Of a DNA stretch of 64,000 bases, positions 1 through 64,000 are shown one piece after another. Under the pieces are notes generated by a model. That model saw nothing but the letters and a program-made list of their open reading frames with translations. It was not told where the DNA came from and searched no databases. Numbering within the stretch: the first letter of the stretch is position 1; each line of letters begins with the position of its first letter. A program made the position numbers and the translations under genes. Location of the stretch: the NCBI RefSeq assembly GCF_004803695.1, contig NZ_CP039393.1, positions 2,046,001 to 2,110,000 of the forward strand, read 5' to 3'. Source of the DNA: Muribaculum gordoncarteri. GTDB lineage: Bacteria > Bacteroidota > Bacteroidia > Bacteroidales > Muribaculaceae.

Positions 1-72
1 CTCCTCGTAAGCCCTGCGAGCCTCGTCAATAGCCACTTTCATGAAATGGCGATCCTCATCATTTTCAATCAT
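1..72 (-). CDS. tadA: tRNA adenosine deaminase TadA, N-terminal part (runs off window)
   Basis: Only the first 24 codons are in the window. They read MIENDEDRHFMKVAIDEARR and on, matching the opening of the TadA family (an acidic stretch, then FM..A..EA). The family deaminates the wobble adenosine of tRNA-Arg(ACG) to inosine in the cytoplasm. The start codon overlaps the rnz stop (ATGA), so the two genes are translationally coupled. The zinc and catalytic motifs lie outside the window, so the call rests on the N-terminus and context. Confidence 0.7.
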   Translation of the reverse strand, partial: MIENDEDRHFMKVAIDEARRAYEE

Positions 73-989
73 AATAAATCGAGGGACATGCCCTCATAAG
101 CAATTATAGTGTTTGGAAATATCTCTTTGGCCTCTTCAAGATGCTTCGCCTCGTCAATGTAACGCTTGGAAAAGTGTCCGAGCACAAGGCGGTTGGCGCC
201 TGCAAGCCGAGCTATTCGCGCAGCCTCGGCAGCAGTAGAGTGACCTCTTGTGCGAGCCTTGTCGGCATATTCGTCGGTATATGTCGCCTCGTGGTAGATA
301 GTGTCGACACCTTCCACCGCAGCCGCTACGCGCTCATCGTAGACAGTGTCGGAACAGTAGGCGTAACTTACCGCAGCATCGGCCGGCAATGTGAGCCACT
401 CATTGGGTATCACACGGCCGTCATCAGTAACGAAGTCGGCACCGCCCTTTATGGCCTGATATTGGCGTATCGGCACATTATAGAACCGCACCATGTCGCC
501 TCGCAGATGACGCGGCTTTGGCTTCTCGGCAAACACAAATCCCGAGCATGGCACGCGGTGATATAGCGGGAATGACCTCACGACAAGCGAGTCATTCTCA
601 AAAATCACCTCATTGCCTCGCGGATTGATGACATTATAGTGAATCGTGAATGGAGTTTCACGACAGAAAAAGTCAAGCATGGTCTTGAAAATCTCGACAC
701 CCTCCTTGAATGTATGTATCGTTATGTCGCCTCCCTCACGCCCGGTAAGCGCCAGTGTCGACACAAGGCCGGGTAATCCGAGGCAATGGTCGCCGTGCAG
801 ATGCGAGATGAAGATGTGGGACAGCCGCGAGAATTTAAGGCGTTGACGACGCATCGACAACTGAGCCCCCTCGCCACAATCGATCATAAACAGATTGTCG
901 CGAAAGTCCAGCACCTGACAACTCGGCAGATGTCGCAAGGTGGGTGTCGCGGAACCGCATCCTAAATAATTTATTTGAAATTTTGCCAT
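69..989 (-). CDS. rnz: Ribonuclease Z (tRNA 3'-processing endonuclease)
   Basis: The protein has 306 aa, a normal length for the short bacterial RNase Z. It carries the metallo-beta-lactamase zinc motif HLHGDH at residues 63-68, the N-terminal GCGSATPT signature at 10-17, and a late GHF motif followed by a C-terminal acidic region. The enzyme cuts the 3' trailer of pre-tRNAs in the cytoplasm. The downstream tadA gene overlaps the stop codon, giving an rnz-tadA unit in which both products act on tRNA. A promoter -7 box sits only six bases before the ATG, so the transcript may be leaderless. Confidence 0.95.
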   Translation of the reverse strand: MAKFQINYLGCGSATPTLRHLPSCQVLDFRDNLFMIDCGEGAQLSMRRQRLKFSRLSHIFISHLHGDHCLGLPGLVSTLALTGREGGDITIHTFKEGVEIFKTMLDFFCRETPFTIHYNVINPRGNEVIFENDSLVVRSFPLYHRVPCSGFVFAEKPKPRHLRGDMVRFYNVPIRQYQAIKGGADFVTDDGRVIPNEWLTLPADAAVSYAYCSDTVYDERVAAAVEGVDTIYHEATYTDEYADKARTRGHSTAAEAARIARLAGANRLVLGHFSKRYIDEAKHLEEAKEIFPNTIIAYEGMSLDLL

Positions 990-1300
990 ATCCGCAAAGT
1001 TAATGCTTTTATTGAAAAATAGAGCCTGAGCCTTGACATTTCATTACAGCCCTTAATAATGAATTTTTATATACAAATGTAAAAAAGCAACAGCTTAGAT
1101 GGCTCATTTTGCCGTATTCTGGCCCATATTAACATTATTAAGGTTAATTTACGATAAAAAGTTAACCTTTGGTTTGGATATAAATGAATTATAAATTATT
1201 TTTGAATCAGTTTTTTCATAGGATTAGATTTTTAAGGTTTACAAGCGGTGCGGTCGTCGTGAGATGATCGCATCGATCTTTTTATAGGGTAGCTCCGACA
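990..1300 (-). promoter_or_regulatory. AT-rich intergenic region with rnz promoter
   Basis: This is a 311-bp gap between rnz and rsgA, both on the minus strand. The minus-strand sequence TAACTTTG at 1002-995 matches the Bacteroidetes -7 consensus TAnnTTTG. It lies so close to the rnz start (ATG at 989) that transcription probably begins at or next to the start codon. The rest is AT-rich, and I saw no further ORF or clear terminator in it. Confidence 0.55.
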
Positions 1301-2236
1301 TCAGAACGGCTTGCGATACTTGTCGGGGTTGGTATCGTCGAGAATGCTCAGATAGGACGCATAACGCGACTGCGAAATGTAGTGATCATCAAGCGCTTTC
1401 AGCACCGCACATCCCGGCTCGTGGGTGTGAGTACAGTTGCCGTACTTGCAATCGGCCGAAATCTTGAATATCTCGGGGAAAAAGTGGGCAATCTCATGCT
1501 TGTCAAAGTCAATGGTACCGAATCCCTTTATGCCCGGAGTATCGATAATCCATCCCCCTTCAGGGAGCGGAAACATCTCGGAAAACGTGGTGGTGTGCAT
1601 ACCCGTATCGTGCATGTCGGAAATAGAACCTGTCCTCAAGTCAAGGTCGGGCAACAACGCATTTATTATCGTAGATTTCCCCACTCCCGAATTTCCCGAA
1701 AACAGCGATATCTTATCCTTCAAACGCTCTCTCAATTCAGTCATGCCTTCACCGGTAAGAGCCGAAATTTCCAATACATCATATCCTATCGTGCGATATA
1801 ACGATGCCACGGCCTCGCAATACTCCTTATCTTCGTCATCGGTGAGCAAGTCCACCTTATTTATAAGCAACACGGCAGGCACCCTATAGGCCTCGGCCGT
1901 AGCAAGGAAACGGTCGATAAATGTTGTAGAAGTAACCGGATGAGCCAATGTAACGACAAGAAAGGCACAATCAAGATTGGCCGCTATTATGTGCGACTCC
2001 TTGGAGAGGTTGCTTGCACGCCTTATTATATAGTTTTTACGCGGTTGTATGGCAGTTATGAAAGCGTTACCGTCGGGATTGACCGATATTGTCACACGGT
2101 CGCCCACAGCTACAGGATTGGTAGTGCGAATTCCCTTCAGACGGAAATTCCCCTTTATCTTACAATTGACATCCTCGCCGTTATCGGCGTGAACCACATA
2201 CCAACTTCCGGTATTCTTTATAACCAAGCCGTCCAT
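1301..2236 (-). CDS. rsgA: Ribosome small-subunit-dependent GTPase A
   Basis: The 311-aa protein has the circularly permuted GTPase order typical of RsgA: NKVD (G4) at 126-129, then GNSGVGKS (G1) at 181-188, then DTPG (G3) at 232-235. An N-terminal OB-fold and a C-terminal zinc knuckle (C263, C268, H270, C276) flank the GTPase core. RsgA checks late maturation of the 30S subunit. It follows yjbQ by 16 bp on the same strand and probably shares its transcript. Confidence 0.96.
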
Positions 2237-2252
2237 ATAAAAATATTAAAGT

Positions 2253-2666
2253 CTATTCACCTATTACCGTAGCGACAATTTTGCGGGAACCTCCGTAATC
2301 GCGAAACTCACACAGGTATATGCCCTGCCATGTACCGAGATTCAACCGCCCGTCGGTAATGGGAATCGTAAGTGACGCTCCCACCATCACCGACTTGGCA
2401 TGAGCCGGCATGTCGTCATCGCCTTCAAGAGTGTGAAGATAATAAGGAGCATTCTCGGGCACGAGCCTGTTGAAAATCTCGTTCAAGTCGTGACGCACAT
2501 CGGGGTCGGCGTTCTCATTCAGGGCAAGCGCCGCCGAAGTGTGCTTTACGAGCAGATTCAACAATCCTTTCCTGGGCAGGACCGGGAGCTGACGCAATAT
2601 ATCGCCCGTCACGAGATGGATTCCGCGACGCCGCGGAGCAAGAGCAAATTCTGTTTGTTCAATCAT
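2253..2666 (-). CDS. yjbQ: YjbQ/UPF0047 family protein
   Basis: The 137-aa sequence matches the UPF0047 family in length and motifs: a conserved HTSAAL.LNENADPDVR block near residue 42, a GDDDMPAH block, and the C-terminal GTWQGIYLCEFRD stretch. Some family members have weak thiamine-phosphate synthase activity, but the physiological role is unsettled. The gene heads a likely two-gene unit with rsgA and has its own Bacteroidetes-type promoter 8-40 bp upstream. Confidence 0.9.
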   Translation of the reverse strand: MIEQTEFALAPRRRGIHLVTGDILRQLPVLPRKGLLNLLVKHTSAALALNENADPDVRHDLNEIFNRLVPENAPYYLHTLEGDDDMPAHAKSVMVGASLTIPITDGRLNLGTWQGIYLCEFRDYGGSRKIVATVIGE

Positions 2667-2673
2667 AATGTCG

Positions 2674-2705
2674 CAAAGGTAACAAAATTTCCAACTGCTA
2701 CCAAA
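2674..2705 (-). promoter_or_regulatory. Promoter for yjbQ-rsgA
   Basis: On the minus strand TTTG (2705-2702) is followed after 20 bases by TACCTTTG (2681-2674). This matches the Bacteroidetes primary sigma-factor consensus TTTG-N19/21-TAnnTTTG. The -7 box ends seven bases before the yjbQ ATG, so the mRNA would have almost no leader. Confidence 0.65.
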
Positions 2706-2884
2706 AACGCGTCATAGCGATTGATAGTTCGACTCATGTATATTCAAATTTGCAATATTTACACTATCGAAAACTTTTATGAGTGAAATTTGTTAATAAG
2801 TTGAGTTATAAATTGCAAAATATATGTAATTTTGTAGCTATTATTGAGAAATATCATTATGTCTAACATTAAAATAACCCAACA

Positions 2885-3094
2885 ATGAACATTGACACTA
2901 TTGGCACAAATGCCGGTTCCGTATGGAATGCACTTAATGAAGCTGATGCTCTTGGCTTGAAGCAGATTAAGAAGATAACCAAGCTGAAAGACAAAGAGCT
3001 TTATGCAGCCTTAGGATGGCTCGCACGTGAAGGTAAAATCCTCATCGCCGAGGGCGAAGACGAGAAAGACCTTATTGTTTCACTTGCTCAATAA
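2885..3094 (+). CDS. Winged helix-turn-helix protein (DUF2582-like)
   Basis: The protein is small (69 aa) and consists of a single winged-helix fold. It resembles the PF10771/DUF2582 family common in Bacteroidales, with the pattern G..W..L and a central L.D.ELYAALGWLAREGK segment forming the recognition helix and wing. It is presumably a DNA-binding regulator, but no target is evident. A -7 box TAATTTTG lies at 2827-2834. The gene is monocistronic and is closed by a strong terminator. Confidence 0.85.
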   Translation: MNIDTIGTNAGSVWNALNEADALGLKQIKKITKLKDKELYAALGWLAREGKILIAEGEDEKDLIVSLAQ

Positions 3095-3126
3095 TGAATT
3101 TATATCCATTATAAACCCTTATCAGG

Positions 3127-3162
3127 AAGGCGATTGACCGTAAGGGCAAATCGCCTTCTTTT
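3127..3162 (+). terminator. Rho-independent terminator after the winged-helix gene
   Basis: The stem AAGGCGATT (3127-3135) pairs with AATCGCCTT (3149-3157) and is followed by CTTTT. It lies 33 bp after the stop codon. Confidence 0.85.
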
Positions 3163-3321
3163 ACACCACCTCTCCCAGATCGATTATATTGTAATTTGCA
3201 ATGTCATCACTTATGTTAAATCACTTTAAATTTGGCACATAGTCCAATTTTGCAAGCGATTTTGATTAACTTTGTCCGTTTTTTTTCACATCTCAAATTT
3301 TATTACAATAATAACAACATT

Positions 3322-4083
3322 ATGAACATTGCTAAATCGATTTTAAACTTTGCCTTGCTCGCATGTTGTGTGCTTTTTACAGGATGCAACAGCGATGACG
3401 ATTCTCCTCTCACATTTTACGGAGATGAGTACTCGGTAAGAGTGGGGGTAAACGAGGGTATTCCGTTTACGGGCGGAACCAACGATCTGTCGGTAAAGGT
3501 AGCCAATCCCTACCTTCTTGAAGCATCCATAAGCCAGCTTAAAGGTCTTGTGGTAACCGGCAAGGCTGTAGGACGCACCTCCATCGCCGTAAGCGACAAC
3601 GGAGTCACTCCACCCGTCAACAAGACACTAAAAGTGAATGTAGTGCCGATGAATCTTGCATTCGTCGTAACGGACAACCAGAGCGGTATTTCAATCTTCA
3701 ACGCAGGAAACGGCATATTCCTTGCCAAGGAAGGCTCAAACTATAATTTCTATGTAGTAGAGCGCAACTCTTCACTTGACAAGATACACGCCAAAGGCAC
3801 CTACAGCTTCTCGGTAGAAAGCGGCCGTCCCTACATCACAATGAACTTCCTGGACAAGGGCCAGTCAATGAGCGTAAAATTCTCGCTTGACTCAACTCCG
3901 CTCGGACTGTTGAGCATTCTGCAGCGTTATCTCGATCCTGAAACACTGAAGGACTTCAAGAATGACAACGCATCAAGCGACGGCCAGTACCTTATGATGT
4001 CGGATGTTACAGCATCTTCAAAATACATCAGGGCAGCATTCTCACCCGTTTACGTGTTGCCTCCGAGTGTATTCGGCATATAA
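3322..4083 (+). CDS. Lipoprotein with Ig-like domain, homologous to the 23.4 kb lipoprotein
   Basis: The product is about 253 aa. The ATG at 3322 was chosen because it gives a lipoprotein signal peptide with Cys22 (..CVLFTGC) followed by an acidic NSDDDS stretch. The longer TTG-initiated frame from 3232 would bury that signal. Residues ~35-110 look like a bacterial Ig-like (BIG2-type) fold with the GRTSIAVSDNG pattern. The protein aligns along its length with the lipoprotein at 23392-24240: the GD.Y.VR.G block, the ..G.T....DN repeat and an ILQ.YL helix. It is followed by a 12-bp hairpin and then the RND efflux operon. Function is unknown; it is probably attached to the outer membrane. Confidence 0.75.
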   Translation: MNIAKSILNFALLACCVLFTGCNSDDDSPLTFYGDEYSVRVGVNEGIPFTGGTNDLSVKVANPYLLEASISQLKGLVVTGKAVGRTSIAVSDNGVTPPVNKTLKVNVVPMNLAFVVTDNQSGISIFNAGNGIFLAKEGSNYNFYVVERNSSLDKIHAKGTYSFSVESGRPYITMNFLDKGQSMSVKFSLDSTPLGLLSILQRYLDPETLKDFKNDNASSDGQYLMMSDVTASSKYIRAAFSPVYVLPPSVFGI

Positions 4084-4100
4084 ACCACAACCTAAACTGA

Positions 4101-4139
4101 TTCTACAGGCAAGGCGGTTCACAGTCTTTGCCTGTAGAA
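4101..4139 (+). terminator. Perfect 12-bp hairpin between lipoprotein and efflux operon
   Basis: TTCTACAGGCAA (4101-4112) pairs perfectly with TTGCCTGTAGAA (4128-4139). There is no clear U-tract, so it may be a weak terminator, a processing site or an attenuator that lowers readthrough into the efflux genes. Confidence 0.5.
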
Positions 4140-4189
4140 CCTGACAACTACGAGGGATTTTATTTTTTGGACTATTTATCTTGTCTTTT

Positions 4190-5380
4190 ATGGTGCTATT
4201 TACCAAGCCTATAACATCCGGGCGCAATTTAATCATGCTGCTCGTTTTGTTTTCACTTACATTTGAGAGTTGCAAAAAAACAGAAACGACACTTCCTGTC
4301 GTGGCTGTCGAGCCATCGCAGGAAGACGATGTTGAAATATACGGAGAATATGTGGGTCGTGTGCGTGCACAACAATTCGTAGAAGTAAGAGCGCGTGTCG
4401 AAGGTTATCTTGAACGAATGCTCTTTGAGGAAGGCACATACGTAAACAAGAACCAGGTGCTGTTCATTATCAACCAGGACCAGTACAAGGCCAAGGTTGA
4501 CAAAGCACGGGCACAGTTGAAAAAGGATGAGTCGCAAGAGCAGAAAGCCAAGCGCGACCTCGACCGAATAAGACCGCTCTATGAGCAGAATGCAGCAAGC
4601 CAGCTCGACCTCGACAATGCAATAGCCGCCTACGAAACGGCCAAGGCATCGGTGTCGATGAGCAAGGCCGACCTCGCCCAGGCCGAACTTGAACTTGGCT
4701 ACACGACAGTGCGCTCGCCACTGTCGGGACACATCAGCGAACGTAACGCCGACTTAGGTACACTTGTAGGCCCCGGCGGAAAATCGCTTCTCGCAACCAT
4801 AGTAAAGAGCGACACCGTGCTTATCGACTTCAGCATGACCGCACTCGACTACCTTAAGAGCAAGGAGCGCAACGTTGACCTTGGCCAACAGGATGCGTCA
4901 CGCTCATGGCAGCCCTACGTAACAATAACGCTTGCCGACAACACCGTGTATCTGCACAAAGGGCTTGTGGATTTCGCAGAACCGCAGGTCGATCCCAACA
5001 CCGGAACATTCTCGGTGAGAGCCGAGATGCCCAATCCCGAACGCGCAATCCTGCCGGGACAGTTCACCAAAGTAAAGCTGCTGCTCGATGTACGCGAGCA
5101 CGCCACCGTTGTGCCCCGCAAGGCGGTGACGATTGAAAAGGGCGGAGCCTACGTGTATGTGATGCGTCGCGACTCGACAGTGGAGAAACGCTTCATCGAG
5201 GTAGGCCCCGAATTTGAAAACAATGTAGTGGTAGAACGCGGTGTTGTTCCCAACGAAAACATCGTGACAGAGGGCCATCACAAGCTGTCGCCGGGCATGA
5301 AGGTGCGTGTAGGCACCGTTCCCGCCGAACATCAGGCCGCAACAAAAAACAACGATTCACTTCCCACAGCCACCGAATAA
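4190..5380 (+). CDS. RND efflux periplasmic adaptor (AcrA/MexA type)
   Basis: The protein is about 396 aa from the ATG at 4190. A TTG at 4181 and an ATG at 4235 are alternatives. The signal peptide ends at Cys28 (..LTFESC), indicating a lipid-anchored adaptor. A biotinyl-lipoyl half (VEARVEGYLERM, then EEGTYV) precedes a long alpha-hairpin (about residues 95-165), the second lipoyl half with the TTVRSPLSGHIS motif, a beta-barrel and a membrane-proximal domain. It bridges the inner-membrane pump and the outer-membrane channel. It is followed after 9 bp by the pump gene. Confidence 0.95.
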   Translation: MVLFTKPITSGRNLIMLLVLFSLTFESCKKTETTLPVVAVEPSQEDDVEIYGEYVGRVRAQQFVEVRARVEGYLERMLFEEGTYVNKNQVLFIINQDQYKAKVDKARAQLKKDESQEQKAKRDLDRIRPLYEQNAASQLDLDNAIAAYETAKASVSMSKADLAQAELELGYTTVRSPLSGHISERNADLGTLVGPGGKSLLATIVKSDTVLIDFSMTALDYLKSKERNVDLGQQDASRSWQPYVTITLADNTVYLHKGLVDFAEPQVDPNTGTFSVRAEMPNPERAILPGQFTKVKLLLDVREHATVVPRKAVTIEKGGAYVYVMRRDSTVEKRFIEVGPEFENNVVVERGVVPNENIVTEGHHKLSPGMKVRVGTVPAEHQAATKNNDSLPTATE

Positions 5381-5389
5381 CAAAAGCCT

Positions 5390-8300
5390 ATGAAAGTAAG
5401 CTTCTTTATTGACCGACCTGTCTTTTCGATGGTTCTGTCAATCCTGATTGTAATAATAGGAGTGATAGGATTGACAATGCTTCCCATCGACCAATATCCG
5501 CAAATCACGCCTCCCGTGGTTAAGATAAGCGCGTCATATCCCGGGGCAAGCGCACTGACGGTGTCACAGGCCGTGGCCACACCTATCGAACAGGAACTCA
5601 ACGGTACGCCGGGAATGCTCTACATGGAGTCGTCAAGCTCCAACTCGGGAGGCTTCTCGGCAACAGTGACATTTGACATCTCAGCCAATCCCGACCTTGC
5701 CGCCGTAGAGATACAGAACCGCATAAAGCTCGCCGAATCGCGACTCCCGACCGAAGTCGTGCAAAACGGCATATCGGTCGAGAAACAGGCCGCAAGCCAG
5801 CTGCTTACGCTGTGCCTCACCTCGACCGACCCTAAATTTGATGAGATATACCTGAGTAACTTCGCGACACTCAACGTAGTCGACCTGCTGCGACGCATTC
5901 CCGGTGTGGGACGAGTTTCCAACATCGGCAGCCGATACTATGCAATGCAGATATGGGTACAGCCCGACAAGCTCGCCAACCTCGGCATCACAGTTGCCGA
6001 CCTGCAAAAGGCGCTTAAGGACCAGAACCGCGAGTCGGCCGCCGGAGTGCTTGGACAGCAGCCCGTTACAGGACTTGATGTGACAATCCCCATCACCACG
6101 CAGGGACGACTTTCGTCGGTGAGCCAGTTTGAAGAGATCGTGGTGAGAGCCAATCCCGACGGTTCGATCATACGCCTCCGCGATGTGGCCCGCATATCGC
6201 TTGAAGCGCAGTCCTACAATACCGAGAGCGGAATAAACGGCGAAAACGCCGCTGTGCTTGCCGTGTACATGCTTCCCGGAGCCAATGCCATGGAGGTTGC
6301 TGACAAGGTAAAAGCCGCCATGGTCGACATAAGCAAGAACTTCCCTGACGGATTGAGCTACAGAATACCCTTCGACATGACCACCTACATTTCCGAGTCA
6401 ATCCATGAAGTGTACAAGACGCTCTTCGAGGCTCTCGCACTGGTTATATTTGTCGTGTTCCTGTCGCTGCAAAGCTGGCGAGCCACGCTTATTCCCCTTA
6501 TAGCCGTGCCCATATCGCTGATCGGAACATTCGGCTTCATGCTCATATTCGGCTTCTCGCTCAACATCCTTACCCTGCTCGGTCTTGTACTCGCCATAGG
6601 TATAGTGGTGGACGACGCCATAGTGGTGGTCGAGAATGTCGAACGCATAATGGACGAGGAGCATCTGCCGCCCTACGAAGCCACACAGAAGGCGATGAAG
6701 AGCCTCACAAGCCCCATCATCGCTACCTCTCTGGTTCTGGCTGCCGTATTTGTCCCGGTAAGCTTCCTCGGCGGAATCACGGGACAGCTCTATCGTCAGT
6801 TCACCGTAACCATCGTGGTGTCGGTGCTCCTTTCAGCCGTGGTGGCATTGACGCTAAGCCCCGTTATGTGCTCGCTAATACTTAAGCCCAGTACGCCCAA
6901 CGAGAAGAAGAACATCGTATTCCGCAAAATCAACCAATGGATAAGCACCGGAAACAACCGTTACATCCAGATAATATGCCAGACACTGCGCAACAAGAAG
7001 CGCGTTATGGCGGCATTCGGTGTAATGATTGCGTTGATTTTTCTCATAAACCGGCTCATGCCTACGAGCTTCCTCCCCATTGAGGACCAGGGTTACTTCA
7101 AGGTAGAGCTTGAACTTCCCGAAGGTGCGACACTCGAAAGGACACGCCAGGTAACCGAGCGTGCAGTGAGCTACCTGATGGCCAATCCGGCAGTAGAGTA
7201 CGTGCAAAGTGTGGCCGGAAGCAGCTCACAAGTGGGCACAAGCCAGGCACGCAGCGAACTGACCGTGATACTGAAGCCTTGGGAAGAACGTGACGATGAA
7301 ACAATCGACGACATAATGGAGGTGGTGAAACATGACCTCGCCGAATATCCCGAATGTAAAGCCTATCTGTCGCGTCCGCCGGTAATTCCCGGACTCGGAA
7401 CCTCGGGCGGATTTGAGATGCAGCTTGAAGCGAGAAGCGACGCCACCTTTGACGACCTTGTCAACGCCACCGACACCCTACTCTACTATGCGTCACAGCA
7501 TAAGGAGATTACGGGTCTGTCATCGTCGCTTCAAGCCGACATTCCGCAACTCTACTTCGATGTCGACCGCGACAAGGTGAAGTTTGCAGGCGTTCCGCTC
7601 GCCGATGTATTCGCAACGATGAAAGCCTATACAGGCTCGGTCTATGTCAACGACTTCAATATGTTTAACCGCATATACCGCGTCTACATCCAGGCCGAAG
7701 CCCCCTACCGCGAGCATCGCGAAAACATAAACATGTTCTATGTAAGAGGCAGCGGCGACTCCATGGTTCCGCTCACCTCGCTAGGCAACACATCCTACAC
7801 CACAGGTCCCGGCAGCATAAAGCGATTCAACATGTTTAACAGTGCCGTAATCAGGGGTGAAGCGTCGAAAGGACACAGCTCGGGACAGGCCATGGAGATT
7901 CTCGAAGAGATTGCCCGCGAACACCTTCCCGAGAACATAGGCGTTGAATGGAGCGGACTATCCTATCAGGAGAAACAGGCCGGAGGCAAGACCGGACTTG
8001 TGCTGTCGCTTGTATTTCTTTTCGTATTCCTTTTCCTTGCAGCCCTTTACGAGAGCTGGACGGTGCCGGTAGCCGTGTTGCTGTCACTGCCCGTAGCTGC
8101 ATTGGGCGCCTATCTCGGAGAGTGGATGTGCGGCCTTGAAAACGACATATATTTCCAGATAGGTCTTGTAATGCTAATGGGTATGGCCGCCAAGAACGCA
8201 ATCCTTATCGTAGAGTTTGCCAAAGAGCAGACCGACAAGGGCGACGATGCCTACGAAGCGGCACTCTTCGCCTCAAAGCTGCGATTCCGCCCCATCCTCA

Positions 8301-8524
8301 TGACTTCGCTGGCGTTCATTCTCGGAATGTTGCCGATGGTCATCGCCTCGGGTCCCGGATCGGCCAGCCGACAGGCCATAGGCACGGGCGTGTTCTTCGG
8401 AATGATATCTGCCGTCGTATTCGGCATCCTGCTTGTGCCCTTCTTCTTCGTAATCGTATATCGCTCAGTCGCCAAGTTCAAGGTGATACGCCGAGGCATA
8501 AAATTACCTTCGTTCAAAAAATGA
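5390..8524 (+). CDS. RND multidrug efflux pump, HAE1 (AcrB/MexB) family
   Basis: The 1,044-aa length is normal for HAE1 pumps. It has the N-terminal FFIDRPVFSMVLSI helix, the porter-domain motif GARLP-like AESRLPTEV, twelve expected membrane helices in two sets, and the proton-relay region GLVLAIGIVVDDAIVVVENV in TM4. The second half has the matching GLVMLMGMAAKNAILIVEFA segment with the essential Lys. It exports drugs, detergents or bile acids using the proton gradient. It sits between the adaptor and channel genes with spacings of 9 and 10 bp, so the three are one operon. Confidence 0.97.
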   Translation: MKVSFFIDRPVFSMVLSILIVIIGVIGLTMLPIDQYPQITPPVVKISASYPGASALTVSQAVATPIEQELNGTPGMLYMESSSSNSGGFSATVTFDISANPDLAAVEIQNRIKLAESRLPTEVVQNGISVEKQAASQLLTLCLTSTDPKFDEIYLSNFATLNVVDLLRRIPGVGRVSNIGSRYYAMQIWVQPDKLANLGITVADLQKALKDQNRESAAGVLGQQPVTGLDVTIPITTQGRLSSVSQFEEIVVRANPDGSIIRLRDVARISLEAQSYNTESGINGENAAVLAVYMLPGANAMEVADKVKAAMVDISKNFPDGLSYRIPFDMTTYISESIHEVYKTLFEALALVIFVVFLSLQSWRATLIPLIAVPISLIGTFGFMLIFGFSLNILTLLGLVLAIGIVVDDAIVVVENVERIMDEEHLPPYEATQKAMKSLTSPIIATSLVLAAVFVPVSFLGGITGQLYRQFTVTIVVSVLLSAVVALTLSPVMCSLILKPSTPNEKKNIVFRKINQWISTGNNRYIQIICQTLRNKKRVMAAFGVMIALIFLINRLMPTSFLPIEDQGYFKVELELPEGATLERTRQVTERAVSYLMANPAVEYVQSVAGSSSQVGTSQARSELTVILKPWEERDDETIDDIMEVVKHDLAEYPECKAYLSRPPVIPGLGTSGGFEMQLEARSDATFDDLVNATDTLLYYASQHKEITGLSSSLQADIPQLYFDVDRDKVKFAGVPLADVFATMKAYTGSVYVNDFNMFNRIYRVYIQAEAPYREHRENINMFYVRGSGDSMVPLTSLGNTSYTTGPGSIKRFNMFNSAVIRGEASKGHSSGQAMEILEEIAREHLPENIGVEWSGLSYQEKQAGGKTGLVLSLVFLFVFLFLAALYESWTVPVAVLLSLPVAALGAYLGEWMCGLENDIYFQIGLVMLMGMAAKNAILIVEFAKEQTDKGDDAYEAALFASKLRFRPILMTSLAFILGMLPMVIASGPGSASRQAIGTGVFFGMISAVVFGILLVPFFFVIVYRSVAKFKVIRRGIKLPSFKK

Positions 8525-8534
8525 TTCACTGTAT

Positions 8535-9899
8535 ATGAAATCCAAATTGCTACTTTCGATAATCGTCGTGACACTTATGAGCTCATGCAAGCTCGGACAT
8601 AAGTTCTCACAACCCGACCTCTACCTGCCGCAGAGCATCGACACGATGCAGGTCGAGGAGGCGTCGATCGCCGACATGCAGTGGTGGCAGATATACACCG
8701 ACACCACCCTGCAAGCCTTGATAAACAAGACTCTTGAAAACAACAAGGACCTCAAGATAGCCGCCGCACGCATCGCCCAGATGGCGGCCATGAAGCGCAT
8801 CGACAACGCCAACATGCTGCCACAGCTCAACGGCAACATCTACGCACAAAAAGAGGCGCTGAATTATGGCGGCGACCACTACAAGAACGATCCCGAAGCG
8901 GGCATAAAGGCCACAATAACATGGGAGGCCGACCTGTGGGGCAATCTGCGATGGACGCGCGACAAAGGCATAGCGCAATACCTTGAAAGCGTGGAAAACC
9001 GCCGGGCCCTGACGGTGAGCATCATTGCACAGGTAGCGCAATCCTACTTCGAGCTCGTGGCTCTTGACAACGAGCTTGCAATCGTGCGCCGCACACTCAA
9101 TGCACGAAAGGAGGGCGTGAGGCTTGCAAAACTGCGCTTTGAGGGCGGATTGACTTCGGAAACGCCCTATCAACAGGCGCAGGTGGAGTATGCCAAAACC
9201 GCCACCCATATTCCCGTGCTTGAGCGCGACATCACCCTTAAAGAGAATGAGATAGCCTTTCTTGCCGGAGAGTATCCCCGTCACATCGACCGAGTGCGTG
9301 AACCGAGCACGATACTTCTCCCCGAATCGCTTCCGATAGGCCTGCCGTCGACGCTGCTTGAACGCCGTCCCGACATACGCGCCGCCGAGCAGAAGCTTAT
9401 AGCCGCCAACGCCGCAGTGGGAGTGGCATACACCAATATGTTTCCCCGGCTTTCGCTAACGGCCACCGGCGGAGTCGAGAGCGATGATTTCAGCAATCTG
9501 TTCAAATCGCCCATGTACTACCTCAGCTCCAATCTGCTTGGTCCGATACTTGACATGGGACGCCGACGCAGCGCCTACAAAGCTCAGATTGCCGCATACG
9601 AGCAAGAGTGCTACAGCTACGAGAAGTCGGTGCTCACCGCATTTAAGGAGGCTCGTAACGCAATCGTCGACTTCAACAAGGTCAAGGAGATTCATGAGTC
9701 GATGGTGCAGCTTGAACGCTCGGCCAAAACCACAATGGACATAGCTCAGCTGCAATACATCAACGGAGTGATCGGCTACATCGATGTGCTCGATGCCCAA
9801 CGTAGCTACTTTGACGCCCAAATAGGTCTTAGCAATGCCGTGTGCAGCAAGCAACTTGCGCTCGTACAGCTATATAAGGCTCTCGGCGGAGGATGGTAA
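8535..9899 (+). CDS. Outer-membrane efflux channel (TolC/OprM, NodT type)
   Basis: The 454-aa lipoprotein has a signal ending at Cys18 (..VTLMSSC). Two OEP repeats are visible, each with long coiled helices. The LPIGLPSTLLERRPDIRAAE block is the family hallmark. It forms the trimeric outer-membrane exit duct for the pump encoded upstream. A strong terminator 15 bp after the stop closes the operon. Confidence 0.96.
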   Translation: MKSKLLLSIIVVTLMSSCKLGHKFSQPDLYLPQSIDTMQVEEASIADMQWWQIYTDTTLQALINKTLENNKDLKIAAARIAQMAAMKRIDNANMLPQLNGNIYAQKEALNYGGDHYKNDPEAGIKATITWEADLWGNLRWTRDKGIAQYLESVENRRALTVSIIAQVAQSYFELVALDNELAIVRRTLNARKEGVRLAKLRFEGGLTSETPYQQAQVEYAKTATHIPVLERDITLKENEIAFLAGEYPRHIDRVREPSTILLPESLPIGLPSTLLERRPDIRAAEQKLIAANAAVGVAYTNMFPRLSLTATGGVESDDFSNLFKSPMYYLSSNLLGPILDMGRRRSAYKAQIAAYEQECYSYEKSVLTAFKEARNAIVDFNKVKEIHESMVQLERSAKTTMDIAQLQYINGVIGYIDVLDAQRSYFDAQIGLSNAVCSKQLALVQLYKALGGGW

Positions 9900-9914
9900 C
9901 AACACATAGAAACA

Positions 9915-9963
9915 ACGAGTGGGATTGTTCCATTAAGGATTCAATCCCACTCGTCATTTTTTT
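9915..9963 (+). terminator. Rho-independent terminator of the efflux operon
   Basis: ACGAGTGGGATTG (9915-9927) pairs perfectly with CAATCCCACTCGT (9942-9954) and is followed by a T-run at 9957-9963. It also lies just past the 3' end of the convergent nitroreductase fragment. Confidence 0.9.
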
Positions 9964-9986
9964 ATTAACTTCGTTAAGGAAGTGAA

Positions 9987-10363
9987 TTACCAACCGTTGT
10001 AGTGGATGTTTTCGGGTTTCCACTTGTCCTTGGGATGGTGTTCACCGGCGGGGTATCCCATCGGCACTACCGCAAGAGGCATTATAGAAGCCGGCATTCC
10101 AAGAACTTTACGCACCGCATCGATGCGGCTTTCATCGGGATAAACAGCGGTCCAAACGGCACCTACACCAAGGGCATTGGCTGCGATGAGCATGTTTTCG
10201 GTAGCAGCCGAAACATCCTGAATCCAGAATGCCTGTCCGTCACCTTCGAGTGCCTTGTCCAGGTCGCCGCAAGGAATGATGGCAAGCGGTGCGTGCTTGA
10301 GCATCTTGGCGTAAGGAAGACCTTCGGCAAGGCTGTCGAGAATTTCACGCTTATCAATAACTA
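9987..10363 (-). pseudogene. Nitroreductase, C-terminal fragment (gene split by IS)
   Basis: This fragment encodes the last ~125 residues of a nitroreductase-family protein (IDKREILDSLAE.., then APLAIIPCGD, ..AATENMLIAANALGVGAVW, and the C-terminal KPENIHYNGW). Removing the IS and one copy of the 6-bp duplication joins it in frame to the fragment at 12061-12319. The restored codons read WAFVV-IDKRE, giving a 209-aa protein. The family uses FMN to reduce nitro compounds and quinones. As found here, the gene is disrupted. Confidence 0.9.
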
Positions 10364-10381
10364 GGGATACTCAGTTAATTG
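10364..10381 (+). repeat. Left terminal inverted repeat of the IS
   Basis: GGGATACTCAGTTAATTG; it pairs with the right repeat at 12043-12060 with two mismatches. Confidence 0.9.
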
Positions 10382-10431
10382 CCAACTAATTGTTTGCCAA
10401 AGTCGTAGATATTTTGTAACTTTACAATGAA

Positions 10432-10465
10432 CCCCCGATGGACCCATCACGGGCTTATTCGGGGG
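10432..10465 (+). promoter_or_regulatory. Leader hairpin upstream of the IS transposase
   Basis: CCCCCGA (10432-10438) pairs with TCGGGGG (10459-10465), a GC-only stem in the short leader before the transposase. Such hairpins often shield transposase mRNA from impinging transcription; that role here is inference. Confidence 0.5.
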
Positions 10466-10480
10466 TAATTCTTAAAATAA

Positions 10481-11875
10481 TTGTACGTGAAGTTACGAAA
10501 AATATCCGAGATTACGGCCACGTTGCCGTTTACCGAGTTCGATTTCATGCAAAAATATCGCGAGAGTTTTGCCGTAAGCGAGCTCGGGCGCATCCATGCG
10601 CAATTGCCATTGAAAGAACTGGCAGAGAAAATCCGTTCGCATTTTCCCAAAACGCATCCTCAGGGCAACACTCCGATGTTCCCGCCGGAGGGAGAGGTGG
10701 CGCTGATGTTTCTCAAGCCATATACCGGACAGTCGGATGACGGCCTGATCGAGATGCTCAACGGCAGTATACACATACAGATGTTCTGCGGGGTGCTCAT
10801 AGATCCGGCCAACCCCATAAAGAACGGCAAGATAGTCAGTGCTATCCGTCAGCGTATAGCCGGAGCTCTTGATATCAAAGAACTACAGAAATTGCTGTAT
10901 GACAAGTGGGGCGGTTTGTTAAAAGACAAGAACCTGTGCCTGACCGACGCCACCTGTTACGAGAGCCATCTGCGATTCCCGACAGATGTAAAGCTGTTGT
11001 GGGAATGCTGCGAGTGGATTCAATCACTTATAAAAAAGACCTGCAAGGCGTTGAAGGAACGGTTGCCACGCAACAAGTATCGTGATATTGACCGCGACAG
11101 ACTCACCTATGCCAAGCATCGCAAGCACACCAGGGCGGCAACCGCCAAACTCCGCCGTCGATTGCTCGGCCTGCTTTCCAAACAGATAGGTCAATGGAAC
11201 AGAATCTGCAAGATACACACCGTTGACATCACGCTCACCGCAGAGCAAAGCAAGCGTCTCAGTGCATTAAAAGAGGTGTATCGCCAGCAGAGCGCACTTG
11301 CTCAGAAAAAGGAGGTGAAACACCGTATCGTCAGCATAGACCGTCCGTACATCCGTCCTATTGTCAGAGGCAAGGAGAACAAGCGAGTGGAGTTCGGAGT
11401 CAAGGTCAACAACATCCAGATTGACGGAATTTCATTCATCGAACACCATTCCTTCGAAGCCTTCAACGAGGGCGTGAGATTACAGGAGTGTATTGAATAT
11501 CAACAGGAACTGACCGGTATCAAAGTGACCAGGGTAGGGGCAGACACCATCTATGCCAACAACGACAACCGGCGGTATTGCACCGAAAACGGCATGACGA
11601 CCTGTTTTGTCCGCAAAGGCCCGAAGCCCAAGGATGAAGATGCTGACATAAGCACAGCCCGACGAATAATCGGGACACTGCGCTCTACCGCCATGGAGGG
11701 CAGTTTCGGTAATCAGAAACAACACTACAGCGTTGGCCGGATAGCGGCACGCAACTCCCGCAGCGAAACCCTGCTGCTCTTTTTCGGCATCCACATGGCA
11801 AACGCCGCAACACTTGCCGCCCGACAACTCGCCATCGAAGAAAAAGAGAAGCAGTTACAAAAACAGCGAGCGTGA
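10481..11875 (+). CDS. IS transposase, DUF772 plus DDE domains
   Basis: The product is 464 aa from a TTG at 10481; the first in-frame ATG is at 10547. The N-terminal half has the DUF772 block (FPPEGEVALMFLKPYTGQS). Candidate catalytic acids are Asp in LTDATCYES (~156), Asp in GADTIYANND (~355) and Glu in STAMEGSFGNQK. A YSVGRIAARN...E motif follows. It cuts and joins the IS ends at the 18-bp inverted repeats. The frame is intact, so the element may still be active. Confidence 0.9.
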   Translation: MYVKLRKISEITATLPFTEFDFMQKYRESFAVSELGRIHAQLPLKELAEKIRSHFPKTHPQGNTPMFPPEGEVALMFLKPYTGQSDDGLIEMLNGSIHIQMFCGVLIDPANPIKNGKIVSAIRQRIAGALDIKELQKLLYDKWGGLLKDKNLCLTDATCYESHLRFPTDVKLLWECCEWIQSLIKKTCKALKERLPRNKYRDIDRDRLTYAKHRKHTRAATAKLRRRLLGLLSKQIGQWNRICKIHTVDITLTAEQSKRLSALKEVYRQQSALAQKKEVKHRIVSIDRPYIRPIVRGKENKRVEFGVKVNNIQIDGISFIEHHSFEAFNEGVRLQECIEYQQELTGIKVTRVGADTIYANNDNRRYCTENGMTTCFVRKGPKPKDEDADISTARRIIGTLRSTAMEGSFGNQKQHYSVGRIAARNSRSETLLLFFGIHMANAATLAARQLAIEEKEKQLQKQRA

Positions 11876-12042
11876 AAAATCATACTGTCATCTCATCTCC
11901 GAAGCACATCGGAGGCGAATCAGTGTATCCCTATTTGTCCGAAATGTCATATTTTATCGCCGAGAATTGAAAATTTGCCCTCATAATCAAAACAGCACCG
12001 CCATAGGGCGACCACGCTCCATTTTCAGCTTGATAAATCAAG

Positions 12043-12060
12043 CCATTAACTGAATATCCC
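12043..12060 (-). repeat. Right terminal inverted repeat of the IS
   Basis: Read on the minus strand it is GGGATATTCAGTTAATGG. It directly abuts the second copy of the TAACTA target duplication. Confidence 0.9.
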
Positions 12061-12319
12061 TAACTACAAACGCCCACGGCTGACGATTGACAGCGGTGGG
12101 AGCCGACATTGCCGCACGCAGAATCATGTCGACAGTGTCCTTTGCAATCGCACGCGAAGCATCGTACTGGCGCACACTCGTGCGGGTATATATGGCGTCA
12201 AGAGCCTGATTGGATTCAACAACGGGAGCTTTCTCGCTTGATGTCGAATTGTTACAACTTGTAGTGGTCAACATTGTTGCAATTGTTAAGATGGCAATAG
12301 CCAATTTAGTTAATTTCAT
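12061..12319 (-). pseudogene. Nitroreductase, N-terminal fragment (gene split by IS)
   Basis: This encodes 86 residues: a lipoprotein signal (Cys22 in ..TTTSC), the FMN-binding entry RTSVRQYDAS, and the APTAVNRQPWAFVV motif that ends exactly at the IS junction. The rest of the protein is at 9987-10363. The lipoprotein signal means the parent nitroreductase was membrane-anchored and exported. Confidence 0.9.
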
Positions 12320-12461
12320 AATTTATCTTGTTATTTATAATGATGATGATTGCTAATTTGTTCACAGGCCATAAATTTAACGAATTTATCTTTAATACCC
12401 AATTTAATACCGAGAATCATGATTTATGAGTAAATTTGCATCAATATTCTCAGACAAAGAA

Positions 12462-13355
12462 ATGGCAACACGCAGAAAAAGCAACAACAATACACGACGA
12501 AAGAAAAAATCGGGAAAAAACGGTCTTAGCAGAACGACAAAGTCATATTTCGCTTCACTGTGCACCCTTGTACTGGTGCTCATCGCATTGGTGTCGAAAA
12601 GTTTCTCGGGATGCAAGACACTAAACGGAGGATTCCTGTCGCACGGGCACATCCCCGACCTTGAACGGGTAGTGACGGCCAAGGGTACACCCGAACAGAT
12701 TGTTAGCTACGAGGGCATGACGATTTCCTATAATCCGGCAAAGCATGTACCCAACTGGGTGGCATGGGAGCTGACCGCCGATGAAACCCGGGGCAAGGAA
12801 CCTCGTGCTCAGAACTTTCAGGCTGACGAATCGGTAGCGGGATGCGCCGATCCTTGGGACTACTCCTATTCGGGATATGACCGCGGACACATGGCCCCGG
12901 CAAGCGACATGAAGTGGAGTCGAAATGCCATGAAGGAGTCATTTTACATGACCAACATCTGTCCGCAGGTGAAATCGTTTAATTCGGGCACATGGAAGCG
13001 ACTTGAGGAGAAGTGCCGCACATGGGCGCAATGCGACAGCGCAATTGTAATCATAGCCGGCCCCGTATTGACCGACAGCATTACCGAATCGATAGGCGAC
13101 AACCGGGTGGCTGTGCCAAAGCGTTTTTTCAAGATAATAGCGTCGCCCTATGCCAACCCTCCGCGAGGCATAGCGTTTATCCTCAACAACGGCAAGAACA
13201 AGGGCGGACTGCAGGAAGCCGCCGTGAGCATCGACAGCGTGGAATCGCTCACCGGTCATGACTTCTTCAGCACCCTGCCCGACGACATCGAGCGGCTTGT
13301 GGAGTCGCAATGCCGTTTCCACTATTGGAGTACACTAAAACCCACCGAAAAATGA
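12462..13355 (+). CDS. DNA/RNA non-specific endonuclease (NucA type)
   Basis: The product is about 297 aa from the ATG at 12462. A longer frame from 12426 exists, but its first codons contain an exact -7 promoter box (TAAATTTG, 12431-12438), so the later start is preferred. A basic N-terminus precedes a membrane segment (about residues 30-47), which anchors or exports the protein. The catalytic DRGH is at 140-143, followed by the metal-ligand Asn region MTNICPQ. It hydrolyses DNA and RNA outside the cytoplasm. The stop overlaps the mnmE start (ATGA). Confidence 0.9.
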   Translation: MATRRKSNNNTRRKKKSGKNGLSRTTKSYFASLCTLVLVLIALVSKSFSGCKTLNGGFLSHGHIPDLERVVTAKGTPEQIVSYEGMTISYNPAKHVPNWVAWELTADETRGKEPRAQNFQADESVAGCADPWDYSYSGYDRGHMAPASDMKWSRNAMKESFYMTNICPQVKSFNSGTWKRLEEKCRTWAQCDSAIVIIAGPVLTDSITESIGDNRVAVPKRFFKIIASPYANPPRGIAFILNNGKNKGGLQEAAVSIDSVESLTGHDFFSTLPDDIERLVESQCRFHYWSTLKPTEK

Positions 13356-14734
13356 CAATTCACGACAATAACGACACGATATGCGCCATATCAACTCCTC
13401 ACGGGGTTGGTGGCATAGCCGTAATACGCATAAGCGGCCGCGATGCCATAGCCGTAGTTGACCGACTGTGGAAAGGCCGCCGGCTGTCGGAATCGGCAAG
13501 TCACACCGCCCACCTTGGCACAATAGTCGACGACAATAGCGAGATTCTCGATCAAGCCGTGGCCACGGTGTTTCGCGGCCCCAACTCATTTACGGGTGAG
13601 GATGTTGTCGAGCTGTCGGTCCACGGTTCAAAATGGATACAGCGCGAAACGATAAATCTGCTTGTACGCACGGGATGCCGCATAGCCGATGCCGGCGAAT
13701 TCACACGCCGTGCATTCGCTTCAGGCCGGCTCGACCTTGCCGAGGCTGAAGCCGTGGCTGATGTCATTGCATCGTCGTCGCGTGCGGCCCATCGGGTGGC
13801 GATGCGACAGATGCGCGGCGACTTCTCGGGCCGATTGAATTCACTGCGTGAGCAATTGCTGGAACTGGCTTCACTTCTTGAACTTGAGCTTGACTTCTCG
13901 GAGGAGGATGTAGAGTTTGCATCGCGTCGGAAGCTGCTCGACCTCGCCGACGAAATTCACAGTGTGGTAACGCGCCTTGCCGCAACATTTGCTACCGGCT
14001 CGGCACTGAAGGAGGGTATTCCGGTGTCGATTGTGGGTGCCACAAATGTTGGCAAATCAACGCTGCTCAACCGATTGCTGCACGACGATCGGGCAATCGT
14101 GAGCGACATACACGGAACGACCCGTGATGTAATCGAAGACACGATGGAGATAGGCGGCGTGCTGTTTCGCCTAATCGATACGGCAGGTCTTCGTTCGACC
14201 ACTGACACAATAGAGGCATTGGGCATCGAACGCACCATCAACAAGCTGAAGAATGCATCGATAATATTGTGGATGGTCGATGCGACCGCCGGACAAGAGA
14301 ACGCAGCGAAATCATGGGCTGAAATAGAATCACATCTATCGCCCGAACAACACCTCATAGCGGTGGTAAACAAGATTGACGCCGGCAACATAGACATAAC
14401 TTCGCTTCTGCCCGAAGGGACCACGGTAATAAAGCTGTCGGCACGAAACGGCGAAGGCATATCGGCTCTCGAACAAGCCCTGGTGAATGCATCGGGCACA
14501 GGCGACCTGTCGCACAACGACATCATGGTGACAAATGCCCGCCACTATGAGGCTCTGACTCACGCCGCCAATGCCATAGCCCGCGCAATCGACGGACTAA
14601 AAGCCGGCCTGTCAGGCGACTTCATCGCCCAAGACATACGCGAAACCCTCCACTACCTCGGCGAAATCACCGGCACCATCACCACCCCCGACATCCTCGC
14701 CACCATCTTCTCCCGCTTCTGCATCGGAAAATGA
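13352..14734 (+). CDS. mnmE: tRNA modification GTPase MnmE
   Basis: The product is 460 aa from the ATG at 13352, which begins MTIHDNNDTICAISTPHGVG as in the family. It has the N-terminal tetrahydrofolate-binding domain, a G domain inserted in a helical domain (G1 GATNVGKST near residue 229, G3 DTAG, G4 NKID), and the invariant C-terminal FCIGK. With MnmG it makes the 5-carboxymethylaminomethyl group on U34 of certain tRNAs. The 3' end abuts the repeats and terminator that mark the mobile region. Confidence 0.97.
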   Translation: MTIHDNNDTICAISTPHGVGGIAVIRISGRDAIAVVDRLWKGRRLSESASHTAHLGTIVDDNSEILDQAVATVFRGPNSFTGEDVVELSVHGSKWIQRETINLLVRTGCRIADAGEFTRRAFASGRLDLAEAEAVADVIASSSRAAHRVAMRQMRGDFSGRLNSLREQLLELASLLELELDFSEEDVEFASRRKLLDLADEIHSVVTRLAATFATGSALKEGIPVSIVGATNVGKSTLLNRLLHDDRAIVSDIHGTTRDVIEDTMEIGGVLFRLIDTAGLRSTTDTIEALGIERTINKLKNASIILWMVDATAGQENAAKSWAEIESHLSPEQHLIAVVNKIDAGNIDITSLLPEGTTVIKLSARNGEGISALEQALVNASGTGDLSHNDIMVTNARHYEALTHAANAIARAIDGLKAGLSGDFIAQDIRETLHYLGEITGTITTPDILATIFSRFCIGK

Positions 14735-14740
14735 CGTAAT

Positions 14741-14770
14741 TGTCACAATCCGTCACAATCCGTCACAATC
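14741..14770 (+). repeat. Three tandem copies of a 10-bp repeat after mnmE
   Basis: (T/C)GTCACAATC is repeated three times without spacers, beginning seven bases after the mnmE stop. The 10-bp period puts each copy on the same helix face. The position at the chromosome/mobile-region border suggests recombinase or excisionase binding sites (inference). Confidence 0.8.
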
Positions 14771-14779
14771 CATTAGTAC

Positions 14780-14804
14780 AGCGTGCTTTACGGCACGCTT
14801 TTTT
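14780..14804 (+). terminator. Rho-independent terminator after mnmE
   Basis: AGCGTGC (14780-14786) pairs with GCACGCT (14793-14799) and is followed by six T. Confidence 0.85.
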
Positions 14805-14920
14805 CATGCCCTTACTGATGGATTCTAACGGATTCTGACCCCTTTTTCGCCCATTTTTGTATCCCGGTTGTATTTCGTCATCGACCGGGACCGAAAGCGC
14901 GAGATAAGTGATGGAGGATT

Positions 14921-14956
14921 TACACGTCAGTACACGTCGATACACGCCCATACACG
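14921..14956 (+). repeat. Four TACACG repeats with exact 10-bp period
   Basis: TACACG occurs at 14921, 14931, 14941 and 14951, each separated by four variable bases. Together with the 14741-14770 array these are probable arm-type or accessory sites at the left end of the outer element. Confidence 0.8.
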
Positions 14957-15002
14957 CTTTTGGCGAAATAATTGGCGAAATAACCACTTATATAAAGCCA
15001 GT

Positions 15003-15896
15003 ATGAGCAGTAACATTCAAATTGAAAAAGTCTGTCAGTGGTGCGGAAAAAACTTCATTGCCCGGACTACTCAGACTGCGTACTGTTCCAAACGATGCGC
15101 TGAACATGCCTATAAGGATAGAAAGCGCAAAGAGAAAATGGAACTGTGCAAAGAAGAGGTGCGTCGAGTTCAGACCGGGATGAAAGAAATTGACGAGAAA
15201 GAATTTCTCACTCCCCGTCAGGCAGCTCAGTATCTTGGTCTTTGCTATAAGACCTTTTACATCTATATCAATAAAGGTGTAATCAAGGCATGGAAACTCA
15301 ACCGTAAGACCCTTGTCAAGCGAAGCGATATTGACACTCTATTCGCTGCGACGGAACGGACAACCATTGCACGAGAGGAAACTCCAATTTCTGAGTTTTA
15401 CACTACACAGGAAGTTCTTGACAAATATCAGGTATCTAACGGCTGGTTTTGGAAAGTCTGTAAAGAAAAGAAAATCCCCAAGACCGTGTATCGTGGGAAA
15501 AACATGTGGAGCAAAGCCCATGTTGACCGGGCATTTGCAAAGAAACCAACTCCGGAGGGAATCACAGAGTGGTACACTGTTGCTGAAATCCAAGAGAAAT
15601 TCGGGATGACACTATCAGCCATATACAACCTTGCTTCCAAGGAAGGAATTCCGAAAACTAAAGTCGGTAAAGAAGTACGCTATTCAAAGAATCATTTTGA
15701 TGTGGCTAAAGGTGTGGCGGAACCTGAACCTCCGGCTGAATACACGATAGCAGAGGCTATGGTAAAGTTTGGCATGACCAGAGACCAGCTCTATCACTAT
15801 GTCAAAACCTATAAGATAACCCGTACCAAGAGAGGCAAGTTTACCTATCTCTCCCGCAAAGAACTGGATGATTTGCTTGCGCCACCTACGATTTAG
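15003..15896 (+). CDS. Zinc-finger protein with four tandem helix-turn-helix (excisionase-like) domains
   Basis: The product is 297 aa from the ATG at 15003; the frame is open from 14868 but has no family-like sequence there. Residues ~10-35 form a Cys4-type knuckle (CQWCGK..., YCSKRCAEH). Four MerR/Xis-like HTH units follow, each opening with an acidic-aromatic word: EFLTPRQAAQYLG, EFYTTQEVLDKYQ, EWYTVAEIQEKFG and EYTIAEAMVKFG. It probably directs excision or controls the integrase just downstream. It lies 46 bp after the TACACG repeat array, whose four copies could match four HTH units. Confidence 0.8.
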   Translation: MSSNIQIEKVCQWCGKNFIARTTQTAYCSKRCAEHAYKDRKRKEKMELCKEEVRRVQTGMKEIDEKEFLTPRQAAQYLGLCYKTFYIYINKGVIKAWKLNRKTLVKRSDIDTLFAATERTTIAREETPISEFYTTQEVLDKYQVSNGWFWKVCKEKKIPKTVYRGKNMWSKAHVDRAFAKKPTPEGITEWYTVAEIQEKFGMTLSAIYNLASKEGIPKTKVGKEVRYSKNHFDVAKGVAEPEPPAEYTIAEAMVKFGMTRDQLYHYVKTYKITRTKRGKFTYLSRKELDDLLAPPTI

Positions 15897-15988
15897 CCGA
15901 ATCCGGCTATAGTGGCGCGATGGTGGCTGATTCCACCATGCAAACACTACCGAACTTTGCGTCAAACTTTTAACTCTTTCAAGATACA

Positions 15989-16931
15989 ATGAATACCTGC
16001 ACTAAAGTTTTCCTTCGTAAAAAGGAAATATCGGGCGACCGCATATCGCTCTACCTCGACTTCTATCCCCCAATCCGAAATCCTCACACCAACAGGCTCA
16101 GCCGCCGTGAGGGTCTGGGAATATATCTCTAGGGGCATCCGGCAAATGCCCGTGAACGAGAGTTCAACGCCTCCATGATGGAAAAGGCGGAGGCTATCCG
16201 TTGCCGTCGCTTCGAGCAGTTGCTCAACGAGCAGTTTGATTTTCTCGACAAGGAGAAACTGCGTATGGACTTCCTCGCCTACTTCAAGCAGAAGTGCCGT
16301 CAGAAATATCAGAAATGGGATTGCTTCTGCGCCATTTCACTATCTATTGTAAGGGCAAATGCACTTTCGGCGACCTTACTGTGGATTTCTGCAATGGCTT
16401 CCGCACATATCTTCTCTCCGCCCAGCGTCAGCGCAACAATGGCAAAGGGCCAATATCCCACAATTCTGCTGCGGGCTACTGGTCAACATTCCGCGCTCTG
16501 CTGAAAATCACCTATCAGGAGAAATATATCCGCGAAAATCTCAATGACTTTCTGGAAAAGATTGAGTGGAAGGAGGTCAAGAAGGAGTTTCTTACACTCG
16601 CAGAAGTCAAGCAGCTTGTCGCCACTCCCTGCAAGATACCCGTACTCAAACAAGCTGTGCTGTTCAGTTGCATGACAGGGCTACGAATCAGCGACATCCT
16701 GCAACTCTCATGGAAACATATCCAGATGGGTCAGGACGGAGGCTATCTAATCCGTCTCTGCACCGAGAAAACGGAAGAAGAAACGAATCTCCCAATCAGT
16801 GATGAAACACTGGCTCTGTGCGGAGAGCGTTCAGAAGGCCTTGTTTTCAATGGTCTGAAACGCCACATGGTCAACCATCCTCTGAAAGAGTGGATAAAGT
16901 CCGCGGGATTAACCCGACGCATCACTTTCCA
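15989..16931 (+). pseudogene. Tyrosine integrase of the outer element, 5' part (broken and split)
   Basis: The ATG at 15989 opens an arm-binding domain (MNTCTKVFLRKKEISGDRIS). The frame meets a TAG at 16130-16132, continues in the same frame to ~16320, then needs a one-base shift to carry on through HFTIYCKGKCTFGDL. The catalytic half keeps box I Arg (MTGLRISD). Homology ends at ITFH, codons 16921-16932, just where HxxRH should follow. The missing C-terminus is at 40848-41015. A 24-kb element is inserted at this point, and the gene also carries two further lesions. Confidence 0.88.
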
Positions 16932-17140
16932 TGTGAGAAGACATATCAAATTTTCTTTCTTGCTAAAATTCAAGCACTTGCAAATTTTTGCAGCTTGACA
17001 GGTAACGATTTAGAAACCAGCGAAATTCTGTGTTTCACTTCGTTTTGCAGTAATTCAAAAGAACGCTTTTCCTAAATGCAAAGGTAATATTATTTTTTGA
17101 ATAATAAACCTTTGCAGATAGTCAAATTCAATAAAATCGG

Positions 17141-18463
17141 CTATGGTTGCTTGAATTTATATTTAAGTCCATACTCTTCAAGTTTACTGTATAGTGCCGA
17201 CCTGCTTATTCCCAACAGTTCGGCGGCAAGGCTCCGATTGCCGTTCGCTTGTTTCAACGCACGCATTATCCGTTCCTTATCCTCTGCATCATTGCGCAGG
17301 GCGAAACTGACGGGTGAGGTCGGTTTCGTCACGGCAAGTTCCAGATGCTCTTTCGTTACAACACCTTCTTGCGCCTGCAATACCGCACCCATGATTTTCT
17401 GCCGAAGTTCCCGCACGTTGCCCGGCCATGTGTGGATCAGCAATGCTTTACGGGCTTCGGGACTGAATCCGCCCACATTACACTCCAGTTCCTTGTTGGC
17501 AATCTCACGGAAGAACTCTGCCAACGGCATAATGTCTTCCTGACAGTCACGCAACGACGGCACGCTTATCACGAAGTCGTGCAGACGGTAGAGTAAATCC
17601 TGCCGGAAACGCTTTTCACTCACTGCCGCCTCCAGATCCTCGTTGGTGGCGGCGATGATGCGGACATTGAAACTTCTGTCCGAATTGTCACCGACCGGGC
17701 GATAACGTCTCTCTTGTATGGCACGGAGCAACATCTGTTGGGTTTCCAACGCGAGGTTGCCCACCTCGTCCAGAAACAACGTGCCACCTTCCGCTTCATG
17801 GAAATACCCTTTCTTGGTGCTGTCTGCACCTGTAAACGCTCCCTTGACGTGTCCGAAGAATGCCGACGGCGCAAGTTCTTTTGAGAGTGAACCGCAGTCA
17901 ACCGCCACGAAGGGTTTGCCCGCACGTTTGCTCTTGTCGTGTAGGTAATGGGCGATATGCTCCTTGCCCGTGCCGTTCTCTCCGAATATCATCACACTCA
18001 TATCGGTAGCGGCTACCAACCTTATGCGATGCATGATTTTCTGAAAGGCGGAACCTTCACGGACGAACACGGGCATACGGCGGTGTCCCATCTGACGCTC
18101 CTTCTGTATGGAACGGAGAAGTGGAATGAGTTTGTCCTCTATCAGTTTTTTAGGTATATAGTCTATCGAACCGAGTTTCATGCTCTCCACGGCAGTATGT
18201 ACTTCGGCATAGTCGGTCATGATGATGAACGGCTGCATCTTTCCTTCCTTGCGCATCCAACGCAGCATGTCTATACCGTTGCCGTCAGGCAGGCGCAGGT
18301 CGGCAACTACTATGTCATTATCCGTTGCCTGTTGCAGATGTTTCTTCGCTGTCGATAGGTGGTAAGCTTTCACGGTATGGTAGCCCTCCCGTGCCAGCAG
18401 GTTGCAGACATATTCGCAATACACGATGTTGTCCTCCACCACGATTATTCTGGTCTTATCCAT
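17141..18463 (-). CDS. rteB: RteB-like sigma-54-type response regulator
   Basis: The 440-aa protein has a receiver domain with phospho-acceptor Asp55 (VVADLRLPDG), an AAA+ domain with Walker A GENGTGKE at 161-168 and the sigma-54 contact GAFTGA at 208-213, and a Fis-type HTH at the C-terminus (NRSLAAELLGISRSALY). This is the layout of RteB of CTnDOT, which switches on rteC and transfer functions. Its start overlaps the end of the rteA frame by 8 bp. It is full length, but its partner kinase is interrupted. Confidence 0.88.
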   Translation of the reverse strand: MDKTRIIVVEDNIVYCEYVCNLLAREGYHTVKAYHLSTAKKHLQQATDNDIVVADLRLPDGNGIDMLRWMRKEGKMQPFIIMTDYAEVHTAVESMKLGSIDYIPKKLIEDKLIPLLRSIQKERQMGHRRMPVFVREGSAFQKIMHRIRLVAATDMSVMIFGENGTGKEHIAHYLHDKSKRAGKPFVAVDCGSLSKELAPSAFFGHVKGAFTGADSTKKGYFHEAEGGTLFLDEVGNLALETQQMLLRAIQERRYRPVGDNSDRSFNVRIIAATNEDLEAAVSEKRFRQDLLYRLHDFVISVPSLRDCQEDIMPLAEFFREIANKELECNVGGFSPEARKALLIHTWPGNVRELRQKIMGAVLQAQEGVVTKEHLELAVTKPTSPVSFALRNDAEDKERIMRALKQANGNRSLAAELLGISRSALYSKLEEYGLKYKFKQP

Positions 18464-20765
18464 TTTCGTATTTTCTCCTTTCCTCTTTTGCCAGCCGGAT
18501 TATTTCCGCGCCCTTATTCAATACTGCGGTAACAGCATGGCTTAACTCACTTTCTTCCGGTATAGCCTTTCCATGAAGCAATCCGTAAAGTTCCCTCAGC
18601 GGTTGGTCGGCACGGAGTACCTCCCACGAGCTACGCAAGTGGTGTGTCAAGGCATCAAGTTCTTGCAGGTCGTTTCGCGTTGCCGCATCCTGCATCAAGC
18701 GCATTTCCTTTTCAGTTTCCGTTATCAGTTTCTCCAGCATGACGGCCTCATTGCCGTATGACAGCAAGGTGGATAAGTCCGGCTTTCCGTCCAGAGTTTC
18801 TTTTATGCCGCACTTGTCCGAGACCTCCATCAGCTCCGATATGGAGAACGGCTTGAACAGGCATCCGGCAAAGCCTTTTGCCAAAAGTTCCTCCGCATCG
18901 CAACTGCCCGAAGCGGTTGCCACGACCACGGGGATTATCTATGAATTGCCCACGTTGGACGAACGCAGAAGTTCCAGCAACTCGAAACCGTTTATACCGG
19001 GCATATTCAAATCTGTCAGCAGCAGATTATATTCTTTCCGGCGTAGCATCTCCATCAGTTCCGCCGCATCGGTGCAAGTATCGCAGTGTATTCCCTCTTG
19101 GGCGTACATCTCTTTCTGCATCAGGAGCAACACCTCGTCATTGTCGATGGCGATGACATTGAGGTTTCTGTCTTTTCTGTGAATATACGTCTGTATTACT
19201 TGCTCCGGCACATCATCAGCTTTTTGCATCGGTATTTCCACCATGAAACGGCTTCCTTTCCCTTTTTCACTGTTCAGTCTGATTTTTCCATGAAGCATCG
19301 TCACGATATTATGAACGATGGCAAGTCCAAGTCCGAAACCGTCCTTTGCGGCGGCATTTGAGAGGCGTTCAAATGCGTCGAACACATGGTGCTGTTCCTC
19401 TTCGGTCATGCCCGTACCGGTGTCCTCGACGGTCAGTGTCAACACTCCGTTGGTATAGTCGGAAGTCAGTGACACACCACCTTTCTCTGTGAACTTGATG
19501 GCGTTTGACAGCAGGTTGTTACCGATTTGAACTATTCGCTCTTTGTCGGTCAATACAACAGCATCATTCCCGTTCTTCATGGTCAAGGACAGTCCCTTGT
19601 TCATGGCAACGGACATGAACTCCGTTTCAAGGATGTGCGTGATTGCTGAAATTCTGCAAGGTTGCATTTTGGGCTGTTCCTTGCCGTTATCCAAGCGGAA
19701 GAAGTCCAGCAGAGTGTTGAGCATAGCCCGCATACGGTCGGAGGATTGTTGTATGCTTTGAAGGAAATGCACATTGTTCCCATTGCTGCACTCTTTTTGC
19801 AACAGTTCGGCATAGCCTGTTATTGCCGTCAGCGGTGTACGCAACTCGTGGGTAATAGTATATACCGCTTTCTTTCGGGAGGTTATGAGTACCTCATTTT
19901 GTTGCACGGACTGTTCCAATTGCCCTATCAAATCCGTTGTCTGGCGTTTGTATCGTTTGATGCTCTTTGCATCATGGTGTATGATGATATAAGAAATGAC
20001 CAACAGCAAAAGGACAAATCCCATCAAGCCGCCTATCTGCATAAATGATTTTTCACGCATGGCGGTTATCTCGGCTTCCCTGCTTTGTAAATCAGATTGT
20101 ACCTTCTTTTCGATTTGGCAAATCAATCCTCGCAGTTGTCTGTTAAGTTCGGCATTACGAGCCGCAAGACTGTCGGCTTGTTCCGACAACCGACGGCTTT
20201 GTGCTTTCTGTTCGCTGACCATGTTTCTATCGGGAGAACGAAGCGTAGTCGTTGTTGTCAATGGCTTCGTTTTCTCTTTTTTACCGAATATGCCCAAGAA
20301 TCCTTTGCGCTTCGGTTTCTTGGGCTGTTCCTGCACAATCTTCTGCACAATCACCGGTTCTTGGCTGGCTATCTTCCTGTTGATGGATTGTTGCTCATCC
20401 ATTAACCGGACAATCTGGAATATCTGCCGTTCCTTATACTCCAAAAGACTGCGCACGCTGTCAACACGCTCAATTTTGTGAGTTACATTGAAACTGCATA
20501 ATATACTGTCCAATGCAATACGTTGGGCATGGTAATTCTCCAAATCTGTTTCGTCCCAATCCAATATAGTTTCTCCCAACAAAGAGAACTCTATCAGTCG
20601 GATATGAATACGGTTTACATCCTTCCTGAATTCATTTATACGTCGATTGCCAACCTCCAATGCTTCCACTTCCTGCCATTCATGATGCCAAGTGTAGGCA
20701 ATACATCCGATTAACAATGCAATAAGTGTATAGCCGAAAGCGACCGCTTTCTGAAGATGTTTCAC
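18456..20765 (-). pseudogene. rteA: RteA-like hybrid histidine kinase with in-frame TAG
   Basis: The gene would encode 769 aa. It has two membrane helices (about 7-27 and 231-250) flanking a sensor region, an H-box (THELRTPLTAITGYAELL), an ATPase with NLLSNAIKFTEKGG and GFGLGLAIV, a receiver with LLLTDLNMPG, and an Hpt-like C-terminus (ALTHHLRSSW). A TAG at 18941-18939 stops the frame after residue 608, inside the receiver. The frame is otherwise unbroken (next residues IIPVVVATASGS), so CAG-to-TAG is the simplest cause. The truncated kinase lacks the end of the receiver and the Hpt domain. Confidence 0.87.
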
Positions 20766-20804
20766 TGTATGTTTACATCTATGATATTGACAGAAAAAAA
20801 TTAA

Positions 20805-21059
20805 TTATTTTGTTTTTCCAATTTTTGCAAATCCATTTGCATAGTTTCCTATAATATTGTGATTATCATCACAAATATATCCATTGAAGTAATATCCTAT
20901 GAGTATTTTATTTTCGGTGAAAATATAGCCATTGGAATAGTTTCCAATCATTTTACCCTGGGTGTTAAATACATATCCATTTCGATAGGTAATCAGAGAA
21001 GTTTTATATGAGCATGAGTATAAGCATAAAACACTCAGAGTTAGCAACAATGTCCTCAT
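20805..21059 (-). CDS. Small lipoprotein with NGY...IG.Y repeats (beta-flower-like)
   Basis: The 84-aa lipoprotein has Cys16 as its acylation site (..LCLYSC). The mature part consists of three full 16-residue repeats and a partial fourth: NGYVFNTQGKMIGNYS, NGYIFTENKILIGYYF, NGYICDDNHNIIGNYA, NGFAKIG. This pattern resembles the '4-fold beta flower' proteins of Bacteroidetes (recalled, not searched). It lies between the barrel gene (12 bp) and rteA (39 bp) and is probably co-transcribed with them. Confidence 0.75.
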   Translation of the reverse strand: MRTLLLTLSVLCLYSCSYKTSLITYRNGYVFNTQGKMIGNYSNGYIFTENKILIGYYFNGYICDDNHNIIGNYANGFAKIGKTK

Positions 21060-21071
21060 ATCATTTTTGAA

Positions 21072-23363
21072 TTAGTATCTGAATCTTGATGTATCTATTC
21101 CTTTTATCTCCTTTTTCTTATATCCGCCAAAACAATAACTGAAATGCAAAGTAAATGAACGTGAATAAAATCCGCTGTTCATATCCAAGTGTTGCCCCTT
21201 AAAGCGGACTTTTGTTGCAGGCATTCCTGTATCAAATATGTCATTGCAACGGGCTGATAAACTCAATTTGTCATTTGCAAAATTCCATTTTAATCCGGCA
21301 GTGAGATTAAAAATAGATTCTATATCAAATGTCCCTTGTATGACAGGAGTCTGTACATTCCCTATCAACTCGAAAGATAAATTCTTGTTTACTTTAAACG
21401 TGTTATCCAATGTGCCGCTAAATACCCATTTCCTCCGATTGAAAGGAATGTCGAAAAAATCATCACAGCGTTGGTGCATTTGCATTCCGACTAAGGAGAA
21501 TCGGGAATCCAGCCAGTTTCCTGCTTTAAAGGGTACTATGATATTTGCTCCCCATAGCTGCATATAGTTCCAGTTTGTATTTTTATAGATCAGTGCCAGC
21601 CTGTCGGTAGATTGATAGGCGGCTTGTGTGAAATAATCCGATGTATGCGTGAAAAACAGACTGAAAATATACTTCTTCATGAAGATATAACTTCCATTCA
21701 GATTATAATTCGTCATCGGCTTCAAATTCGGTGTACCCCACAATTCTGTATATCCATTAAGATAACTGACGGAAGACTGCATATCCCAATAACTTGGATA
21801 GGTTTTATCCGTAGATAATGACAATTGAAACAGATGTTCCGGTGTTTTAAAATAGGTCAATGATGCTTGTGGAAAGACTGCCCATTTATGATAATTGCCA
21901 ATCGTATAATACTCTCCTGTAGCAGAAACGGATAAAGATGTACCTGTTGCATAGTTTTTGCTCAACGACACATAAAAACTGGCAGTTTGTTCTCTCAGAT
22001 TGGAATATGTATTTTGTGTTTGAATGTCACCTGTCACTTTATCGTAAGTTTGGAAATCAAGATCTTTGGCAAATCGATAGGAAACTCCATAACCCAAATT
22101 CCATCCTTTGGATAAAGAGTGTTTCCCGTCTACATAAATAGAATAGCGGTCTATCTTTTGTCCGCCAACCATAGAGAAACTACTCTGATTTCCATTTTGA
22201 TAATCAGTATGTAAACATTGATTATTATTGGAAGTATAATAGGTATAGTCACCTCCTATTTCAAGACCGAATCCTGAATGATATTGCAATGTGACATTGT
22301 GCATTTGATTGTCAATATATTTATCAACATTACCGGTTTGGTAATTGCCTGATGTCCGGCTGTTATTATATTGGTCAGGGGTATAACTACCTGTGTAGGC
22401 AATATTGATATTGTTTTTATCGTTGAAATTATATTCAAAAGCGGCTCTAAGGTCATGCTTCCAATACTTGCTGCGCAACTGTTCATTTTGTGTGATAGAA
22501 TGGAGTTCTTCTTTTAGCGTATGCTTGGAATCAAGGTCTATGTACTCCATTTTTTTTACGTTATTTACTCCATACATTACATCAAAAGCCATTTTAGGAG
22601 TTGACAACCGAAAGTTCCCGTTCATTCCCCCGTCATTGAAGTATTGGTTTTTATAGTCAGCACTTATCTCACCCTGAAAAGAGTAGTCGTTTGAACGCTT
22701 TAAAACAACATTAATAGCCGCGCCCCGTACATGATATTCAGGAGGCGCACTGTACATCACTTCCACTTTTTCCACACGATTAACCGGAGTATTGCGCAAA
22801 ATCGTTTCAAGTTGTCCGGCATCCATTGTTGTTGGTTTGCCATTTAGAATAATCGTCAGTTTCCCGGCTCCTGCCAAAGTCAGTATTCCTCTCTCTTCTT
22901 GTACTCCCGGTATCTTTGTCAATGCTTCATAAGCATTGTTTACAAGTTGATTTTGGGTAAGGACAGCAAGATTATACCCTAAAAGTCCATTCTTCACTTT
23001 AACAAAAGGACGTTCTGCCTTTATAATAATTTCATCCAAAGCATAGTCTTTAGGTTGAAGTTGAATAGTTCCGACATCATTTCCCTTACCTGCCATTTGT
23101 TTGGTTTCATATAAAATGTGTTGTATTATCAAACGGTATTCTTCCTGTTGGCTATTAAAAACGAATATACCGTCAGTATTAGAGATGGATGCGGCTATAT
23201 AGGTCGAATCCATCGCTTGCAGAATAATAGTCGCTCCGTCTATCGGTAGTTGTTCGGCATCTATTATTTTACCGCTAATCATTTGCCCATAAACAGTCGT
23301 TTGGGAGCAAACGAACGATAGGAAGAAAAATGTAAGTACTTTAATTTTGCGTAACTGCATCAT
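21072..23363 (-). CDS. TonB-dependent-receptor-like outer-membrane barrel (PF14905 type)
   Basis: The 763-aa protein has a signal peptide (..VYGQ), a carboxypeptidase-like regulatory domain (ISGKIIDAEQLPIDGATI), a plug domain (NAYEALTKIPGVQEE; LNGKPTTMDAGQLETIL) and a C-terminal barrel ending in an aromatic strand. The plug and Gly-rich loop fit the PF14905 outer-membrane group, which lacks known substrates. The gene is followed by the small repeat lipoprotein and rteA, and preceded after 28 bp by a lipoprotein gene. It occupies the place of tetQ upstream of rteA in CTnDOT. Confidence 0.85.
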   Translation of the reverse strand: MMQLRKIKVLTFFFLSFVCSQTTVYGQMISGKIIDAEQLPIDGATIILQAMDSTYIAASISNTDGIFVFNSQQEEYRLIIQHILYETKQMAGKGNDVGTIQLQPKDYALDEIIIKAERPFVKVKNGLLGYNLAVLTQNQLVNNAYEALTKIPGVQEERGILTLAGAGKLTIILNGKPTTMDAGQLETILRNTPVNRVEKVEVMYSAPPEYHVRGAAINVVLKRSNDYSFQGEISADYKNQYFNDGGMNGNFRLSTPKMAFDVMYGVNNVKKMEYIDLDSKHTLKEELHSITQNEQLRSKYWKHDLRAAFEYNFNDKNNINIAYTGSYTPDQYNNSRTSGNYQTGNVDKYIDNQMHNVTLQYHSGFGLEIGGDYTYYTSNNNQCLHTDYQNGNQSSFSMVGGQKIDRYSIYVDGKHSLSKGWNLGYGVSYRFAKDLDFQTYDKVTGDIQTQNTYSNLREQTASFYVSLSKNYATGTSLSVSATGEYYTIGNYHKWAVFPQASLTYFKTPEHLFQLSLSTDKTYPSYWDMQSSVSYLNGYTELWGTPNLKPMTNYNLNGSYIFMKKYIFSLFFTHTSDYFTQAAYQSTDRLALIYKNTNWNYMQLWGANIIVPFKAGNWLDSRFSLVGMQMHQRCDDFFDIPFNRRKWVFSGTLDNTFKVNKNLSFELIGNVQTPVIQGTFDIESIFNLTAGLKWNFANDKLSLSARCNDIFDTGMPATKVRFKGQHLDMNSGFYSRSFTLHFSYCFGGYKKKEIKGIDTSRFRY

Positions 23364-23391
23364 ACGAATTCAGTTGATTACAAGAAATCTA

Positions 23392-24240
23392 TCAATCCAA
23401 TATGTATTTCGGAATGGATACAAAGCTTATTATTCCTCTTATTCGATAGTCTGTATCAGGAACGGTCAATATCATAGTCATATCTATGGGAGCAGGTGAT
23501 TTGGTCAAAGCATTGTTTATAAGCCTTTCCCAATCGACGCCTAAGTAGGCTTGAATGACTTGTAGCACGTACGAAGAACTGGCTTCTTCGCCATACAGTT
23601 CTATTTGGAAATCATAGAACTTCGACGCAGTAGTTCCAGCATCAGCGGGATTGTGTTTGTATAAGCGTAAGTTGGGAATAGCGTATTTAGTGGGTGCCGC
23701 ACCTGTGTCGGCATTCTGCGTGATGAAGAACTCGTAACCGCTGTCTTTTAGTATAGGCTTGTTATATATGTTATCTTGGTCGAACAGATAGTAGTCCTGA
23801 GCTTGATTGTTCACTAAAAAGAGTGTGGTGCCTGCCGGCAATATCGGGTAGTTGCTGTCATTGATAACGTATGCAAGGTAGCAATCTGTTACTTTCACTT
23901 CAATAGTTTCTTTATCTCCTGTCACATTGTCTATAATGGACAGCATGGTACTTCCTTTCTGTTTTCCGAACAAAGAGACAACACCTCCCGGCTTGTCTGC
24001 ATATAACTTGCCATTATAAGTGGCTTGCAAAATATTTTCATCTTCTATCGCCAAACTAATATCCCCACTACCATTTGTTATGTAGATGCTGTTAGTTTCT
24101 TGTCCTAATCTTACCTCATAGTAAGTATCTCCAAGACAGAACGGAGTAATCGCTTCATTTTCGTTATTATCATCACTGCAACTTGTCAGTGACCATATGC
24201 TTAGCAGCAATGCTATATGCCAGAATTTAAGTTGGTTCAT
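23392..24240 (-). CDS. Lipoprotein homologous to the 3.3 kb lipoprotein
   Basis: The product is 282 aa from the ATG at 24240 (MNQLKFWHIALLL), chosen for its lipoprotein signal with Cys21 and following acidic residues (SDDNNENE); the frame is open to 24303. It has the same plan as the chromosomal lipoprotein at 3322-4083: GDTYYEVRLGQ, ..GSTMLSIIDNVTGDK, LAYVI, and a late VLQVIQAYLG helix. It heads the lipoprotein-barrel-small lipoprotein-rteA-rteB run and has a promoter overlapped by a perfect palindrome. Confidence 0.75.
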   Translation of the reverse strand: MNQLKFWHIALLLSIWSLTSCSDDNNENEAITPFCLGDTYYEVRLGQETNSIYITNGSGDISLAIEDENILQATYNGKLYADKPGGVVSLFGKQKGSTMLSIIDNVTGDKETIEVKVTDCYLAYVINDSNYPILPAGTTLFLVNNQAQDYYLFDQDNIYNKPILKDSGYEFFITQNADTGAAPTKYAIPNLRLYKHNPADAGTTASKFYDFQIELYGEEASSSYVLQVIQAYLGVDWERLINNALTKSPAPIDMTMILTVPDTDYRIRGIISFVSIPKYILD

Positions 24241-24269
24241 ATTACTTTTTTTGGTTGTTATAATCAGTG

Positions 24270-24319
24270 CAAAGTTACGGGCATTAAACGAAACAACTCT
24301 CAAACTAAGTTGAGAGTTG
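24270..24319 (-). promoter_or_regulatory. Promoter with 10-bp perfect palindrome, candidate Crp-like operator
   Basis: The minus-strand -7 box TAACTTTG lies at 24277-24270. The palindrome CAACTCTCAA (24294-24303) and TTGAGAGTTG (24310-24319) with a 6-bp spacer covers the -33 region. It lies between the Crp-like gene and the lipoprotein gene. It could be the operator for that regulator, a terminator of its gene, or both. Confidence 0.6.
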
Positions 24320-24345
24320 CACAGAAGGGTATTTTTTCGGAGATG

Positions 24346-24915
24346 CTATTTCTCTCCAAAAGTAATCTCCTTGCGAATACGGCTAAGATATGTTGGCGTT
24401 ATTTGCAGATAAGATGCCAATTCTTTAAGTGTGATGTTTTGCAGTATATCAGGGCAACACCTTAATAAATGGATATAATGTTCCTTTGCAGACAGACGAT
24501 ACATATTCAGAAAACTATCGTATGCCTGAATGAAAAATCCGTCCGATATAGCACTATGCAGCTTAGGTTCTTTCTCGAATAGTTCATCCACAATGTTTCG
24601 GTTACATACATAAACTTCAGAATCCTTTGCCGCTATAATATCTGCTGCAACAGGAGTATTCATCACCAGACTTGAATAATCACCTATCGGAGTATCACAA
24701 AATGAAAATCCGGTAATATGAATATTACCCTCTGAGTCTATCACAGAATACTTGAAATATCCGTGTTTAATGAATCCCCATACACATTTTGTGGTTTCTC
24801 CACGATGAAGAAAATATTCACCTTTTTTGTATGAGCGTAACTTACCCTCTTTGGTGCATAGTTCGCGCCAAAAGTTCAAATCAATTTTATCTATATAGAG
24901 ATTGAATTTATCCAT
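24346..24915 (-). CDS. Crp/Fnr-family transcriptional regulator
   Basis: The 189-aa protein has an N-terminal cyclic-nucleotide-binding-like beta roll (KKGEYFLHRGE; GDYSSLVMN) and a short C-terminal HTH (LKELASYLQITPTYLSRIRKE). The arginine and glutamate that contact cAMP in E. coli Crp are not evident, so the ligand is unknown. This subfamily of short Crp-like proteins is common in Bacteroidetes. It is divergently placed only in function: it lies upstream of the lipoprotein-barrel-rte run on the same strand, separated by the 24294-24319 palindrome. Confidence 0.88.
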   Translation of the reverse strand: MDKFNLYIDKIDLNFWRELCTKEGKLRSYKKGEYFLHRGETTKCVWGFIKHGYFKYSVIDSEGNIHITGFSFCDTPIGDYSSLVMNTPVAADIIAAKDSEVYVCNRNIVDELFEKEPKLHSAISDGFFIQAYDSFLNMYRLSAKEHYIHLLRCCPDILQNITLKELASYLQITPTYLSRIRKEITFGEK

Positions 24916-25043
24916 ATAATAGTCTGTATGACATCTATTTGCAAAGGTAGTGATTTTATTTCAAACTATCTATAACATAACATGTAAATGAAGCCATTCA
25001 GACTACAATTCACTCTAAATGGCTTCTTGGGACTATTAAAATT

Positions 25044-25173
25044 TTACATTTTCATTCCTATCGGTCGGTTCTCATCCTTGACATACAGCCCCGGACGCAC
25101 GATTGTGACATGGTCGGCAATGAAATTGCCCGTGGGAATTCGTTCACTTGCCGGACTGCTTATCAAAGGAGCA
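25044..25173 (-). pseudogene. C-terminal remnant of an unidentified gene after mobA
   Basis: Directly after the mobA stop another frame reads PLISSPASERIPTGNF, then VTIVRPGLYVKDENRP, and ends in GMKM. It looks like a real protein tail. In CTnDOT the order mobA-mobB-mobC-tetQ-rteA-rteB would place a mobB/mobC tail here, so a deletion joining mobA to the end of a downstream gene is a reasonable reading. I do not recognise the family. Confidence 0.4.
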
Positions 25174-25608
25174 TTATGCCATGGAATCGTCCCATCTTTG
25201 TTGCCACTTAGCCTCCATCTCCCTCGAAAGCTCCACAATCTCCCGGCTCAGTTTCACGAGGTCGATGGTACACTTCTCCAGCTTGTAGAGCAACACCATC
25301 GCCTTTTTCTCCGAAAAGTGGATGCGCAGCTCTTTAACGACCTGATTGTAGTTCGTGCCTATGCAGCGGAACTGGACATGGAAATCCGACAGCTTGGTGT
25401 AGTAGTCCAGCATCGTCTTGTCCACCTTCAGCACCTTGAACTTCTGTCCGAAGAAGTGCGCTTTTAGAAAGACTGCTTTCGCATACACGTTCGATTCCTC
25501 GTACATCGTCAGGAACCTGTTCCATTCCACATCGTCGAAGCGCACCATCACGCAGTGCGTCTTCGGGTTCAACTTGGGATTTCTCCCGTACTTAGTCTTC
25601 TTTTTCAT
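25174..25608 (-). CDS. Mobilisation/relaxosome accessory protein (CTn MobA type)
   Basis: The product is 144 aa from the ATG at 25608 (MKKKTKYGRNPKLNPKTH), the usual opening of the small mobilisation protein of Bacteroides conjugative transposons; the frame is open to 25704. The basic N-terminus is followed by a ribbon-helix-helix-like region and a helical C-terminus. It would bind oriT and recruit the relaxase. The relaxase gene (mobB) that normally follows is missing. An 11-bp inverted repeat 110 bp upstream may be the old oriT. Confidence 0.75.
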   Translation of the reverse strand: MKKKTKYGRNPKLNPKTHCVMVRFDDVEWNRFLTMYEESNVYAKAVFLKAHFFGQKFKVLKVDKTMLDYYTKLSDFHVQFRCIGTNYNQVVKELRIHFSEKKAMVLLYKLEKCTIDLVKLSREIVELSREMEAKWQQRWDDSMA

Positions 25609-25717
25609 ACTTCTTAATTCTTTTAATTTTATGGCTTGTCTATTGCTTAATCTTTGATTAAAGAACCCCGAAATTATCCGACTGCGGAGGATAATTCTGC
25701 CCACGGCGGTGAAGGCA

Positions 25718-25753
25718 TTTTCAGTTACTTAGAATTATTCGGGTAACTGAAAA
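25718..25753. repeat. 11-bp inverted repeat upstream of mobA, candidate oriT part
   Basis: TTTTCAGTTAC (25718-25728) is repeated inverted as GTAACTGAAAA (25743-25753), with a 14-bp spacer. It lies 110 bp upstream of the mobilisation gene. The motif GTAACTG also occurs near 40.69-40.73 kb, at the right end of the same element. Confidence 0.55.
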
Positions 25754-25814
25754 TATACCTTATCTAATTTTATTGTTTATAACTGTGCTGATATACAGTG
25801 TTATACAAAATTGA

Positions 25815-25836
25815 TGGTGTACTCGTGGTGTACTAA
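25815..25836 (+). repeat. TGGTGTACT direct repeat pair, left end of nested element
   Basis: TGGTGTACT occurs twice with an 11-bp period (25815 and 25826), followed by AA. An almost identical pair in the same orientation is at 35411-35432. They are probable arm-type sites of the integrase at 34056-35315. Confidence 0.75.
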
Positions 25837-25972
25837 TTAGTTGGAGAAATCAAAAAACGGATGTCCGATTTTGGGATATTTAAGGGTTGTTAGTTATATT
25901 TAATTCGATTCTTTTTCTCATAGTCGCAGTAGATTTGAGGCTCTGAACGGCTGTTCATTGAGAAAAAATCGC

Positions 25973-26206
25973 TAATTTTGCAGTCGGATTGACACAGGTC
26001 ATTCCACTACATTTTGGAAACGAAGCATTATGTTTATCTTATGGTAGGAAACCTGAGAAACTTTCAACCGAGCAGAGAAAGCATAGTGGTTCTCACGCAT
26101 ATAGCGTGGGCTGCTACTGTTATATCTGCTCACAGGCTTTCTCAGGGCCTCCTATCAAGACGTGACATAGTTGCTCACGCTTCTTGTAGGGTAAATTATT
26201 AACCGA
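25973..26206 (+). ncRNA. Promoter and ~220-nt structured 5' leader of the barrel gene
   Basis: An exact -7 box TAATTTTG (25973-25980) starts a ~220-nt leader. Nested helices are visible: GGTAGGA/TCCTATC (26043-26049 with 26150-26156, one G-U pair), CCTGAGAAA/TTTCTCAGG (26052-26060 with 26138-26146), GAGCAGA/TCTGCTC (26070-26076 with 26125-26131) and CACGC/GCGTG (26094-26098 with 26104-26108). A further hairpin CGTGA/TCACG lies at 26161-26179. A 53-codon frame (ATG 26041, stop 26200-26202) covers the same bases and ends just before the barrel gene. It may be a regulatory RNA, a coding leader, or both. Confidence 0.65.
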
Positions 26207-28300
26207 ATGATTATGCGTAAAGTAATACTATCTTCGTTGTTTCTTATTCCTCTTTTGGGATATTCTCAAACAGAAATTCCGGATAGCATAGAGGGAAAAG
26301 AACTTAATGAGGTCGTTGTGGAGGCTTCTAATCAGCGGACTTCATCAACATCTTCCACTTACATTCCGATGTCGCGGCAAAAGAATACAGCTTCGGATGC
26401 TATATCGCTGTTGAGTCAGATGGCAATACCCCAGCTCAATGTTGACCCTGCAAGTCAAAATGTAAAGACTGTTTCGGGTCAGGCCGTTTCAATATTTATA
26501 GACTATGTCGCTGCCTCTGCTCAAGATTTGAGCGGAATGCGCACAACTGATGTAAAGAAGGTCGAATATCTCATTTATCCCACTGACCCGCGATTCAGAG
26601 GGGCGCAATATGTCATAAATTTCGTAATGCAGAAATATGAATGGGGTGGCTATACAAAACTTAGTGCAGACAAATGGTTTGGCGTCAATCGCTCGGAGGC
26701 CTCGGTTTATTCAAAATTTTCCTACAAGCGAATGACCTTTGACCTCTATGCGGATGAAATTTATCTGACAAACCGACACACAGGGACACAGTCAACCGAA
26801 ACTTTTCGTTTCCCGGATTTATATGGTAAGGGGCCGCAGACCGTTGAGAGAGTTTCCATTCCCGCTGCTCTCCGTTACCGAAACAATAGCAATGACATAA
26901 CGTTTCGTGCATTATATAATACAGACAAGACACAAATCTCCAATACGCTGTCGTTGGCATTCACCTCTATACCGCGTAATGATGCCACAACATCACTGAC
27001 ATATGCAAATGATTTCTTACCCGGTTCGACAGCTAAGTCAGTCGCCTCAAGCAATAACTTCAGTCTTAATTATAATTTTGAGATTTATCGCTCCTTCGGC
27101 GAGAAATTGGGTATGAACATAGAATCACGTTATAATTACGACCATAACACATCAAATTCGGATTACACAGACAATGATTTCCGTATTATCAATGATGCGA
27201 AAGAGGATATGCACTATGTGAGTGCCACGCCATGCCTCGTATGGAATCCCAATAATCATAACAGTTTGATGCCGTATATGCACGCTGAATATTCGACAAC
27301 CAAAATAAATTATTTTGGGAATTCGCCGTCGCATCAGGATTACGACATCTGGGGATATATGGCAGGCGTGAAATACACTTATCAGCAAAGCCAATGGTCT
27401 GCGGGCGGTCTTGTGGGCTGGGTATATGCTGACGTAGATCTATCAGGCACACGAATAAAAGACAATTATCCACAAGGAAACGTTTTCGGCACATATTCTC
27501 CCAACGATAAGAATCAGGTTGAAATCACATACGCTTTTGGCAAGCAGGTTCCCGATACTTACCAAAAGAGCCCTAATATGCTTCAGCAGGATGAATTGAT
27601 GTGGTATGCCGGAACTCCCGGACTTGACAACTATTGGAATCATAGGGCCGATGCTACATATACATGGCTTCCGAACAATAAATGGCAACTTTCTCTGAAT
27701 GGGGCTTATTTCATAGCAGACAACCGTGTAACCTCTATTTATACTCCCACAGCTCCGAATGGCACGATGTTGCGGCAATATCTCAACGATGGTAATTTCA
27801 GCTGGACTACGGTAACGGCAAACGCCACTGCTAAATTTCTCGGAGGCAAACTAATTGCACGGGTTAGTCCCATGTACACGCACTATTCCACGACAGGCGA
27901 ATACGCGCAAAAGATGGACGGACTACAATGCACGGCACAACTCACATGGTATTTCGGCAATTTTTACCTTTTTGGATGGTATACCACTCCACGGAAAGAC
28001 CTCAGCCAGACATCCGGAATAAAGGATAGGACACCATCACGATACCAGCTTCAAATTGGATATGGCAAAGGGGCTTGGAGAGCATCTGCGACAGCTTACA
28101 ATTTTCTTCGTTCAAGCTGGGAATCATCCCGTGAGACACTAACCAGCCAATACTATCAGTTTGACAGACGCACATATGGAACAGCGCAGCATATGCGTTT
28201 CCAATTCTCTGTAACTTATACTTTCGGATACGGTAAAAAGATACAACGGGGTAATGAAGTCAGTGGCTCTGGTACTGGACAGAGTGCAATTCTTAAATGA
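26207..28300 (+). CDS. Outer-membrane beta-barrel protein, TonB-receptor-like
   Basis: The 697-aa protein has a signal peptide (..LLGYSQ), a short N-terminal segment ELNEVVVEA characteristic of TonB-receptor-related proteins, a plug-like domain (AISLLSQMAIPQLNV; VEYLIYPTDPRFRGAQYVINFVM) and a long barrel ending in VTYTFGYGKK. It lacks the carboxypeptidase-like N-domain of the 21-kb barrel protein. An ATG at 26213 is an alternative start. Substrate is unknown. It is a single gene with its own structured leader and a perfect 13-bp terminator stem. Confidence 0.82.
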   Translation: MIMRKVILSSLFLIPLLGYSQTEIPDSIEGKELNEVVVEASNQRTSSTSSTYIPMSRQKNTASDAISLLSQMAIPQLNVDPASQNVKTVSGQAVSIFIDYVAASAQDLSGMRTTDVKKVEYLIYPTDPRFRGAQYVINFVMQKYEWGGYTKLSADKWFGVNRSEASVYSKFSYKRMTFDLYADEIYLTNRHTGTQSTETFRFPDLYGKGPQTVERVSIPAALRYRNNSNDITFRALYNTDKTQISNTLSLAFTSIPRNDATTSLTYANDFLPGSTAKSVASSNNFSLNYNFEIYRSFGEKLGMNIESRYNYDHNTSNSDYTDNDFRIINDAKEDMHYVSATPCLVWNPNNHNSLMPYMHAEYSTTKINYFGNSPSHQDYDIWGYMAGVKYTYQQSQWSAGGLVGWVYADVDLSGTRIKDNYPQGNVFGTYSPNDKNQVEITYAFGKQVPDTYQKSPNMLQQDELMWYAGTPGLDNYWNHRADATYTWLPNNKWQLSLNGAYFIADNRVTSIYTPTAPNGTMLRQYLNDGNFSWTTVTANATAKFLGGKLIARVSPMYTHYSTTGEYAQKMDGLQCTAQLTWYFGNFYLFGWYTTPRKDLSQTSGIKDRTPSRYQLQIGYGKGAWRASATAYNFLRSSWESSRETLTSQYYQFDRRTYGTAQHMRFQFSVTYTFGYGKKIQRGNEVSGSGTGQSAILK

Positions 28301-28327
28301 AGGAGCTGATTTGAATTAACCATTATA

Positions 28328-28363
28328 GAGCCACTGAGAAAATTTGACTGTTCTCAGTGGCTC
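28328..28363 (+). terminator. Terminator hairpin after the barrel gene
   Basis: GAGCCACTGAGAA (28328-28340) pairs perfectly with TTCTCAGTGGCTC (28351-28363), followed by TTGT. It also faces the end of the convergent mobV gene at 28383. Confidence 0.8.
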
Positions 28364-28382
28364 TTGTAATGTGTACGGTTGT

Positions 28383-30008
28383 TTATCTTATTCCGAAGCC
28401 TCGCTTTATGGTCTGTGTCAGCCGTTGCCATTGGTCTTTGAGCCATTGGAATATCCGGGTGCCATTGACATGGAGATGGAATTTGTTGTCCGTGGGGTCT
28501 CGCTTGATTTGTACCTTTGCCCCCGAAGCGTCCACCTCTCTCCGCTGGAACGGATAATAGAGTGTCGTGCCTGACTTTAAGACATATTCATTCATTGAGA
28601 GAAGCCCCTTTATGGAGTTGTCATTCAATCCCACGTCCTGACATTCCTCTATCGCCGGAAGCATGGCAACCGCATCGGGAAAGAACTTGACGAAGTTACC
28701 AATCTTCCATTCATAGCTGCGGACGGTGTCTGCCTCATGTTCTTTCTGCCGTCTCAGGCTATCCGATAGATTGGATATCTCACGGTGTAAATCCCGCTCC
28801 CGCGCCTCTGCACGGTCTTTCATCTCGCTGATTTCATTATCCTTTCTGACAATCTCGGCTTCAAGTCTCTTGGTCTTGCTCCCGGTGAATATATTGGCGA
28901 TGTTGCTGCCGAGTTCCTTGCGTTGCGCATCCCGCTCGGCTTTCGCCTCGTCGCGCTCACGGATGGCGTTTCGGGCTTCTTTTCTCGCCTCATCAGTCTG
29001 TGCCTCGTATGCCTTTTTCTCGGCGGTCAGCCTGTCGGTATCCTCTGCAAGTCCTTTCCGTTGCTCCGCAAGTCTGACGGATTCCTCCGACAGTCCAGCG
29101 TTGGTGTCGGCAAGCGATTTGTTTTCGGCGGCGAGAGAAGAATTAGCCTCGGTCAACCGAGTGTTTTCGGAATAAAGTTCGTTGTTCTGCTGCCGTATTT
29201 CCTCGTTGACCTGCGTGAGCATTTTCTTCCGGGTGTCAAGGGCGGTTGTCCGGCACTCAAGGCTCTCCACCTTGCTCTCAAGAGATTTTTTCTCTTTGTC
29301 GAGCTTTCTTTTCTCAATGGAGAGATTGCCGATGTCTTCTTCAAGACCTTTCTTCTTCACCATGCAGTCGCGGTAATATTCGTGCTGCCCGATGTGGCGC
29401 GCCTCGGAACCACGGATACCACGCTCCAGACCGTATTTCGCCATAGCCTCGGCATAGATGTCCTGATAGCGGCTCATCTTTCCGCGCTCCATTATGTCGT
29501 CGGCGCACAGCCTCGGACGGTTGGCGGCTTTTGTGCGGTAACGCTTCTTTGCTGTCGCCTCCCTCGCTTTCTTCTTTCTCTCGGCGGTCACTATCGGAAC
29601 GACGGCGATGTGAAGATGCGGAGTGCGCTCGTCCATGTGCAGTGCGGCTCCGACAACATTGTCGCCGCCGAATGTGTCGCGCGCCCACTTTATGTTGTCG
29701 GCAATCCACTCGTCGAGCTTGCCGCTGTCGATGATTTTCTGCATACCTTCGTTGTCGGAGGTCATAACCAAGTTGAGGCACCGAACCTGCCTGTCGGAGA
29801 TTTTGCGGGTAATCCCTGCATTGGATATACGGTGTTCGACAGCCGCCGCAAGCCCGGTTATCCCGTCGGGATATTCGACCAGATTGTAGCGGTTGAGATG
29901 CGTCCTCGCCAGGTCCGCGTTTTCGGGATGGGCGGTGCGCTCGATATGCTTGGCTATCGAGTTCAGTGACGAGTTCGCCTTGATGATGTGTAACACTGCG
30001 TAGCTCAT
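28383..30008 (-). CDS. mobV: MobV-family relaxase (Pre/Mob)
   Basis: The 541-aa protein has the relaxase domain in its first ~220 residues, with the metal motif HMDERTPHLH at 124-133 (H124, D126, E127, H131, H133) and an N-terminal HIERT motif. Residues ~225-430 are a long coiled coil. It nicks oriT and pilots the strand using a helper element's mating machinery. The probable oriT lies just upstream, at about 30.2 kb. Confidence 0.93.
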   Translation of the reverse strand: MSYAVLHIIKANSSLNSIAKHIERTAHPENADLARTHLNRYNLVEYPDGITGLAAAVEHRISNAGITRKISDRQVRCLNLVMTSDNEGMQKIIDSGKLDEWIADNIKWARDTFGGDNVVGAALHMDERTPHLHIAVVPIVTAERKKKAREATAKKRYRTKAANRPRLCADDIMERGKMSRYQDIYAEAMAKYGLERGIRGSEARHIGQHEYYRDCMVKKKGLEEDIGNLSIEKRKLDKEKKSLESKVESLECRTTALDTRKKMLTQVNEEIRQQNNELYSENTRLTEANSSLAAENKSLADTNAGLSEESVRLAEQRKGLAEDTDRLTAEKKAYEAQTDEARKEARNAIRERDEAKAERDAQRKELGSNIANIFTGSKTKRLEAEIVRKDNEISEMKDRAEARERDLHREISNLSDSLRRQKEHEADTVRSYEWKIGNFVKFFPDAVAMLPAIEECQDVGLNDNSIKGLLSMNEYVLKSGTTLYYPFQRREVDASGAKVQIKRDPTDNKFHLHVNGTRIFQWLKDQWQRLTQTIKRGFGIR

Positions 30009-30195
30009 AGGCGGACGAGTTTAAGTTGCGGAGCAATCGGAGTGTACGGCTTTCTGTTAAGCCGTTCCGGGGTTTCCAAAGGGGTTGACCTCTTTGGCAT
30101 ATTGGGGACATTTTCAGCGTATCGGAACGATATGCGGCTCGGAAAATTCCCTAATATGCTAAGGAATTTCCGGATGGCGTAATTTCCGTGCCGCC

Positions 30196-30262
30196 ACTGC
30201 ACGGATGGTACTGCACTGCCATAGCAGTGATGCACCGCTATAACCACTGCACTGAATGCAAT
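30196..30262. other. CACTGC-rich palindromic region upstream of mobV, candidate oriT
   Basis: CACTGC (30214-30219) and GCAGTG (30224-30229) form a tight palindrome. Further CACTGCA copies flank it at 30195 and 30246. The position just upstream of a MobV relaxase fits an origin of transfer. The nick site cannot be fixed from sequence alone. Confidence 0.45.
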
Positions 30263-30313
30263 GGTTTCTTCAATGAAAAAAGAATGTTTCACGGGATTTC
30301 AGTTTTGGATTTA

Positions 30314-30399
30314 CCCCCTGGCACTTTCGGCATTTTGGCATAAAGGGGATGCCTCGGCATATCCGTCAGAAATGCCAAAGTGCCAAAAATGCCAAGGGG
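30314..30399. repeat. 28-bp imperfect inverted repeat between mobV and DUF3987
   Basis: The arm at 30314-30341 (CCCCCTGGCACTTTCGGCAT..) is repeated inverted at 30372-30399 (..AAAAATGCCAAGGGG) with a few mismatches. The TTTGGCA word recurs inside each arm. It may be a terminator for the DUF3987 gene or part of the transfer origin. Confidence 0.6.
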
Positions 30400-30407
30400 T
30401 GGATAGG

Positions 30408-31952
30408 TTATAACTTGGTGTAATTTCCGTGGGTGTTGCGGATGAAAAGCACTCCCTTTCTGTCTCTGAGAAACCTCTTGAAACTGCGCTCAGGCATACC
30501 GCATTTCCCGGCGATCGCCACACCCTCTGCGGTAGTGAAGCCGTCGGGAAGCTCCGAGAGAACCGAGAGCTGCATCTCAGTCAGGGCATCCTCGCTGATG
30601 ATGCCCTGCACCTTTGAGGCACTTATGCGAAAATACTCCGCAAGACGTATCGCCCTCTCCACCGTATCCACCTCTATCATTTTCTTTTCACTGCCGCACG
30701 CCCAGTCGGAGAGGGCCAGCAAGAGAGAAAAGCGGATAGCGTAGATTTCGAGTTTGCTTGCTATGGAGGTAAGGGTATCGCTGCCGTCAGCGTTGCAACG
30801 GTCGGTCTGCTCGTTCTGCCACTGATAGAGGCGGTCAAGAGCGTCCGATGAAAAAGGAACATCCTCGGATATTATTTCACCGTCTGCATCCACCTTGGGA
30901 ACAATGTCGATAAGCCGGGAAAGGATGCCGCGCCACTCTGCCGCGATGTCAAAAGAAGGCATCCGGCAGCACCGGTTCCATTTAGGCTTCGTCTGGTCGG
31001 ACGGGAATACATAGAGTATGCGCTCCATGAATCCGTTGGCGTTGCGGTTCCCGGCGGCAAGGTCGGTCAAAACCTTCGGCTGGATAGTTCCGATTACGCA
31101 AAGGAACGGATTGCGGATAAACACGCCGCTCTGACTGCCTTTGCGGTCGGACATGGCAACCTTGTGGTTGAACACCGACATCCAGAACTCCGATTCAGAG
31201 CCGTTGTTGTAGCGGTTGAAGTTCTTGACCCATCCGGCAAGCTCGTCATACATCAGAATCAGTCCACGACAGTTTTCCGACAATATGCGGTGAACCGCCT
31301 CGTTGGTCACATCCTGCATCATGAAGCGGATGCGGTGCGGCTCGACGGGATTGAGGTCGTAGCCGTTTGGAACACGTTCTTTCGGCGGCAGCTCCATCGC
31401 AGCATTGTAGCGTTTCAACGCCTCTGCGAACTGTGCCGCTTTCTCCGCGTCGTGGTCGATGAGCGGTTGCATGACATAACTCAGCGGATGGCTCTTGCAC
31501 ACTCCGGGACATCCGACAAGGGCAACGAAAAGAATAGCATATTCTTTCCATCCTGCCATAGCCTCGGCGTGATGGGTGTTGCCTATTACCGCCGCCATTG
31601 CCGAAAGCATCGCTCCAGCCATGTAGTCAACAGGGAAACCGAGAGTGGCGTTTGCCTCCTTGATGATTTCCTGTAATCTTGACGGCAGGACATCAATCGG
31701 GAACTGATTGGTTTTCTTGCTGTTGTCTGTGTCTGCAATCAAGCACTCGGAGGTTGACGGAGGTACAGACTGACTGTTCAGTCGGTCAGGAGCATGATTT
31801 GTCACTTCCTCATTTTCGTGACAAGTCACTTGTGTATCTGTGATTGCAGGTGTATCACTGACATCATTGGCTTTCTTTTTGACGGAGGTTTTCTTCTCAT
31901 TGCCTTTTGGCTTTGAGGCTGCCTTTACTGATGATTCGGTTTCTTTTTTCAT
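30408..31952 (-). CDS. DUF3987 protein with modified Walker A motif
   Basis: The 514-aa protein has a Lys/Ser-rich N-terminal tail (1-85) followed by the DUF3987 domain. The P-loop reads GCPGVCKSHPL rather than GxxGxGKS. A Walker-B-like LILMYDELAGW and a Arg-finger-like NANGFMERILYVFP follow. The family resembles the helicase/primase components of mobile elements and is assumed to act in replication or mobilisation. It is homologous to the protein at 43795-45156. The start overlaps the DUF3853 gene stop by 4 bp. Confidence 0.88.
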   Translation of the reverse strand: MKKETESSVKAASKPKGNEKKTSVKKKANDVSDTPAITDTQVTCHENEEVTNHAPDRLNSQSVPPSTSECLIADTDNSKKTNQFPIDVLPSRLQEIIKEANATLGFPVDYMAGAMLSAMAAVIGNTHHAEAMAGWKEYAILFVALVGCPGVCKSHPLSYVMQPLIDHDAEKAAQFAEALKRYNAAMELPPKERVPNGYDLNPVEPHRIRFMMQDVTNEAVHRILSENCRGLILMYDELAGWVKNFNRYNNGSESEFWMSVFNHKVAMSDRKGSQSGVFIRNPFLCVIGTIQPKVLTDLAAGNRNANGFMERILYVFPSDQTKPKWNRCCRMPSFDIAAEWRGILSRLIDIVPKVDADGEIISEDVPFSSDALDRLYQWQNEQTDRCNADGSDTLTSIASKLEIYAIRFSLLLALSDWACGSEKKMIEVDTVERAIRLAEYFRISASKVQGIISEDALTEMQLSVLSELPDGFTTAEGVAIAGKCGMPERSFKRFLRDRKGVLFIRNTHGNYTKL

Positions 31953-32335
31953 CGGCTACCTCCTTTCTTCTTCGGTCTGTCTTCCGCATTCAGCACGCCT
32001 ACGGCTTTGCCGTTGACAAGTCTGCTTTCAGCCCAGCTCAGCAACTCTGATTCCTTGAAGTGAAGCTTATTGTTGAATTTCCAGTGCGGTATGGTGCCGT
32101 TGCTCGTTTCCTTGTAGAGCTGCCCGATTTTCATGGGATAGCCGTTTTCGTTCAGGAACTCGAGTGCTTCGGTCACTTTCAGCCCATCGGGATCCCGCTT
32201 TTTTGATTTTGCGGAAGCGTTGGTGAGTGTCGCCAGCACTCCCGATTCAGCAAGGCAGTCCTTGACCGCGTCTTTCAGGAGGCGCTTCAGAACCTCGATG
32301 AAAGGAAGATTCAGGTAATCTGTAATTGTGTTCAT
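31949..32335 (-). CDS. DUF3853-like HTH protein
   Basis: The product is 128 aa from the ATG at 32335 (MNTITDYLNLPFIEVLKRLL); an upstream ATG at 32383 would add 16 residues. A central winged-HTH-like block (DGLKVTEALEFLNENGYPMKIGQLYK) ends in KLHFKESELLSW, the wing and tail of DUF3853 proteins, which accompany DUF3987 genes in Bacteroidales elements. Presumed DNA-binding. Translationally coupled to DUF3987. Confidence 0.75.
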   Translation of the reverse strand: MNTITDYLNLPFIEVLKRLLKDAVKDCLAESGVLATLTNASAKSKKRDPDGLKVTEALEFLNENGYPMKIGQLYKETSNGTIPHWKFNNKLHFKESELLSWAESRLVNGKAVGVLNAEDRPKKKGGSR

Positions 32336-33043
32336 TTGGATAGGGGGATTAGTGGTTTGGGGATTTGTCTTCTTCTCACACATCAGTTTTCGGATGATAA
32401 GTGATATGCCGTATGTTCAACATACTCTTGGTGGGTGTCGTCAGGTCATAGTGATAGCGTCTGTCAGCCCGATGACTACACCCGGAGGATTAAAGGCTGG
32501 CGGACACTGCAAAATTAATATCGGACTTGCGTCCTTCTGATGTGCGTAAAGGCGAATATCATTGAAATGTCGACGGACTATATGTTTTGGTTGCCCTTCC
32601 GGACGGGCAATAAAAAAGCGGGGCCGCGCCGATATGTCTTTCTAACATGCCTTTGGCGAGGTCTCGTTATTATGTTTTCAGTCCTTTCCTGATATGTCTC
32701 CGATTAATGAATAATCGCCCTTGTCGCAAGGGGTGTGGCAGGGGTGCGTCAACCGTCACCGCCCTGCCGGGTCGGTGCTTCGCGTTGCCGCGAGGGGTCA
32801 TGGCTACTGCCACCTAACCGCTTTGATATTTTTCCAACAAAAGAAAAAACGGAATTGTTCAGCGATGTCCGGTTTATTCCGGCGATTGCCGATGTGTGTC
32901 TTTCTTTCCTGACGGATATGATTCCGTCACGGCTGCGAAGTTACGAAACGGTTTCGATATATGCAAGTTTTTTGAACCCCGGAGGGCCAATCTGCGTCAT
33001 GAAGCCGTTTTTGAGAGCCTCAATGAAAGCAATATCCACGAAA
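32336..33043. other. Non-coding stretch with GC-rich hairpins
   Basis: I see no convincing gene in these ~700 bp. Short hairpins occur, such as TTGCCC/GGGCAA at 32591-32610 and GGCAGGG/CCCTGCC near 32738-32769. The GC-rich, repeat-bearing character resembles a replication or transfer origin. The plus-strand frame at 32735-33169 is the reverse of the Abi gene end and was not accepted. Confidence 0.4.
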
Positions 33044-33733
33044 TTAAATGGCATTTATTCGGTTGCAGACTTGCTGCACATGGTCAAGTCCATAAAGCAA
33101 AGAATGGCTGTCAATTCCCATCCACATAAACAGCTTATGAAGATTCTGATAAGCATTGAGGATATATGAGGTTCCGATTTGAGGCTGTCTTCTCGCAAAA
33201 CAGATAGGTTCATGGTGTGCTATTCGGTTTCGGAGGATATTGATACCGTCAAGTTCATTGAACATATAAGCATTGTTGTATTGCACCTCTGCCGATGAAC
33301 GAGGCTTGTTAGGGAATATTCGGAGAAGAATCTGCCCTGTGGCACGATACTGAGGATTGGCAAACATATATTTCCAGACTCCGAACTCCATTTCTGCAAG
33401 AAGTTTATGATGAGTGTATTCGCCAGTCCTGTTCAGACGGTTGAAAGCCTTGGTGATTATTCGCGCACTATCCCGGCAACTGGAAATATCGAATATGCCT
33501 CCCGCCAATACGGAATCACGTAGCCAGTTCTCTCCGAACCGGGTTGTTAGCTCGCGGTCAATGGCATTTCTTAACGCCACCTCGAAACAACTCAATAAAG
33601 TAAACACTTCCTGTGAAAGATGAAGATTCAACCGATAAAGCGACATGGCTTTTCGGGTGTCATTATCGCAGGCAGCAACATATCTGTTGAGCCTTTCCGG
33701 GGACAATATATTCTGAAAATCGGCGAATTTCAC
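33044..33733 (-). CDS. Abi-family abortive infection protein with HEPN motif
   Basis: The 229-aa protein starts at GTG 33733 and opens with LSPERLNRYVAACDND, typical of PF07751 (Abi_2/AbiD/AbiF). It contains FEVALRNAIDREL and the C-terminal RNRIAHHEPI, the Rx4-6H RNase motif of HEPN proteins. The family aborts phage infection, probably by cutting RNA; that activity is inferred for this protein. It is cargo between the integrase and the mobilisation genes. Confidence 0.85.
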   Translation of the reverse strand: MKFADFQNILSPERLNRYVAACDNDTRKAMSLYRLNLHLSQEVFTLLSCFEVALRNAIDRELTTRFGENWLRDSVLAGGIFDISSCRDSARIITKAFNRLNRTGEYTHHKLLAEMEFGVWKYMFANPQYRATGQILLRIFPNKPRSSAEVQYNNAYMFNELDGINILRNRIAHHEPICFARRQPQIGTSYILNAYQNLHKLFMWMGIDSHSLLYGLDHVQQVCNRINAI

Positions 33734-33898
33734 TTGCTTTACAATCTTTTATGAGCCAGAATTTGTTTTAATCAAAAGAAAGCACTACTTTTGCAGTGTT
33801 GATTCCCGGTAGCCCCTGACTCGTCAAGCTATCGGGTTTAGTTTTTTTGTATCTGCAAAGATAATCATTTTCATCGGATTGGGCAACAGAGAGAAAAA

Positions 33899-33925
33899 GG
33901 ACACCGGGTATCCCTCCCGATGTCC
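33899..33925 (-). terminator. Terminator of the nested-element integrase
   Basis: On the minus strand GGACATCGGG and CCCGGTGTCC form a 10-bp stem followed by TTTTTCTC, about 130 bp after the integrase stop. A second hairpin at 33808-33837 (CCGGTAGC/GCTATCGG) followed by a T-rich run on the plus strand faces the other way. Confidence 0.65.
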
Positions 33926-34055
33926 AACCACTAATCCGCGTCAGGATGAAACAATAACATGATGACTGCGAATCTTGATGCAAAGGTAGTGTTTTTCAGC
34001 CGTATGCACAACTCTATAACAACAGAAAGCGCCAAAGCACCGGAAATGCCATGGG

Positions 34056-35315
34056 CTATTTTGCCGTTTCCGTGTCAAACGCGACTTTTCCGAGTTTGTT
34101 TATGGCTTTCTGCTTCCGCTGGTCGATCACATGCAGATATTTCTCCGTCATCTTTATGCTGGCGTGTCCGAGAAGAGAGGATACTGTCTTTATGTCGGTT
34201 CCGGCATTCAGAAGATTTACGGCGAAACTGTGCCGGGCGCAGTGCCATGTGATGCTCTTCTTTATTCCGGCGTTCTTCACCCATCGGGCGAGATGTTTTC
34301 TCGCCGTACCCTTGTGGGGCAGATCGAATATTCTCTCCCTCGGGTTGTCATCATCCTTAGGCTGTCCTATCAGCTTTATAAGCTCATCGTTGAGCGGCGT
34401 CACGACTGCGGCATGTGCGCTGCGTCCCGCGCTTTTCTTCTGGTTGAACCTCATCACCATGCTCTCGTAATCGACATTGGCGAATGTCAGTTCTGAAACA
34501 TCGCAGTACCGCAGTCCGGTGAAACAGCAGAAGATGAATGCCCGCTGCACCTCACGGTGTTCGCCGTCATATCGGAACGCCGCGAGGGTGTTTATCTCTT
34601 TCGGTGTGAGAATCTCCTTCAGCATAATGTTTGTGTCGTACACGATGCGGATTCCACGGCAGGGATTCTTTTTTATCAGTTCTTCATCAACCGCATCGGC
34701 AAGCACCTTCTTGAACCAGTGGTAATTCTTTCGCGGCCCCTCTCCGGTGCATTTCTTCCGGAGATAGTTGGTGAATCCGAGAACCATGTCCGGAGTGACG
34801 GCATCCATCGGCAGGACATCCTTGTATTTTGAGAACTGTGGAGTTAGCTCAAGATACTCGATGAAGCGTGTCAGAGAATATTTGTAAGACCTGCGGACTG
34901 GCAGTGTGAACGCTTCGTTGTCCCGGTGTTGCCGGAAGTACTTGAGGAAGTTACTCTCCTTCTCCCTTTTCAGGCGGTAACCCTTTCGGTCTTCAAGCAT
35001 CTCCTGCTCTTTCTCAAACCGTATCTTCTCGGCGAGGGCGATGGTGTTCTTGTTCTGCTGCCGTTCCTGAGCCGAGCGGGGATGAACCCACACATACAGA
35101 TTAAGAGCCTCCTTCTTGCGCAGGTGCTGCACCTTGTATTTAAGTTTTCCTTTCATCGCCCCGGATTCATACACGACATGGTTGCCGTCATCGTCATAGA
35201 CGGGCGATTCGCTACGGCCGAGATAATACTCCAGCCATAGACTCGCGCGTCCGTCTGACATCTCCCTCTGGATGAGCTTGGGATTTTGTTTCTGTTTATT
35301 TGGCAGTCTGCCCAT
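34056..35315 (-). CDS. Tyrosine recombinase (integrase) of the nested element
   Basis: The 419-aa protein has an arm-binding N-terminus, a SAM-like core-binding domain and a complete catalytic set: Arg in FTGLRYCDVSEL, HCARHS for HxxR, LLGHAS for the second His, and Tyr in MTEKYLHV. It integrates and excises the element. It sits at the right end, about 100 bp from the TGGTGTACT repeats. Its retained box I Arg sets it apart from the two tandem integrases at 38-40.6 kb. Confidence 0.95.
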   Translation of the reverse strand: MGRLPNKQKQNPKLIQREMSDGRASLWLEYYLGRSESPVYDDDGNHVVYESGAMKGKLKYKVQHLRKKEALNLYVWVHPRSAQERQQNKNTIALAEKIRFEKEQEMLEDRKGYRLKREKESNFLKYFRQHRDNEAFTLPVRRSYKYSLTRFIEYLELTPQFSKYKDVLPMDAVTPDMVLGFTNYLRKKCTGEGPRKNYHWFKKVLADAVDEELIKKNPCRGIRIVYDTNIMLKEILTPKEINTLAAFRYDGEHREVQRAFIFCCFTGLRYCDVSELTFANVDYESMVMRFNQKKSAGRSAHAAVVTPLNDELIKLIGQPKDDDNPRERIFDLPHKGTARKHLARWVKNAGIKKSITWHCARHSFAVNLLNAGTDIKTVSSLLGHASIKMTEKYLHVIDQRKQKAINKLGKVAFDTETAK

Positions 35316-35681
35316 AATGAATTAATTTTGTGTTTGTGGAGCAAAGGTAATAACAGGTTGTGAGACACGAAAATCACCCACAACATCTATTAACAATCGA
35401 AATGGGCAAATGGTGTACTTATGGTGTACTAAATGCGAAAAAAGATACAATCAGAAGAAACTGAATAGAAAGCCTGATTTATCTAATATACTGATAGTCA
35501 CTGATAATAGTTATAACGGATTATATCGGTTTTCCCTATGAAAAGACATACCTTGCTGTGTCTTTGAGGACACAAAAATCCTCCGCCTGTCGGATTTGTT
35601 TCCGGGTGTACTCACTCATCTTGGGTATCGGTTAAGCCGATGAAGTGTATTCACCAGCCCAACCGACTTTCTGTAATCCCG
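35316..35681. other. Right-end region of the nested element
   Basis: The 366-bp gap contains the TGGTGTACT pair (35411-35432) and several AT-rich short dyads (ACTGATAGTCACTGATAATAG). It probably contains the right att site. No gene was seen. Confidence 0.5.
35411..35432 (+). repeat. TGGTGTACT direct repeat pair, right end of nested element
   Basis: TGGTGTACT at 35411 and 35422, followed by AA; it matches the pair at 25815-25836 in sequence, spacing and direction. Confidence 0.75.
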
Positions 35682-36149
35682 TCAGAGCTTGCGCCACTGC
35701 TCGATGTCGTTCCGATAGGTGTCGAGGTGCAGGCGGACGAGGTTTTCAATCAGCCCCGATGCGCTCATGCCCTTTCCTCCGAGGAAGCGGACAACCCTGT
35801 CGAGTTCGTCACGCACCGTCTCGCTGACGAACACGGGCTTGCGGTTGACAAGTTTCGGGACTTTCAGGTAGGTGGCGCGGTACTCCTCCAACGACAACCT
35901 GCGCTGCTTGCTGCTGACACGCTTCTGCAGCATTGCCGTTTTCTCGACCGCCTCACTTGACGGTTCATCCGCCATAGCGGTCTCCGTTTCCTCCGTAACG
36001 GTATTGCCGGGCAGTTCCAGCTCATCCGGCTCCAGACCGATACGTCTGTAGATGTCATTCATCGACTTGGGAGTGTAGGATTCCCTGCGTCCCATCTTTT
36101 CCACGATTTCACGAGCCTGCTGCTCTGTAATGTTTGGTTCTCTCTTCAT
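35682..36149 (-). CDS. DUF3408 conjugative-transposon protein
   Basis: The product is 155 aa from the ATG at 36149 (MKREPNITEQQAREIVEKMG). A charged linker leads to the DUF3408 C-terminal domain (YRATYLKVPKLVNRKPVFVS; ENLVRLHLDTYRNDIEQWRKL), a ribbon-helix-helix-like fold. These genes sit next to parA and mobA in CTnDOT-type elements. It is homologous to the protein at 46320-46817, which ends in nearly the same DIE.WRKL. Its presence with mobA supports a CTnDOT origin for the element. Confidence 0.88.
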   Translation of the reverse strand: MKREPNITEQQAREIVEKMGRRESYTPKSMNDIYRRIGLEPDELELPGNTVTEETETAMADEPSSEAVEKTAMLQKRVSSKQRRLSLEEYRATYLKVPKLVNRKPVFVSETVRDELDRVVRFLGGKGMSASGLIENLVRLHLDTYRNDIEQWRKL

Positions 36150-36691
36150 TGTAAAAAACAAATTGATTAAGTTATTAACTGTGGTCTTGGTAAACACCTT
36201 GACCGATTATCGGGAGCAAAGTAAGGTGCTTTAATACAGTCAGTCAAGCACTTGGATTCTCTTAGGCAATTTTGTGTGGTTTTGCATTATGGCGGTTGAT
36301 AAAGCGGTGAGGACTTCACCGTTTTGCCGGATGTATATGCCCGAAAGGGCAAAGACTCAATTGTAGGCGAATTTGAATTAAGTCCTTATTTTTCCCCTTG
36401 CCACCTTTCTATTTTTTAGAATTAAGAGGATAACCGCTGCCTCCAGCCAATGCCAACCTCTACCACCCTGTGCCACTTGCTGCCAGACCTGATTGAAACC
36501 ATTGCCGGATGCCGGATTATGTATTTCTTTGCAGGAGAAGGAATGATAGCCGCCAAAGGGAAGTCAGCATCCCGGACAATGACTGCCGTATCAGCGCAAC
36601 ACGCTTCCACTTTCGGGGAACCTATTGTCAGGTAACAGATTATATATTCCTTTGCGGCAAAAGAAACAGTAACAACTAAAAGAAAGACAAT
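36150..36691 (+). promoter_or_regulatory. Intergenic region with a duplicated promoter-like leader
   Basis: Two similar segments, GATTATGTATTTCTTTGCAG (from 36515) and GATTATATATTCCTTTGCGG (from 36639), each contain a CTTTGC -7-like box and lie upstream of the first Xis-like gene. The second is 33 bp before its ATG. A 61-codon frame at 36450-36635 has no family-like features and was not called. Confidence 0.45.
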
Positions 36692-37003
36692 ATGGAAATC
36701 GTATCAATCGAGAGAAAGACCTTCGAGGAACTGGTCGCCAAGTTCGACCGCTTCGTCAGCCGTATGGATGCCATCTGCCATCGTCACGGCGAAAAGAAAA
36801 TGAGCGAGTGGATGGACAATCAGGACGTGTGCCGGATGCTCAACATCAGCCCCCGAACCTTGCAGACGCTTCGGGACAACGGCACGTTGGCTTATTCGCA
36901 GATAAACCACAAGACCTATTACCGTCCCGAAGACGTGCAACGCATCGTTTCCATCGTGGAGGACAGGCGAAAAGAAGCAAAGTTCAAAGGCAGAACAATC
37001 TGA
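36692..37003 (+). CDS. Excisionase-like HTH protein (Xis2c/Xis2d type)
   Basis: The 103-aa protein has an N-terminal coiled segment (ERKTFEELVAKFDRFVSRMD) and a MerR-like HTH (WMDNQDVCRMLNISPRTLQ) with a Tyr-rich wing (HKTYYRPEDVQRIV). It matches in size and layout the small basic excision proteins encoded in the CTnDOT excision operon. It is followed after 46 bp by a homologous gene. The tandem integrases lie nearby. Confidence 0.82.
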   Translation: MEIVSIERKTFEELVAKFDRFVSRMDAICHRHGEKKMSEWMDNQDVCRMLNISPRTLQTLRDNGTLAYSQINHKTYYRPEDVQRIVSIVEDRRKEAKFKGRTI

Positions 37004-37049
37004 TAACCGAATAGAGTAATAACAATAATTCCACTAAATCCAAAGTAAT

Positions 37050-37355
37050 ATGAACGAACTGATTAACAAAGACAACGAGTGGATAATCCACTTCTTGGGC
37101 AGCCTTGACCGTCTGCTGGACAACGTAGAGCATCTGACCGCAAACTACCGCCCGACACTGAACGGGGAGCGTTTCTTCACAGACAAGGAAGTGTCGGCAC
37201 GGTTGAAAGTGAGCCGCCGGACGCTTCAGGACTACCGCAACGAGGGACGTATAGCCTACATTCAGTTGGGCGGCAAAATCCTCTACCGTGAATCCGACAT
37301 CGAAAGGATGCTGGCTGACGGCTACCAATCCGCCTACCGACTGAAGGCAACCTGA
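37050..37355 (+). CDS. Excisionase-like HTH protein, second of pair
   Basis: The 101-aa protein is homologous to the preceding one: an N-terminal helical segment (WIIHFLGSLDRLLDNVEHL), HTH (FFTDKEVSARLKVSRRTLQ) and wing (GGKILYRESDIERML). The two probably act together as directionality factors for the tandem integrases. A 22-bp hairpin 74 bp downstream likely ends the transcript. Confidence 0.82.
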   Translation: MNELINKDNEWIIHFLGSLDRLLDNVEHLTANYRPTLNGERFFTDKEVSARLKVSRRTLQDYRNEGRIAYIQLGGKILYRESDIERMLADGYQSAYRLKAT

Positions 37356-37428
37356 TTTTCTTGAAGGAGCGCAGTTTGCCGTCTGCCCTATGTTTGCGGC
37401 AGCAATGGAACTTCGGCAAAAAGACAAA

Positions 37429-37483
37429 AGGAACGGCTTACAGATGAAGCATCAATGTTTAGCTTCGTCTGTAAGCCGTTCCT
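37429..37483. terminator. 22-bp hairpin downstream of the Xis-like pair
   Basis: The arms at 37429-37450 (AGGAACGGCTTACAGATGAAGC) and 37462-37483 pair along all 22 positions, one as a G-U pair, with an 11-nt loop. A pyrimidine-rich run follows. It is longer than most terminators. The rest of 37356-37702 shows no gene. Confidence 0.75.
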
Positions 37484-37702
37484 CTATTTCTTCTGATTTC
37501 CCGCCAGTCGCTTGTTTCCGTTGCCGGATGCCTTTCAAGCGTGTGGATGGCAGTGGCAAGGTTTTCGGGCGGAATACGCTCAAACCCGTTTGAGGAAGAT
37601 TCTGCCTGAAACGGCTCTGCCGCCTGACCTTGCCAATGCCGTCAAAGCCACACGCTACCTTTGCATCCGAGCATCGGGAACAGGTGGCTGACGGGATGAA
37701 CC

Positions 37703-38077
37703 TCAACTATACCATAGGTTACTGCCCTTACCGCAAGAGAAGAACAATGTTGTCGGACTTCCTTTCTTGGAGGCGCAGATTTCATTTATTACGAACCGTC
37801 TGAACTGAAAACTTTCTTTACTGCATATCCTGAATGCAATGGCTATAATCATTTCAAGGTTATACACATCATAGCTGATGCCGTCAGTTTGCTTGATATA
37901 CTTCATTGTATAAGTTTCACTCAATTCCTTGTTCTTGTAGATTGCCCGTATCGCCTTGCGGATGTCGCACGAGAACACCCCAAACAGGTCGGCTATCTCA
38001 AACTGGGTCATCCACACGGGGGCAGTTGGTACGGTGACCACCCCCGTTTCACTGATTGTTATTATTCCTCTGTTCAT
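37703..38077 (-). CDS. Truncated RhuM-like N-terminal protein
   Basis: The 124-aa product contains the N-terminal DNA-binding-like domain of RhuM proteins (VWMTQFEIADLFGVFSCDIR; YNLEMIIAIAFRICSKES). RhuM proteins are normally ~330-345 aa (compare 57517-58548), so this is a short form or remnant. The tail after FRRFVINEI is Ser/Gly-rich and unlike the family. It is upstream of the tandem integrases on the same strand direction, but downstream in order. Confidence 0.7.
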   Translation of the reverse strand: MNRGIITISETGVVTVPTAPVWMTQFEIADLFGVFSCDIRKAIRAIYKNKELSETYTMKYIKQTDGISYDVYNLEMIIAIAFRICSKESFQFRRFVINEICASKKGSPTTLFFSCGKGSNLWYS

Positions 38078-38098
38078 AATTCATCTATTTTATAATGG

Positions 38099-39319
38099 TT
38101 ATTTACTATTCTCTTTCTTTTCGCCAGCCGATATTTTCTTTCTCCGCTCCATCAGTTTGTCCATATCCTTGGAGATTTTATCGTCTGTTATCCGTGCATA
38201 TCCCTGTGTCGTCCTGATATTGGAGTGTCCCATCATCTTGGCGATGCTCTCAATGGGTATGTCCGCTGAAATCAGGAAAGTGCCGAAGCTGTGCCGACTT
38301 TGATGATAGGTCAAGTTATCCTCTTTTCCTATGGTTATTCCCAACTCGTGAACCTCAAACCATAGGGCATCACGGTTGGGAAGAGGAAACACGGGCTTCT
38401 CATCATCAGTTGTGTTATACAGCGACAATATCTGTTCCGCTATGGGATGTAAGGGTATGAACGCCTCCACTTTTGTCTTCTTGCGGTTGATGCGGATGTA
38501 GCGTCTGCCCTCCGCATTCGTCCCGATATGATGGGGATGCAGCAGTTGTATGTCTGCATACGCCAGTCCAGTCAGGGTCGAGAAGATGAAAGCCCGTCTT
38601 GCCAGTTCCATCCGCTTGTCATACATCGGTGTGGAAAGTATCTTCTTGAACTCATCACGGCTGATGTACCTGTGTCTTGCCTCAGGTTTCGTTTCATATT
38701 CCAAATCCTCGCAGGGGTTCACACGGATAATCTCCTTATCGACTGCAAGGTACAATAATCGGTTCAGCCAACGCAGACAATGGTTTGTTTGGGAAACTCC
38801 GAAGTTCTTGCATTTCTTCAAATGGGCTTTGTAGGACTTGCCGAAATCCTCCGTCACTTCTTCAAGAGGAATGTCCTTTTTCCCGGTTGACGCTATAAAG
38901 TCCGTCAGGTATTTCTGGTAGTACATTGAAGCCCGATAGGAAGAAGTGGAATCAATCTCTTCGGAATGTTTCTTCAACCGCTCACGTTCCCATTCTCCCA
39001 TTTGCAATAAGGTAGTCGGATGAATGTTGTTCAAGGATATGTGGTTTTTCAGCATTTCGGCACTGACCACGCCTTGCGATTTCAGTATCTCGGTGTAGGC
39101 TTCTTCCGTCAGACGCAGATATTCCCGTAAACGGTTGTTCTCCCTGATAATCTTTATCTCATTCTTCCTGCCGTTCCAGTCTTCTGGGCGGCAATAGATA
39201 CCTGTGCTTATGACTGTCTGCTTGCCGTCAATGGTTATACGGCAAAGTACGGCGGTCGTACCGTCAGTCTTGACTTTGCTGCGGTTGATATAGGGCAATA
39301 GTGAAAAAGTGCTTCGCAT
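38099..39319 (-). CDS. Tandem tyrosine recombinase, second of pair
   Basis: The 406-aa protein has an arm-binding domain, a SAM-like domain and a catalytic domain. HQSRHS (HxxR), MMGHSN and Tyr in TTQGYARI are present. The box I Arg is missing: the motif reads TGLAYADI. IntDOT of CTnDOT also lacks this Arg, so the change need not mean loss of activity. It follows its partner by 13 bp, so both are co-expressed. Confidence 0.93.
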   Translation of the reverse strand: MRSTFSLLPYINRSKVKTDGTTAVLCRITIDGKQTVISTGIYCRPEDWNGRKNEIKIIRENNRLREYLRLTEEAYTEILKSQGVVSAEMLKNHISLNNIHPTTLLQMGEWERERLKKHSEEIDSTSSYRASMYYQKYLTDFIASTGKKDIPLEEVTEDFGKSYKAHLKKCKNFGVSQTNHCLRWLNRLLYLAVDKEIIRVNPCEDLEYETKPEARHRYISRDEFKKILSTPMYDKRMELARRAFIFSTLTGLAYADIQLLHPHHIGTNAEGRRYIRINRKKTKVEAFIPLHPIAEQILSLYNTTDDEKPVFPLPNRDALWFEVHELGITIGKEDNLTYHQSRHSFGTFLISADIPIESIAKMMGHSNIRTTQGYARITDDKISKDMDKLMERRKKISAGEKKENSK

Positions 39320-39332
39320 ATTGTTGTTGGGT

Positions 39333-40562
39333 TTATAGGGTGAGTTTGAAATCTTGGGTCGCTTCTATGAACTTGTCCATGTCCTCGAACAGTTTTTTCG
39401 GACTGACACGGGCATATACCTGAGTGGTGGAAATATCGGAGTGTCCCAGCATCCGACTGATGGTCTCGATAGGCACACCCGCTTCGAGCGTGATTAACGA
39501 GGCGAAACTATGCCTTGCCTGATGATAGCACAAATCATCCTTGATACCCGCCAGTGCAGCTAACGCCTTCATGTGCCTTCTGAGATTTGACCAGCGCAGT
39601 AAAGGAAACAGGGTGTCCCTTTCCTCACTGTGATACTTCTCAATCAGAACAATCGCTTCCGGCAACAGTTTTACACTGGCACGAAGTTCGTTTTTCTTTC
39701 TCCGATACTTCAACCACAAAGCCCCGTCCTCATCCGTACATAGGTTCTCACGAGTAATTGAGACAACATCTGCATAACAGACCCCGGTGTAACACCCGAA
39801 GAGAAACATATCCCTTGCCAATATGTGGGATTTACGGTAAGCAGGTATTTCCACATCACGGATTTTTTCAAACGATTCACGGCTCAATGCCCGTGGGGTT
39901 TTATCTGACTGCTTAGGCAGGGTGAAATGCTGGAAGTGGCTCCTGTCTGCATAACCTTCCTTATAAGCCAGACGGCATATCTTCTTCAAGATAGCAAGAT
40001 GATGGCGGACGGTATCTATCGCATATCCCTTGTTTTCCATGGCGAATGTCTGATAGTCGTGGATGAATTGTTCTGTAAGCTGCCCGAATGCCAAATCCTT
40101 GACCTTGTACTGATGCTCGATGAACTCGCCAAGTGTCAGGCGCATATAGTGATAGCCGGGATAAGTCCCTTTCGCACGGTCAATGCCAATACGGGCTTTT
40201 AGGTCGTCACAGACAACGTCCGTCATTCGCATGAGGGTCATTTGTGTTTCCATGCTGCCTTGAAAATGATTCTTCACATCGGTGGCATCGAAATCTACTT
40301 TACGGCTCACAAGATTGTCAAAGGCGTTGTTCACCGCCAACAGCAACTTCTCTATTTTGGCATTGGTTTCCACCGCCTCCCTGCTCTTGCCGTTCAGACG
40401 GCTTTCACGGGGATTCCACAATTCGGGTGTGCAGGACAGCTTGCAACCGAACTGCGCCATCGTGCGATTCACGGTGATACGTCCCATGATGGGAGCCTTG
40501 CCCGACTTGTCCAGTCCGCTCTTTTTGAGGTAGAGCAACACCTTGAATTTCACTACTTTCAT
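39333..40562 (-). CDS. Tandem tyrosine recombinase, first of pair
   Basis: The 409-aa protein has the same three-domain layout. HQARHS, MLGHSD and Tyr in TTQVYARV are intact. Box I reads YTGVCYADV, again without Arg. It lies 285 bp from the right border of the element, where integrase genes normally sit. The paired arrangement suggests the two act together as a heteromer or on different sites. Confidence 0.93.
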   Translation of the reverse strand: MKVVKFKVLLYLKKSGLDKSGKAPIMGRITVNRTMAQFGCKLSCTPELWNPRESRLNGKSREAVETNAKIEKLLLAVNNAFDNLVSRKVDFDATDVKNHFQGSMETQMTLMRMTDVVCDDLKARIGIDRAKGTYPGYHYMRLTLGEFIEHQYKVKDLAFGQLTEQFIHDYQTFAMENKGYAIDTVRHHLAILKKICRLAYKEGYADRSHFQHFTLPKQSDKTPRALSRESFEKIRDVEIPAYRKSHILARDMFLFGCYTGVCYADVVSITRENLCTDEDGALWLKYRRKKNELRASVKLLPEAIVLIEKYHSEERDTLFPLLRWSNLRRHMKALAALAGIKDDLCYHQARHSFASLITLEAGVPIETISRMLGHSDISTTQVYARVSPKKLFEDMDKFIEATQDFKLTL

Positions 40563-40847
40563 ACGCTTATATTTTTAAGTGCAAATTTACTTGCCATATA
40601 AGCGTCCCTTGATATGCAAAACACTGTGTATGAGTGCAAACAAAACGGTGAGGATTTCTTTTTATCGCTTTCCGTTACCTGTTCCCGTTTCGGTAACTGC
40701 CCGGCTAACGGTTTGGTAACTGAACAACCTCAATATTCCGTTGTGGTTTGCATTTTCTCAACTTGGCAGAATACTGAAATGTCGCTTATTTCTAACGGTT
40801 TACGTTTAATTTTTACCTGTTCGCTGTCGCTTGCTTTGCCGTGTATA

Positions 40848-41015
40848 TTCCACACGATGCGCCACAGCTTCGCCACGCTCCTTGCCGCCAACGGCATCGA
40901 CATCCTCACAATAAGCAAGATGCTCACCCATAAGAGCGTCAAAAATACACAGATCTACGCGAAAGTCGTGGATGAACGGGCAAGAGAGGCAGCCAACGTA
41001 ATATCGTTGAAATAA
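40848..41015 (+). pseudogene. Tyrosine integrase of the outer element, 3' part
   Basis: From TTCCA onward the frame reads FHTMRHSFATLLAANGID, then ..SKMLTHKSVKNTQIYAKV and ends in ISLK. This supplies the HxxR, second-His and catalytic-Tyr boxes that are missing from the integrase at 15989-16931. The reading frame upstream of 40848 is not integrase-like. Joining the two parts at TTCCA restores ITFHTMRHSF in frame. Confidence 0.9.
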
Positions 41016-41097
41016 GCGGATTACTACGGAATTATAACTGATATACTGATGAAGTCAATGTTTGTTGGAATAAGAATTATTTCGTAAATTTACCACC

Positions 41098-41901
41098 ATG
41101 AAAAAATACTGTCAATTCTTCGGGCATTATAAATGGGGCGATTTAGGACAAACGTTCCATGATAGAGATTATTATAGATATATCTTTAACATTATTTTTC
41201 ATCAAGCTGAATATCGAGTTAAACGAGATATATCAGATTGCTTTTATGATAAAGTTGATGATTTTGCCTTTTGTGGGTCATATGAAAAGTGGGATAAATC
41301 AGGCGCATTAAGTACGACATATTTATTTGCTATTATAGTAGATAAAAAGGTCGGAGTGATTGATCAGAATATGAATCAATTAATAGCTCCTGAATATGAG
41401 GAATTGATTACACCTATAGAATCTGATGGCATCTTTGTCCTCAAAGATAGTAACAAAAACTGGGGTGCAATTAACGCTATAACAGGACAAATTATTATCG
41501 AATTTGGTAAATACCCTTATATTTGGGGCTTTGACCATAATCATACACTCGTTTGTTATGATTATGAATCAGACAATACTGAAAATACCAAACGATTTAT
41601 AATTGATAATCAAGGCAGAATAATAAAATCATCAACTAAGTATTTCACAATTTTCCCATTTTATAACAATGGCAGCAAATTCATAGTGGTGAAAACTAAA
41701 AAAGATGATTTATCTGGTTGTATGATAATTAATAGAAATATTAATCTGCTCGACAAAGAGAATCCCAATCATTGGTATCATCCGGATTTGGAAACTGTCA
41801 AGCCTCCGCTCAATTATTCACAAAACTACTATGGAGCTGTTCCGTATGATAAAATGGACGCATATGAAGATGACCCTGACGCTCTATGGAATACCGATTA
41901 G
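41098..41901 (+). CDS. WG-repeat-like protein of unknown function
   Basis: The 267-aa AT-rich gene encodes repeated VGVIDQ...IAPEYEEL and NWGAINAITGQIIIEFG units, typical of WG (KWG) beta repeats. No signal peptide or catalytic motif was found. Its promoter is TTTG (41061-41064)-N20-TAAATTTA (41085-41092), leaving almost no leader. Codon use is more AT-rich than in neighbours, suggesting separate acquisition. WG-repeat proteins are often found near toxin or defence genes, but the role here is unknown. Confidence 0.65.
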   Translation: MKKYCQFFGHYKWGDLGQTFHDRDYYRYIFNIIFHQAEYRVKRDISDCFYDKVDDFAFCGSYEKWDKSGALSTTYLFAIIVDKKVGVIDQNMNQLIAPEYEELITPIESDGIFVLKDSNKNWGAINAITGQIIIEFGKYPYIWGFDHNHTLVCYDYESDNTENTKRFIIDNQGRIIKSSTKYFTIFPFYNNGSKFIVVKTKKDDLSGCMIINRNINLLDKENPNHWYHPDLETVKPPLNYSQNYYGAVPYDKMDAYEDDPDALWNTD

Positions 41902-41908
41902 TATTATT

Positions 41909-42088
41909 ATGGAGATCAGCCAGCAGCAATATGGATCAGCCCTTGCCCGTATAGAAGAATTGTTGCCTCTTGTATCTGATGATACTCCGTCAGACAACCC
42001 CGATGTCGTTGAACTAATTAAAGTTTCCGAGATTGTAAGGGAATATGAGCTAAAACATTATCTCATCGGAGGATTCGAGCAAGAATAA
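41909..42088 (+). CDS. HigA-like antitoxin N-terminal fragment
   Basis: The 59-aa frame from the ATG at 41909 reads QYGSALARIEELLPLVSDDT, then VELIKVSEIVREYELKHY. This matches the N-terminal segment of HigA-type antitoxins before the XRE HTH. The HTH domain is absent, so it is a remnant or a stand-alone short form. No HigB toxin is adjacent; the gene directly upstream is the WG-repeat protein. Confidence 0.6.
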   Translation: MEISQQQYGSALARIEELLPLVSDDTPSDNPDVVELIKVSEIVREYELKHYLIGGFEQE

Positions 42089-42214
42089 CCTTCACGAATT
42101 TATTTTGAGTGCCATTCCATTGATTTGGAGTGGCACTTAATTTTTCCGGTGAACATCATTGGGGTTGTGTTCGTTATAAAAACTGATGAAATTTTTACAA
42201 TAATTAAACACTGA

Positions 42215-43294
42215 ATGAAAAACGGACACCTCCCCGACCACTGGCAGATATGGCTCTGGATAGGCATAGCTGCCCTGATTCTCGCCGCAGTTGCCCGCCA
42301 ATATGCAATCGACATCAGAGGAATGAGTGGCTTTAACGCCAATCTTATCTTCCTCGGTGTTTTTGTTGTATTCGCTCTGCTGTATCTCGCTTTCCAAGAG
42401 TTTATTTCCCGTACTCTTGGCACGGCATTAGTAAAATGTTTTGAAAAGCTGTTCAAATGGCTTGGCTTCAAACAACGTGAGCCGGAAAAGATTGAACCTG
42501 TATCCATCCCGGAAGAAATCACTGACGCACCTCCGGCTCCGGTCCCGATTCAACAACCACAATCGCCTATCACACCCGAGACGGCACCACAGAACGGTAT
42601 AGTCAAGATTGAGACTCCGACACCGAAGAAAATCGTCATTGACTACGAGGGTCGGCGTGAGGAAGCAAAGAAACGTCAAGAGGACAGAGCCTATGAAAAA
42701 GAGGCGAATGTAATTCTCTATGTCGGTTATACGATGTCTCCATTCGTTGACAAGGATGTCGTAGAGAAGATTATCAATATCGTGACTGAGTTTATCCATA
42801 CCTCCGGCGTACCTGATTTCTCTGAGGACATGGCAATTCGACTCCCGGCTGAACTTACCACATCCGACATGATGCACTTTGGCTGGAACATAGCCAAACC
42901 TTTCAATAAGTATAATCTGCACACTGCACATTTTCTTAAACAGGCGTTCCCCTATACATTTAAGGATGTCGAAGTATGCACCATCGAGAGAAAACTGACC
43001 TGTAACGGCGCTCAGGGCAGAATAAAAATTGATAAAAATGTTGGCAGCTTCAAAATCCCTGATGAAAAGGCAGAGGTGGAAACGCCCACCGAAGATGTAA
43101 CTGTAAAGACGGTTTCAGAAAAACAGCAATCCAAGCCTAAAAAGACATCCAAATCCACCAAAAAGCCCAAGAAAGCAATGAGCGCGATGAGCGCAATGGA
43201 GGCGGCAATGATGGACATGGGAATTGCACCATACAACCCTGGTGATGAAATAGTTGAAGAGCCTGACAGATATGGCTATGACACCGGGTGGTGA
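42215..43294 (+). CDS. Membrane protein with two N-terminal helices, element-associated
   Basis: The 359-aa protein has two hydrophobic segments (about 10-30 and 42-63), a Pro-rich linker (~95-135), a folded central domain (~165-280) and a Lys/Met-rich tail. I recognise no family. It stands at the head of the HTH-DUF3987-primase-DUF3408 run of the outer element and may couple the mobilisation complex to the membrane (inference). Confidence 0.6.
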   Translation: MKNGHLPDHWQIWLWIGIAALILAAVARQYAIDIRGMSGFNANLIFLGVFVVFALLYLAFQEFISRTLGTALVKCFEKLFKWLGFKQREPEKIEPVSIPEEITDAPPAPVPIQQPQSPITPETAPQNGIVKIETPTPKKIVIDYEGRREEAKKRQEDRAYEKEANVILYVGYTMSPFVDKDVVEKIINIVTEFIHTSGVPDFSEDMAIRLPAELTTSDMMHFGWNIAKPFNKYNLHTAHFLKQAFPYTFKDVEVCTIERKLTCNGAQGRIKIDKNVGSFKIPDEKAEVETPTEDVTVKTVSEKQQSKPKKTSKSTKKPKKAMSAMSAMEAAMMDMGIAPYNPGDEIVEEPDRYGYDTGW

Positions 43295-43404
43295 TATGGT
43301 GGACTGACGGTGGGAATGGTACAGATTCCGGTGCTCAATTCCACCATTTAAACACTTCCGTACTTTACTGGCGAATTCACATTAAAGTGGGTTCGCCAGC
43401 TTAT

Positions 43405-43791
43405 ATGTTGAACAATGTAATCACATTCGATGAACTGCCGGGTGCAGTGTCATCGCTGGTCAGCCTCGTAAGAGAACTGGCCGATGAGGTGAGGGAGCTT
43501 CGCGCTCAACTCGCCTCCGAGAGAAACAACCCTAAGTCAAACGCAAAATTCATAGGCATCGAAAAAGCCTGTGAAATTCTCGGAAAGGCAAAGTCCACAA
43601 TCTATCGCCTCGCCAAAGAAGGAAAACTGCCGGCCTACAAAGTTCCGGGCGAAAAAGAGTGGCGCTTCGTCGAAAGCGAACTCGTGACCCATGTAACGGA
43701 GAACAAGCGTCAGTCATCCGTCCTCTCCTTTGCCGAGATGGAAGCGGAGATCAGCCGTGGCACTCGTGGCAAATCAACTTATCGCCGTTAG
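43405..43791 (+). CDS. Excisionase/MerR-like HTH protein
   Basis: The product is 128 aa from the ATG at 43405. An N-terminal coiled region (VRELADEVRELRAQL) precedes the HTH (IGIEKACEILGKAKSTIYRL) and wing (YKVPGEKEWRFVESEL). It corresponds by position to the DUF3853 protein of the nested element, just before DUF3987 (4-bp gap). Probably a regulator or replication-initiation accessory protein. Confidence 0.8.
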   Translation: MLNNVITFDELPGAVSSLVSLVRELADEVRELRAQLASERNNPKSNAKFIGIEKACEILGKAKSTIYRLAKEGKLPAYKVPGEKEWRFVESELVTHVTENKRQSSVLSFAEMEAEISRGTRGKSTYRR

Positions 43792-43794
43792 CCT

Positions 43795-45156
43795 ATGGAG
43801 AAATCTGTTGACCCGATGCTCGTACTCGGCAAGGCAGTTGATATGAGTGTAAAAGTCCGGGGCGGGGATTTTCCGCTTGGCGCATTGCCGATGAAAATTC
43901 AGAGAATCGTCAGGGAGGCTAATGACTGTTACGGATATCCGGTGGATTATCTTGCAGGGGCTATGCTTGTGGCTGTCGGTCTCGGTATCGGCAACACCCA
44001 TTTCGCCCGGCTCAAAGGGAAATGGGATGAGAGTGCCATACTTTTCATGGCTCTTGTCGGAAGGCCGGGCGCCTGCAAGTCGCATCCGTTGAATTTCGCA
44101 ATCAGACCGTTCACCGAGCTGGACGGTGTGGCAACACGCGCTTATGTCAAGGCGTGTGAGGAATACGAGCGTCAGCGCGAGTTACCGATAAAGGAACGCT
44201 CAGAGCCGCATCCCGTCGCCCCTGTATGCAAACGGTTCCTGATTTCAGATGCGACACCCGAAGCGATGTTGCTTATCCACTCGCAGAATCTGCGCGGCAT
44301 CTGTATGTGGAATGATGAACTCGCGGGCTGGTTCAAGAACTTCAACCGATACAACAAAGGTTCTGATGAAGAATACTGGCTAAAGCTGTTCAACGCAAAT
44401 CCATCATTCTCTGACCGCAAAGGAGTGAAGAATTCGGTATATATCAGCCGCCCTTTCATCTCGGTGGTGGGGACTATCCAGAACGGTATTCTCAACGAAC
44501 TTGCGCAGGGAAGCCGCACATCAAACGGTTTTATCGACCGCTTGCTGTTTGTCATGCCCCACAATCAGGACAAACAGCCGTGGAGCGACAAAGAGCCAAC
44601 TTTCGATATAGAAGCGGAATGGGCGGAGATAATAGAAAGGCTCGTCGCTATTCCATACGAAACGGATACAGACGGAAATGTCATAGCTAACATCCTACCC
44701 TTTGCGCCGGATGCGAAGACAAGACTCTACGAATGGCAGCGTCGGAACACTGAGGAATGTAACCGGGAGGAATGTGACGCACTTAAAGGCGTTTACAACA
44801 AATTCGATTTCCATGCCATACGTTTCTGCCTGATATTGCAGATGGCGCGTTGGGCCTGCGGTGAGGCCGACAGAACGGTTATAGATCTCCTTTCGGTGGA
44901 AAATGCCATATCGCTCGTGGATTATTTCAAGGCGACCGCCAGAAAAGTACATGGCATCATCAGCGAAATGTCGCTGACCGAGCAGCAGAGAGCCATCATC
45001 GCTGCGCTTCCCGACTGTTTCACGACCGAAGAAGGGATAGCCGTGGCGAGGGAGAACGGTATGCCGGGACGCACGTTTCAGGACTTTCTCAAACGGTCTG
45101 TTTCGTTAGGCACATATTTCCAGCGTGAGAAACATGGGCATTATTCCAAACTCTGA
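43795..45156 (+). CDS. DUF3987 protein with modified Walker A motif
   Basis: The 453-aa protein is homologous to that at 30408-31952 but lacks the long N-terminal tail. It has GRPGACKSHPL as P-loop, MWNDELAGWFKNFNRY as Walker-B-like block, and SNGFIDRLLFVMPH. Its C-terminal winged-helix-like segment ends FQREKHGHYSKL, parallel to the ..NTHGNYTKL end of the other copy. It probably works with the downstream Toprim primase. Confidence 0.88.
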   Translation: MEKSVDPMLVLGKAVDMSVKVRGGDFPLGALPMKIQRIVREANDCYGYPVDYLAGAMLVAVGLGIGNTHFARLKGKWDESAILFMALVGRPGACKSHPLNFAIRPFTELDGVATRAYVKACEEYERQRELPIKERSEPHPVAPVCKRFLISDATPEAMLLIHSQNLRGICMWNDELAGWFKNFNRYNKGSDEEYWLKLFNANPSFSDRKGVKNSVYISRPFISVVGTIQNGILNELAQGSRTSNGFIDRLLFVMPHNQDKQPWSDKEPTFDIEAEWAEIIERLVAIPYETDTDGNVIANILPFAPDAKTRLYEWQRRNTEECNREECDALKGVYNKFDFHAIRFCLILQMARWACGEADRTVIDLLSVENAISLVDYFKATARKVHGIISEMSLTEQQRAIIAALPDCFTTEEGIAVARENGMPGRTFQDFLKRSVSLGTYFQREKHGHYSKL

Positions 45157-45240
45157 CATCTGCGCTTTCTGCATTTTCCGCATTTTGAGCCGACAAAATG
45201 CGGGTTGCGCAGAAAATGCAAGCAAAATCTTTGAGAATCT

Positions 45241-46323
45241 ATGAACGCACACCGATTCATTCTCCAGCCCTATAAGGGAGTTGGTAGCCGACATTGTTGC
45301 CCTGCCTGTCATAAAAAGCGTTGCTTTAGCCGATATATCGATACCGAGAAACAAATCTCGTTTCCTGATGATGTTGGCAGATGCGACCATGAGCAGAGCT
45401 GCGGCTACCACCTGACACCGAAGGAATATTTTGAGCATAATCCGGAGGCTAAGCCCTTGCACTCTGATTTCACAGCTCCGTCAGCATGGCGAGCCAAGCC
45501 GACCGAGCAGCGAAAGCCGACATCGTTCATCGCGGCAGAGACTGTTGCACAGACTCTGCACGGCTATGAGAAGAACAATCTCTATCTGTTCCTCCGCTCC
45601 AAGTTCGGAGCCGAGGACGCTCTCCGGCTGATGAAAGATTATCGCGTCGGCACCTCGAAGCACTGGCCGGGGTCATGCGTATTTTGGCAGACCGACATCA
45701 AAGGCTGTGTACGCACTGGGAAAGTCATGCTCTACGATGCCGACAACGGCAAACGTGTAAAGCACCCGTTCAACCATGTTACATGGGTTCACTCGCTGTT
45801 GAAGTTGCCCGATTTCAATCTGCGTCAGTGCTTTTTCGGTGAACATCTGTTGCCGATGAACAGAGGCAAGCCGGTTGCCATTGTCGAGAGCGAAAAGACG
45901 GCACTTGTGGCAGCTTATTATCTGCCCGAATATGTGTGGCTCGCTTCCGGCGGTAAAAACGGTTGCTTCAATTCCGATGCTCTCCGTGTTCTCCGAGGCC
46001 GTCAGGTAATTCTGTATCCCGACATCGGCGCGACCGACCAATGGCGACATAAACTGAGTTTGCTCCGCGATCTCGGTATCGAGACAAGTATCTTCAACTA
46101 CCTTGAAGAAGTTGCCACCGATGACGAGCGAACAGCCGGACTTGACATAGCAGACTACCTCCTGCAAATCGAGCCTGACCAAGCTGTGCTGCAATCTATG
46201 ATACGCCGAAATCCGATTTTGCAGAAACTCATTGATGACCTGCAACTCACTCTCGTGTCAGTCGAACGGTATGACCCGGATACTGATGCTATTCACAAAC
46301 CCTCAAACACTGAAAAACAATGA
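45241..46323 (+). CDS. DUF6371/Toprim primase-like protein
   Basis: The 360-aa protein has an N-terminal zinc-binding part (CCPACHKKRCF; CDHEQSCGYH) like CHC2 primases and a Toprim-like core: AIVESEKTALVAAYYLPEY (the conserved Glu) and VILYPDIGATDQW (the DxD equivalent). It likely synthesises primers for the element after transfer or during replication. It overlaps the DUF3408 gene by 4 bp. Confidence 0.85.
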   Translation: MNAHRFILQPYKGVGSRHCCPACHKKRCFSRYIDTEKQISFPDDVGRCDHEQSCGYHLTPKEYFEHNPEAKPLHSDFTAPSAWRAKPTEQRKPTSFIAAETVAQTLHGYEKNNLYLFLRSKFGAEDALRLMKDYRVGTSKHWPGSCVFWQTDIKGCVRTGKVMLYDADNGKRVKHPFNHVTWVHSLLKLPDFNLRQCFFGEHLLPMNRGKPVAIVESEKTALVAAYYLPEYVWLASGGKNGCFNSDALRVLRGRQVILYPDIGATDQWRHKLSLLRDLGIETSIFNYLEEVATDDERTAGLDIADYLLQIEPDQAVLQSMIRRNPILQKLIDDLQLTLVSVERYDPDTDAIHKPSNTEKQ

Positions 46324-46817
46324 TTGCGAAAAAATCTCCGTCAACAACCGCATCCAAGTCAACCAAGTTGACAGATGCGACCAAATCCAAAGTATCAACT
46401 CTTAATCCCGATTTTATTATGGAATCAGATAACTCTATCAACTCCACTTCCACAGTTAACAGCGACAACACTGTTAACTGTACCTCTCCTACCAACGCTG
46501 ACAATCTGTTTGGCAACGAGCAGGCAGCAACCGAGGCAACAGCCATAATTGCCACAACAGAGCCGCCGAAGCAACAGCGAATCGGCAAGCAACAGCGCAA
46601 ATCGGACTTCGCCGAGTTCAAGGCAACCTATCTTGTGCCGTCAAAGCTGTCAAAGCGTCATCCGGTAAACATCGATGACAGCGTATGGGAGAAGCTTGAA
46701 CGCATCGCCCGCATCCTCGGTGACCGCGACACTACTGTCGGCAGCTATATCAACGCCATCCTGGTCGAGCATTTAACAGTATATGCCAACGACATCGAAA
46801 TCTGGCGTAAACTATGA
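46320..46817 (+). CDS. DUF3408 protein of the outer element
   Basis: The 165-aa protein has a Ser/Thr/Asn-rich N-terminal half and a C-terminal DUF3408 domain (FKATYLVPSKLSKRHPVNID; INAILVEHLTVYANDIEIWRKL). The end is nearly the same as in the protein at 35682-36149. The fold suggests DNA binding. It is followed by the candidate transfer origin and the relaxase genes. Confidence 0.88.
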   Translation: MIAKKSPSTTASKSTKLTDATKSKVSTLNPDFIMESDNSINSTSTVNSDNTVNCTSPTNADNLFGNEQAATEATAIIATTEPPKQQRIGKQQRKSDFAEFKATYLVPSKLSKRHPVNIDDSVWEKLERIARILGDRDTTVGSYINAILVEHLTVYANDIEIWRKL

Positions 46818-46951
46818 AAAATTACTATCTGACATCTCATAGGTCTAACGACATTCCGACCCATAGACCGTTCGGTAGTCCGACCTTTCCACCTAAGGTA
46901 CGTTGGTACCTCAGTACCTACTTCAGTACTAAATAACGTTAGTATTAAACC

Positions 46952-47107
46952 GACCGCAGGGAGTGGTTATCGTCAGCGCACAACTAATTCACGTCAGTGG
47001 GTTAGTTGGGGATGCAAGGGTATGTTTCGGGAGGTAAAAAATTCCCCACCCGAAACCCCTCGCATCCCGAAGGAGGCTCTCTGTTCCCTGCGGTCACCAT
47101 CCCCAAC
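46952..47107. other. Nested palindromes upstream of mobC-relaxase, candidate oriT
   Basis: Three overlapping inverted repeats occur: GACCGCAGGGA (46952-46962) with TCCCTGCGGTC (47085-47095); GTTGGGGATG (47005-47014) with CATCCCCAAC (47098-47107); and a ~20-bp stem of GGGATGC..GGG..GTTTCGGG (47009-47031) with CCCGAAACCCC.GCATCCC (47049-47068). The last two compete. The region ends just before the mobC start, where an origin of transfer is expected. Further GTACC repeats lie at 46900-46930. Confidence 0.65.
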
Positions 47108-47114
47108 CCAACGA

Positions 47115-47501
47115 ATGAGAAAGTTCAATCAGGACGCTCCCGGTGTGAAACTCCGTGGGCGACCAAAGAAAGAATCCAGTGATAAGAGAGACCGAAAAGT
47201 CTCCGTGAATTTTACCGATGCGGAGGAGCGTGAGGTGAAAGCCAAAGCTGCGGCTGCCGGTGTCAGCATTGCCGAGCTGCTTAGAATTTGCGTCTTCCGG
47301 CTCTCCGTTGTCGGTCGCCTCACCGATTTTGAACGCGAGGCGATACGCGAACTGATGTATCAAGGCAAGAATCTAAACGCTCAGGTCAAGGCGTGTCAGG
47401 CTAACGCATGGCCCTCGACAAAGCGAAAGGCAGAGACCTGTCTCGATGGAATTTTAGCCACACTCGGCAAGTTGAAAACATCAAATTCCTCATTGTTATG
47501 A
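47115..47501 (+). CDS. MobC-type relaxosome protein
   Basis: The product is 128 aa from the ATG at 47115 (MRKFNQDAPGVKLRGRPKK). The frame is open from 47022, but that start lies inside the oriT palindrome. It has a basic N-terminus, a ribbon-helix-helix (RKVSVNFTDAEEREVKAKAA) and the C-terminal MobC signature (NLNAQVKACQA). It opens or bends oriT for the relaxase, whose start overlaps its stop (ATGA). Confidence 0.88.
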   Translation: MRKFNQDAPGVKLRGRPKKESSDKRDRKVSVNFTDAEEREVKAKAAAAGVSIAELLRICVFRLSVVGRLTDFEREAIRELMYQGKNLNAQVKACQANAWPSTKRKAETCLDGILATLGKLKTSNSSLL

Positions 47502-48445
47502 TAGCAAAAATACTCGCAAAAGGAGCCGCAGCCGATATTGTTGGCTACGTCATGCGTGAGTTTCACGACAAGGAACAGTTCACCCCCGACACTTGGCGAG
47601 TGATAGATTCCGATGGAATTCTCGGCAACGATTACCGCCGAATTGTGGACAGTTTCGACATCGGAGCGAGTCTCAACAAGAGAATCAGCAAGCCCATCGG
47701 ACACATAGCCGTGAGTTTCGACAAAGCGGATTTGCCCCGTCTCACCGATGAGTTCATGGTGCAGCTGGCGAAAGAATATATGGAAAGGATGGGCATCCGG
47801 GACACGCAATATCTGATAGTTCGTCATCTCGAGACCGGCTCTCCGCACTTTCATATCGTCTATAATCGCGTCAATCTCCACGGTAAAGCCATCGATGAAA
47901 GTAACAATTTCGACAAAAGCCGTGATGCGACCAAGGCTATCAAACTGAAATACGGACTGACTTTTTCGCCGAAAAAGAAGCTGTATGAGGATGCTATTGC
48001 CGAGATGAAGCCTAAGATTCAGGCGGCGATGTACCGTTGCAAATCGTGGGACGAGTTCCGTCGACGCCTCAGTCCAGCCGGGATAACAGTCGAATTTTAC
48101 AACGACCGCGATACCGGAAAACCGCAGGGCATACGGTTCTCCGACGGCGAATTTACCTTCAACGGCTCGAAAATTGACCGCGCTTTTTCATACAAGCGTC
48201 TCGACAAATTCTTTGCCAAGAATGCCGGAATAAAAGAGACACAGCCTCAGCAAACGGCACCGATTTCTGTAACGGCAAAAGTTAAGGAATCGCCTGTGGC
48301 GAATATCGTAGAGAGCATAATCGAAACCGGATGTCAGGCTTTGGGCGGACTGTTCCAAGTCGGGCCCGGCTATGATCCCGAGGAAGAAGCTTTTATCCAC
48401 AGAATGAAAAAGAAACCCAAAAAGAAGAAAGGAAGATCACTATAA
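47498..48445 (+). CDS. Relaxase/mobilisation nuclease (PF03432 type)
   Basis: The product is 315 aa from the ATG at 47498. The three-His metal site is HLETGSPHFH at residues 110-119 (H110, H117, H119). A candidate nicking Tyr is Y17 in DIVGYVM. The C-terminal part is short and basic (KKPKKKKGRSL). It starts transfer of the outer element with the help of another conjugative element. The next gene overlaps its stop (TAATG). Confidence 0.92.
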   Translation: MIAKILAKGAAADIVGYVMREFHDKEQFTPDTWRVIDSDGILGNDYRRIVDSFDIGASLNKRISKPIGHIAVSFDKADLPRLTDEFMVQLAKEYMERMGIRDTQYLIVRHLETGSPHFHIVYNRVNLHGKAIDESNNFDKSRDATKAIKLKYGLTFSPKKKLYEDAIAEMKPKIQAAMYRCKSWDEFRRRLSPAGITVEFYNDRDTGKPQGIRFSDGEFTFNGSKIDRAFSYKRLDKFFAKNAGIKETQPQQTAPISVTAKVKESPVANIVESIIETGCQALGGLFQVGPGYDPEEEAFIHRMKKKPKKKKGRSL

Positions 48446-49227
48446 TGGCAGACATGTATTCCATCGTCAAGAAACAGGATGAGAAGATTGACGGCCTTCT
48501 CAAAATTGCGAAAGAGAACAAGGATTTGCTCACTGACATTGATACCCGGCTGGCATCAGCTCCTGAGCAGACGTTAGCCGAACCTGCGGTGCCCGACAAA
48601 ATTCAAGTCGAGCTGCCTTCGAGCATCGCCACTAACGAGTCGGTGAAAAAGCTCGTTGAGGCCGCACTCGCCAAGCAGAAAATTGATGCACTCAAAAGCC
48701 TTGACTTCTCGCATTTCCCGAAAGAACTGGCGGAGGCTTTCGCCAAAGCCTTCAAGGACGGTCTCGACAAGAATGTGAAGAATGCACTTCACGACGGCAT
48801 CCGGAATGAGTTCACAAACCAGATAACCGGACTAAATGAATCGGCAAAACGGCTTACAGACCGAATGTATAGCATCGTCAATGGCGCTATATGGGCGGCA
48901 ATTCCCAAATGGGTGTATGCCGTTGCCGGAGCCTTATTGCTTATCACAGTCGGTCTCGGCATCTGGTGCTATAATCTCAACAAGGAGAACGATCATCTTC
49001 AGAAAGTCGAGTGGCTATATCGTTACGAGCGTGTGAGCTACGACGCCGACGGCATCCGCAACATGATGCTCCGAGAAGAGGCGATGATGGTCGGCAACCG
49101 TCAGGAGCAGGATAGCATCAAAGAGATGACAATCCGACTTGAACGCCGAAAGAATGCCGACCGCACCCATGTTTATTTCCGACCGTCTGACCCATGGACT
49201 CCAGAGTCCAACAATCACCTTTGGTAA
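48445..49227 (+). CDS. Coiled-coil membrane protein of the mobilisation operon (MbeB/D-like)
   Basis: The 260-aa protein is helical (residues 5-40, 60-150) with one membrane segment (AVAGALLLITVGLGIWCY, ~175-192) and a charged C-terminus. This layout resembles the small helical proteins found after relaxase genes, which stabilise relaxosomes at the membrane (inference). It is coupled to the relaxase by overlap. Confidence 0.65.
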   Translation: MADMYSIVKKQDEKIDGLLKIAKENKDLLTDIDTRLASAPEQTLAEPAVPDKIQVELPSSIATNESVKKLVEAALAKQKIDALKSLDFSHFPKELAEAFAKAFKDGLDKNVKNALHDGIRNEFTNQITGLNESAKRLTDRMYSIVNGAIWAAIPKWVYAVAGALLLITVGLGIWCYNLNKENDHLQKVEWLYRYERVSYDADGIRNMMLREEAMMVGNRQEQDSIKEMTIRLERRKNADRTHVYFRPSDPWTPESNNHLW

Positions 49228-49248
49228 ACTTCAAACTTCACAAACCCC

Positions 49249-49668
49249 ATGAAAGCAAACTTTTTCATCCCCATCTCGGCAGGTGCTCAGATGAGTATCA
49301 AGGCCTTCTACTATGACTTCTGTCAGTACATGGTAGAGAACTATTCTGCAACTCCCGACCAGCTCATGCTCGACTGGAACTGCGTCGGCGCAACCGCACG
49401 ATACCACGGACAGAACCGAGCATTCGAGTTCCGCCTGTGGGAACATTCTGACGGACATCTCGGAATCCCCGACATGACCGTCATCGTTTCCGTGTTCTAT
49501 ATCTCCGGACTCTTGGCGAATCCACAGGCAGAAGCCGATGCCGTATCTTTATGGTTACGCGATGCGGCAAAAGCTAACGGATTCCGCCACATCGCCGACG
49601 AGAGCCACGGCCCCACGGACGCACCGAATCAGGTACCCGGATGCAAAATCGCTTGTTTAACCCTTTAA
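49249..49668 (+). CDS. Unknown protein, first of a duplicated pair
   Basis: The 139-aa protein has no recognised domain. A conserved core reads LDWNCVGATARYHGQNRAFE, then FRLWEHSDGHLGIPDMTVIV. A broken second copy of the same core follows at 49684-50208. It is the last gene of the mobilisation run (21-bp gap) and may be accessory. Confidence 0.65.
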   Translation: MKANFFIPISAGAQMSIKAFYYDFCQYMVENYSATPDQLMLDWNCVGATARYHGQNRAFEFRLWEHSDGHLGIPDMTVIVSVFYISGLLANPQAEADAVSLWLRDAAKANGFRHIADESHGPTDAPNQVPGCKIACLTL

Positions 49669-49683
49669 CACCCACTCCACCCA

Positions 49684-50208
49684 TGCAAGAAATCAAATCC
49701 ACAACCCGCGACGCCATCGTGGACTTCTTCCTCGACTTCCGCGCCAATGAGCGCAAAGCCAAGCTTGCTTGAGCTTTGCCGAATGCAGCCGAGATTGGCT
49801 GAAAGCACTTCCGTTCCTATATCTCCGAAGTGTTCGGAGCCAACCCCGATGATGCCACACTCGACTGGAATTCCGTCGGAGCCTGCATCCACCACTTCGG
49901 CGAGGACCGCACTATACAGTTTCGCCTATGGGAACGTTCAGAAGGTCATCTCGGAATCCCTGACATGACCCTCATAATCATCCGCATCAGTTTCCGAGGC
50001 GCACAAAATGTCATTCGCGCCGAAATGACCGCGTAGCAGCGGCGAGTCTGGACCGAGCCAACATTTCATCCACTGGCTGAAACAGACCGCCAAGTCGCAC
50101 GGGTTGGCTCGGACAAGCCATCGCCTCTGCTTCGCGGTCCTCCACTTCGCCGACGAAGACAGCCTGCATCCGCCTCTAACTATCCATATCCCTCCCATAA
50201 CCCTTTGA
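49684..50208 (+). pseudogene. Degenerate duplicate of the preceding gene
   Basis: The ATG at 49684 (MQEIKSTTRDAIVDFFLDFR) reaches a TGA after 29 codons. Another frame then carries ATLDWNSVGACIHHFGEDRT and FRLWERSEGHLGIPDMTLII, homologous to 49249-49668. A further frame gives HWLKQTAKSHG and ends at 50208. At least two frameshifts are needed, so it is dead. Confidence 0.75.
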
Positions 50209-50303
50209 CTGCCGCCCCGACAAGACCCTCTCTTGCCGGGGCGGCTCATTATGTCTTGTGGCATTATGTCATTATGTCATGTTATGTTTCTCGGCTCATT
50301 CGA

Positions 50304-50333
50304 TTGCAATGTCAGAACTTTTTTGTAATTTTG
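50304..50333 (+). promoter_or_regulatory. Promoter upstream of the TIR gene
   Basis: TTGC (50304-50307) and TAATTTTG (50326-50333) with 18-bp spacing match the Bacteroidetes consensus. This gives a ~110-nt leader. The rest of 50209-50451 shows no gene. Confidence 0.6.
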
Positions 50334-50451
50334 TAATTGATGATTAAAGTCTGAAAACAAGCTTATACACTTCATTAATAATTTATAACTTATAGCATTC
50401 ATCATTGGCTGGCAACCTTCAGATTTGTGCTAATTAACATCTCTTTTTATA

Positions 50452-51231
50452 ATGATTTTCCTCTCCCATAATTGGAAAGACAAACCTGTTGTTGAGCAAG
50501 TAGCACTTCGACTCAGAAAAATATTTGGACAAAACAATGTTTTCTACGATTCTTGGTCAATACAGCCCGGCGATGGTATCATAGACAAAATGAATGAAGG
50601 ACTATCAAATTGCCAATACTTCTTTTTCTTTGTCTCTGCAAATAGTGTGTCAAGTAGTATGGTGAAAATGGAGTGGCAAAATGCAATCTTTAAAGCTGCT
50701 CAAAATGCCATAAAATTTATCCCTATCCGTATGGATAACTCTCCTATGCCGATATTACTAACCCAAAGTCTCTATATTGATCTATATTCTCAAGGAATAG
50801 AGGTTGCGGTTAGACAGATTGTTGATGTTATCCAAGGGAATAACACATATCAGACTCCAACAACTCAATTCCACAATCTTGTTGCAGAAAAACAACATAT
50901 AGGGAACAAATTAAGAATAACATGTAGAGCATTGCATTTTCTAGAACCTATCTCTTCCTTTTTGTTTTGCACTTTGAATGACACCAAAGATGTCACAGTT
51001 GAAGTTCTAAATGAAACAATGCATATAGGCGGTGATCAAAACGGTGTTCCTCTAAACTCTGGATTAAAGGTGAATACTTTTATGAGAGGTGTTGAGCATG
51101 GCACAACACCAGACATGCCGTTTATTGTAGAATTTGATATATCTAAAGTCCCTGATTTCGACATTATAATGGTAATGCATAAATCTAGTCATGAAAGATT
51201 CGATGCCATACCGTTAAAGATCATTAGATAG
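50452..51231 (+). CDS. TIR-domain protein, probable NADase defence effector
   Basis: The 259-aa protein has an N-terminal TIR domain (1-130): FLSHNWKDKPVVEQVA, FYDSWSIQPGDGI, FVSANSVSSSMVKMEW with E74 as the candidate catalytic Glu, and FIPIRMD. Residues ~140-259 form a beta-rich domain I do not recognise (VTVEVLNETMHIGGD; VPDFDIIMVMHKSSHE), probably the sensor or oligomerisation part. Bacterial TIR proteins commonly deplete NAD or make cyclic ADP-ribose signals during phage infection; activity here is inferred. No ThsA/SIR2 partner is adjacent. vsr follows after 6 bp. Confidence 0.85.
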   Translation: MIFLSHNWKDKPVVEQVALRLRKIFGQNNVFYDSWSIQPGDGIIDKMNEGLSNCQYFFFFVSANSVSSSMVKMEWQNAIFKAAQNAIKFIPIRMDNSPMPILLTQSLYIDLYSQGIEVAVRQIVDVIQGNNTYQTPTTQFHNLVAEKQHIGNKLRITCRALHFLEPISSFLFCTLNDTKDVTVEVLNETMHIGGDQNGVPLNSGLKVNTFMRGVEHGTTPDMPFIVEFDISKVPDFDIIMVMHKSSHERFDAIPLKIIR

Positions 51232-51237
51232 GACAGA

Positions 51238-51752
51238 ATGGCGGATGTGTTGACACCGGAACAAAGAAGCCAGAATATGGCGGCTATCAAGGGGAAGGAT
51301 ACGAAGCCAGAGATGATTGTGCGGAAATATCTTTTCTCTCGAGGTCTGCGGTTCCGTGTTCAAGTCAGAAGGTTGCCGGGCACTCCGGATATTGTTCTGC
51401 CAAAGTACAAGACAGTCATTTTCGTCAACGGATGCTTCTGGCATGGGCATGAGAGATGCAAGTATTTCCGGCTGCCAAAGTCCAATGTCGGGTTCTGGGA
51501 AGAGAAGATAGAGCGCAATGTTGCCCGCGATGCCCGCAACGAAGCGGAGCGAAAGCCCTTGGATGGCGCGTTGTCCAGGTATGGGAGTGCGAAATCAAGA
51601 CCGTTGCACAGCGAGAGGAATATCTCAAACGCCTTTATGACCGCATTGTCAATCCGGCCCAATCATACCTTATCGGATCCAACATGGATGAACTATCCAT
51701 AGCTGCCGAGCCTGAATCAGAGCGAATTTATGGAGACAACAACCATTCTTAA
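51238..51752 (+). pseudogene. vsr: Very short patch repair endonuclease Vsr, frameshifted
   Basis: The first frame gives the N-terminal Vsr motifs: RSQNMAAIKGKDTKPEM, GTPDIVLPKYKTVIFVNGCF with the catalytic Asp, and WHGHERC of the zinc site. At about 51555 one base is lost, and the rest (LGWRVVQVWECEIK) is found only in the +2 frame. The gene therefore needs correction of one frameshift. Vsr normally repairs T:G mismatches made by a Dcm-type methylase, but no such methylase is in view. Confidence 0.85.
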
Positions 51753-51787
51753 CCTTGGTGTGTCTGTTTTTTGCCCATGACGATTAT

Positions 51788-52008
51788 TAACTTTGTCAAC
51801 GAAAGCCGAAGTCTCGAATAATTTTCGTAACTTTGTAATATAAACCGCGCTTGCGCTGACAAAGACCTCATCGACGAAAGTCGCTTTGCCTTAGGCAAAG
51901 ATTCTATGTAAGTAATAACTTATATACATCATATTAAGGAGCTTCCTTGTGGCCGCAAAGGGTTTGGTCGCCCGTCAGCCTACATAGAAGTTCTTTCTAC
52001 TTCGGGTA
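51788..52008 (+). promoter_or_regulatory. Promoter region and structured leader of the McrB operon
   Basis: Two exact -7 boxes TAACTTTG lie at 51788-51795 and 51828-51835. The ~170-nt leader holds TTTGCC/GGCAAA near 51884-51899, and TTCTATGTA (51902-51910) can pair with TACATAGAA (51981-51989) around an AAGGA/TCCTT hairpin. Good -33 boxes were not found at the standard distance. Confidence 0.45.
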
Positions 52009-53841
52009 ATGCACTACATATTACAACCAGGATTTAAATCAACCAATGGACAAATAGAAATACTCGATTCTGATTCCCTTTGTTATATTGTGAAAAATAA
52101 TAGCAAGGGGGCTACTGGAGTCCGAACAATTTCACGATCACTATTAAACGAATATGTAGACTATTTTGAAAAATACCCAAGCAATACAGCCGCACAAGCA
52201 AGAGAAGATCTCGCCGGCAGAACTAATATTGATAAATTTGAATACGGTTATACCTCCACCCTGACCACAATGGCAAAAATGGTGACTGGAGAACTATTAT
52301 GCTCATCAGACAAAGCCATAGCTGCGGCTTCATTTAATCCAGTTAAGCGAATTGATGAACCGCTGCAAATTATCTATTACGGTGCACCGGGAACTGGAAA
52401 GTCGTTCACCATCGACAATAAGACCGACGATGGGAACTCGGTGCGCACTACGTTCCACCCTGACAGCGACTATGCTTCATTTGTAGGTGCGTATAAGCCG
52501 ACGATGGAGAACGTACCTATTAACTCTATTAACGGTGAGTCCGTTCAGTTTGCCACAGGCAAAAACGGGCATCCTGGTACGGAAAAGAAAATCGTCTATA
52601 AATATGTGCCACAAGCTTTCTTGAAAGCATACGTGGCAGCATGGAACGACCTGACCAAGCCTTATTTCCTCATTATCGAGGAAATAAATCGTGGCAACTG
52701 CGCTCAGATTTTCGGCGACCTTTTCCAACTGCTTGACCGTAACAATGCTGGCAGCTCATCGTATGCCATTCATGCAGACGAAGACATAACGCAGTTCCTC
52801 AGTGGCGATGATAAAGGTTTTGCTTCTCTTTCTGACGACCAGAAAGATACTATCCGTGCTTTTGTTTTGCACAAAGATAACGGCAAAACACAAGCTCTCG
52901 GTCAAGACATTCTCGACGGCAAACTTCTACTCCTTCCGCCCAATCTCTATATCTGGGCAACGATGAACACAAGCGATCAGTCGCTTTTCCCCATCGACTC
53001 CGCTTTCAAACGTCGTTGGAATTGGAAGTATATGCCCATTGAGTACCACCCAATCGATAAGAAAACGCAACAGCCAATAGACTGGAATTTCCAAATTGGA
53101 GACAACATCTATTCATGGGGGCAGTTCCTTAGCAAAATCAATCCAGAAATATATACGCTTACTGAATCGTCGGACAAGCAGATGGGATATTTCTTTGCCA
53201 AGGCTGATAATGCCACCGGTATTATTTCGGAAGACGTATTCTTGAACAAGGTATTGTTCTATCTTTGGACAGACGTGTTTAAGGATTTTGATGTGTCGAG
53301 CGAGCTTTTCAAGAATAAGGATAAAAATCGCTCATTCATTTTTACTGACTTCTTCGATAAAGACCAACCACACGCGCTTGCCAACTTAATGGCCAACTTC
53401 AAACTCGATATTGTAGATGTTGACATTAACTCAATTAAGGACGAAGATTCTTCAGAAGGAGAAGCCTTGGAAAATAGTCAAAGTCAGCGTGATTTATCTC
53501 GCTACTCCATAAATGGTGAGGGTAAGAATAACAAGCGTCAGACCGTACTGCGCTCACTGCGAAAGTACGTTGAAGCTAACCCCTCGCTTACCGCCGCCGA
53601 AGTAATCGACAAATGGAATAGGGTGAATCCTCAAATCCCTTATTTCATTCTTTCGGCATCAGAGTATGAAGCTAGAATTGCGGATTTACCCAACCAACGC
53701 GACCGTTTTTGGTCTGTCGCAACCGGAGATGGAGAGAAGGTTTATATTACGAATCAGTGGAATGCAAACCGTATCAATGAGCTTATGCGTCTGGTCAACA
53801 GTTCTGACCTTGGCTTAAATATAGAAAAAGTGCCAGAATGA
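52009..53841 (+). CDS. McrB-like AAA+ ATPase/GTPase of a restriction system
   Basis: The 610-aa protein has an N-terminal recognition-type domain (1-110), then the AAA+ motor: Walker A GAPGTGKS at 125-132, Walker B with the McrB signature EEINRGNCAQIFGDLFQLLD from 224, and sensor region ATMNTSDQSLFPIDSAFKRR. The C-terminal ~120 residues form an extra domain (TVLRSLRKYVEANP..). It translocates along DNA and activates the nuclease encoded next, whose start overlaps its stop (ATGA). No DNA methylase accompanies it, fitting a modification-dependent system. Confidence 0.9.
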   Translation: MHYILQPGFKSTNGQIEILDSDSLCYIVKNNSKGATGVRTISRSLLNEYVDYFEKYPSNTAAQAREDLAGRTNIDKFEYGYTSTLTTMAKMVTGELLCSSDKAIAAASFNPVKRIDEPLQIIYYGAPGTGKSFTIDNKTDDGNSVRTTFHPDSDYASFVGAYKPTMENVPINSINGESVQFATGKNGHPGTEKKIVYKYVPQAFLKAYVAAWNDLTKPYFLIIEEINRGNCAQIFGDLFQLLDRNNAGSSSYAIHADEDITQFLSGDDKGFASLSDDQKDTIRAFVLHKDNGKTQALGQDILDGKLLLLPPNLYIWATMNTSDQSLFPIDSAFKRRWNWKYMPIEYHPIDKKTQQPIDWNFQIGDNIYSWGQFLSKINPEIYTLTESSDKQMGYFFAKADNATGIISEDVFLNKVLFYLWTDVFKDFDVSSELFKNKDKNRSFIFTDFFDKDQPHALANLMANFKLDIVDVDINSIKDEDSSEGEALENSQSQRDLSRYSINGEGKNNKRQTVLRSLRKYVEANPSLTAAEVIDKWNRVNPQIPYFILSASEYEARIADLPNQRDRFWSVATGDGEKVYITNQWNANRINELMRLVNSSDLGLNIEKVPE

Positions 53842-56096
53842 AACTTCTGATTGAGGAATACCAGTATGATGTGTCTGATGTAGCAGATGTTCTTGACGGG
53901 CTTTTCACCCTTCAGGACGTTGAGCAACGTGTATCAGTCAGTTACGTTGGGTATTACTATAATCCTCATGAAAGAGTCAAGGACGTAGTTTTCATTCTCC
54001 CCAAAGTTCTTATTGACGAACAGGGAAAGGTGTTCGGTGAATATGAGCCTCAAAACCTTATTCATCTCGATGAAGCAAAGATTGACGAGAGACACCGAAA
54101 GTTTCTCTATGAATTTGCCGTGTGGATTCACCGGGCAATCGTGGTCTATAATGAATCGCACGAAAAAAATGAGATTGTACTCCATCGACAGATAGAGGAC
54201 GAGGGCAAAGGAACACACAAGAAAAAAAGCAACACACTTCTTGATGTTATCTTGTCGCTAATCCGCTTCAACAAGGAAAATCAGCAGTTCTTCACTTTTA
54301 TACTTAAGAACCTGCACTCCGGCTTTAACAAAATAAATTGGGGTAAGACCATCGCCCGAACTACCGCCATTGTTCAAGACAGCACCCCGACGTACCTTAA
54401 CCCGGTAAACAAAAAACGTCAGGTGAATTTCGACGAAGAACTCATTGTGATTTTCTTCTCTATTCTGCAATACATATCTGACACATACGGTTTCCGCTCC
54501 AATATTAACTTCGGATTCAAGCTCATCACTGGAGCTATGTTCAAACGATACCTCGATGGCTTCGGGCGTACACGCCTACGTCAGATAAAATATAAGTATT
54601 TCTCTGATACCGCCATTAAGCTGTGGGATTTATGTTATGCCTTCTTCGATAAGACATACAAAATTCGTGTCAATACATCGCAAAGTGAATATTTGCTTGT
54701 AAAATCCTTCCACATCGTATTTGAGGCGATGATTGACGAACTTATCGGTGATACAAACATACCGCGCGGATTGAAAGAACAGGACGACGGCAAGCTCGTA
54801 GACCATTTCTATACTTACGACGGACTACTAATCGATGATAAAGCCGACGATGATATTTATTACATCGGCGACTCCAAATATTATAAAATCGGCAACTCGC
54901 TCGGTAAGGAATCCATCTATAAACAACGCACTTACGCACGTAATGTTATCCAATGGAATCTCGATATATGGCTCAATGGCAATCCAAACATGGCTGACCC
55001 GTTTGAGCGCATTCAGCTTTTTGATGAAGTTACTGAGGGCTACAATGTAATCCCCAATTTCTTCATTTCTGCTTCTATCGACAAGAAAACATTGTCGTAT
55101 GAAGACTATACCGAGCCGCATCCCAATCAGCCGCCTGTCAGCCGTCAGTTCAAAAACCGACTATATGACCGCGACACGCTGCTGCTCTCGCATTACGATG
55201 TCAACTTCCTATTTGTGCTCGCACTTTATGCCCGAAATAATGCCGGGGCAAAAGCCACATGGCGGCACAGCGTCCGCGACAAGTTCCGTCGCGCCGTGCA
55301 GGATATGCTCAAAGAAAAGTTTGAGTTTTACGCATTGGCAGCACACCCTGATGTCAATGCCTCGGCCTACTTCAAAGCGCACTTTCAAGAAACCCTCGGC
55401 AAGACTTTCCGACCATACGAGAATCAGAATCTTTTCTCACTTGCGTTAGACAAATCATATCCTGAAGACAACAAACGACTTCGGGCATTGCTCGGCGAAA
55501 ACTTTTATGTTGTTCCTGTCGAACTCGGTAAAGACCCGACCGTTCAGTTAGAAAAAGAGCGAAAAGATAAAGGTATAGTAAATAGTCCTGATGGTATGGG
55601 TAAATTCCTTACCTGTCTTGTGCGCAAGGAAGAAACTGGAGAAGACGGTCGAAAAAATGTCGCAAAACTTTATCAACTGTTCTACAACCATGAGGCAGAG
55701 GGTGCTACTTATGTTATGCTTAATATGCCAGGAGGTGACATTTCCGAAGCCAAGTACCTTTTGCCTCTTATCGACAACACAATCGACGGATATTATGACA
55801 TTGAGCGCATCTCGTTCGGTACACGCACAAAGGTAATGAAGGACGGGCAATCAATCCCGAATTACCCCACCCTCCGTATAAAGATTGGTGCATATCATCC
55901 ACTCGAACGCCGTTGCACGGAAGGCATCGTTCCCCGCATGGCAAATCAAATTTGGACACTCCAGTACCTCAAAGAGCACATCTTTAATAAGAACAGTACC
56001 TACACCACTGACGAAGATGTTCATTTCGCCCGAGAACCAGAGACTTCTTACGGACTTAAAGAACAGGAGGAATGGGATTGTATTGAAGGATTATAA
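53838..56096 (+). CDS. McrC/LlaJI-like restriction endonuclease subunit
   Basis: The 752-aa protein has an N-terminal McrC-like part, a nuclease core with the PD-(D/E)xK-type sequence LLIDDKADDDIYYIGDSKYY (the DSK at ~345-347), and a long C-terminal extension (~570-752) not found in classical McrC. It pairs with the McrB-like motor by translational overlap. Similarity to LlaJI-type nucleases is recalled from family architecture. It is large for the family, and the C-terminal extension may be a recognition module. Confidence 0.82.
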   Translation: MKLLIEEYQYDVSDVADVLDGLFTLQDVEQRVSVSYVGYYYNPHERVKDVVFILPKVLIDEQGKVFGEYEPQNLIHLDEAKIDERHRKFLYEFAVWIHRAIVVYNESHEKNEIVLHRQIEDEGKGTHKKKSNTLLDVILSLIRFNKENQQFFTFILKNLHSGFNKINWGKTIARTTAIVQDSTPTYLNPVNKKRQVNFDEELIVIFFSILQYISDTYGFRSNINFGFKLITGAMFKRYLDGFGRTRLRQIKYKYFSDTAIKLWDLCYAFFDKTYKIRVNTSQSEYLLVKSFHIVFEAMIDELIGDTNIPRGLKEQDDGKLVDHFYTYDGLLIDDKADDDIYYIGDSKYYKIGNSLGKESIYKQRTYARNVIQWNLDIWLNGNPNMADPFERIQLFDEVTEGYNVIPNFFISASIDKKTLSYEDYTEPHPNQPPVSRQFKNRLYDRDTLLLSHYDVNFLFVLALYARNNAGAKATWRHSVRDKFRRAVQDMLKEKFEFYALAAHPDVNASAYFKAHFQETLGKTFRPYENQNLFSLALDKSYPEDNKRLRALLGENFYVVPVELGKDPTVQLEKERKDKGIVNSPDGMGKFLTCLVRKEETGEDGRKNVAKLYQLFYNHEAEGATYVMLNMPGGDISEAKYLLPLIDNTIDGYYDIERISFGTRTKVMKDGQSIPNYPTLRIKIGAYHPLERRCTEGIVPRMANQIWTLQYLKEHIFNKNSTYTTDEDVHFAREPETSYGLKEQEEWDCIEGL

Positions 56097-56111
56097 TCAT
56101 GAAAAGGCACT

Positions 56112-57509
56112 ATGAAAGTATATATACTTGGAAGAAATAATGATGACAAAGGGTCGCAGTTGGAAGAACTGACACGTCAATTATTAGAATATCAAGGATT
56201 CTCTAATATCGCAAAGGACACGCAACACTCCGGGGCAAATGAAATTGATGTAAGAGCTGAAAAGAAAGATTACGTAGGAATTCGTGACATAAAAACACCT
56301 GTTATATGTGAATGCAAAGCATATAACAGGCCGATTGATATGACCGATTGGCTTAAATTTATTGGAAAACTATACATTGAACGAAAAAAAGGCCACGAAG
56401 CAAAACATACTATAGGATTGATGATATCCCTATTTGGAGCAAATGGTTGTGTTCAAGGTTCATTTAGGGATGATTTTGCAGATGACGAAAGGATTCAACT
56501 GATTACTAACGACGAACTATATTACATCCTTTCTAAGTTATATTCCATAAATAAGGCAACCACAGTAAAAGAGCACCTTAACCACAATCACAAAATTCAA
56601 TGTTGGGATATTGATATTGCGTATTTTGAAAAGAAGTGCTATCTCATTGTCTCGTTAGACAATTCCAAATATACTATTTGTAATACCTCTGGCGAACTTA
56701 TGAAAAGACATGAGGTTGAAGAAATAGTACCCTTGATTAATACATGGACCAGTTTTAGTCAAGAAATGTATGAGGATGTCTGGTCTAATGAAGAAACAAC
56801 GGCTCTATTGAGGATTATTGAGAGCAGTATGTTAACTGGTTTGTTTTCACTCGGTAATCTCAGCCTTGATGATGTTCAAAAACACATCATTTATTCTGAT
56901 AGTAAAGAATCTGTTCCCAAGGAACAATTAAAAGAAGCAGCATTACATTCGAGATATATCTCTATTGAGGATAATAATACATTGTCTTTGACAGAGATAG
57001 ATGACGTCATTCCATTTATTAACCATGTCTACAAGATAGGAATGCAAGTAGACCTTTTCTCTTCTGAAAAATTCCAGAACATGATAGACCTGAAGTTAAT
57101 GGAGCAAATCAAACTTGTTCAATATGGTCTTGATTTGGACAACCAAGAAAGAGATGATTGTATGTTTTTGATAAAACATTCTCCTTCCGCATTATTATAC
57201 ACGATTAATGCAGATGAATTCCTTCATTCATATAAAACAATTGCGACAACTAATCCTGATATAAAGAGGCTGATGCACAATCATTTCTTTCGACAACTGG
57301 TAAAATTGTTTGAGGAAGACTTCTCCAATCCAGTATTCAGCTCTATGATGAGAAATAAATTCTCAATAGCAGAATTTAACAACCGTACTACAATATGTTT
57401 ACAAACAAAAGAAGACAAACGACAAATTTCTTTTGAGCAGAAACTTTTATTAGTACCGATGCAGGGATTTCAACAGCCTATACTATTGTCCCATATTTTA
57501 GAGAAATAG
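56112..57509 (+). CDS. Mrr-like restriction endonuclease domain protein
   Basis: The 465-aa protein has an N-terminal Mrr/RE-type nuclease core (1-125): GSQLEELTRQLLEYQGF, GANEIDVRAE and VICECKAYNRPIDM, giving Glu, Asp and ExK. The remaining ~340 residues are helical and unrecognised. It is 15 bp from the McrC-like gene and so belongs to the operon. A second nuclease beside McrBC is unusual; it might act on different modified DNA or as a fail-safe effector. Confidence 0.8.
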   Translation: MKVYILGRNNDDKGSQLEELTRQLLEYQGFSNIAKDTQHSGANEIDVRAEKKDYVGIRDIKTPVICECKAYNRPIDMTDWLKFIGKLYIERKKGHEAKHTIGLMISLFGANGCVQGSFRDDFADDERIQLITNDELYYILSKLYSINKATTVKEHLNHNHKIQCWDIDIAYFEKKCYLIVSLDNSKYTICNTSGELMKRHEVEEIVPLINTWTSFSQEMYEDVWSNEETTALLRIIESSMLTGLFSLGNLSLDDVQKHIIYSDSKESVPKEQLKEAALHSRYISIEDNNTLSLTEIDDVIPFINHVYKIGMQVDLFSSEKFQNMIDLKLMEQIKLVQYGLDLDNQERDDCMFLIKHSPSALLYTINADEFLHSYKTIATTNPDIKRLMHNHFFRQLVKLFEEDFSNPVFSSMMRNKFSIAEFNNRTTICLQTKEDKRQISFEQKLLLVPMQGFQQPILLSHILEK

Positions 57510-57516
57510 TTATATT

Positions 57517-58548
57517 ATGGCGAAGAAGTTTGAGATACGAAATAGCACGGCGGAGTTCCTGATCTTTCAGATTGAGGGTAAGGAAGATGGAGTGCAGGTT
57601 GTGTACCATAATGAATCTGTGTGGTGTACGCAGAAGGCTATGGCGCAGTTGTTTGACTGCTCTTCTGACAACATCGGACTTCATCTGAAAAATATTTACG
57701 AGACCGGCGAATTGCTTCAGGAGGCAACTACCGAGAATTTCTCGGTAGTTCAAACCGAGGGTGAGCGTCAGGTGAACCGGAAGCTAAAGTTCTACAATCT
57801 TGATGCCATCATAAGTGTTGGTTATCGGGTAAACAGTATACGTGCCACGCAGTTCAGGCAGTGGTGTACGTTTGTTTTGCGTCAGTTTGCCATCCGTGGA
57901 TATGTGATTGACAAGAAGCGTATGGAGAACGGTTCGTTTATTGGCGAGGACTATTTCGAGCATTTGTTGGCTGAGATACGAGAGATTCGCCTCAGCGAGC
58001 GACGTTTCTATCAGAAGCTGACGGATATTTATGCTACTGCCATCGACTACAACCGAGATGCGCCGACCACCCGACTGTTCTTTAAGAAGGTGCAAAATAA
58101 GATGCACTATGCAGTTCATGGTCATACTGCCGCTGAACTGATAATTGACCGGGCTAATGCCGAAAAGGAGCATATGGGTCTCACAACATGGGAGAATGCT
58201 CCCAAGGGGAAGATTGTTAAGCCGGATGTCAGCATCGCCAAAAATTATCTCAAAGAGAGTGAACTGGAGGATATGGGACGAATTGTCAACTCTTTCCTTG
58301 ACTTGGCGGAAGATATGGCTAAACGTCATATTCCTATGACAATGGAGGACTGGGCTAAGCGTATTGATAAGTTTCTTGATCTTACCGACCGTCCCGTTCT
58401 GACGGATACCGGACATGTATCGGCCGAACAAGCTAAAGAATACGCTGAAACTGAGTTTGAGAAATATCGCGTCATTCAGGACAAGCTCTTTCAATCTGAC
58501 TTTGACCGCTTCAACGATGGCAATCTTATCCCTTTAGACATAGAATAA
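57517..58548 (+). CDS. RhuM-family protein
   Basis: The 343-aa protein matches the RhuM family over its full length: an N-terminal DNA-binding-like domain (VWCTQKAMAQLFDCSSDNIG; KFYNLDAIISVGYRVNSIRA) and a helical C-terminus (SERRFYQKLTDIYATAIDYN). RhuM proteins are found in pathogenicity and defence islands, and their biochemical role is unknown. The gene is 7 bp from the Mrr-like gene and 7 bp from the next one. A truncated relative lies at 37703-38077. Confidence 0.93.
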   Translation: MAKKFEIRNSTAEFLIFQIEGKEDGVQVVYHNESVWCTQKAMAQLFDCSSDNIGLHLKNIYETGELLQEATTENFSVVQTEGERQVNRKLKFYNLDAIISVGYRVNSIRATQFRQWCTFVLRQFAIRGYVIDKKRMENGSFIGEDYFEHLLAEIREIRLSERRFYQKLTDIYATAIDYNRDAPTTRLFFKKVQNKMHYAVHGHTAAELIIDRANAEKEHMGLTTWENAPKGKIVKPDVSIAKNYLKESELEDMGRIVNSFLDLAEDMAKRHIPMTMEDWAKRIDKFLDLTDRPVLTDTGHVSAEQAKEYAETEFEKYRVIQDKLFQSDFDRFNDGNLIPLDIE

Positions 58549-58555
58549 CAATTCC

Positions 58556-58930
58556 ATGACATACGAAGAGAAATATCAGGAGCTTGTTGAGTTATCACAC
58601 AGCGATAATCCAATGATAAGAGAACAAGCGGATGCGTGGCTTGTCAGTATCGGTCTGCAAGATGCGGCAGAACTGAAGGTGTCCGCATATTTGCTTGATT
58701 TGGTAATCAGTAATGTCAAAGGCGAGATTTCTCGTGATGAAGTGAGTCAAAGATTAAGGGAGCATTATGGGGATAATTTATATGATGAATCCCAAAACTT
58801 GCTTGATGGAGGTTATGAGATTTTACCACCCGATTCTCCGAAGATAAAAGAGATAGAGGATTACAACCGTAAACTCCGTCCGGCTTTGTATGCAGAACTT
58901 GATAAAAAGAGGAATAGAAGAAAGTTATAA
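58556..58930 (+). CDS. Small protein with VbhA-antitoxin-like segment
   Basis: The 124-aa acidic protein has a middle segment LLDLVISNVKGEISRDEVSQ that resembles the VbhA-type antitoxin domain (a GEIS.DE turn between helices). No Fic toxin is nearby. By operon position its partner could be the RhuM protein. The family call is weak. Its stop overlaps the ADH start (TAATG). Confidence 0.55.
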   Translation: MTYEEKYQELVELSHSDNPMIREQADAWLVSIGLQDAAELKVSAYLLDLVISNVKGEISRDEVSQRLREHYGDNLYDESQNLLDGGYEILPPDSPKIKEIEDYNRKLRPALYAELDKKRNRRKL

Positions 58931-59961
58931 TGAAAGCATTGACATATACGAAGCCGGGACGGTTTGCGCTGATTGAGAAACCGAAGCCGGAGATTTTGAA
59001 CCCAAAGGATGCCGTGGTGAGGGTTACTCTTTCAAGTATCTGCTCGTCAGACCTTCATATTCTGCATGGGGCTGTGCCTCAGGCGGAGGTCGGCATTACT
59101 GTGGGACATGAATTAGTTGGCGTCGTTGAGGCTGTCGGTTCGGATGTCTCCAAGGTAAAGCCGGGAGACAGAGTTGCCGTGAATGTCGAGACTTTTTGTG
59201 GTGATTGCTTCTATTGCAAACGTGGATACGTGAACAACTGCACATCCGGTGGATGGATGCTTGGTTGCCGCATCAATGGCGGTCAGGCGGAATATGTCCG
59301 TGTGCCGTATGCCGATAATGGCCTTACTCCGATTCCCGACAACGTGAGCGATGAACAGGCTCTGTTTGTCGGCGACATCCTCGCTACCGGTTATTGGGCT
59401 GCCACGATTTCCGAAATCTCCGAGGAAGACACTGTACTTATCATCGGTGCCGGACCGACGGGATTATGCACATTGGAATGTGTTCAGCTGTATAATCCAC
59501 AAAGGATAGTAGTTTGCGAAGCCGATGAGAGCCGTCGAAGATTTGTACGCCAGCATTATCCGGATGTCAAGGTAATTGAGCCGACAGAATGCCTTGAAGT
59601 ACTTAAGTCATTGACAGAGGATCGAGGGGCCGACCGCGTCATTGAAGTTGCCGGTGGCGAGGAGTCGTTTGAACTCGCATGGCGGTGCGCCCGTCCCAAT
59701 GCCATCGTTACGATTGGCGCACTCTACGAAACGGAACAGATATTGCCCCTTCCGTGGATGTATGGCAAGAACCTGACGTTCAAGACCGGCGGTGTCGATG
59801 CCTGCGACTGCGACAAAATCATGCAGCTGATTTCCGAAGGCAAGATTGACACCACCCATCTGATAACCCACCGCTTTCCCCTAAGCCGCATTCAAGAAGC
59901 CTACGACCTCTTCGCCAACCGCTCCGACAACGTCATCAAAACCGCCATCCATCCGGATTGA
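58930..59961 (+). CDS. Zinc-dependent medium-chain alcohol dehydrogenase
   Basis: The 343-aa protein has catalytic-zinc ligands C38 (CSSDLH) and the GHE motif, structural-zinc cysteines in CGDCFYCKRGYVNNC, and a Rossmann motif (VLIIGAGPTGLCTLE). It resembles alcohol/threonine/sorbitol dehydrogenases of the MDR family; the substrate is unknown. It is translationally coupled to the small gene upstream and ends the McrBC operon, an odd place for a housekeeping enzyme. It may be cargo or play a redox role in defence. Confidence 0.9.
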   Translation: MKALTYTKPGRFALIEKPKPEILNPKDAVVRVTLSSICSSDLHILHGAVPQAEVGITVGHELVGVVEAVGSDVSKVKPGDRVAVNVETFCGDCFYCKRGYVNNCTSGGWMLGCRINGGQAEYVRVPYADNGLTPIPDNVSDEQALFVGDILATGYWAATISEISEEDTVLIIGAGPTGLCTLECVQLYNPQRIVVCEADESRRRFVRQHYPDVKVIEPTECLEVLKSLTEDRGADRVIEVAGGEESFELAWRCARPNAIVTIGALYETEQILPLPWMYGKNLTFKTGGVDACDCDKIMQLISEGKIDTTHLITHRFPLSRIQEAYDLFANRSDNVIKTAIHPD

Positions 59962-60041
59962 AGAGCATAGTCAAAAACTTTATAAACAGAAAGACGACGG
60001 CGTCTCGTTAGCAGACAAGACGCCATCGAGAAGGTAAATAC

Positions 60042-60623
60042 TTAGTTCGATTCGATCTGCCTTTGAATCTTGTGTCGTACCTCATCGAAAGACAGAGGCA
60101 TAAAGTTATTGTTGTCTACCCCGACATCAAGTTGTGTCGGGAAGAGGTACTGAAGGCGTCCGGCGTCAATCCCGGTGTTCGATGGGCGGGTATGCACATG
60201 ACCGAACAGTTGCCATACATCGTTATGATAGCCACCATCAAAGCACAGATAAGGAAAGTGATTCAGATAGATTTTCTTTTTGCCGACCTGAATGCACATT
60301 GACATTGCAACGTGCTCGAACCTGTCTATGAATCCTTGCCGGATATTCTTGAGGTCATGATTACCGAGAACGAGATAGATTCTGCCGTTTAGACGGTCAA
60401 GAATCTTATTCCACTCTTCAGCTCCACCGAGACAGAAGTCTCCGAGATGGAAGACTATATCATCAGGCTCAACCACATTGTTCCAGTTAGTGATGATTGT
60501 TTCGTTCATCTGCCCTACAGTCTTGAAAGGGCGATTGCAATATCGCAGTATGTTGGTATGATTGAAATGTGTATCGGAAGTGAAAAACAACCGGTCACCG
60601 TCAAATTTGAAATTCATTGTCAT
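60042..60623 (-). CDS. Calcineurin-like metallophosphoesterase (193 aa)
   Basis: The protein has the full two-metal motif series: TSDTHFNH, VFHLGDF, LVLGNHD, LNHFPY and FGHVHTRPS. This short group acts on nucleotides, cyclic nucleotides or DNA ends; the substrate cannot be told. It overlaps the upstream phosphoesterase gene by 23 bp and is the last gene of a three-gene operon. Confidence 0.88.
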   Translation of the reverse strand: MTMNFKFDGDRLFFTSDTHFNHTNILRYCNRPFKTVGQMNETIITNWNNVVEPDDIVFHLGDFCLGGAEEWNKILDRLNGRIYLVLGNHDLKNIRQGFIDRFEHVAMSMCIQVGKKKIYLNHFPYLCFDGGYHNDVWQLFGHVHTRPSNTGIDAGRLQYLFPTQLDVGVDNNNFMPLSFDEVRHKIQRQIESN

Positions 60624-61386
60624 TTATTTCTATTACAGCATCCCGGCGGAAATCGGCCTGTTCACCATGAAAGGTGTAACCAAGCTGATTACAGATGCAC
60701 CGGGTATTGCCGATGGTTTTGTTTATGTTTCGATGCGAATGGCCATATATCCAGTATTCGATACGGCTACTGGCAATAAAGTCGCCAAGTTCGGATGTAA
60801 AGGCTCCATTTATCGGGCTACCCTTGAACTCGTTTGCCATAAGCTCGAACGACGGTACATGGTGAGTGGCGACTATGATGTGCTTGGCCTGACTTTCCGC
60901 CACACTTCTCTCGATAAACTCACGGCAACGCTCATGCTCCTGATTGAAACGCTGGGCCGAGAGACGGAACTGTCCGTTTCTGATACGATGAAAGTCAGTT
61001 ACTCCGCGTTCGGTCTGATACTCATCATAAGGATGAATCTTTGCCCAAAGAGTCGATGCGATGAGATCGATGTTGGGAGCCAACTGAATCACACAGTTAT
61101 AGCAAGTTTTTACATTCGGACATATTTCTTGCTGCCAGCCTTCGTGAAGGTCGTTGATGTCGAAACTCTTGTATAACTCGTGGTTGCCGGGAATTACGAT
61201 AGTCTGATGGAAAGACTCTGCACACCAGTCCCAGAAGGGATGATGTGCGTAATTGTCATCTCCCAGATAGCCGATATCTCCGGCTAATAATAGAACATCG
61301 CCGACAGTTATAAGCGGATTCTCTTTCAGCCAACGGCTGTTTTCATGAAACTCCAAGTGGAGGTCAGATGCGTATTGTATTTTCAT
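60601..61386 (-). CDS. Calcineurin-like metallophosphoesterase (261 aa)
   Basis: The motifs are ASDLHLEFH, LLLAGDIGYL, VIPGNHELY, VATHHVPSF and YGHSHRNI, a complete active site. It is distinct from its neighbour, with a longer insert (~60-190). Two different phosphoesterases encoded back-to-back suggest sequential steps on one substrate. It follows the unknown 376-aa gene by 20 bp. Confidence 0.88.
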   Translation of the reverse strand: MKIQYASDLHLEFHENSRWLKENPLITVGDVLLLAGDIGYLGDDNYAHHPFWDWCAESFHQTIVIPGNHELYKSFDINDLHEGWQQEICPNVKTCYNCVIQLAPNIDLIASTLWAKIHPYDEYQTERGVTDFHRIRNGQFRLSAQRFNQEHERCREFIERSVAESQAKHIIVATHHVPSFELMANEFKGSPINGAFTSELGDFIASSRIEYWIYGHSHRNINKTIGNTRCICNQLGYTFHGEQADFRRDAVIEINDNEFQI

Positions 61387-61406
61387 ATTTCCTTATTGCT
61401 GAGTTG

Positions 61407-62537
61407 TTAAGCGAGAGGACTTACCTTCTCAAGCTTATTCCATTTAGTGTTTGCGACTATTTCCTTGATAACAACCTTGCCGACTTCGTCCGCATAAGGG
61501 AGTTTCATCTGGCTACCGATGTCATCGCCCTGCATATATCGATACGCATAAGGGGTAATCTCTACGTAGTCGGTTTCCTTCAAGATTCCGAGAATATGAT
61601 CGACTTCTCCCAATTCAACCGAGATTCCGGCATCAGACAATCCTATGACAGCTCGAAAGCAATCATCAAGATTCCAATAGCTACCGGTGCCGACATAAAA
61701 ATGCCATTGACCATTGGTATATGTAGGGTACAAGTGAACTCTCGCATACACCACATCAAAGCCGTGATAAGGTGAGACATCGGACTTCCATCTTCTGAAA
61801 TCATCCTCAGAATCAAGATTATATTCTCTTGCCTCGTGCCCTTTGCTTGAATGCCTGAAGACTTCGACATCATCTCCCGACATCTTGCCATATACAGCTT
61901 CGTATGCTATACGCCAATAGTGCATATAACGTCTGAGGGTCATCTCAGAGAACAGAGTAGGCTCGACCTGATTCTCGTATAAGTTGATTACCCGAGGTAT
62001 ATCGATTCCGTCATAGCTATTGTCAGGAATCAAAGAGTTCAGGACTGACCTCTTTATCAACCCTTCTCTCCGGTAGTAACTCAAATATTTCTCAACATAC
62101 GAATTATATTGTTCGGGCGCAGACAAGATGTTGTCAACGAGTCCGGCAACATACTTCTCGATTTTTGAGAATATTTCGGCGAGTTCATCCTCATAGAAAC
62201 AATGGCGGGAATTACAATCCTCCTTGTCACAAAATACATGGTGGTCATAAGTGTCTCCGGTGATATAGAGATAATGGCGATTCTTATAGGTTGATACCGA
62301 CAACCTATACCACTCCCATCTTTTACCCTTGACCTCAAACCAAAGACTTCTCCTCTCATCATCGCCCATAGGAGCCAGACGACTCATCGAGCCATGTATG
62401 CTGCGTATGATATCGGCACACTTCCCCGAAACGACGGTCACATCAAGACCGCGACTGTCGGGGAGGTAGAGGATGTCTGACTGAGTCAGAGCATTCTGGC
62501 GATATAATTTCTTTTGATCATTAAACTTCATTTTCAT
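61407..62537 (-). CDS. Unknown protein with Cys/His cluster, operon with two phosphoesterases
   Basis: The 376-aa protein shows no family I recognise. A CDKEDCNSRHC cluster (~103-113) could bind zinc. The C-terminal third (~240-330) looks mixed alpha/beta (FDVVYARVHLYPTY..). It lacks a signal peptide and so is probably cytoplasmic. It is the first gene of the operon. Two structured elements lie upstream at 62629-62698. Confidence 0.6.
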   Translation of the reverse strand: MKMKFNDQKKLYRQNALTQSDILYLPDSRGLDVTVVSGKCADIIRSIHGSMSRLAPMGDDERRSLWFEVKGKRWEWYRLSVSTYKNRHYLYITGDTYDHHVFCDKEDCNSRHCFYEDELAEIFSKIEKYVAGLVDNILSAPEQYNSYVEKYLSYYRREGLIKRSVLNSLIPDNSYDGIDIPRVINLYENQVEPTLFSEMTLRRYMHYWRIAYEAVYGKMSGDDVEVFRHSSKGHEAREYNLDSEDDFRRWKSDVSPYHGFDVVYARVHLYPTYTNGQWHFYVGTGSYWNLDDCFRAVIGLSDAGISVELGEVDHILGILKETDYVEITPYAYRYMQGDDIGSQMKLPYADEVGKVVIKEIVANTKWNKLEKVSPLA

Positions 62538-62628
62538 TCGGGTTATGCGTCCTAAGACGCGATTATTGAAATGTGCGTCCGCAGCTAATCGCGACGGAGA
62601 AGGTTATATCGGTTTGGACACAAAAAAA

Positions 62629-62667
62629 CGACTGTCGGGAAGCTTGGTAAGGACTTTCCGACAGTCG
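62629..62667 (-). terminator. Terminator of the short 62.7-62.9 kb transcript
   Basis: CTTTCCGACAGTCG pairs with CGACTGTCGGGAAG (62654-62667 with 62629-62642), followed on the minus strand by seven T (62628-62622). A smaller hairpin TAGTCT/AGACTA at 62679-62698 precedes it. Confidence 0.85.
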
Positions 62668-62695
62668 TTATATCTCAGTAGTCTGTATTTGTAGA

Positions 62696-62854
62696 CTAAC
62701 TTATGTCAGTTGGGTTACTGAAACGAAACGGTCGGACAGCTCCGCAATATGATGTGCCTGTTGTTGACGGCATAAGCACACATGCATTGCGTTCAAAGCC
62801 TTTTAAGCTTTGAATACCTTTGATGATTAGTATGTTGCAATGCTGTCTTGCCAT
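62696..62854 (-). CDS. 52-codon ORF in a self-contained short transcription unit
   Basis: The frame from the ATG at 62854 reads MARQHCNILIIKGIQSLKGF and ends PFRFSNPTDIS. It has a consensus promoter on the minus strand, TTTG (62907-62904)-N20-TAACTTTG (62883-62876), and a perfect terminator after the stop. Total transcript ~240 nt. It may be a true small protein or a regulatory RNA whose frame is incidental. It lies upstream of the 376-aa gene on the same strand. Confidence 0.5.
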   Translation of the reverse strand: MARQHCNILIIKGIQSLKGFERNACVLMPSTTGTSYCGAVRPFRFSNPTDIS

Positions 62855-62928
62855 TTGTCTCTTTTTTTGTGGCCGCAAAGTTAATACTTTTTCACAAATC
62901 CACCAAAAAAATTTTTCACAAGCGACAG

Positions 62929-63011
62929 AAGTATGATATACTATACTTTATTCGACCAATTTCAATACCAACTATAACAGAATGGTCGAAAGTATGATTT
63001 ATTATACTTTC
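62929..63011 (+). promoter_or_regulatory. Dyad-symmetric HipB-type operator region
   Basis: Two AAGTAT..ATACTT palindromes, at 62929-62948 and 62988-63011, have centres 61 bp apart. Between them TTCGACCA (62951-62958) and TGGTCGAA (62983-62990) form another inverted repeat about the same axis (62970). This fits autorepression by an HTH antitoxin binding two operators and looping. The array also lies next to the divergent short transcript. Confidence 0.75.
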
Positions 63012-63068
63012 ATTTGGCAGTTTCAGAAATTCTCCTTATTTTTGCGAAAAAGTTTATTATGTCAGACT

Positions 63069-63269
63069 ATGAAACTGATGGATATAATGAAACAGCGTAG
63101 GGAAACGCTTTCCCTCACCCAACAGGATCTTGCTGAAATGTCGCAAGTGGGTCTTGCTACAATCAAGGATATTGAGCGTGGCAAGGGTAATCCTGCACTT
63201 AGCACCGTGAAGAAAATTCTTGATGTTCTTGGCATTGAGATTGAATATCGTATAAGGCACACCGTATGA
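63069..63269 (+). CDS. hipB: HipB-like HTH antitoxin/repressor
   Basis: The product is 66 aa from the ATG at 63069 (63078 is an alternative). It is almost entirely an XRE HTH: LTQQDLAEMSQVGLATIKDI, then GKGNPALSTVKKILDVLGI. In HipB proteins it binds operators upstream and represses the locus. Its stop overlaps the next start by 4 bp. The palindromes 58-140 bp upstream are its probable sites. Confidence 0.92.
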   Translation: MKLMDIMKQRRETLSLTQQDLAEMSQVGLATIKDIERGKGNPALSTVKKILDVLGIEIEYRIRHTV

Positions 63270-63595
63270 AACAGCTTGAAGTATATTTCAATGAAATAAA
63301 AGCCGGCATATTGACGGAGAAGCATCCGGGAATCGGATATTCTTTCCAATATTGTAAAGATTATCTTGACTCTCCCATGCCCCCGATTTCTGCGACGCTA
63401 CCCAAAAGAACAGATGCTTTTTATTCTGAGTACTTGTTTCCTTTCTTCTCTAATATGATTCCGGAGGGAGCAAACCGCCGTGTGATTTGCCGCTCGTTGA
63501 AAATTGATGAACAGGATTTTTTCGGACTGCTTGAAGCGATGGCCGACAGAGATTTTATAGGAGCCGTTAATGTAAGGAGGATTACCAATGATTGA
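63266..63595 (+). CDS. HipS-like protein (stand-alone HipA N-subdomain)
   Basis: The 109-aa protein corresponds to the N-terminal subdomain of HipA (VYFNEIKAGILTEKHPGIGY; PISATLPKRTDAFYSEYLFP; ..MADRDFIGAVNV) and ends where the kinase domain would begin. A separate small protein of this kind is the antitoxin HipS of tripartite HipBST systems. The stop overlaps the next ORF by 8 bp. Confidence 0.88.
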   Translation: MKQLEVYFNEIKAGILTEKHPGIGYSFQYCKDYLDSPMPPISATLPKRTDAFYSEYLFPFFSNMIPEGANRRVICRSLKIDEQDFFGLLEAMADRDFIGAVNVRRITND

Positions 63596-64000
63596 AATAA
63601 AGAACTGTCCTTCTTCTCTTGCTGAGGGATTTAACACTTATAGCCCGAAATACGCCAAATTACTATTTGGTAAAACAAAAGTGAATCCGGTACTTGGATT
63701 TGACATTGACGAGTTCCGGAATGTCGGCGAGATTGCGGATGCCATGCACCGCATATCGGTTTCAGGCGTTCAGGAAAAATTTCCGGCTATTATAAATGCA
63801 GATGCAATCAATATAGCAGGCGACAATGAGCGTTCTACGCATATATTGAAACCCGCGCCCTGGGACAAGACTCTTCGTGACCGCAAGATGATTCCTGCCA
63901 ACGAACATCTTACTATGCAGATTGCCTCACAGATTTACGGAATACAGACCGCAGCAAATGGTCTTTGTTTTACGCCCAAAGGACAACCGGTATATATTAC
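63588..64000 (+). CDS. HipT-like kinase toxin, N-terminal part (runs off window)
   Basis: Some 137 codons are in the window. They carry the Ser/Thr-rich Gly-loop region SVSGVQEKFPA and THILKPAP, followed by NEHLTMQIA, as in HipA kinases that lack the N-subdomain. It probably phosphorylates a translation factor such as a tRNA synthetase. AAGGAGG at 63575-63581 is an unusually good Shine-Dalgarno for this phylum and would help translation restart after hipS. The catalytic loop lies beyond the window. Confidence 0.88.
   Translation, partial: MIEIKNCPSSLAEGFNTYSPKYAKLLFGKTKVNPVLGFDIDEFRNVGEIADAMHRISVSGVQEKFPAIINADAINIAGDNERSTHILKPAPWDKTLRDRKMIPANEHLTMQIASQIYGIQTAANGLCFTPKGQPVYI

Follow-up and report, generated by a model that had tools for sequence, protein, structure and literature searches.

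In the 64,000-nucleotide stretch of Muribaculum gordoncarteri DNA analysed here (the window), a tyrosine recombinase gene lies in two distant pieces, with the break inside its HxxRH box. This raises the question of whether the intervening DNA landed there by accident or whether the box itself serves as an attachment site. The second answer is very probable: we put at roughly 0.92 the likelihood that a 14.1-kb element with tandem recombinases uses the HxxRH-box DNA of other tyrosine recombinase genes as attB. Sequence comparison establishes the exact site, its phase and orientation, the range of targets, the selectivity of the motif and, in a few cases, the make-up of attL and attR. Relatives of this gut-bacterial element in other species insert at the same spot, so that one mobile element uses, and probably disables, the mobility genes of others.

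A host integrase gene split in its HxxRH box

In the window sequence the host integrase gene is cut in its HxxRH box, the break lying at 16930-16932 on the left and at 40851 on the right. The 5' part (15989..16932, forward strand; PF00589 positions 2-135) extends through the His of the box and reads ATCACTTTCCATGTGAGAAGACAT from 16921, while the 3' part (HTMRHSFATLL...Y; 40851..41012, forward strand; PF00589 positions 126-171) reads TATATTCCACACGATGCGCCACAGC from 40844; both assignments also draw on related loci. The split proposed in the initial annotation is confirmed by these loci (L141-L169), 25 of the 29 having both pieces within one ORF joined on the same His; intact relatives with a 3' part discontinuous from the 5' part had been named as counter-evidence, and the two are instead continuous in these 25. 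The closest full relatives (L142-L146) are 85-93% identical across the 5' piece. The four exceptions are L141, 99% identical, whose ORF stops after 24 residues of the 3' piece; L152 and L162, cut by elements of the same family as that in the window; and L169, where the ORF ends early.

A relative's residues 1-116 and 117-329 match the 5' part in different frames, which places a frameshift near 16324. The host integrase is therefore broken twice, by the insertion and by this separate frameshift. The claim that joining the halves at TTCCA restores the frame holds for the phase at TTCCA, but not for the 5' part as a whole. Likewise, the reported loss of homology after ITFH and TTCCA reflects a real split, although the element supplies AGA CAT, which keeps the 5' ORF reading H-V-R-R-H. 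That the insertion disables its host gene is plain in so far as the Tyr codon is separated, but loss of activity is only presumed, and the gene is also frameshifted.

On contig C2 the left junction occurs once more. An independent insertion was considered here and rejected, since this contig represents another path through the same locus, in which about 59 kb separate mnmE from the host element. Judging from the break point there, the 3' end of mnmE (14716..14734, forward strand) is probably where the host element is attached on its left side; no second copy of this mnmE repeat was found within the window.

Composition of the inserted DNA

The 23.9 kb between the junctions comprise two things, a 14.1-kb core element and a nested MobV element of about 9.8 kb (25762..35554), which has a 7-bp repeat at its ends and is absent from L009 and L133. 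On the reverse strand, the core encodes a sigma-54 response regulator (17141..18463) and a hybrid sensor histidine kinase (18456..20765), RteB-like and RteA-like respectively in domain architecture. The kinase is divided between two ORFs in the window but occupies a single one in L133 and L135. Domain scans place on the same strand an outer-membrane beta-barrel or TonB-type cargo protein (21072..23363), a cNMP-binding (Crp-type) regulator (24346..24915) and a MobA/MobC_2 mobilisation accessory protein (25174..25704). The nested element carries a MobV relaxase (28383-30008), a DUF3987 protein (30408-31952), an Abi_2 protein (33044-33733) and an integrase of its own (34056-35315). Beyond it, Pfam scans identify a DUF3408 protein (35682..36197, reverse strand) and two small HTH_17 proteins (36692..37355, forward strand), the latter being candidate excision factors. 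The tandem pair of tyrosine recombinases follows on the reverse strand, both whole, inside the element and recognised by PF00589: Int2 (38099..39319) and Int1 (39333..40562), the latter 100% identical in L009 and L010.

No Pfam family for conjugation or transfer (tra) was detected among the 19 longer ORFs scanned between the junctions, and no relaxase was found in the 14.1-kb core, the sole relaxase being the MobV protein of the nested element, which is absent from L133. Set against the canonical criteria for an IME, the core has its own integrases and a MobA-type accessory protein but no relaxase of its own. The earlier description as a 24-kb CTnDOT-like element is thus not upheld: the core measures 14.1 kb, the nested element is separate and, since conjugation genes were not found, this is not a CTnDOT-like ICE. 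The element would presumably move by mobilisation.

Insertion sites of related elements

The survey group consisted of relatives with Int1 about 60% identical or more; the tree used was a quick one, and the LRR clade was kept apart. Overall, 77 of 82 readable insertions lie in HxxRH boxes at one and the same codon, in the same phase and orientation, and their targets, counted as tyrosine recombinase genes and not one by one as mobile-element genes, form 58 clusters at 90% and 31 at 60% identity. The first set held 78 loci, of which 48 were read for HxxRH; the others were 10 of the LRR clade, 10 of an AT-rich clade, seven distant loci (L077, L081-L086) and three unusable ones (L078-L080). With the window added, 46 of 49 attR ends lie at HxxRH; 45 of these reach E <= 6e-7 with the tail HMM, and L035, weak at 10.5 bits against 14.4 for the best of 980 shuffled controls, was accepted by eye. 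A second set of 19 loci besides the window, from which the duplicates L170, L178 and L179 were dropped, gave 13 of 14 new loci at HxxRH (12 by script, L186 by eye); L183 and L187, at 49-50% identity, are not at HxxRH and stand outside the 82. Among 27 viral-contig loci, six were dropped for short upstream DNA (L195, L196, L198, L202, L206, L211) and the LRR-clade loci L213-L216 and the distant L217 were set aside; all 16 readable ones lie at HxxRH (14 by script at E <= 3e-11, L191 and L209 by eye). Of 20 named plasmid or phage records, three were examined (H2, H3, H11), and two lie at HxxRH by eye.

The sites resting on reading by eye are L035, L186, L191, L209, L219 and L220; the His codon at attR reads Tyr in L186, L219 and L220 and Gln in L209. 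In a Pfam test on ten tails chosen to include doubtful ones, PF00589 was found in five, four of them above the cut-off. The five sites that are not clear integrases are L013, L018, L023, L171 and H11. Left ends were read for 30 of 52 matches and the window, L123 being dropped because its match stops short of the end; 25 of 30 informative ones are preceded by the 5' part of an integrase (the best of 735 shuffled controls scoring 6.4 bits), the exceptions being L106, L115, L119, L129 and L131. L106, L115, L129 and L131 share genomes with L018, L023 and L013, and may partly be the same insertions.

The targeting preference, at first only an inference, is now strongly supported by these counts together with the motif described below. 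Copies at unrelated sequences, which had been named as evidence against it, do exist, both as the five of 82 in this group and in the related LRR and AT-rich clades. The element appears to have moved recently, as judged from near-identical copies at different integrases: left ends are 99.5-100% identical ahead of four different integrases (window, L103-L105), and in G001 the whole 14.1-kb element is about 99.9% identical within another integrase.

The HxxRH insertion sites yield a 23-bp motif with the consensus CAY-N6-MGNCAYWSNTWYGC. The genome containing the window has 18 exact matches, 17 of them in tyrosine recombinase genes at places recognised by PF00589 and one not in an integrase frame, compared with no match for a reversed-pattern control. 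All 99 family genomes contain the motif (508 matches against 48 for the control). Since the motif was derived from the targets, this test demonstrates its selectivity, but not that exactly these bases are what the enzyme recognises. The expectation that almost any other integrative element would offer such an element a home is supported by the 58 target clusters and by the presence of a matching site in all 99 genomes. It is hardly credible that a short common core such as TTCCA suffices and that the integrase matches merely reflect permissive, integrase-rich mobile regions. TTCCA is indeed common to both window junctions and mobile regions are dispensable, but codon, phase and orientation are fixed in 77 of 82 insertions, not scattered over integrase genes, and even the first-set attR exceptions have zero (one site) or two (two sites) mismatches to the 23-bp motif, the background rate of two mismatches or fewer being 7e-5 (358,150 positions).

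Junctions and proposed mechanism

At attL (16930..16944, forward strand) the sequence CAT GTGAGA AGACAT comprises the His codon, the crossover bases with a foreign V-R pair, and the R-H codons supplied by the element, after which the 5' ORF continues for 17 element-coded residues to a stop. At attR (40848..40873, forward strand) the TTCCA of the element is followed by the target, whose box CACACGATGCGCCACAGCTTCGC has its own T-M pair. The crossover spans the two variable codons of the box. In three of four cases (window, G001, G006a) the target's own pair stands at attR and a foreign pair at attL: relatives that agree with or are closest to attR read HTMRH (L141) or HSMRH for the window, HGLRH in five of five for G001 and HCARH in the two best for G006a. 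For G006b the evidence points both ways: HVARH, in the best relative (46% identity across the 5' part), matches attL, and HQSRH, in a further one, matches attR. When the two ends of individual loci were matched by pattern, just two pairs resulted, in L041 and L043, and these do not settle the coupling rule. The G001 target is intact in L160, an empty site with 99.4% identity to its 5' part and 98.1% to its 3' part; the sequences examined showed neither excision nor a circular form.

In the proposed mechanism, attB would be the DNA with which other tyrosine recombinase genes encode their HxxRH(S/T)(F/Y)A box. The recombinases, presumably Int1 and Int2, would read about 23 bp, in which CA and MGNCAYWSNTWYGC flank a crossover of about 6 bp. 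This crossover would fall on the two variable codons that separate the catalytic His from the Arg. Integration would leave the target's codon pair at attR and place the element-borne pair at attL. Because the 5' part is parted from the Tyr codon, no activity of the target integrase would be expected before the element is excised, and the host element would probably be immobilised. Excision would be expected to restore the target integrase, and, since the crossover covers two variable codons, at most with a changed residue pair.

The element might instead serve to control its host, with the split gene, or its fusion to an element end, having a regulated function of its own, for example as a dominant negative or a switch. 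Such domestication would fit the HxxRH box and short element-coded tail retained at attL and the window ORF that starts inside the element and enters the 3' part in frame. It is nevertheless very unlikely: differences among left tails at codon positions 1/2/3 number 194/236/285 (51 pairs), so that the third position is only mildly favoured, and the right-hand frame is broken by stops in many relatives. The right-end fusion ORF and left-end tail peptide were rejected as conserved proteins on the same grounds.

Suppression of competitors by locking them in place, beyond mere use of an abundant cheap site, is conceivable as the selective advantage of using the box, but somewhat doubtful. Insertion does separate the box from the catalytic Tyr codon, and one of the genes hit encodes a relative of Int1 itself (L047, 43/62 residues identical), but an abundant, conserved and mostly dispensable site accounts for the choice equally well, and a related clade inserts in BspA-type LRR genes (10 loci of the first set; L213-L216 on viral contigs), where no competitor is disabled. 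A second related clade, the AT-rich one, accounts for 10 loci in the first set. A DNA core shared by LRR and HxxRH sites was considered and discarded, junction alignment giving only TG-N-C/Y at equal distance, which is too little. If the LRR clade has shifted to another repeated protein motif, such recombinases could be re-aimed by evolution at conserved protein-coding motifs.

Comparison with known systems

CTnDOT has RteA/RteB-type regulators and variable coupling bases at its junctions, and the present element has two-component regulators whose domain architecture fits that type, as well as variable bases at its junctions. It differs, as far as the excerpts of PMC5729914 and PMC8138268 describe that family, in having no transfer genes found, no resistance gene seen, another target and two integrases. 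The closest known system is that of streptococcal IMEs, which according to excerpts of PMC5357655 and PMC5704250 integrate in conserved ICE genes (traG, maff2, snf2) or the ICE oriT. As here, site-specific integrases have their attB in conserved DNA belonging to other mobile elements; the gene-targeting ones, however, rely on serine integrases and are directed at genes from a single ICE superfamily, whereas the present element uses tandem tyrosine recombinases and a catalytic box in 31 groups of targets (clustered at 60%).

MTnPi1-3 of Prevotella intermedia ('Tyr duo') likewise have two tandem tyrosine integrases and a short att with a variable spacer, in the portions of PMC4755523 consulted, but their att, given in PMC5704250 as TTAC or TTGC, N5, AA or A/G A/G, sets them apart by description, with no integrase box. 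Most MTn types in the same part of PMC4755523 carry relaxase and primase genes, both lacking from the 14.1-kb core; it also mentions one isolated instance of an element located in an integrase gene, CTnPi2-a, and an excerpt of PMC6907783 describes an ICE inserted in a CTnDOT-like element. Archaeal suicidal integrases also split an integrase gene upon integration, but in the passages of PMC8371274 and PMC5495485 it is their own; here att does not lie inside the element's own integrase gene, Int1 and Int2 remain intact and it is a different gene that is split. Among the open-licence PMC papers listed in the searches, and in the passages of those cited, none described integrase boxes as a favoured target, which does not prove that such a report is absent.

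Significance

The target that this integrase prefers ranks with the best-conserved parts of integrase genes. It thereby has a candidate landing site in 99 of 99 related genomes, and one mobile element could in this way switch off others. At slightly less than even odds, we tentatively propose a Bacteroidales hyperparasite lineage for which the recombinase catalytic box would be a universal landing site and a removable lock on other elements and its own kin, the LRR clade representing re-aimed recombinases. The findings offer a possible explanation for nested elements in gut Bacteroidales, caution that seemingly degenerate integrases may be insertion-split, and point to natural recombinases with clade-specific target motifs. 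The logic of conserved codons for recognition and variable codons for crossover parallels that of inteins and homing elements.

Disruption of the host integrase and composition of the insert

Comparison with relatives bears out the proposal of the initial annotation that an integrase gene 3' of mnmE, in this 3.43 Mb assembly, has been split by an insertion. The 5' part (15989..16932) and 3' part (40851..41012) are separated by 23.9 kb and match positions 2-135 and 126-171 of PF00589, respectively. The 5' part was used as a query against 198 genomes of the same family, giving loci L141-L169, and in 25 of these 29 a single ORF carries both parts, meeting on the same histidine, as read in the relatives directly without joining the halves in the window. 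The closest full relatives (L142-L146) have 5' parts with 85-93% identity, and two of the four remaining loci (L152 and L162) are split by members of the same element family. The host integrase of the window also carries a second lesion, a frameshift near 16324.

The 24-kb element was correctly placed as an insertion into an integrase, but it is not one unit. A copy in G001 (Muribaculaceae bacterium Isolate-013), about 99.9% identical, spans 14.1 kb and lacks window positions 25762-35554, and hence the insert is a composite of a 14.1-kb core and an inner 9.8 kb. This inner element, which encodes a MobV relaxase, DUF3987, an Abi_2 protein and its own integrase and has a 7-bp repeat at its ends, is nested inside the core element, so that three elements are stacked. 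The core encodes two tandem tyrosine recombinases (Int1, 39333..40562, and Int2, 38099..39319, both on the minus strand), two HTH_17 proteins, DUF3408, a MobA-type protein, a Crp-type regulator, an outer-membrane protein, and a hybrid kinase with a sigma-54 response regulator. A scan of 19 ORFs between the junctions turned up neither conjugation nor resistance genes. As far as read by eye, other copies share the regulator, MobA-type and DUF3408 genes as well as the tandem recombinases, and differ in cargo. The sensor-kinase gene is two ORFs at window 18929-18942 and one ORF in loci L133 and L135. The cargo of an Odoribacter laneus copy (L138:6855-9911) includes a HerA/mad8-like protein (PADLOC), a possible defence gene.

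Matches to window genes come mainly from Muribaculaceae and other Bacteroidales. On a second contig of the same genome (G000:C2, 95,236 bases; L097-L101), window 30962-14717 recurs at one end and window 14730-1 further along, the two stretches being separated by about 59 kb of other DNA. The arrangement looks like a further tandem element at the 3' end of mnmE in a fraction of the population, or like a misassembly. Window 10359-12063 and L102:14538-16242 are copies of a 1.7-kb repeat, 99.9% identical, that contains a transposase-like ORF; about 63 kb separates them in this genome.

Target preference of the element family

The suspected preference for the integrase HxxRH box holds across relatives, with 77 of 82 readable insertions at the box, some counted by eye. 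A contig scan of genomes with the element recombinase gave 78 loci, and the Int1-side flank was read in 48 of these plus the window; 46 of the 49 flanks open with a tyrosine recombinase box and tail, always in one phase and orientation. With a tail HMM derived from 26 recombinases of the own genome and the window, 45 of the 49 matched at E <= 6e-7. L035 was weak, its 10.5 bits falling below the 14.4 bits of the top-scoring control among 980 shuffled ones, and its inclusion rests on reading by eye. The other three loci (L013, L018 and L023) are not integrase sites. Two later sets served as tests of the targeting: an order-wide search, with matches in 16 of 393 genomes and 13 of 14 new loci at the box, and viral contigs, where all 16 readable loci lay there. 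Among three named records the box was the site in two (OY726014.1 and NZ_OY725960.1, a Bacteroides finegoldii plasmid record), while the third, a phage clone record, did not show it. On the left side, an integrase 5' part precedes the element in 25 of 30 informative ends.

Clustered at 90% and 60% identity, the targets fall into 58 and 31 groups, respectively (a few tails being short), and that of L047 is a relative of Int1 itself (43/62 residues). By eye, no core xer gene was recognised among the targets; L028 appears Xer-like. On one viral contig (L191:1-1060) Int1 is 100% identical and the host integrase tail looks of Firmicutes type by eye.

Junctions and sequence recognition

At attR (40848..40873) the last bases of the element are TTCCA or a clade variant, and target sequence resumes around the third base of the His codon. 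At attL (16930..16944) target sequence continues as far as the His codon, after which the element contributes AAGACAT or a variant, again encoding R-H. Between the two lie about six bases spanning the two variable codons. For the window, a 99%-identical relative (L141) reads HTMRH, in agreement with attR, and the attL pair is V-R. In G001, HGLRH in all five relatives (5' parts 79-99% identical) agrees with attR, and attL has I-S; the closest of these to the target, L160, is 99.4% (5' part) and 98.1% (3' part) identical and, being intact, shows the empty site. For insertion G006a, HCARH in the two best relatives (5' part about 40%) agrees with attR, and attL has L-S. For G006b the relatives are divided: the best one matches attL, another attR. 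In three of four cases, therefore, the target's pair is found at attR and a foreign pair at attL, the latter probably carried over from an earlier host. The attL bases TGTGAG (window 16932-16937) recur within the box of a different integrase encoded in this genome (G000:C1:546659-546681), possibly a former host of the element, although the match could be due to chance.

The motif CAYNNNNNNMGNCAYWSNTWYGC matches exactly at 37 of 49 attR sites. The window's genome contains 18 exact matches. Seventeen lie within PF00589 places, including the 3' part of the split gene in the window, Int1, and two sites (2197935 and 2970430) that look XerC/XerD-like by size and score; the eighteenth is in no integrase frame. 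The motif is present at least once in 99/99 family genomes, with 508 matches, in or outside integrases, vs 48 for the reversed pattern. Since the non-integrase sites also match it, exactly in L013 and with two mismatches each in L018 and L023, DNA seems to be what the enzyme reads, and gene identity would follow from the DNA.

Two related clades, which form separate groups in a quick tree (support 100 each), use other sites. One about 61% identical to Int1 targets BspA-type LRR genes, with PF13306 at E <= 3e-5 in 9 of 10 loci (8 above the cut-off) and the tenth in a tetrapyrrole methylase gene; L213-L216, on viral contigs, look like LRR-type sites by eye. The insertion point in this clade is the IPNSVTxIG repeat (L051-L060, L213-L216). 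The other clade, about 55% identical, uses AT-rich sites at 10 loci (L063, L064, L066-L072, L075), several with GAGTTA upstream of TTAACATAA.

Precedents and proposed mechanism

Like the present element, streptococcal IMEs are known to target conserved sites in other mobile elements, namely traG, maff2, snf2 and oriT (PMC5357655, PMC5704250). Tandem integrases were described for MTnPi elements in a paper that also records, as an isolated case, a CTn within an integrase gene (PMC4755523). In the open-licence literature searched, no report was found in which the catalytic box of integrases serves as a preferred target. No relaxase was seen in the 14.1-kb core, and transfer between cells might, at a guess, proceed through the MobA-type protein with helper mobilisation. 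On the best reading, Int1 and Int2 would recombine a box-like attP with the box of other integrase genes. Integration would thereby part the 5' portion of the target gene from its Tyr codon, and the target integrase should be inactive until the element's presumed excision, with a corresponding effect expected on the host element.
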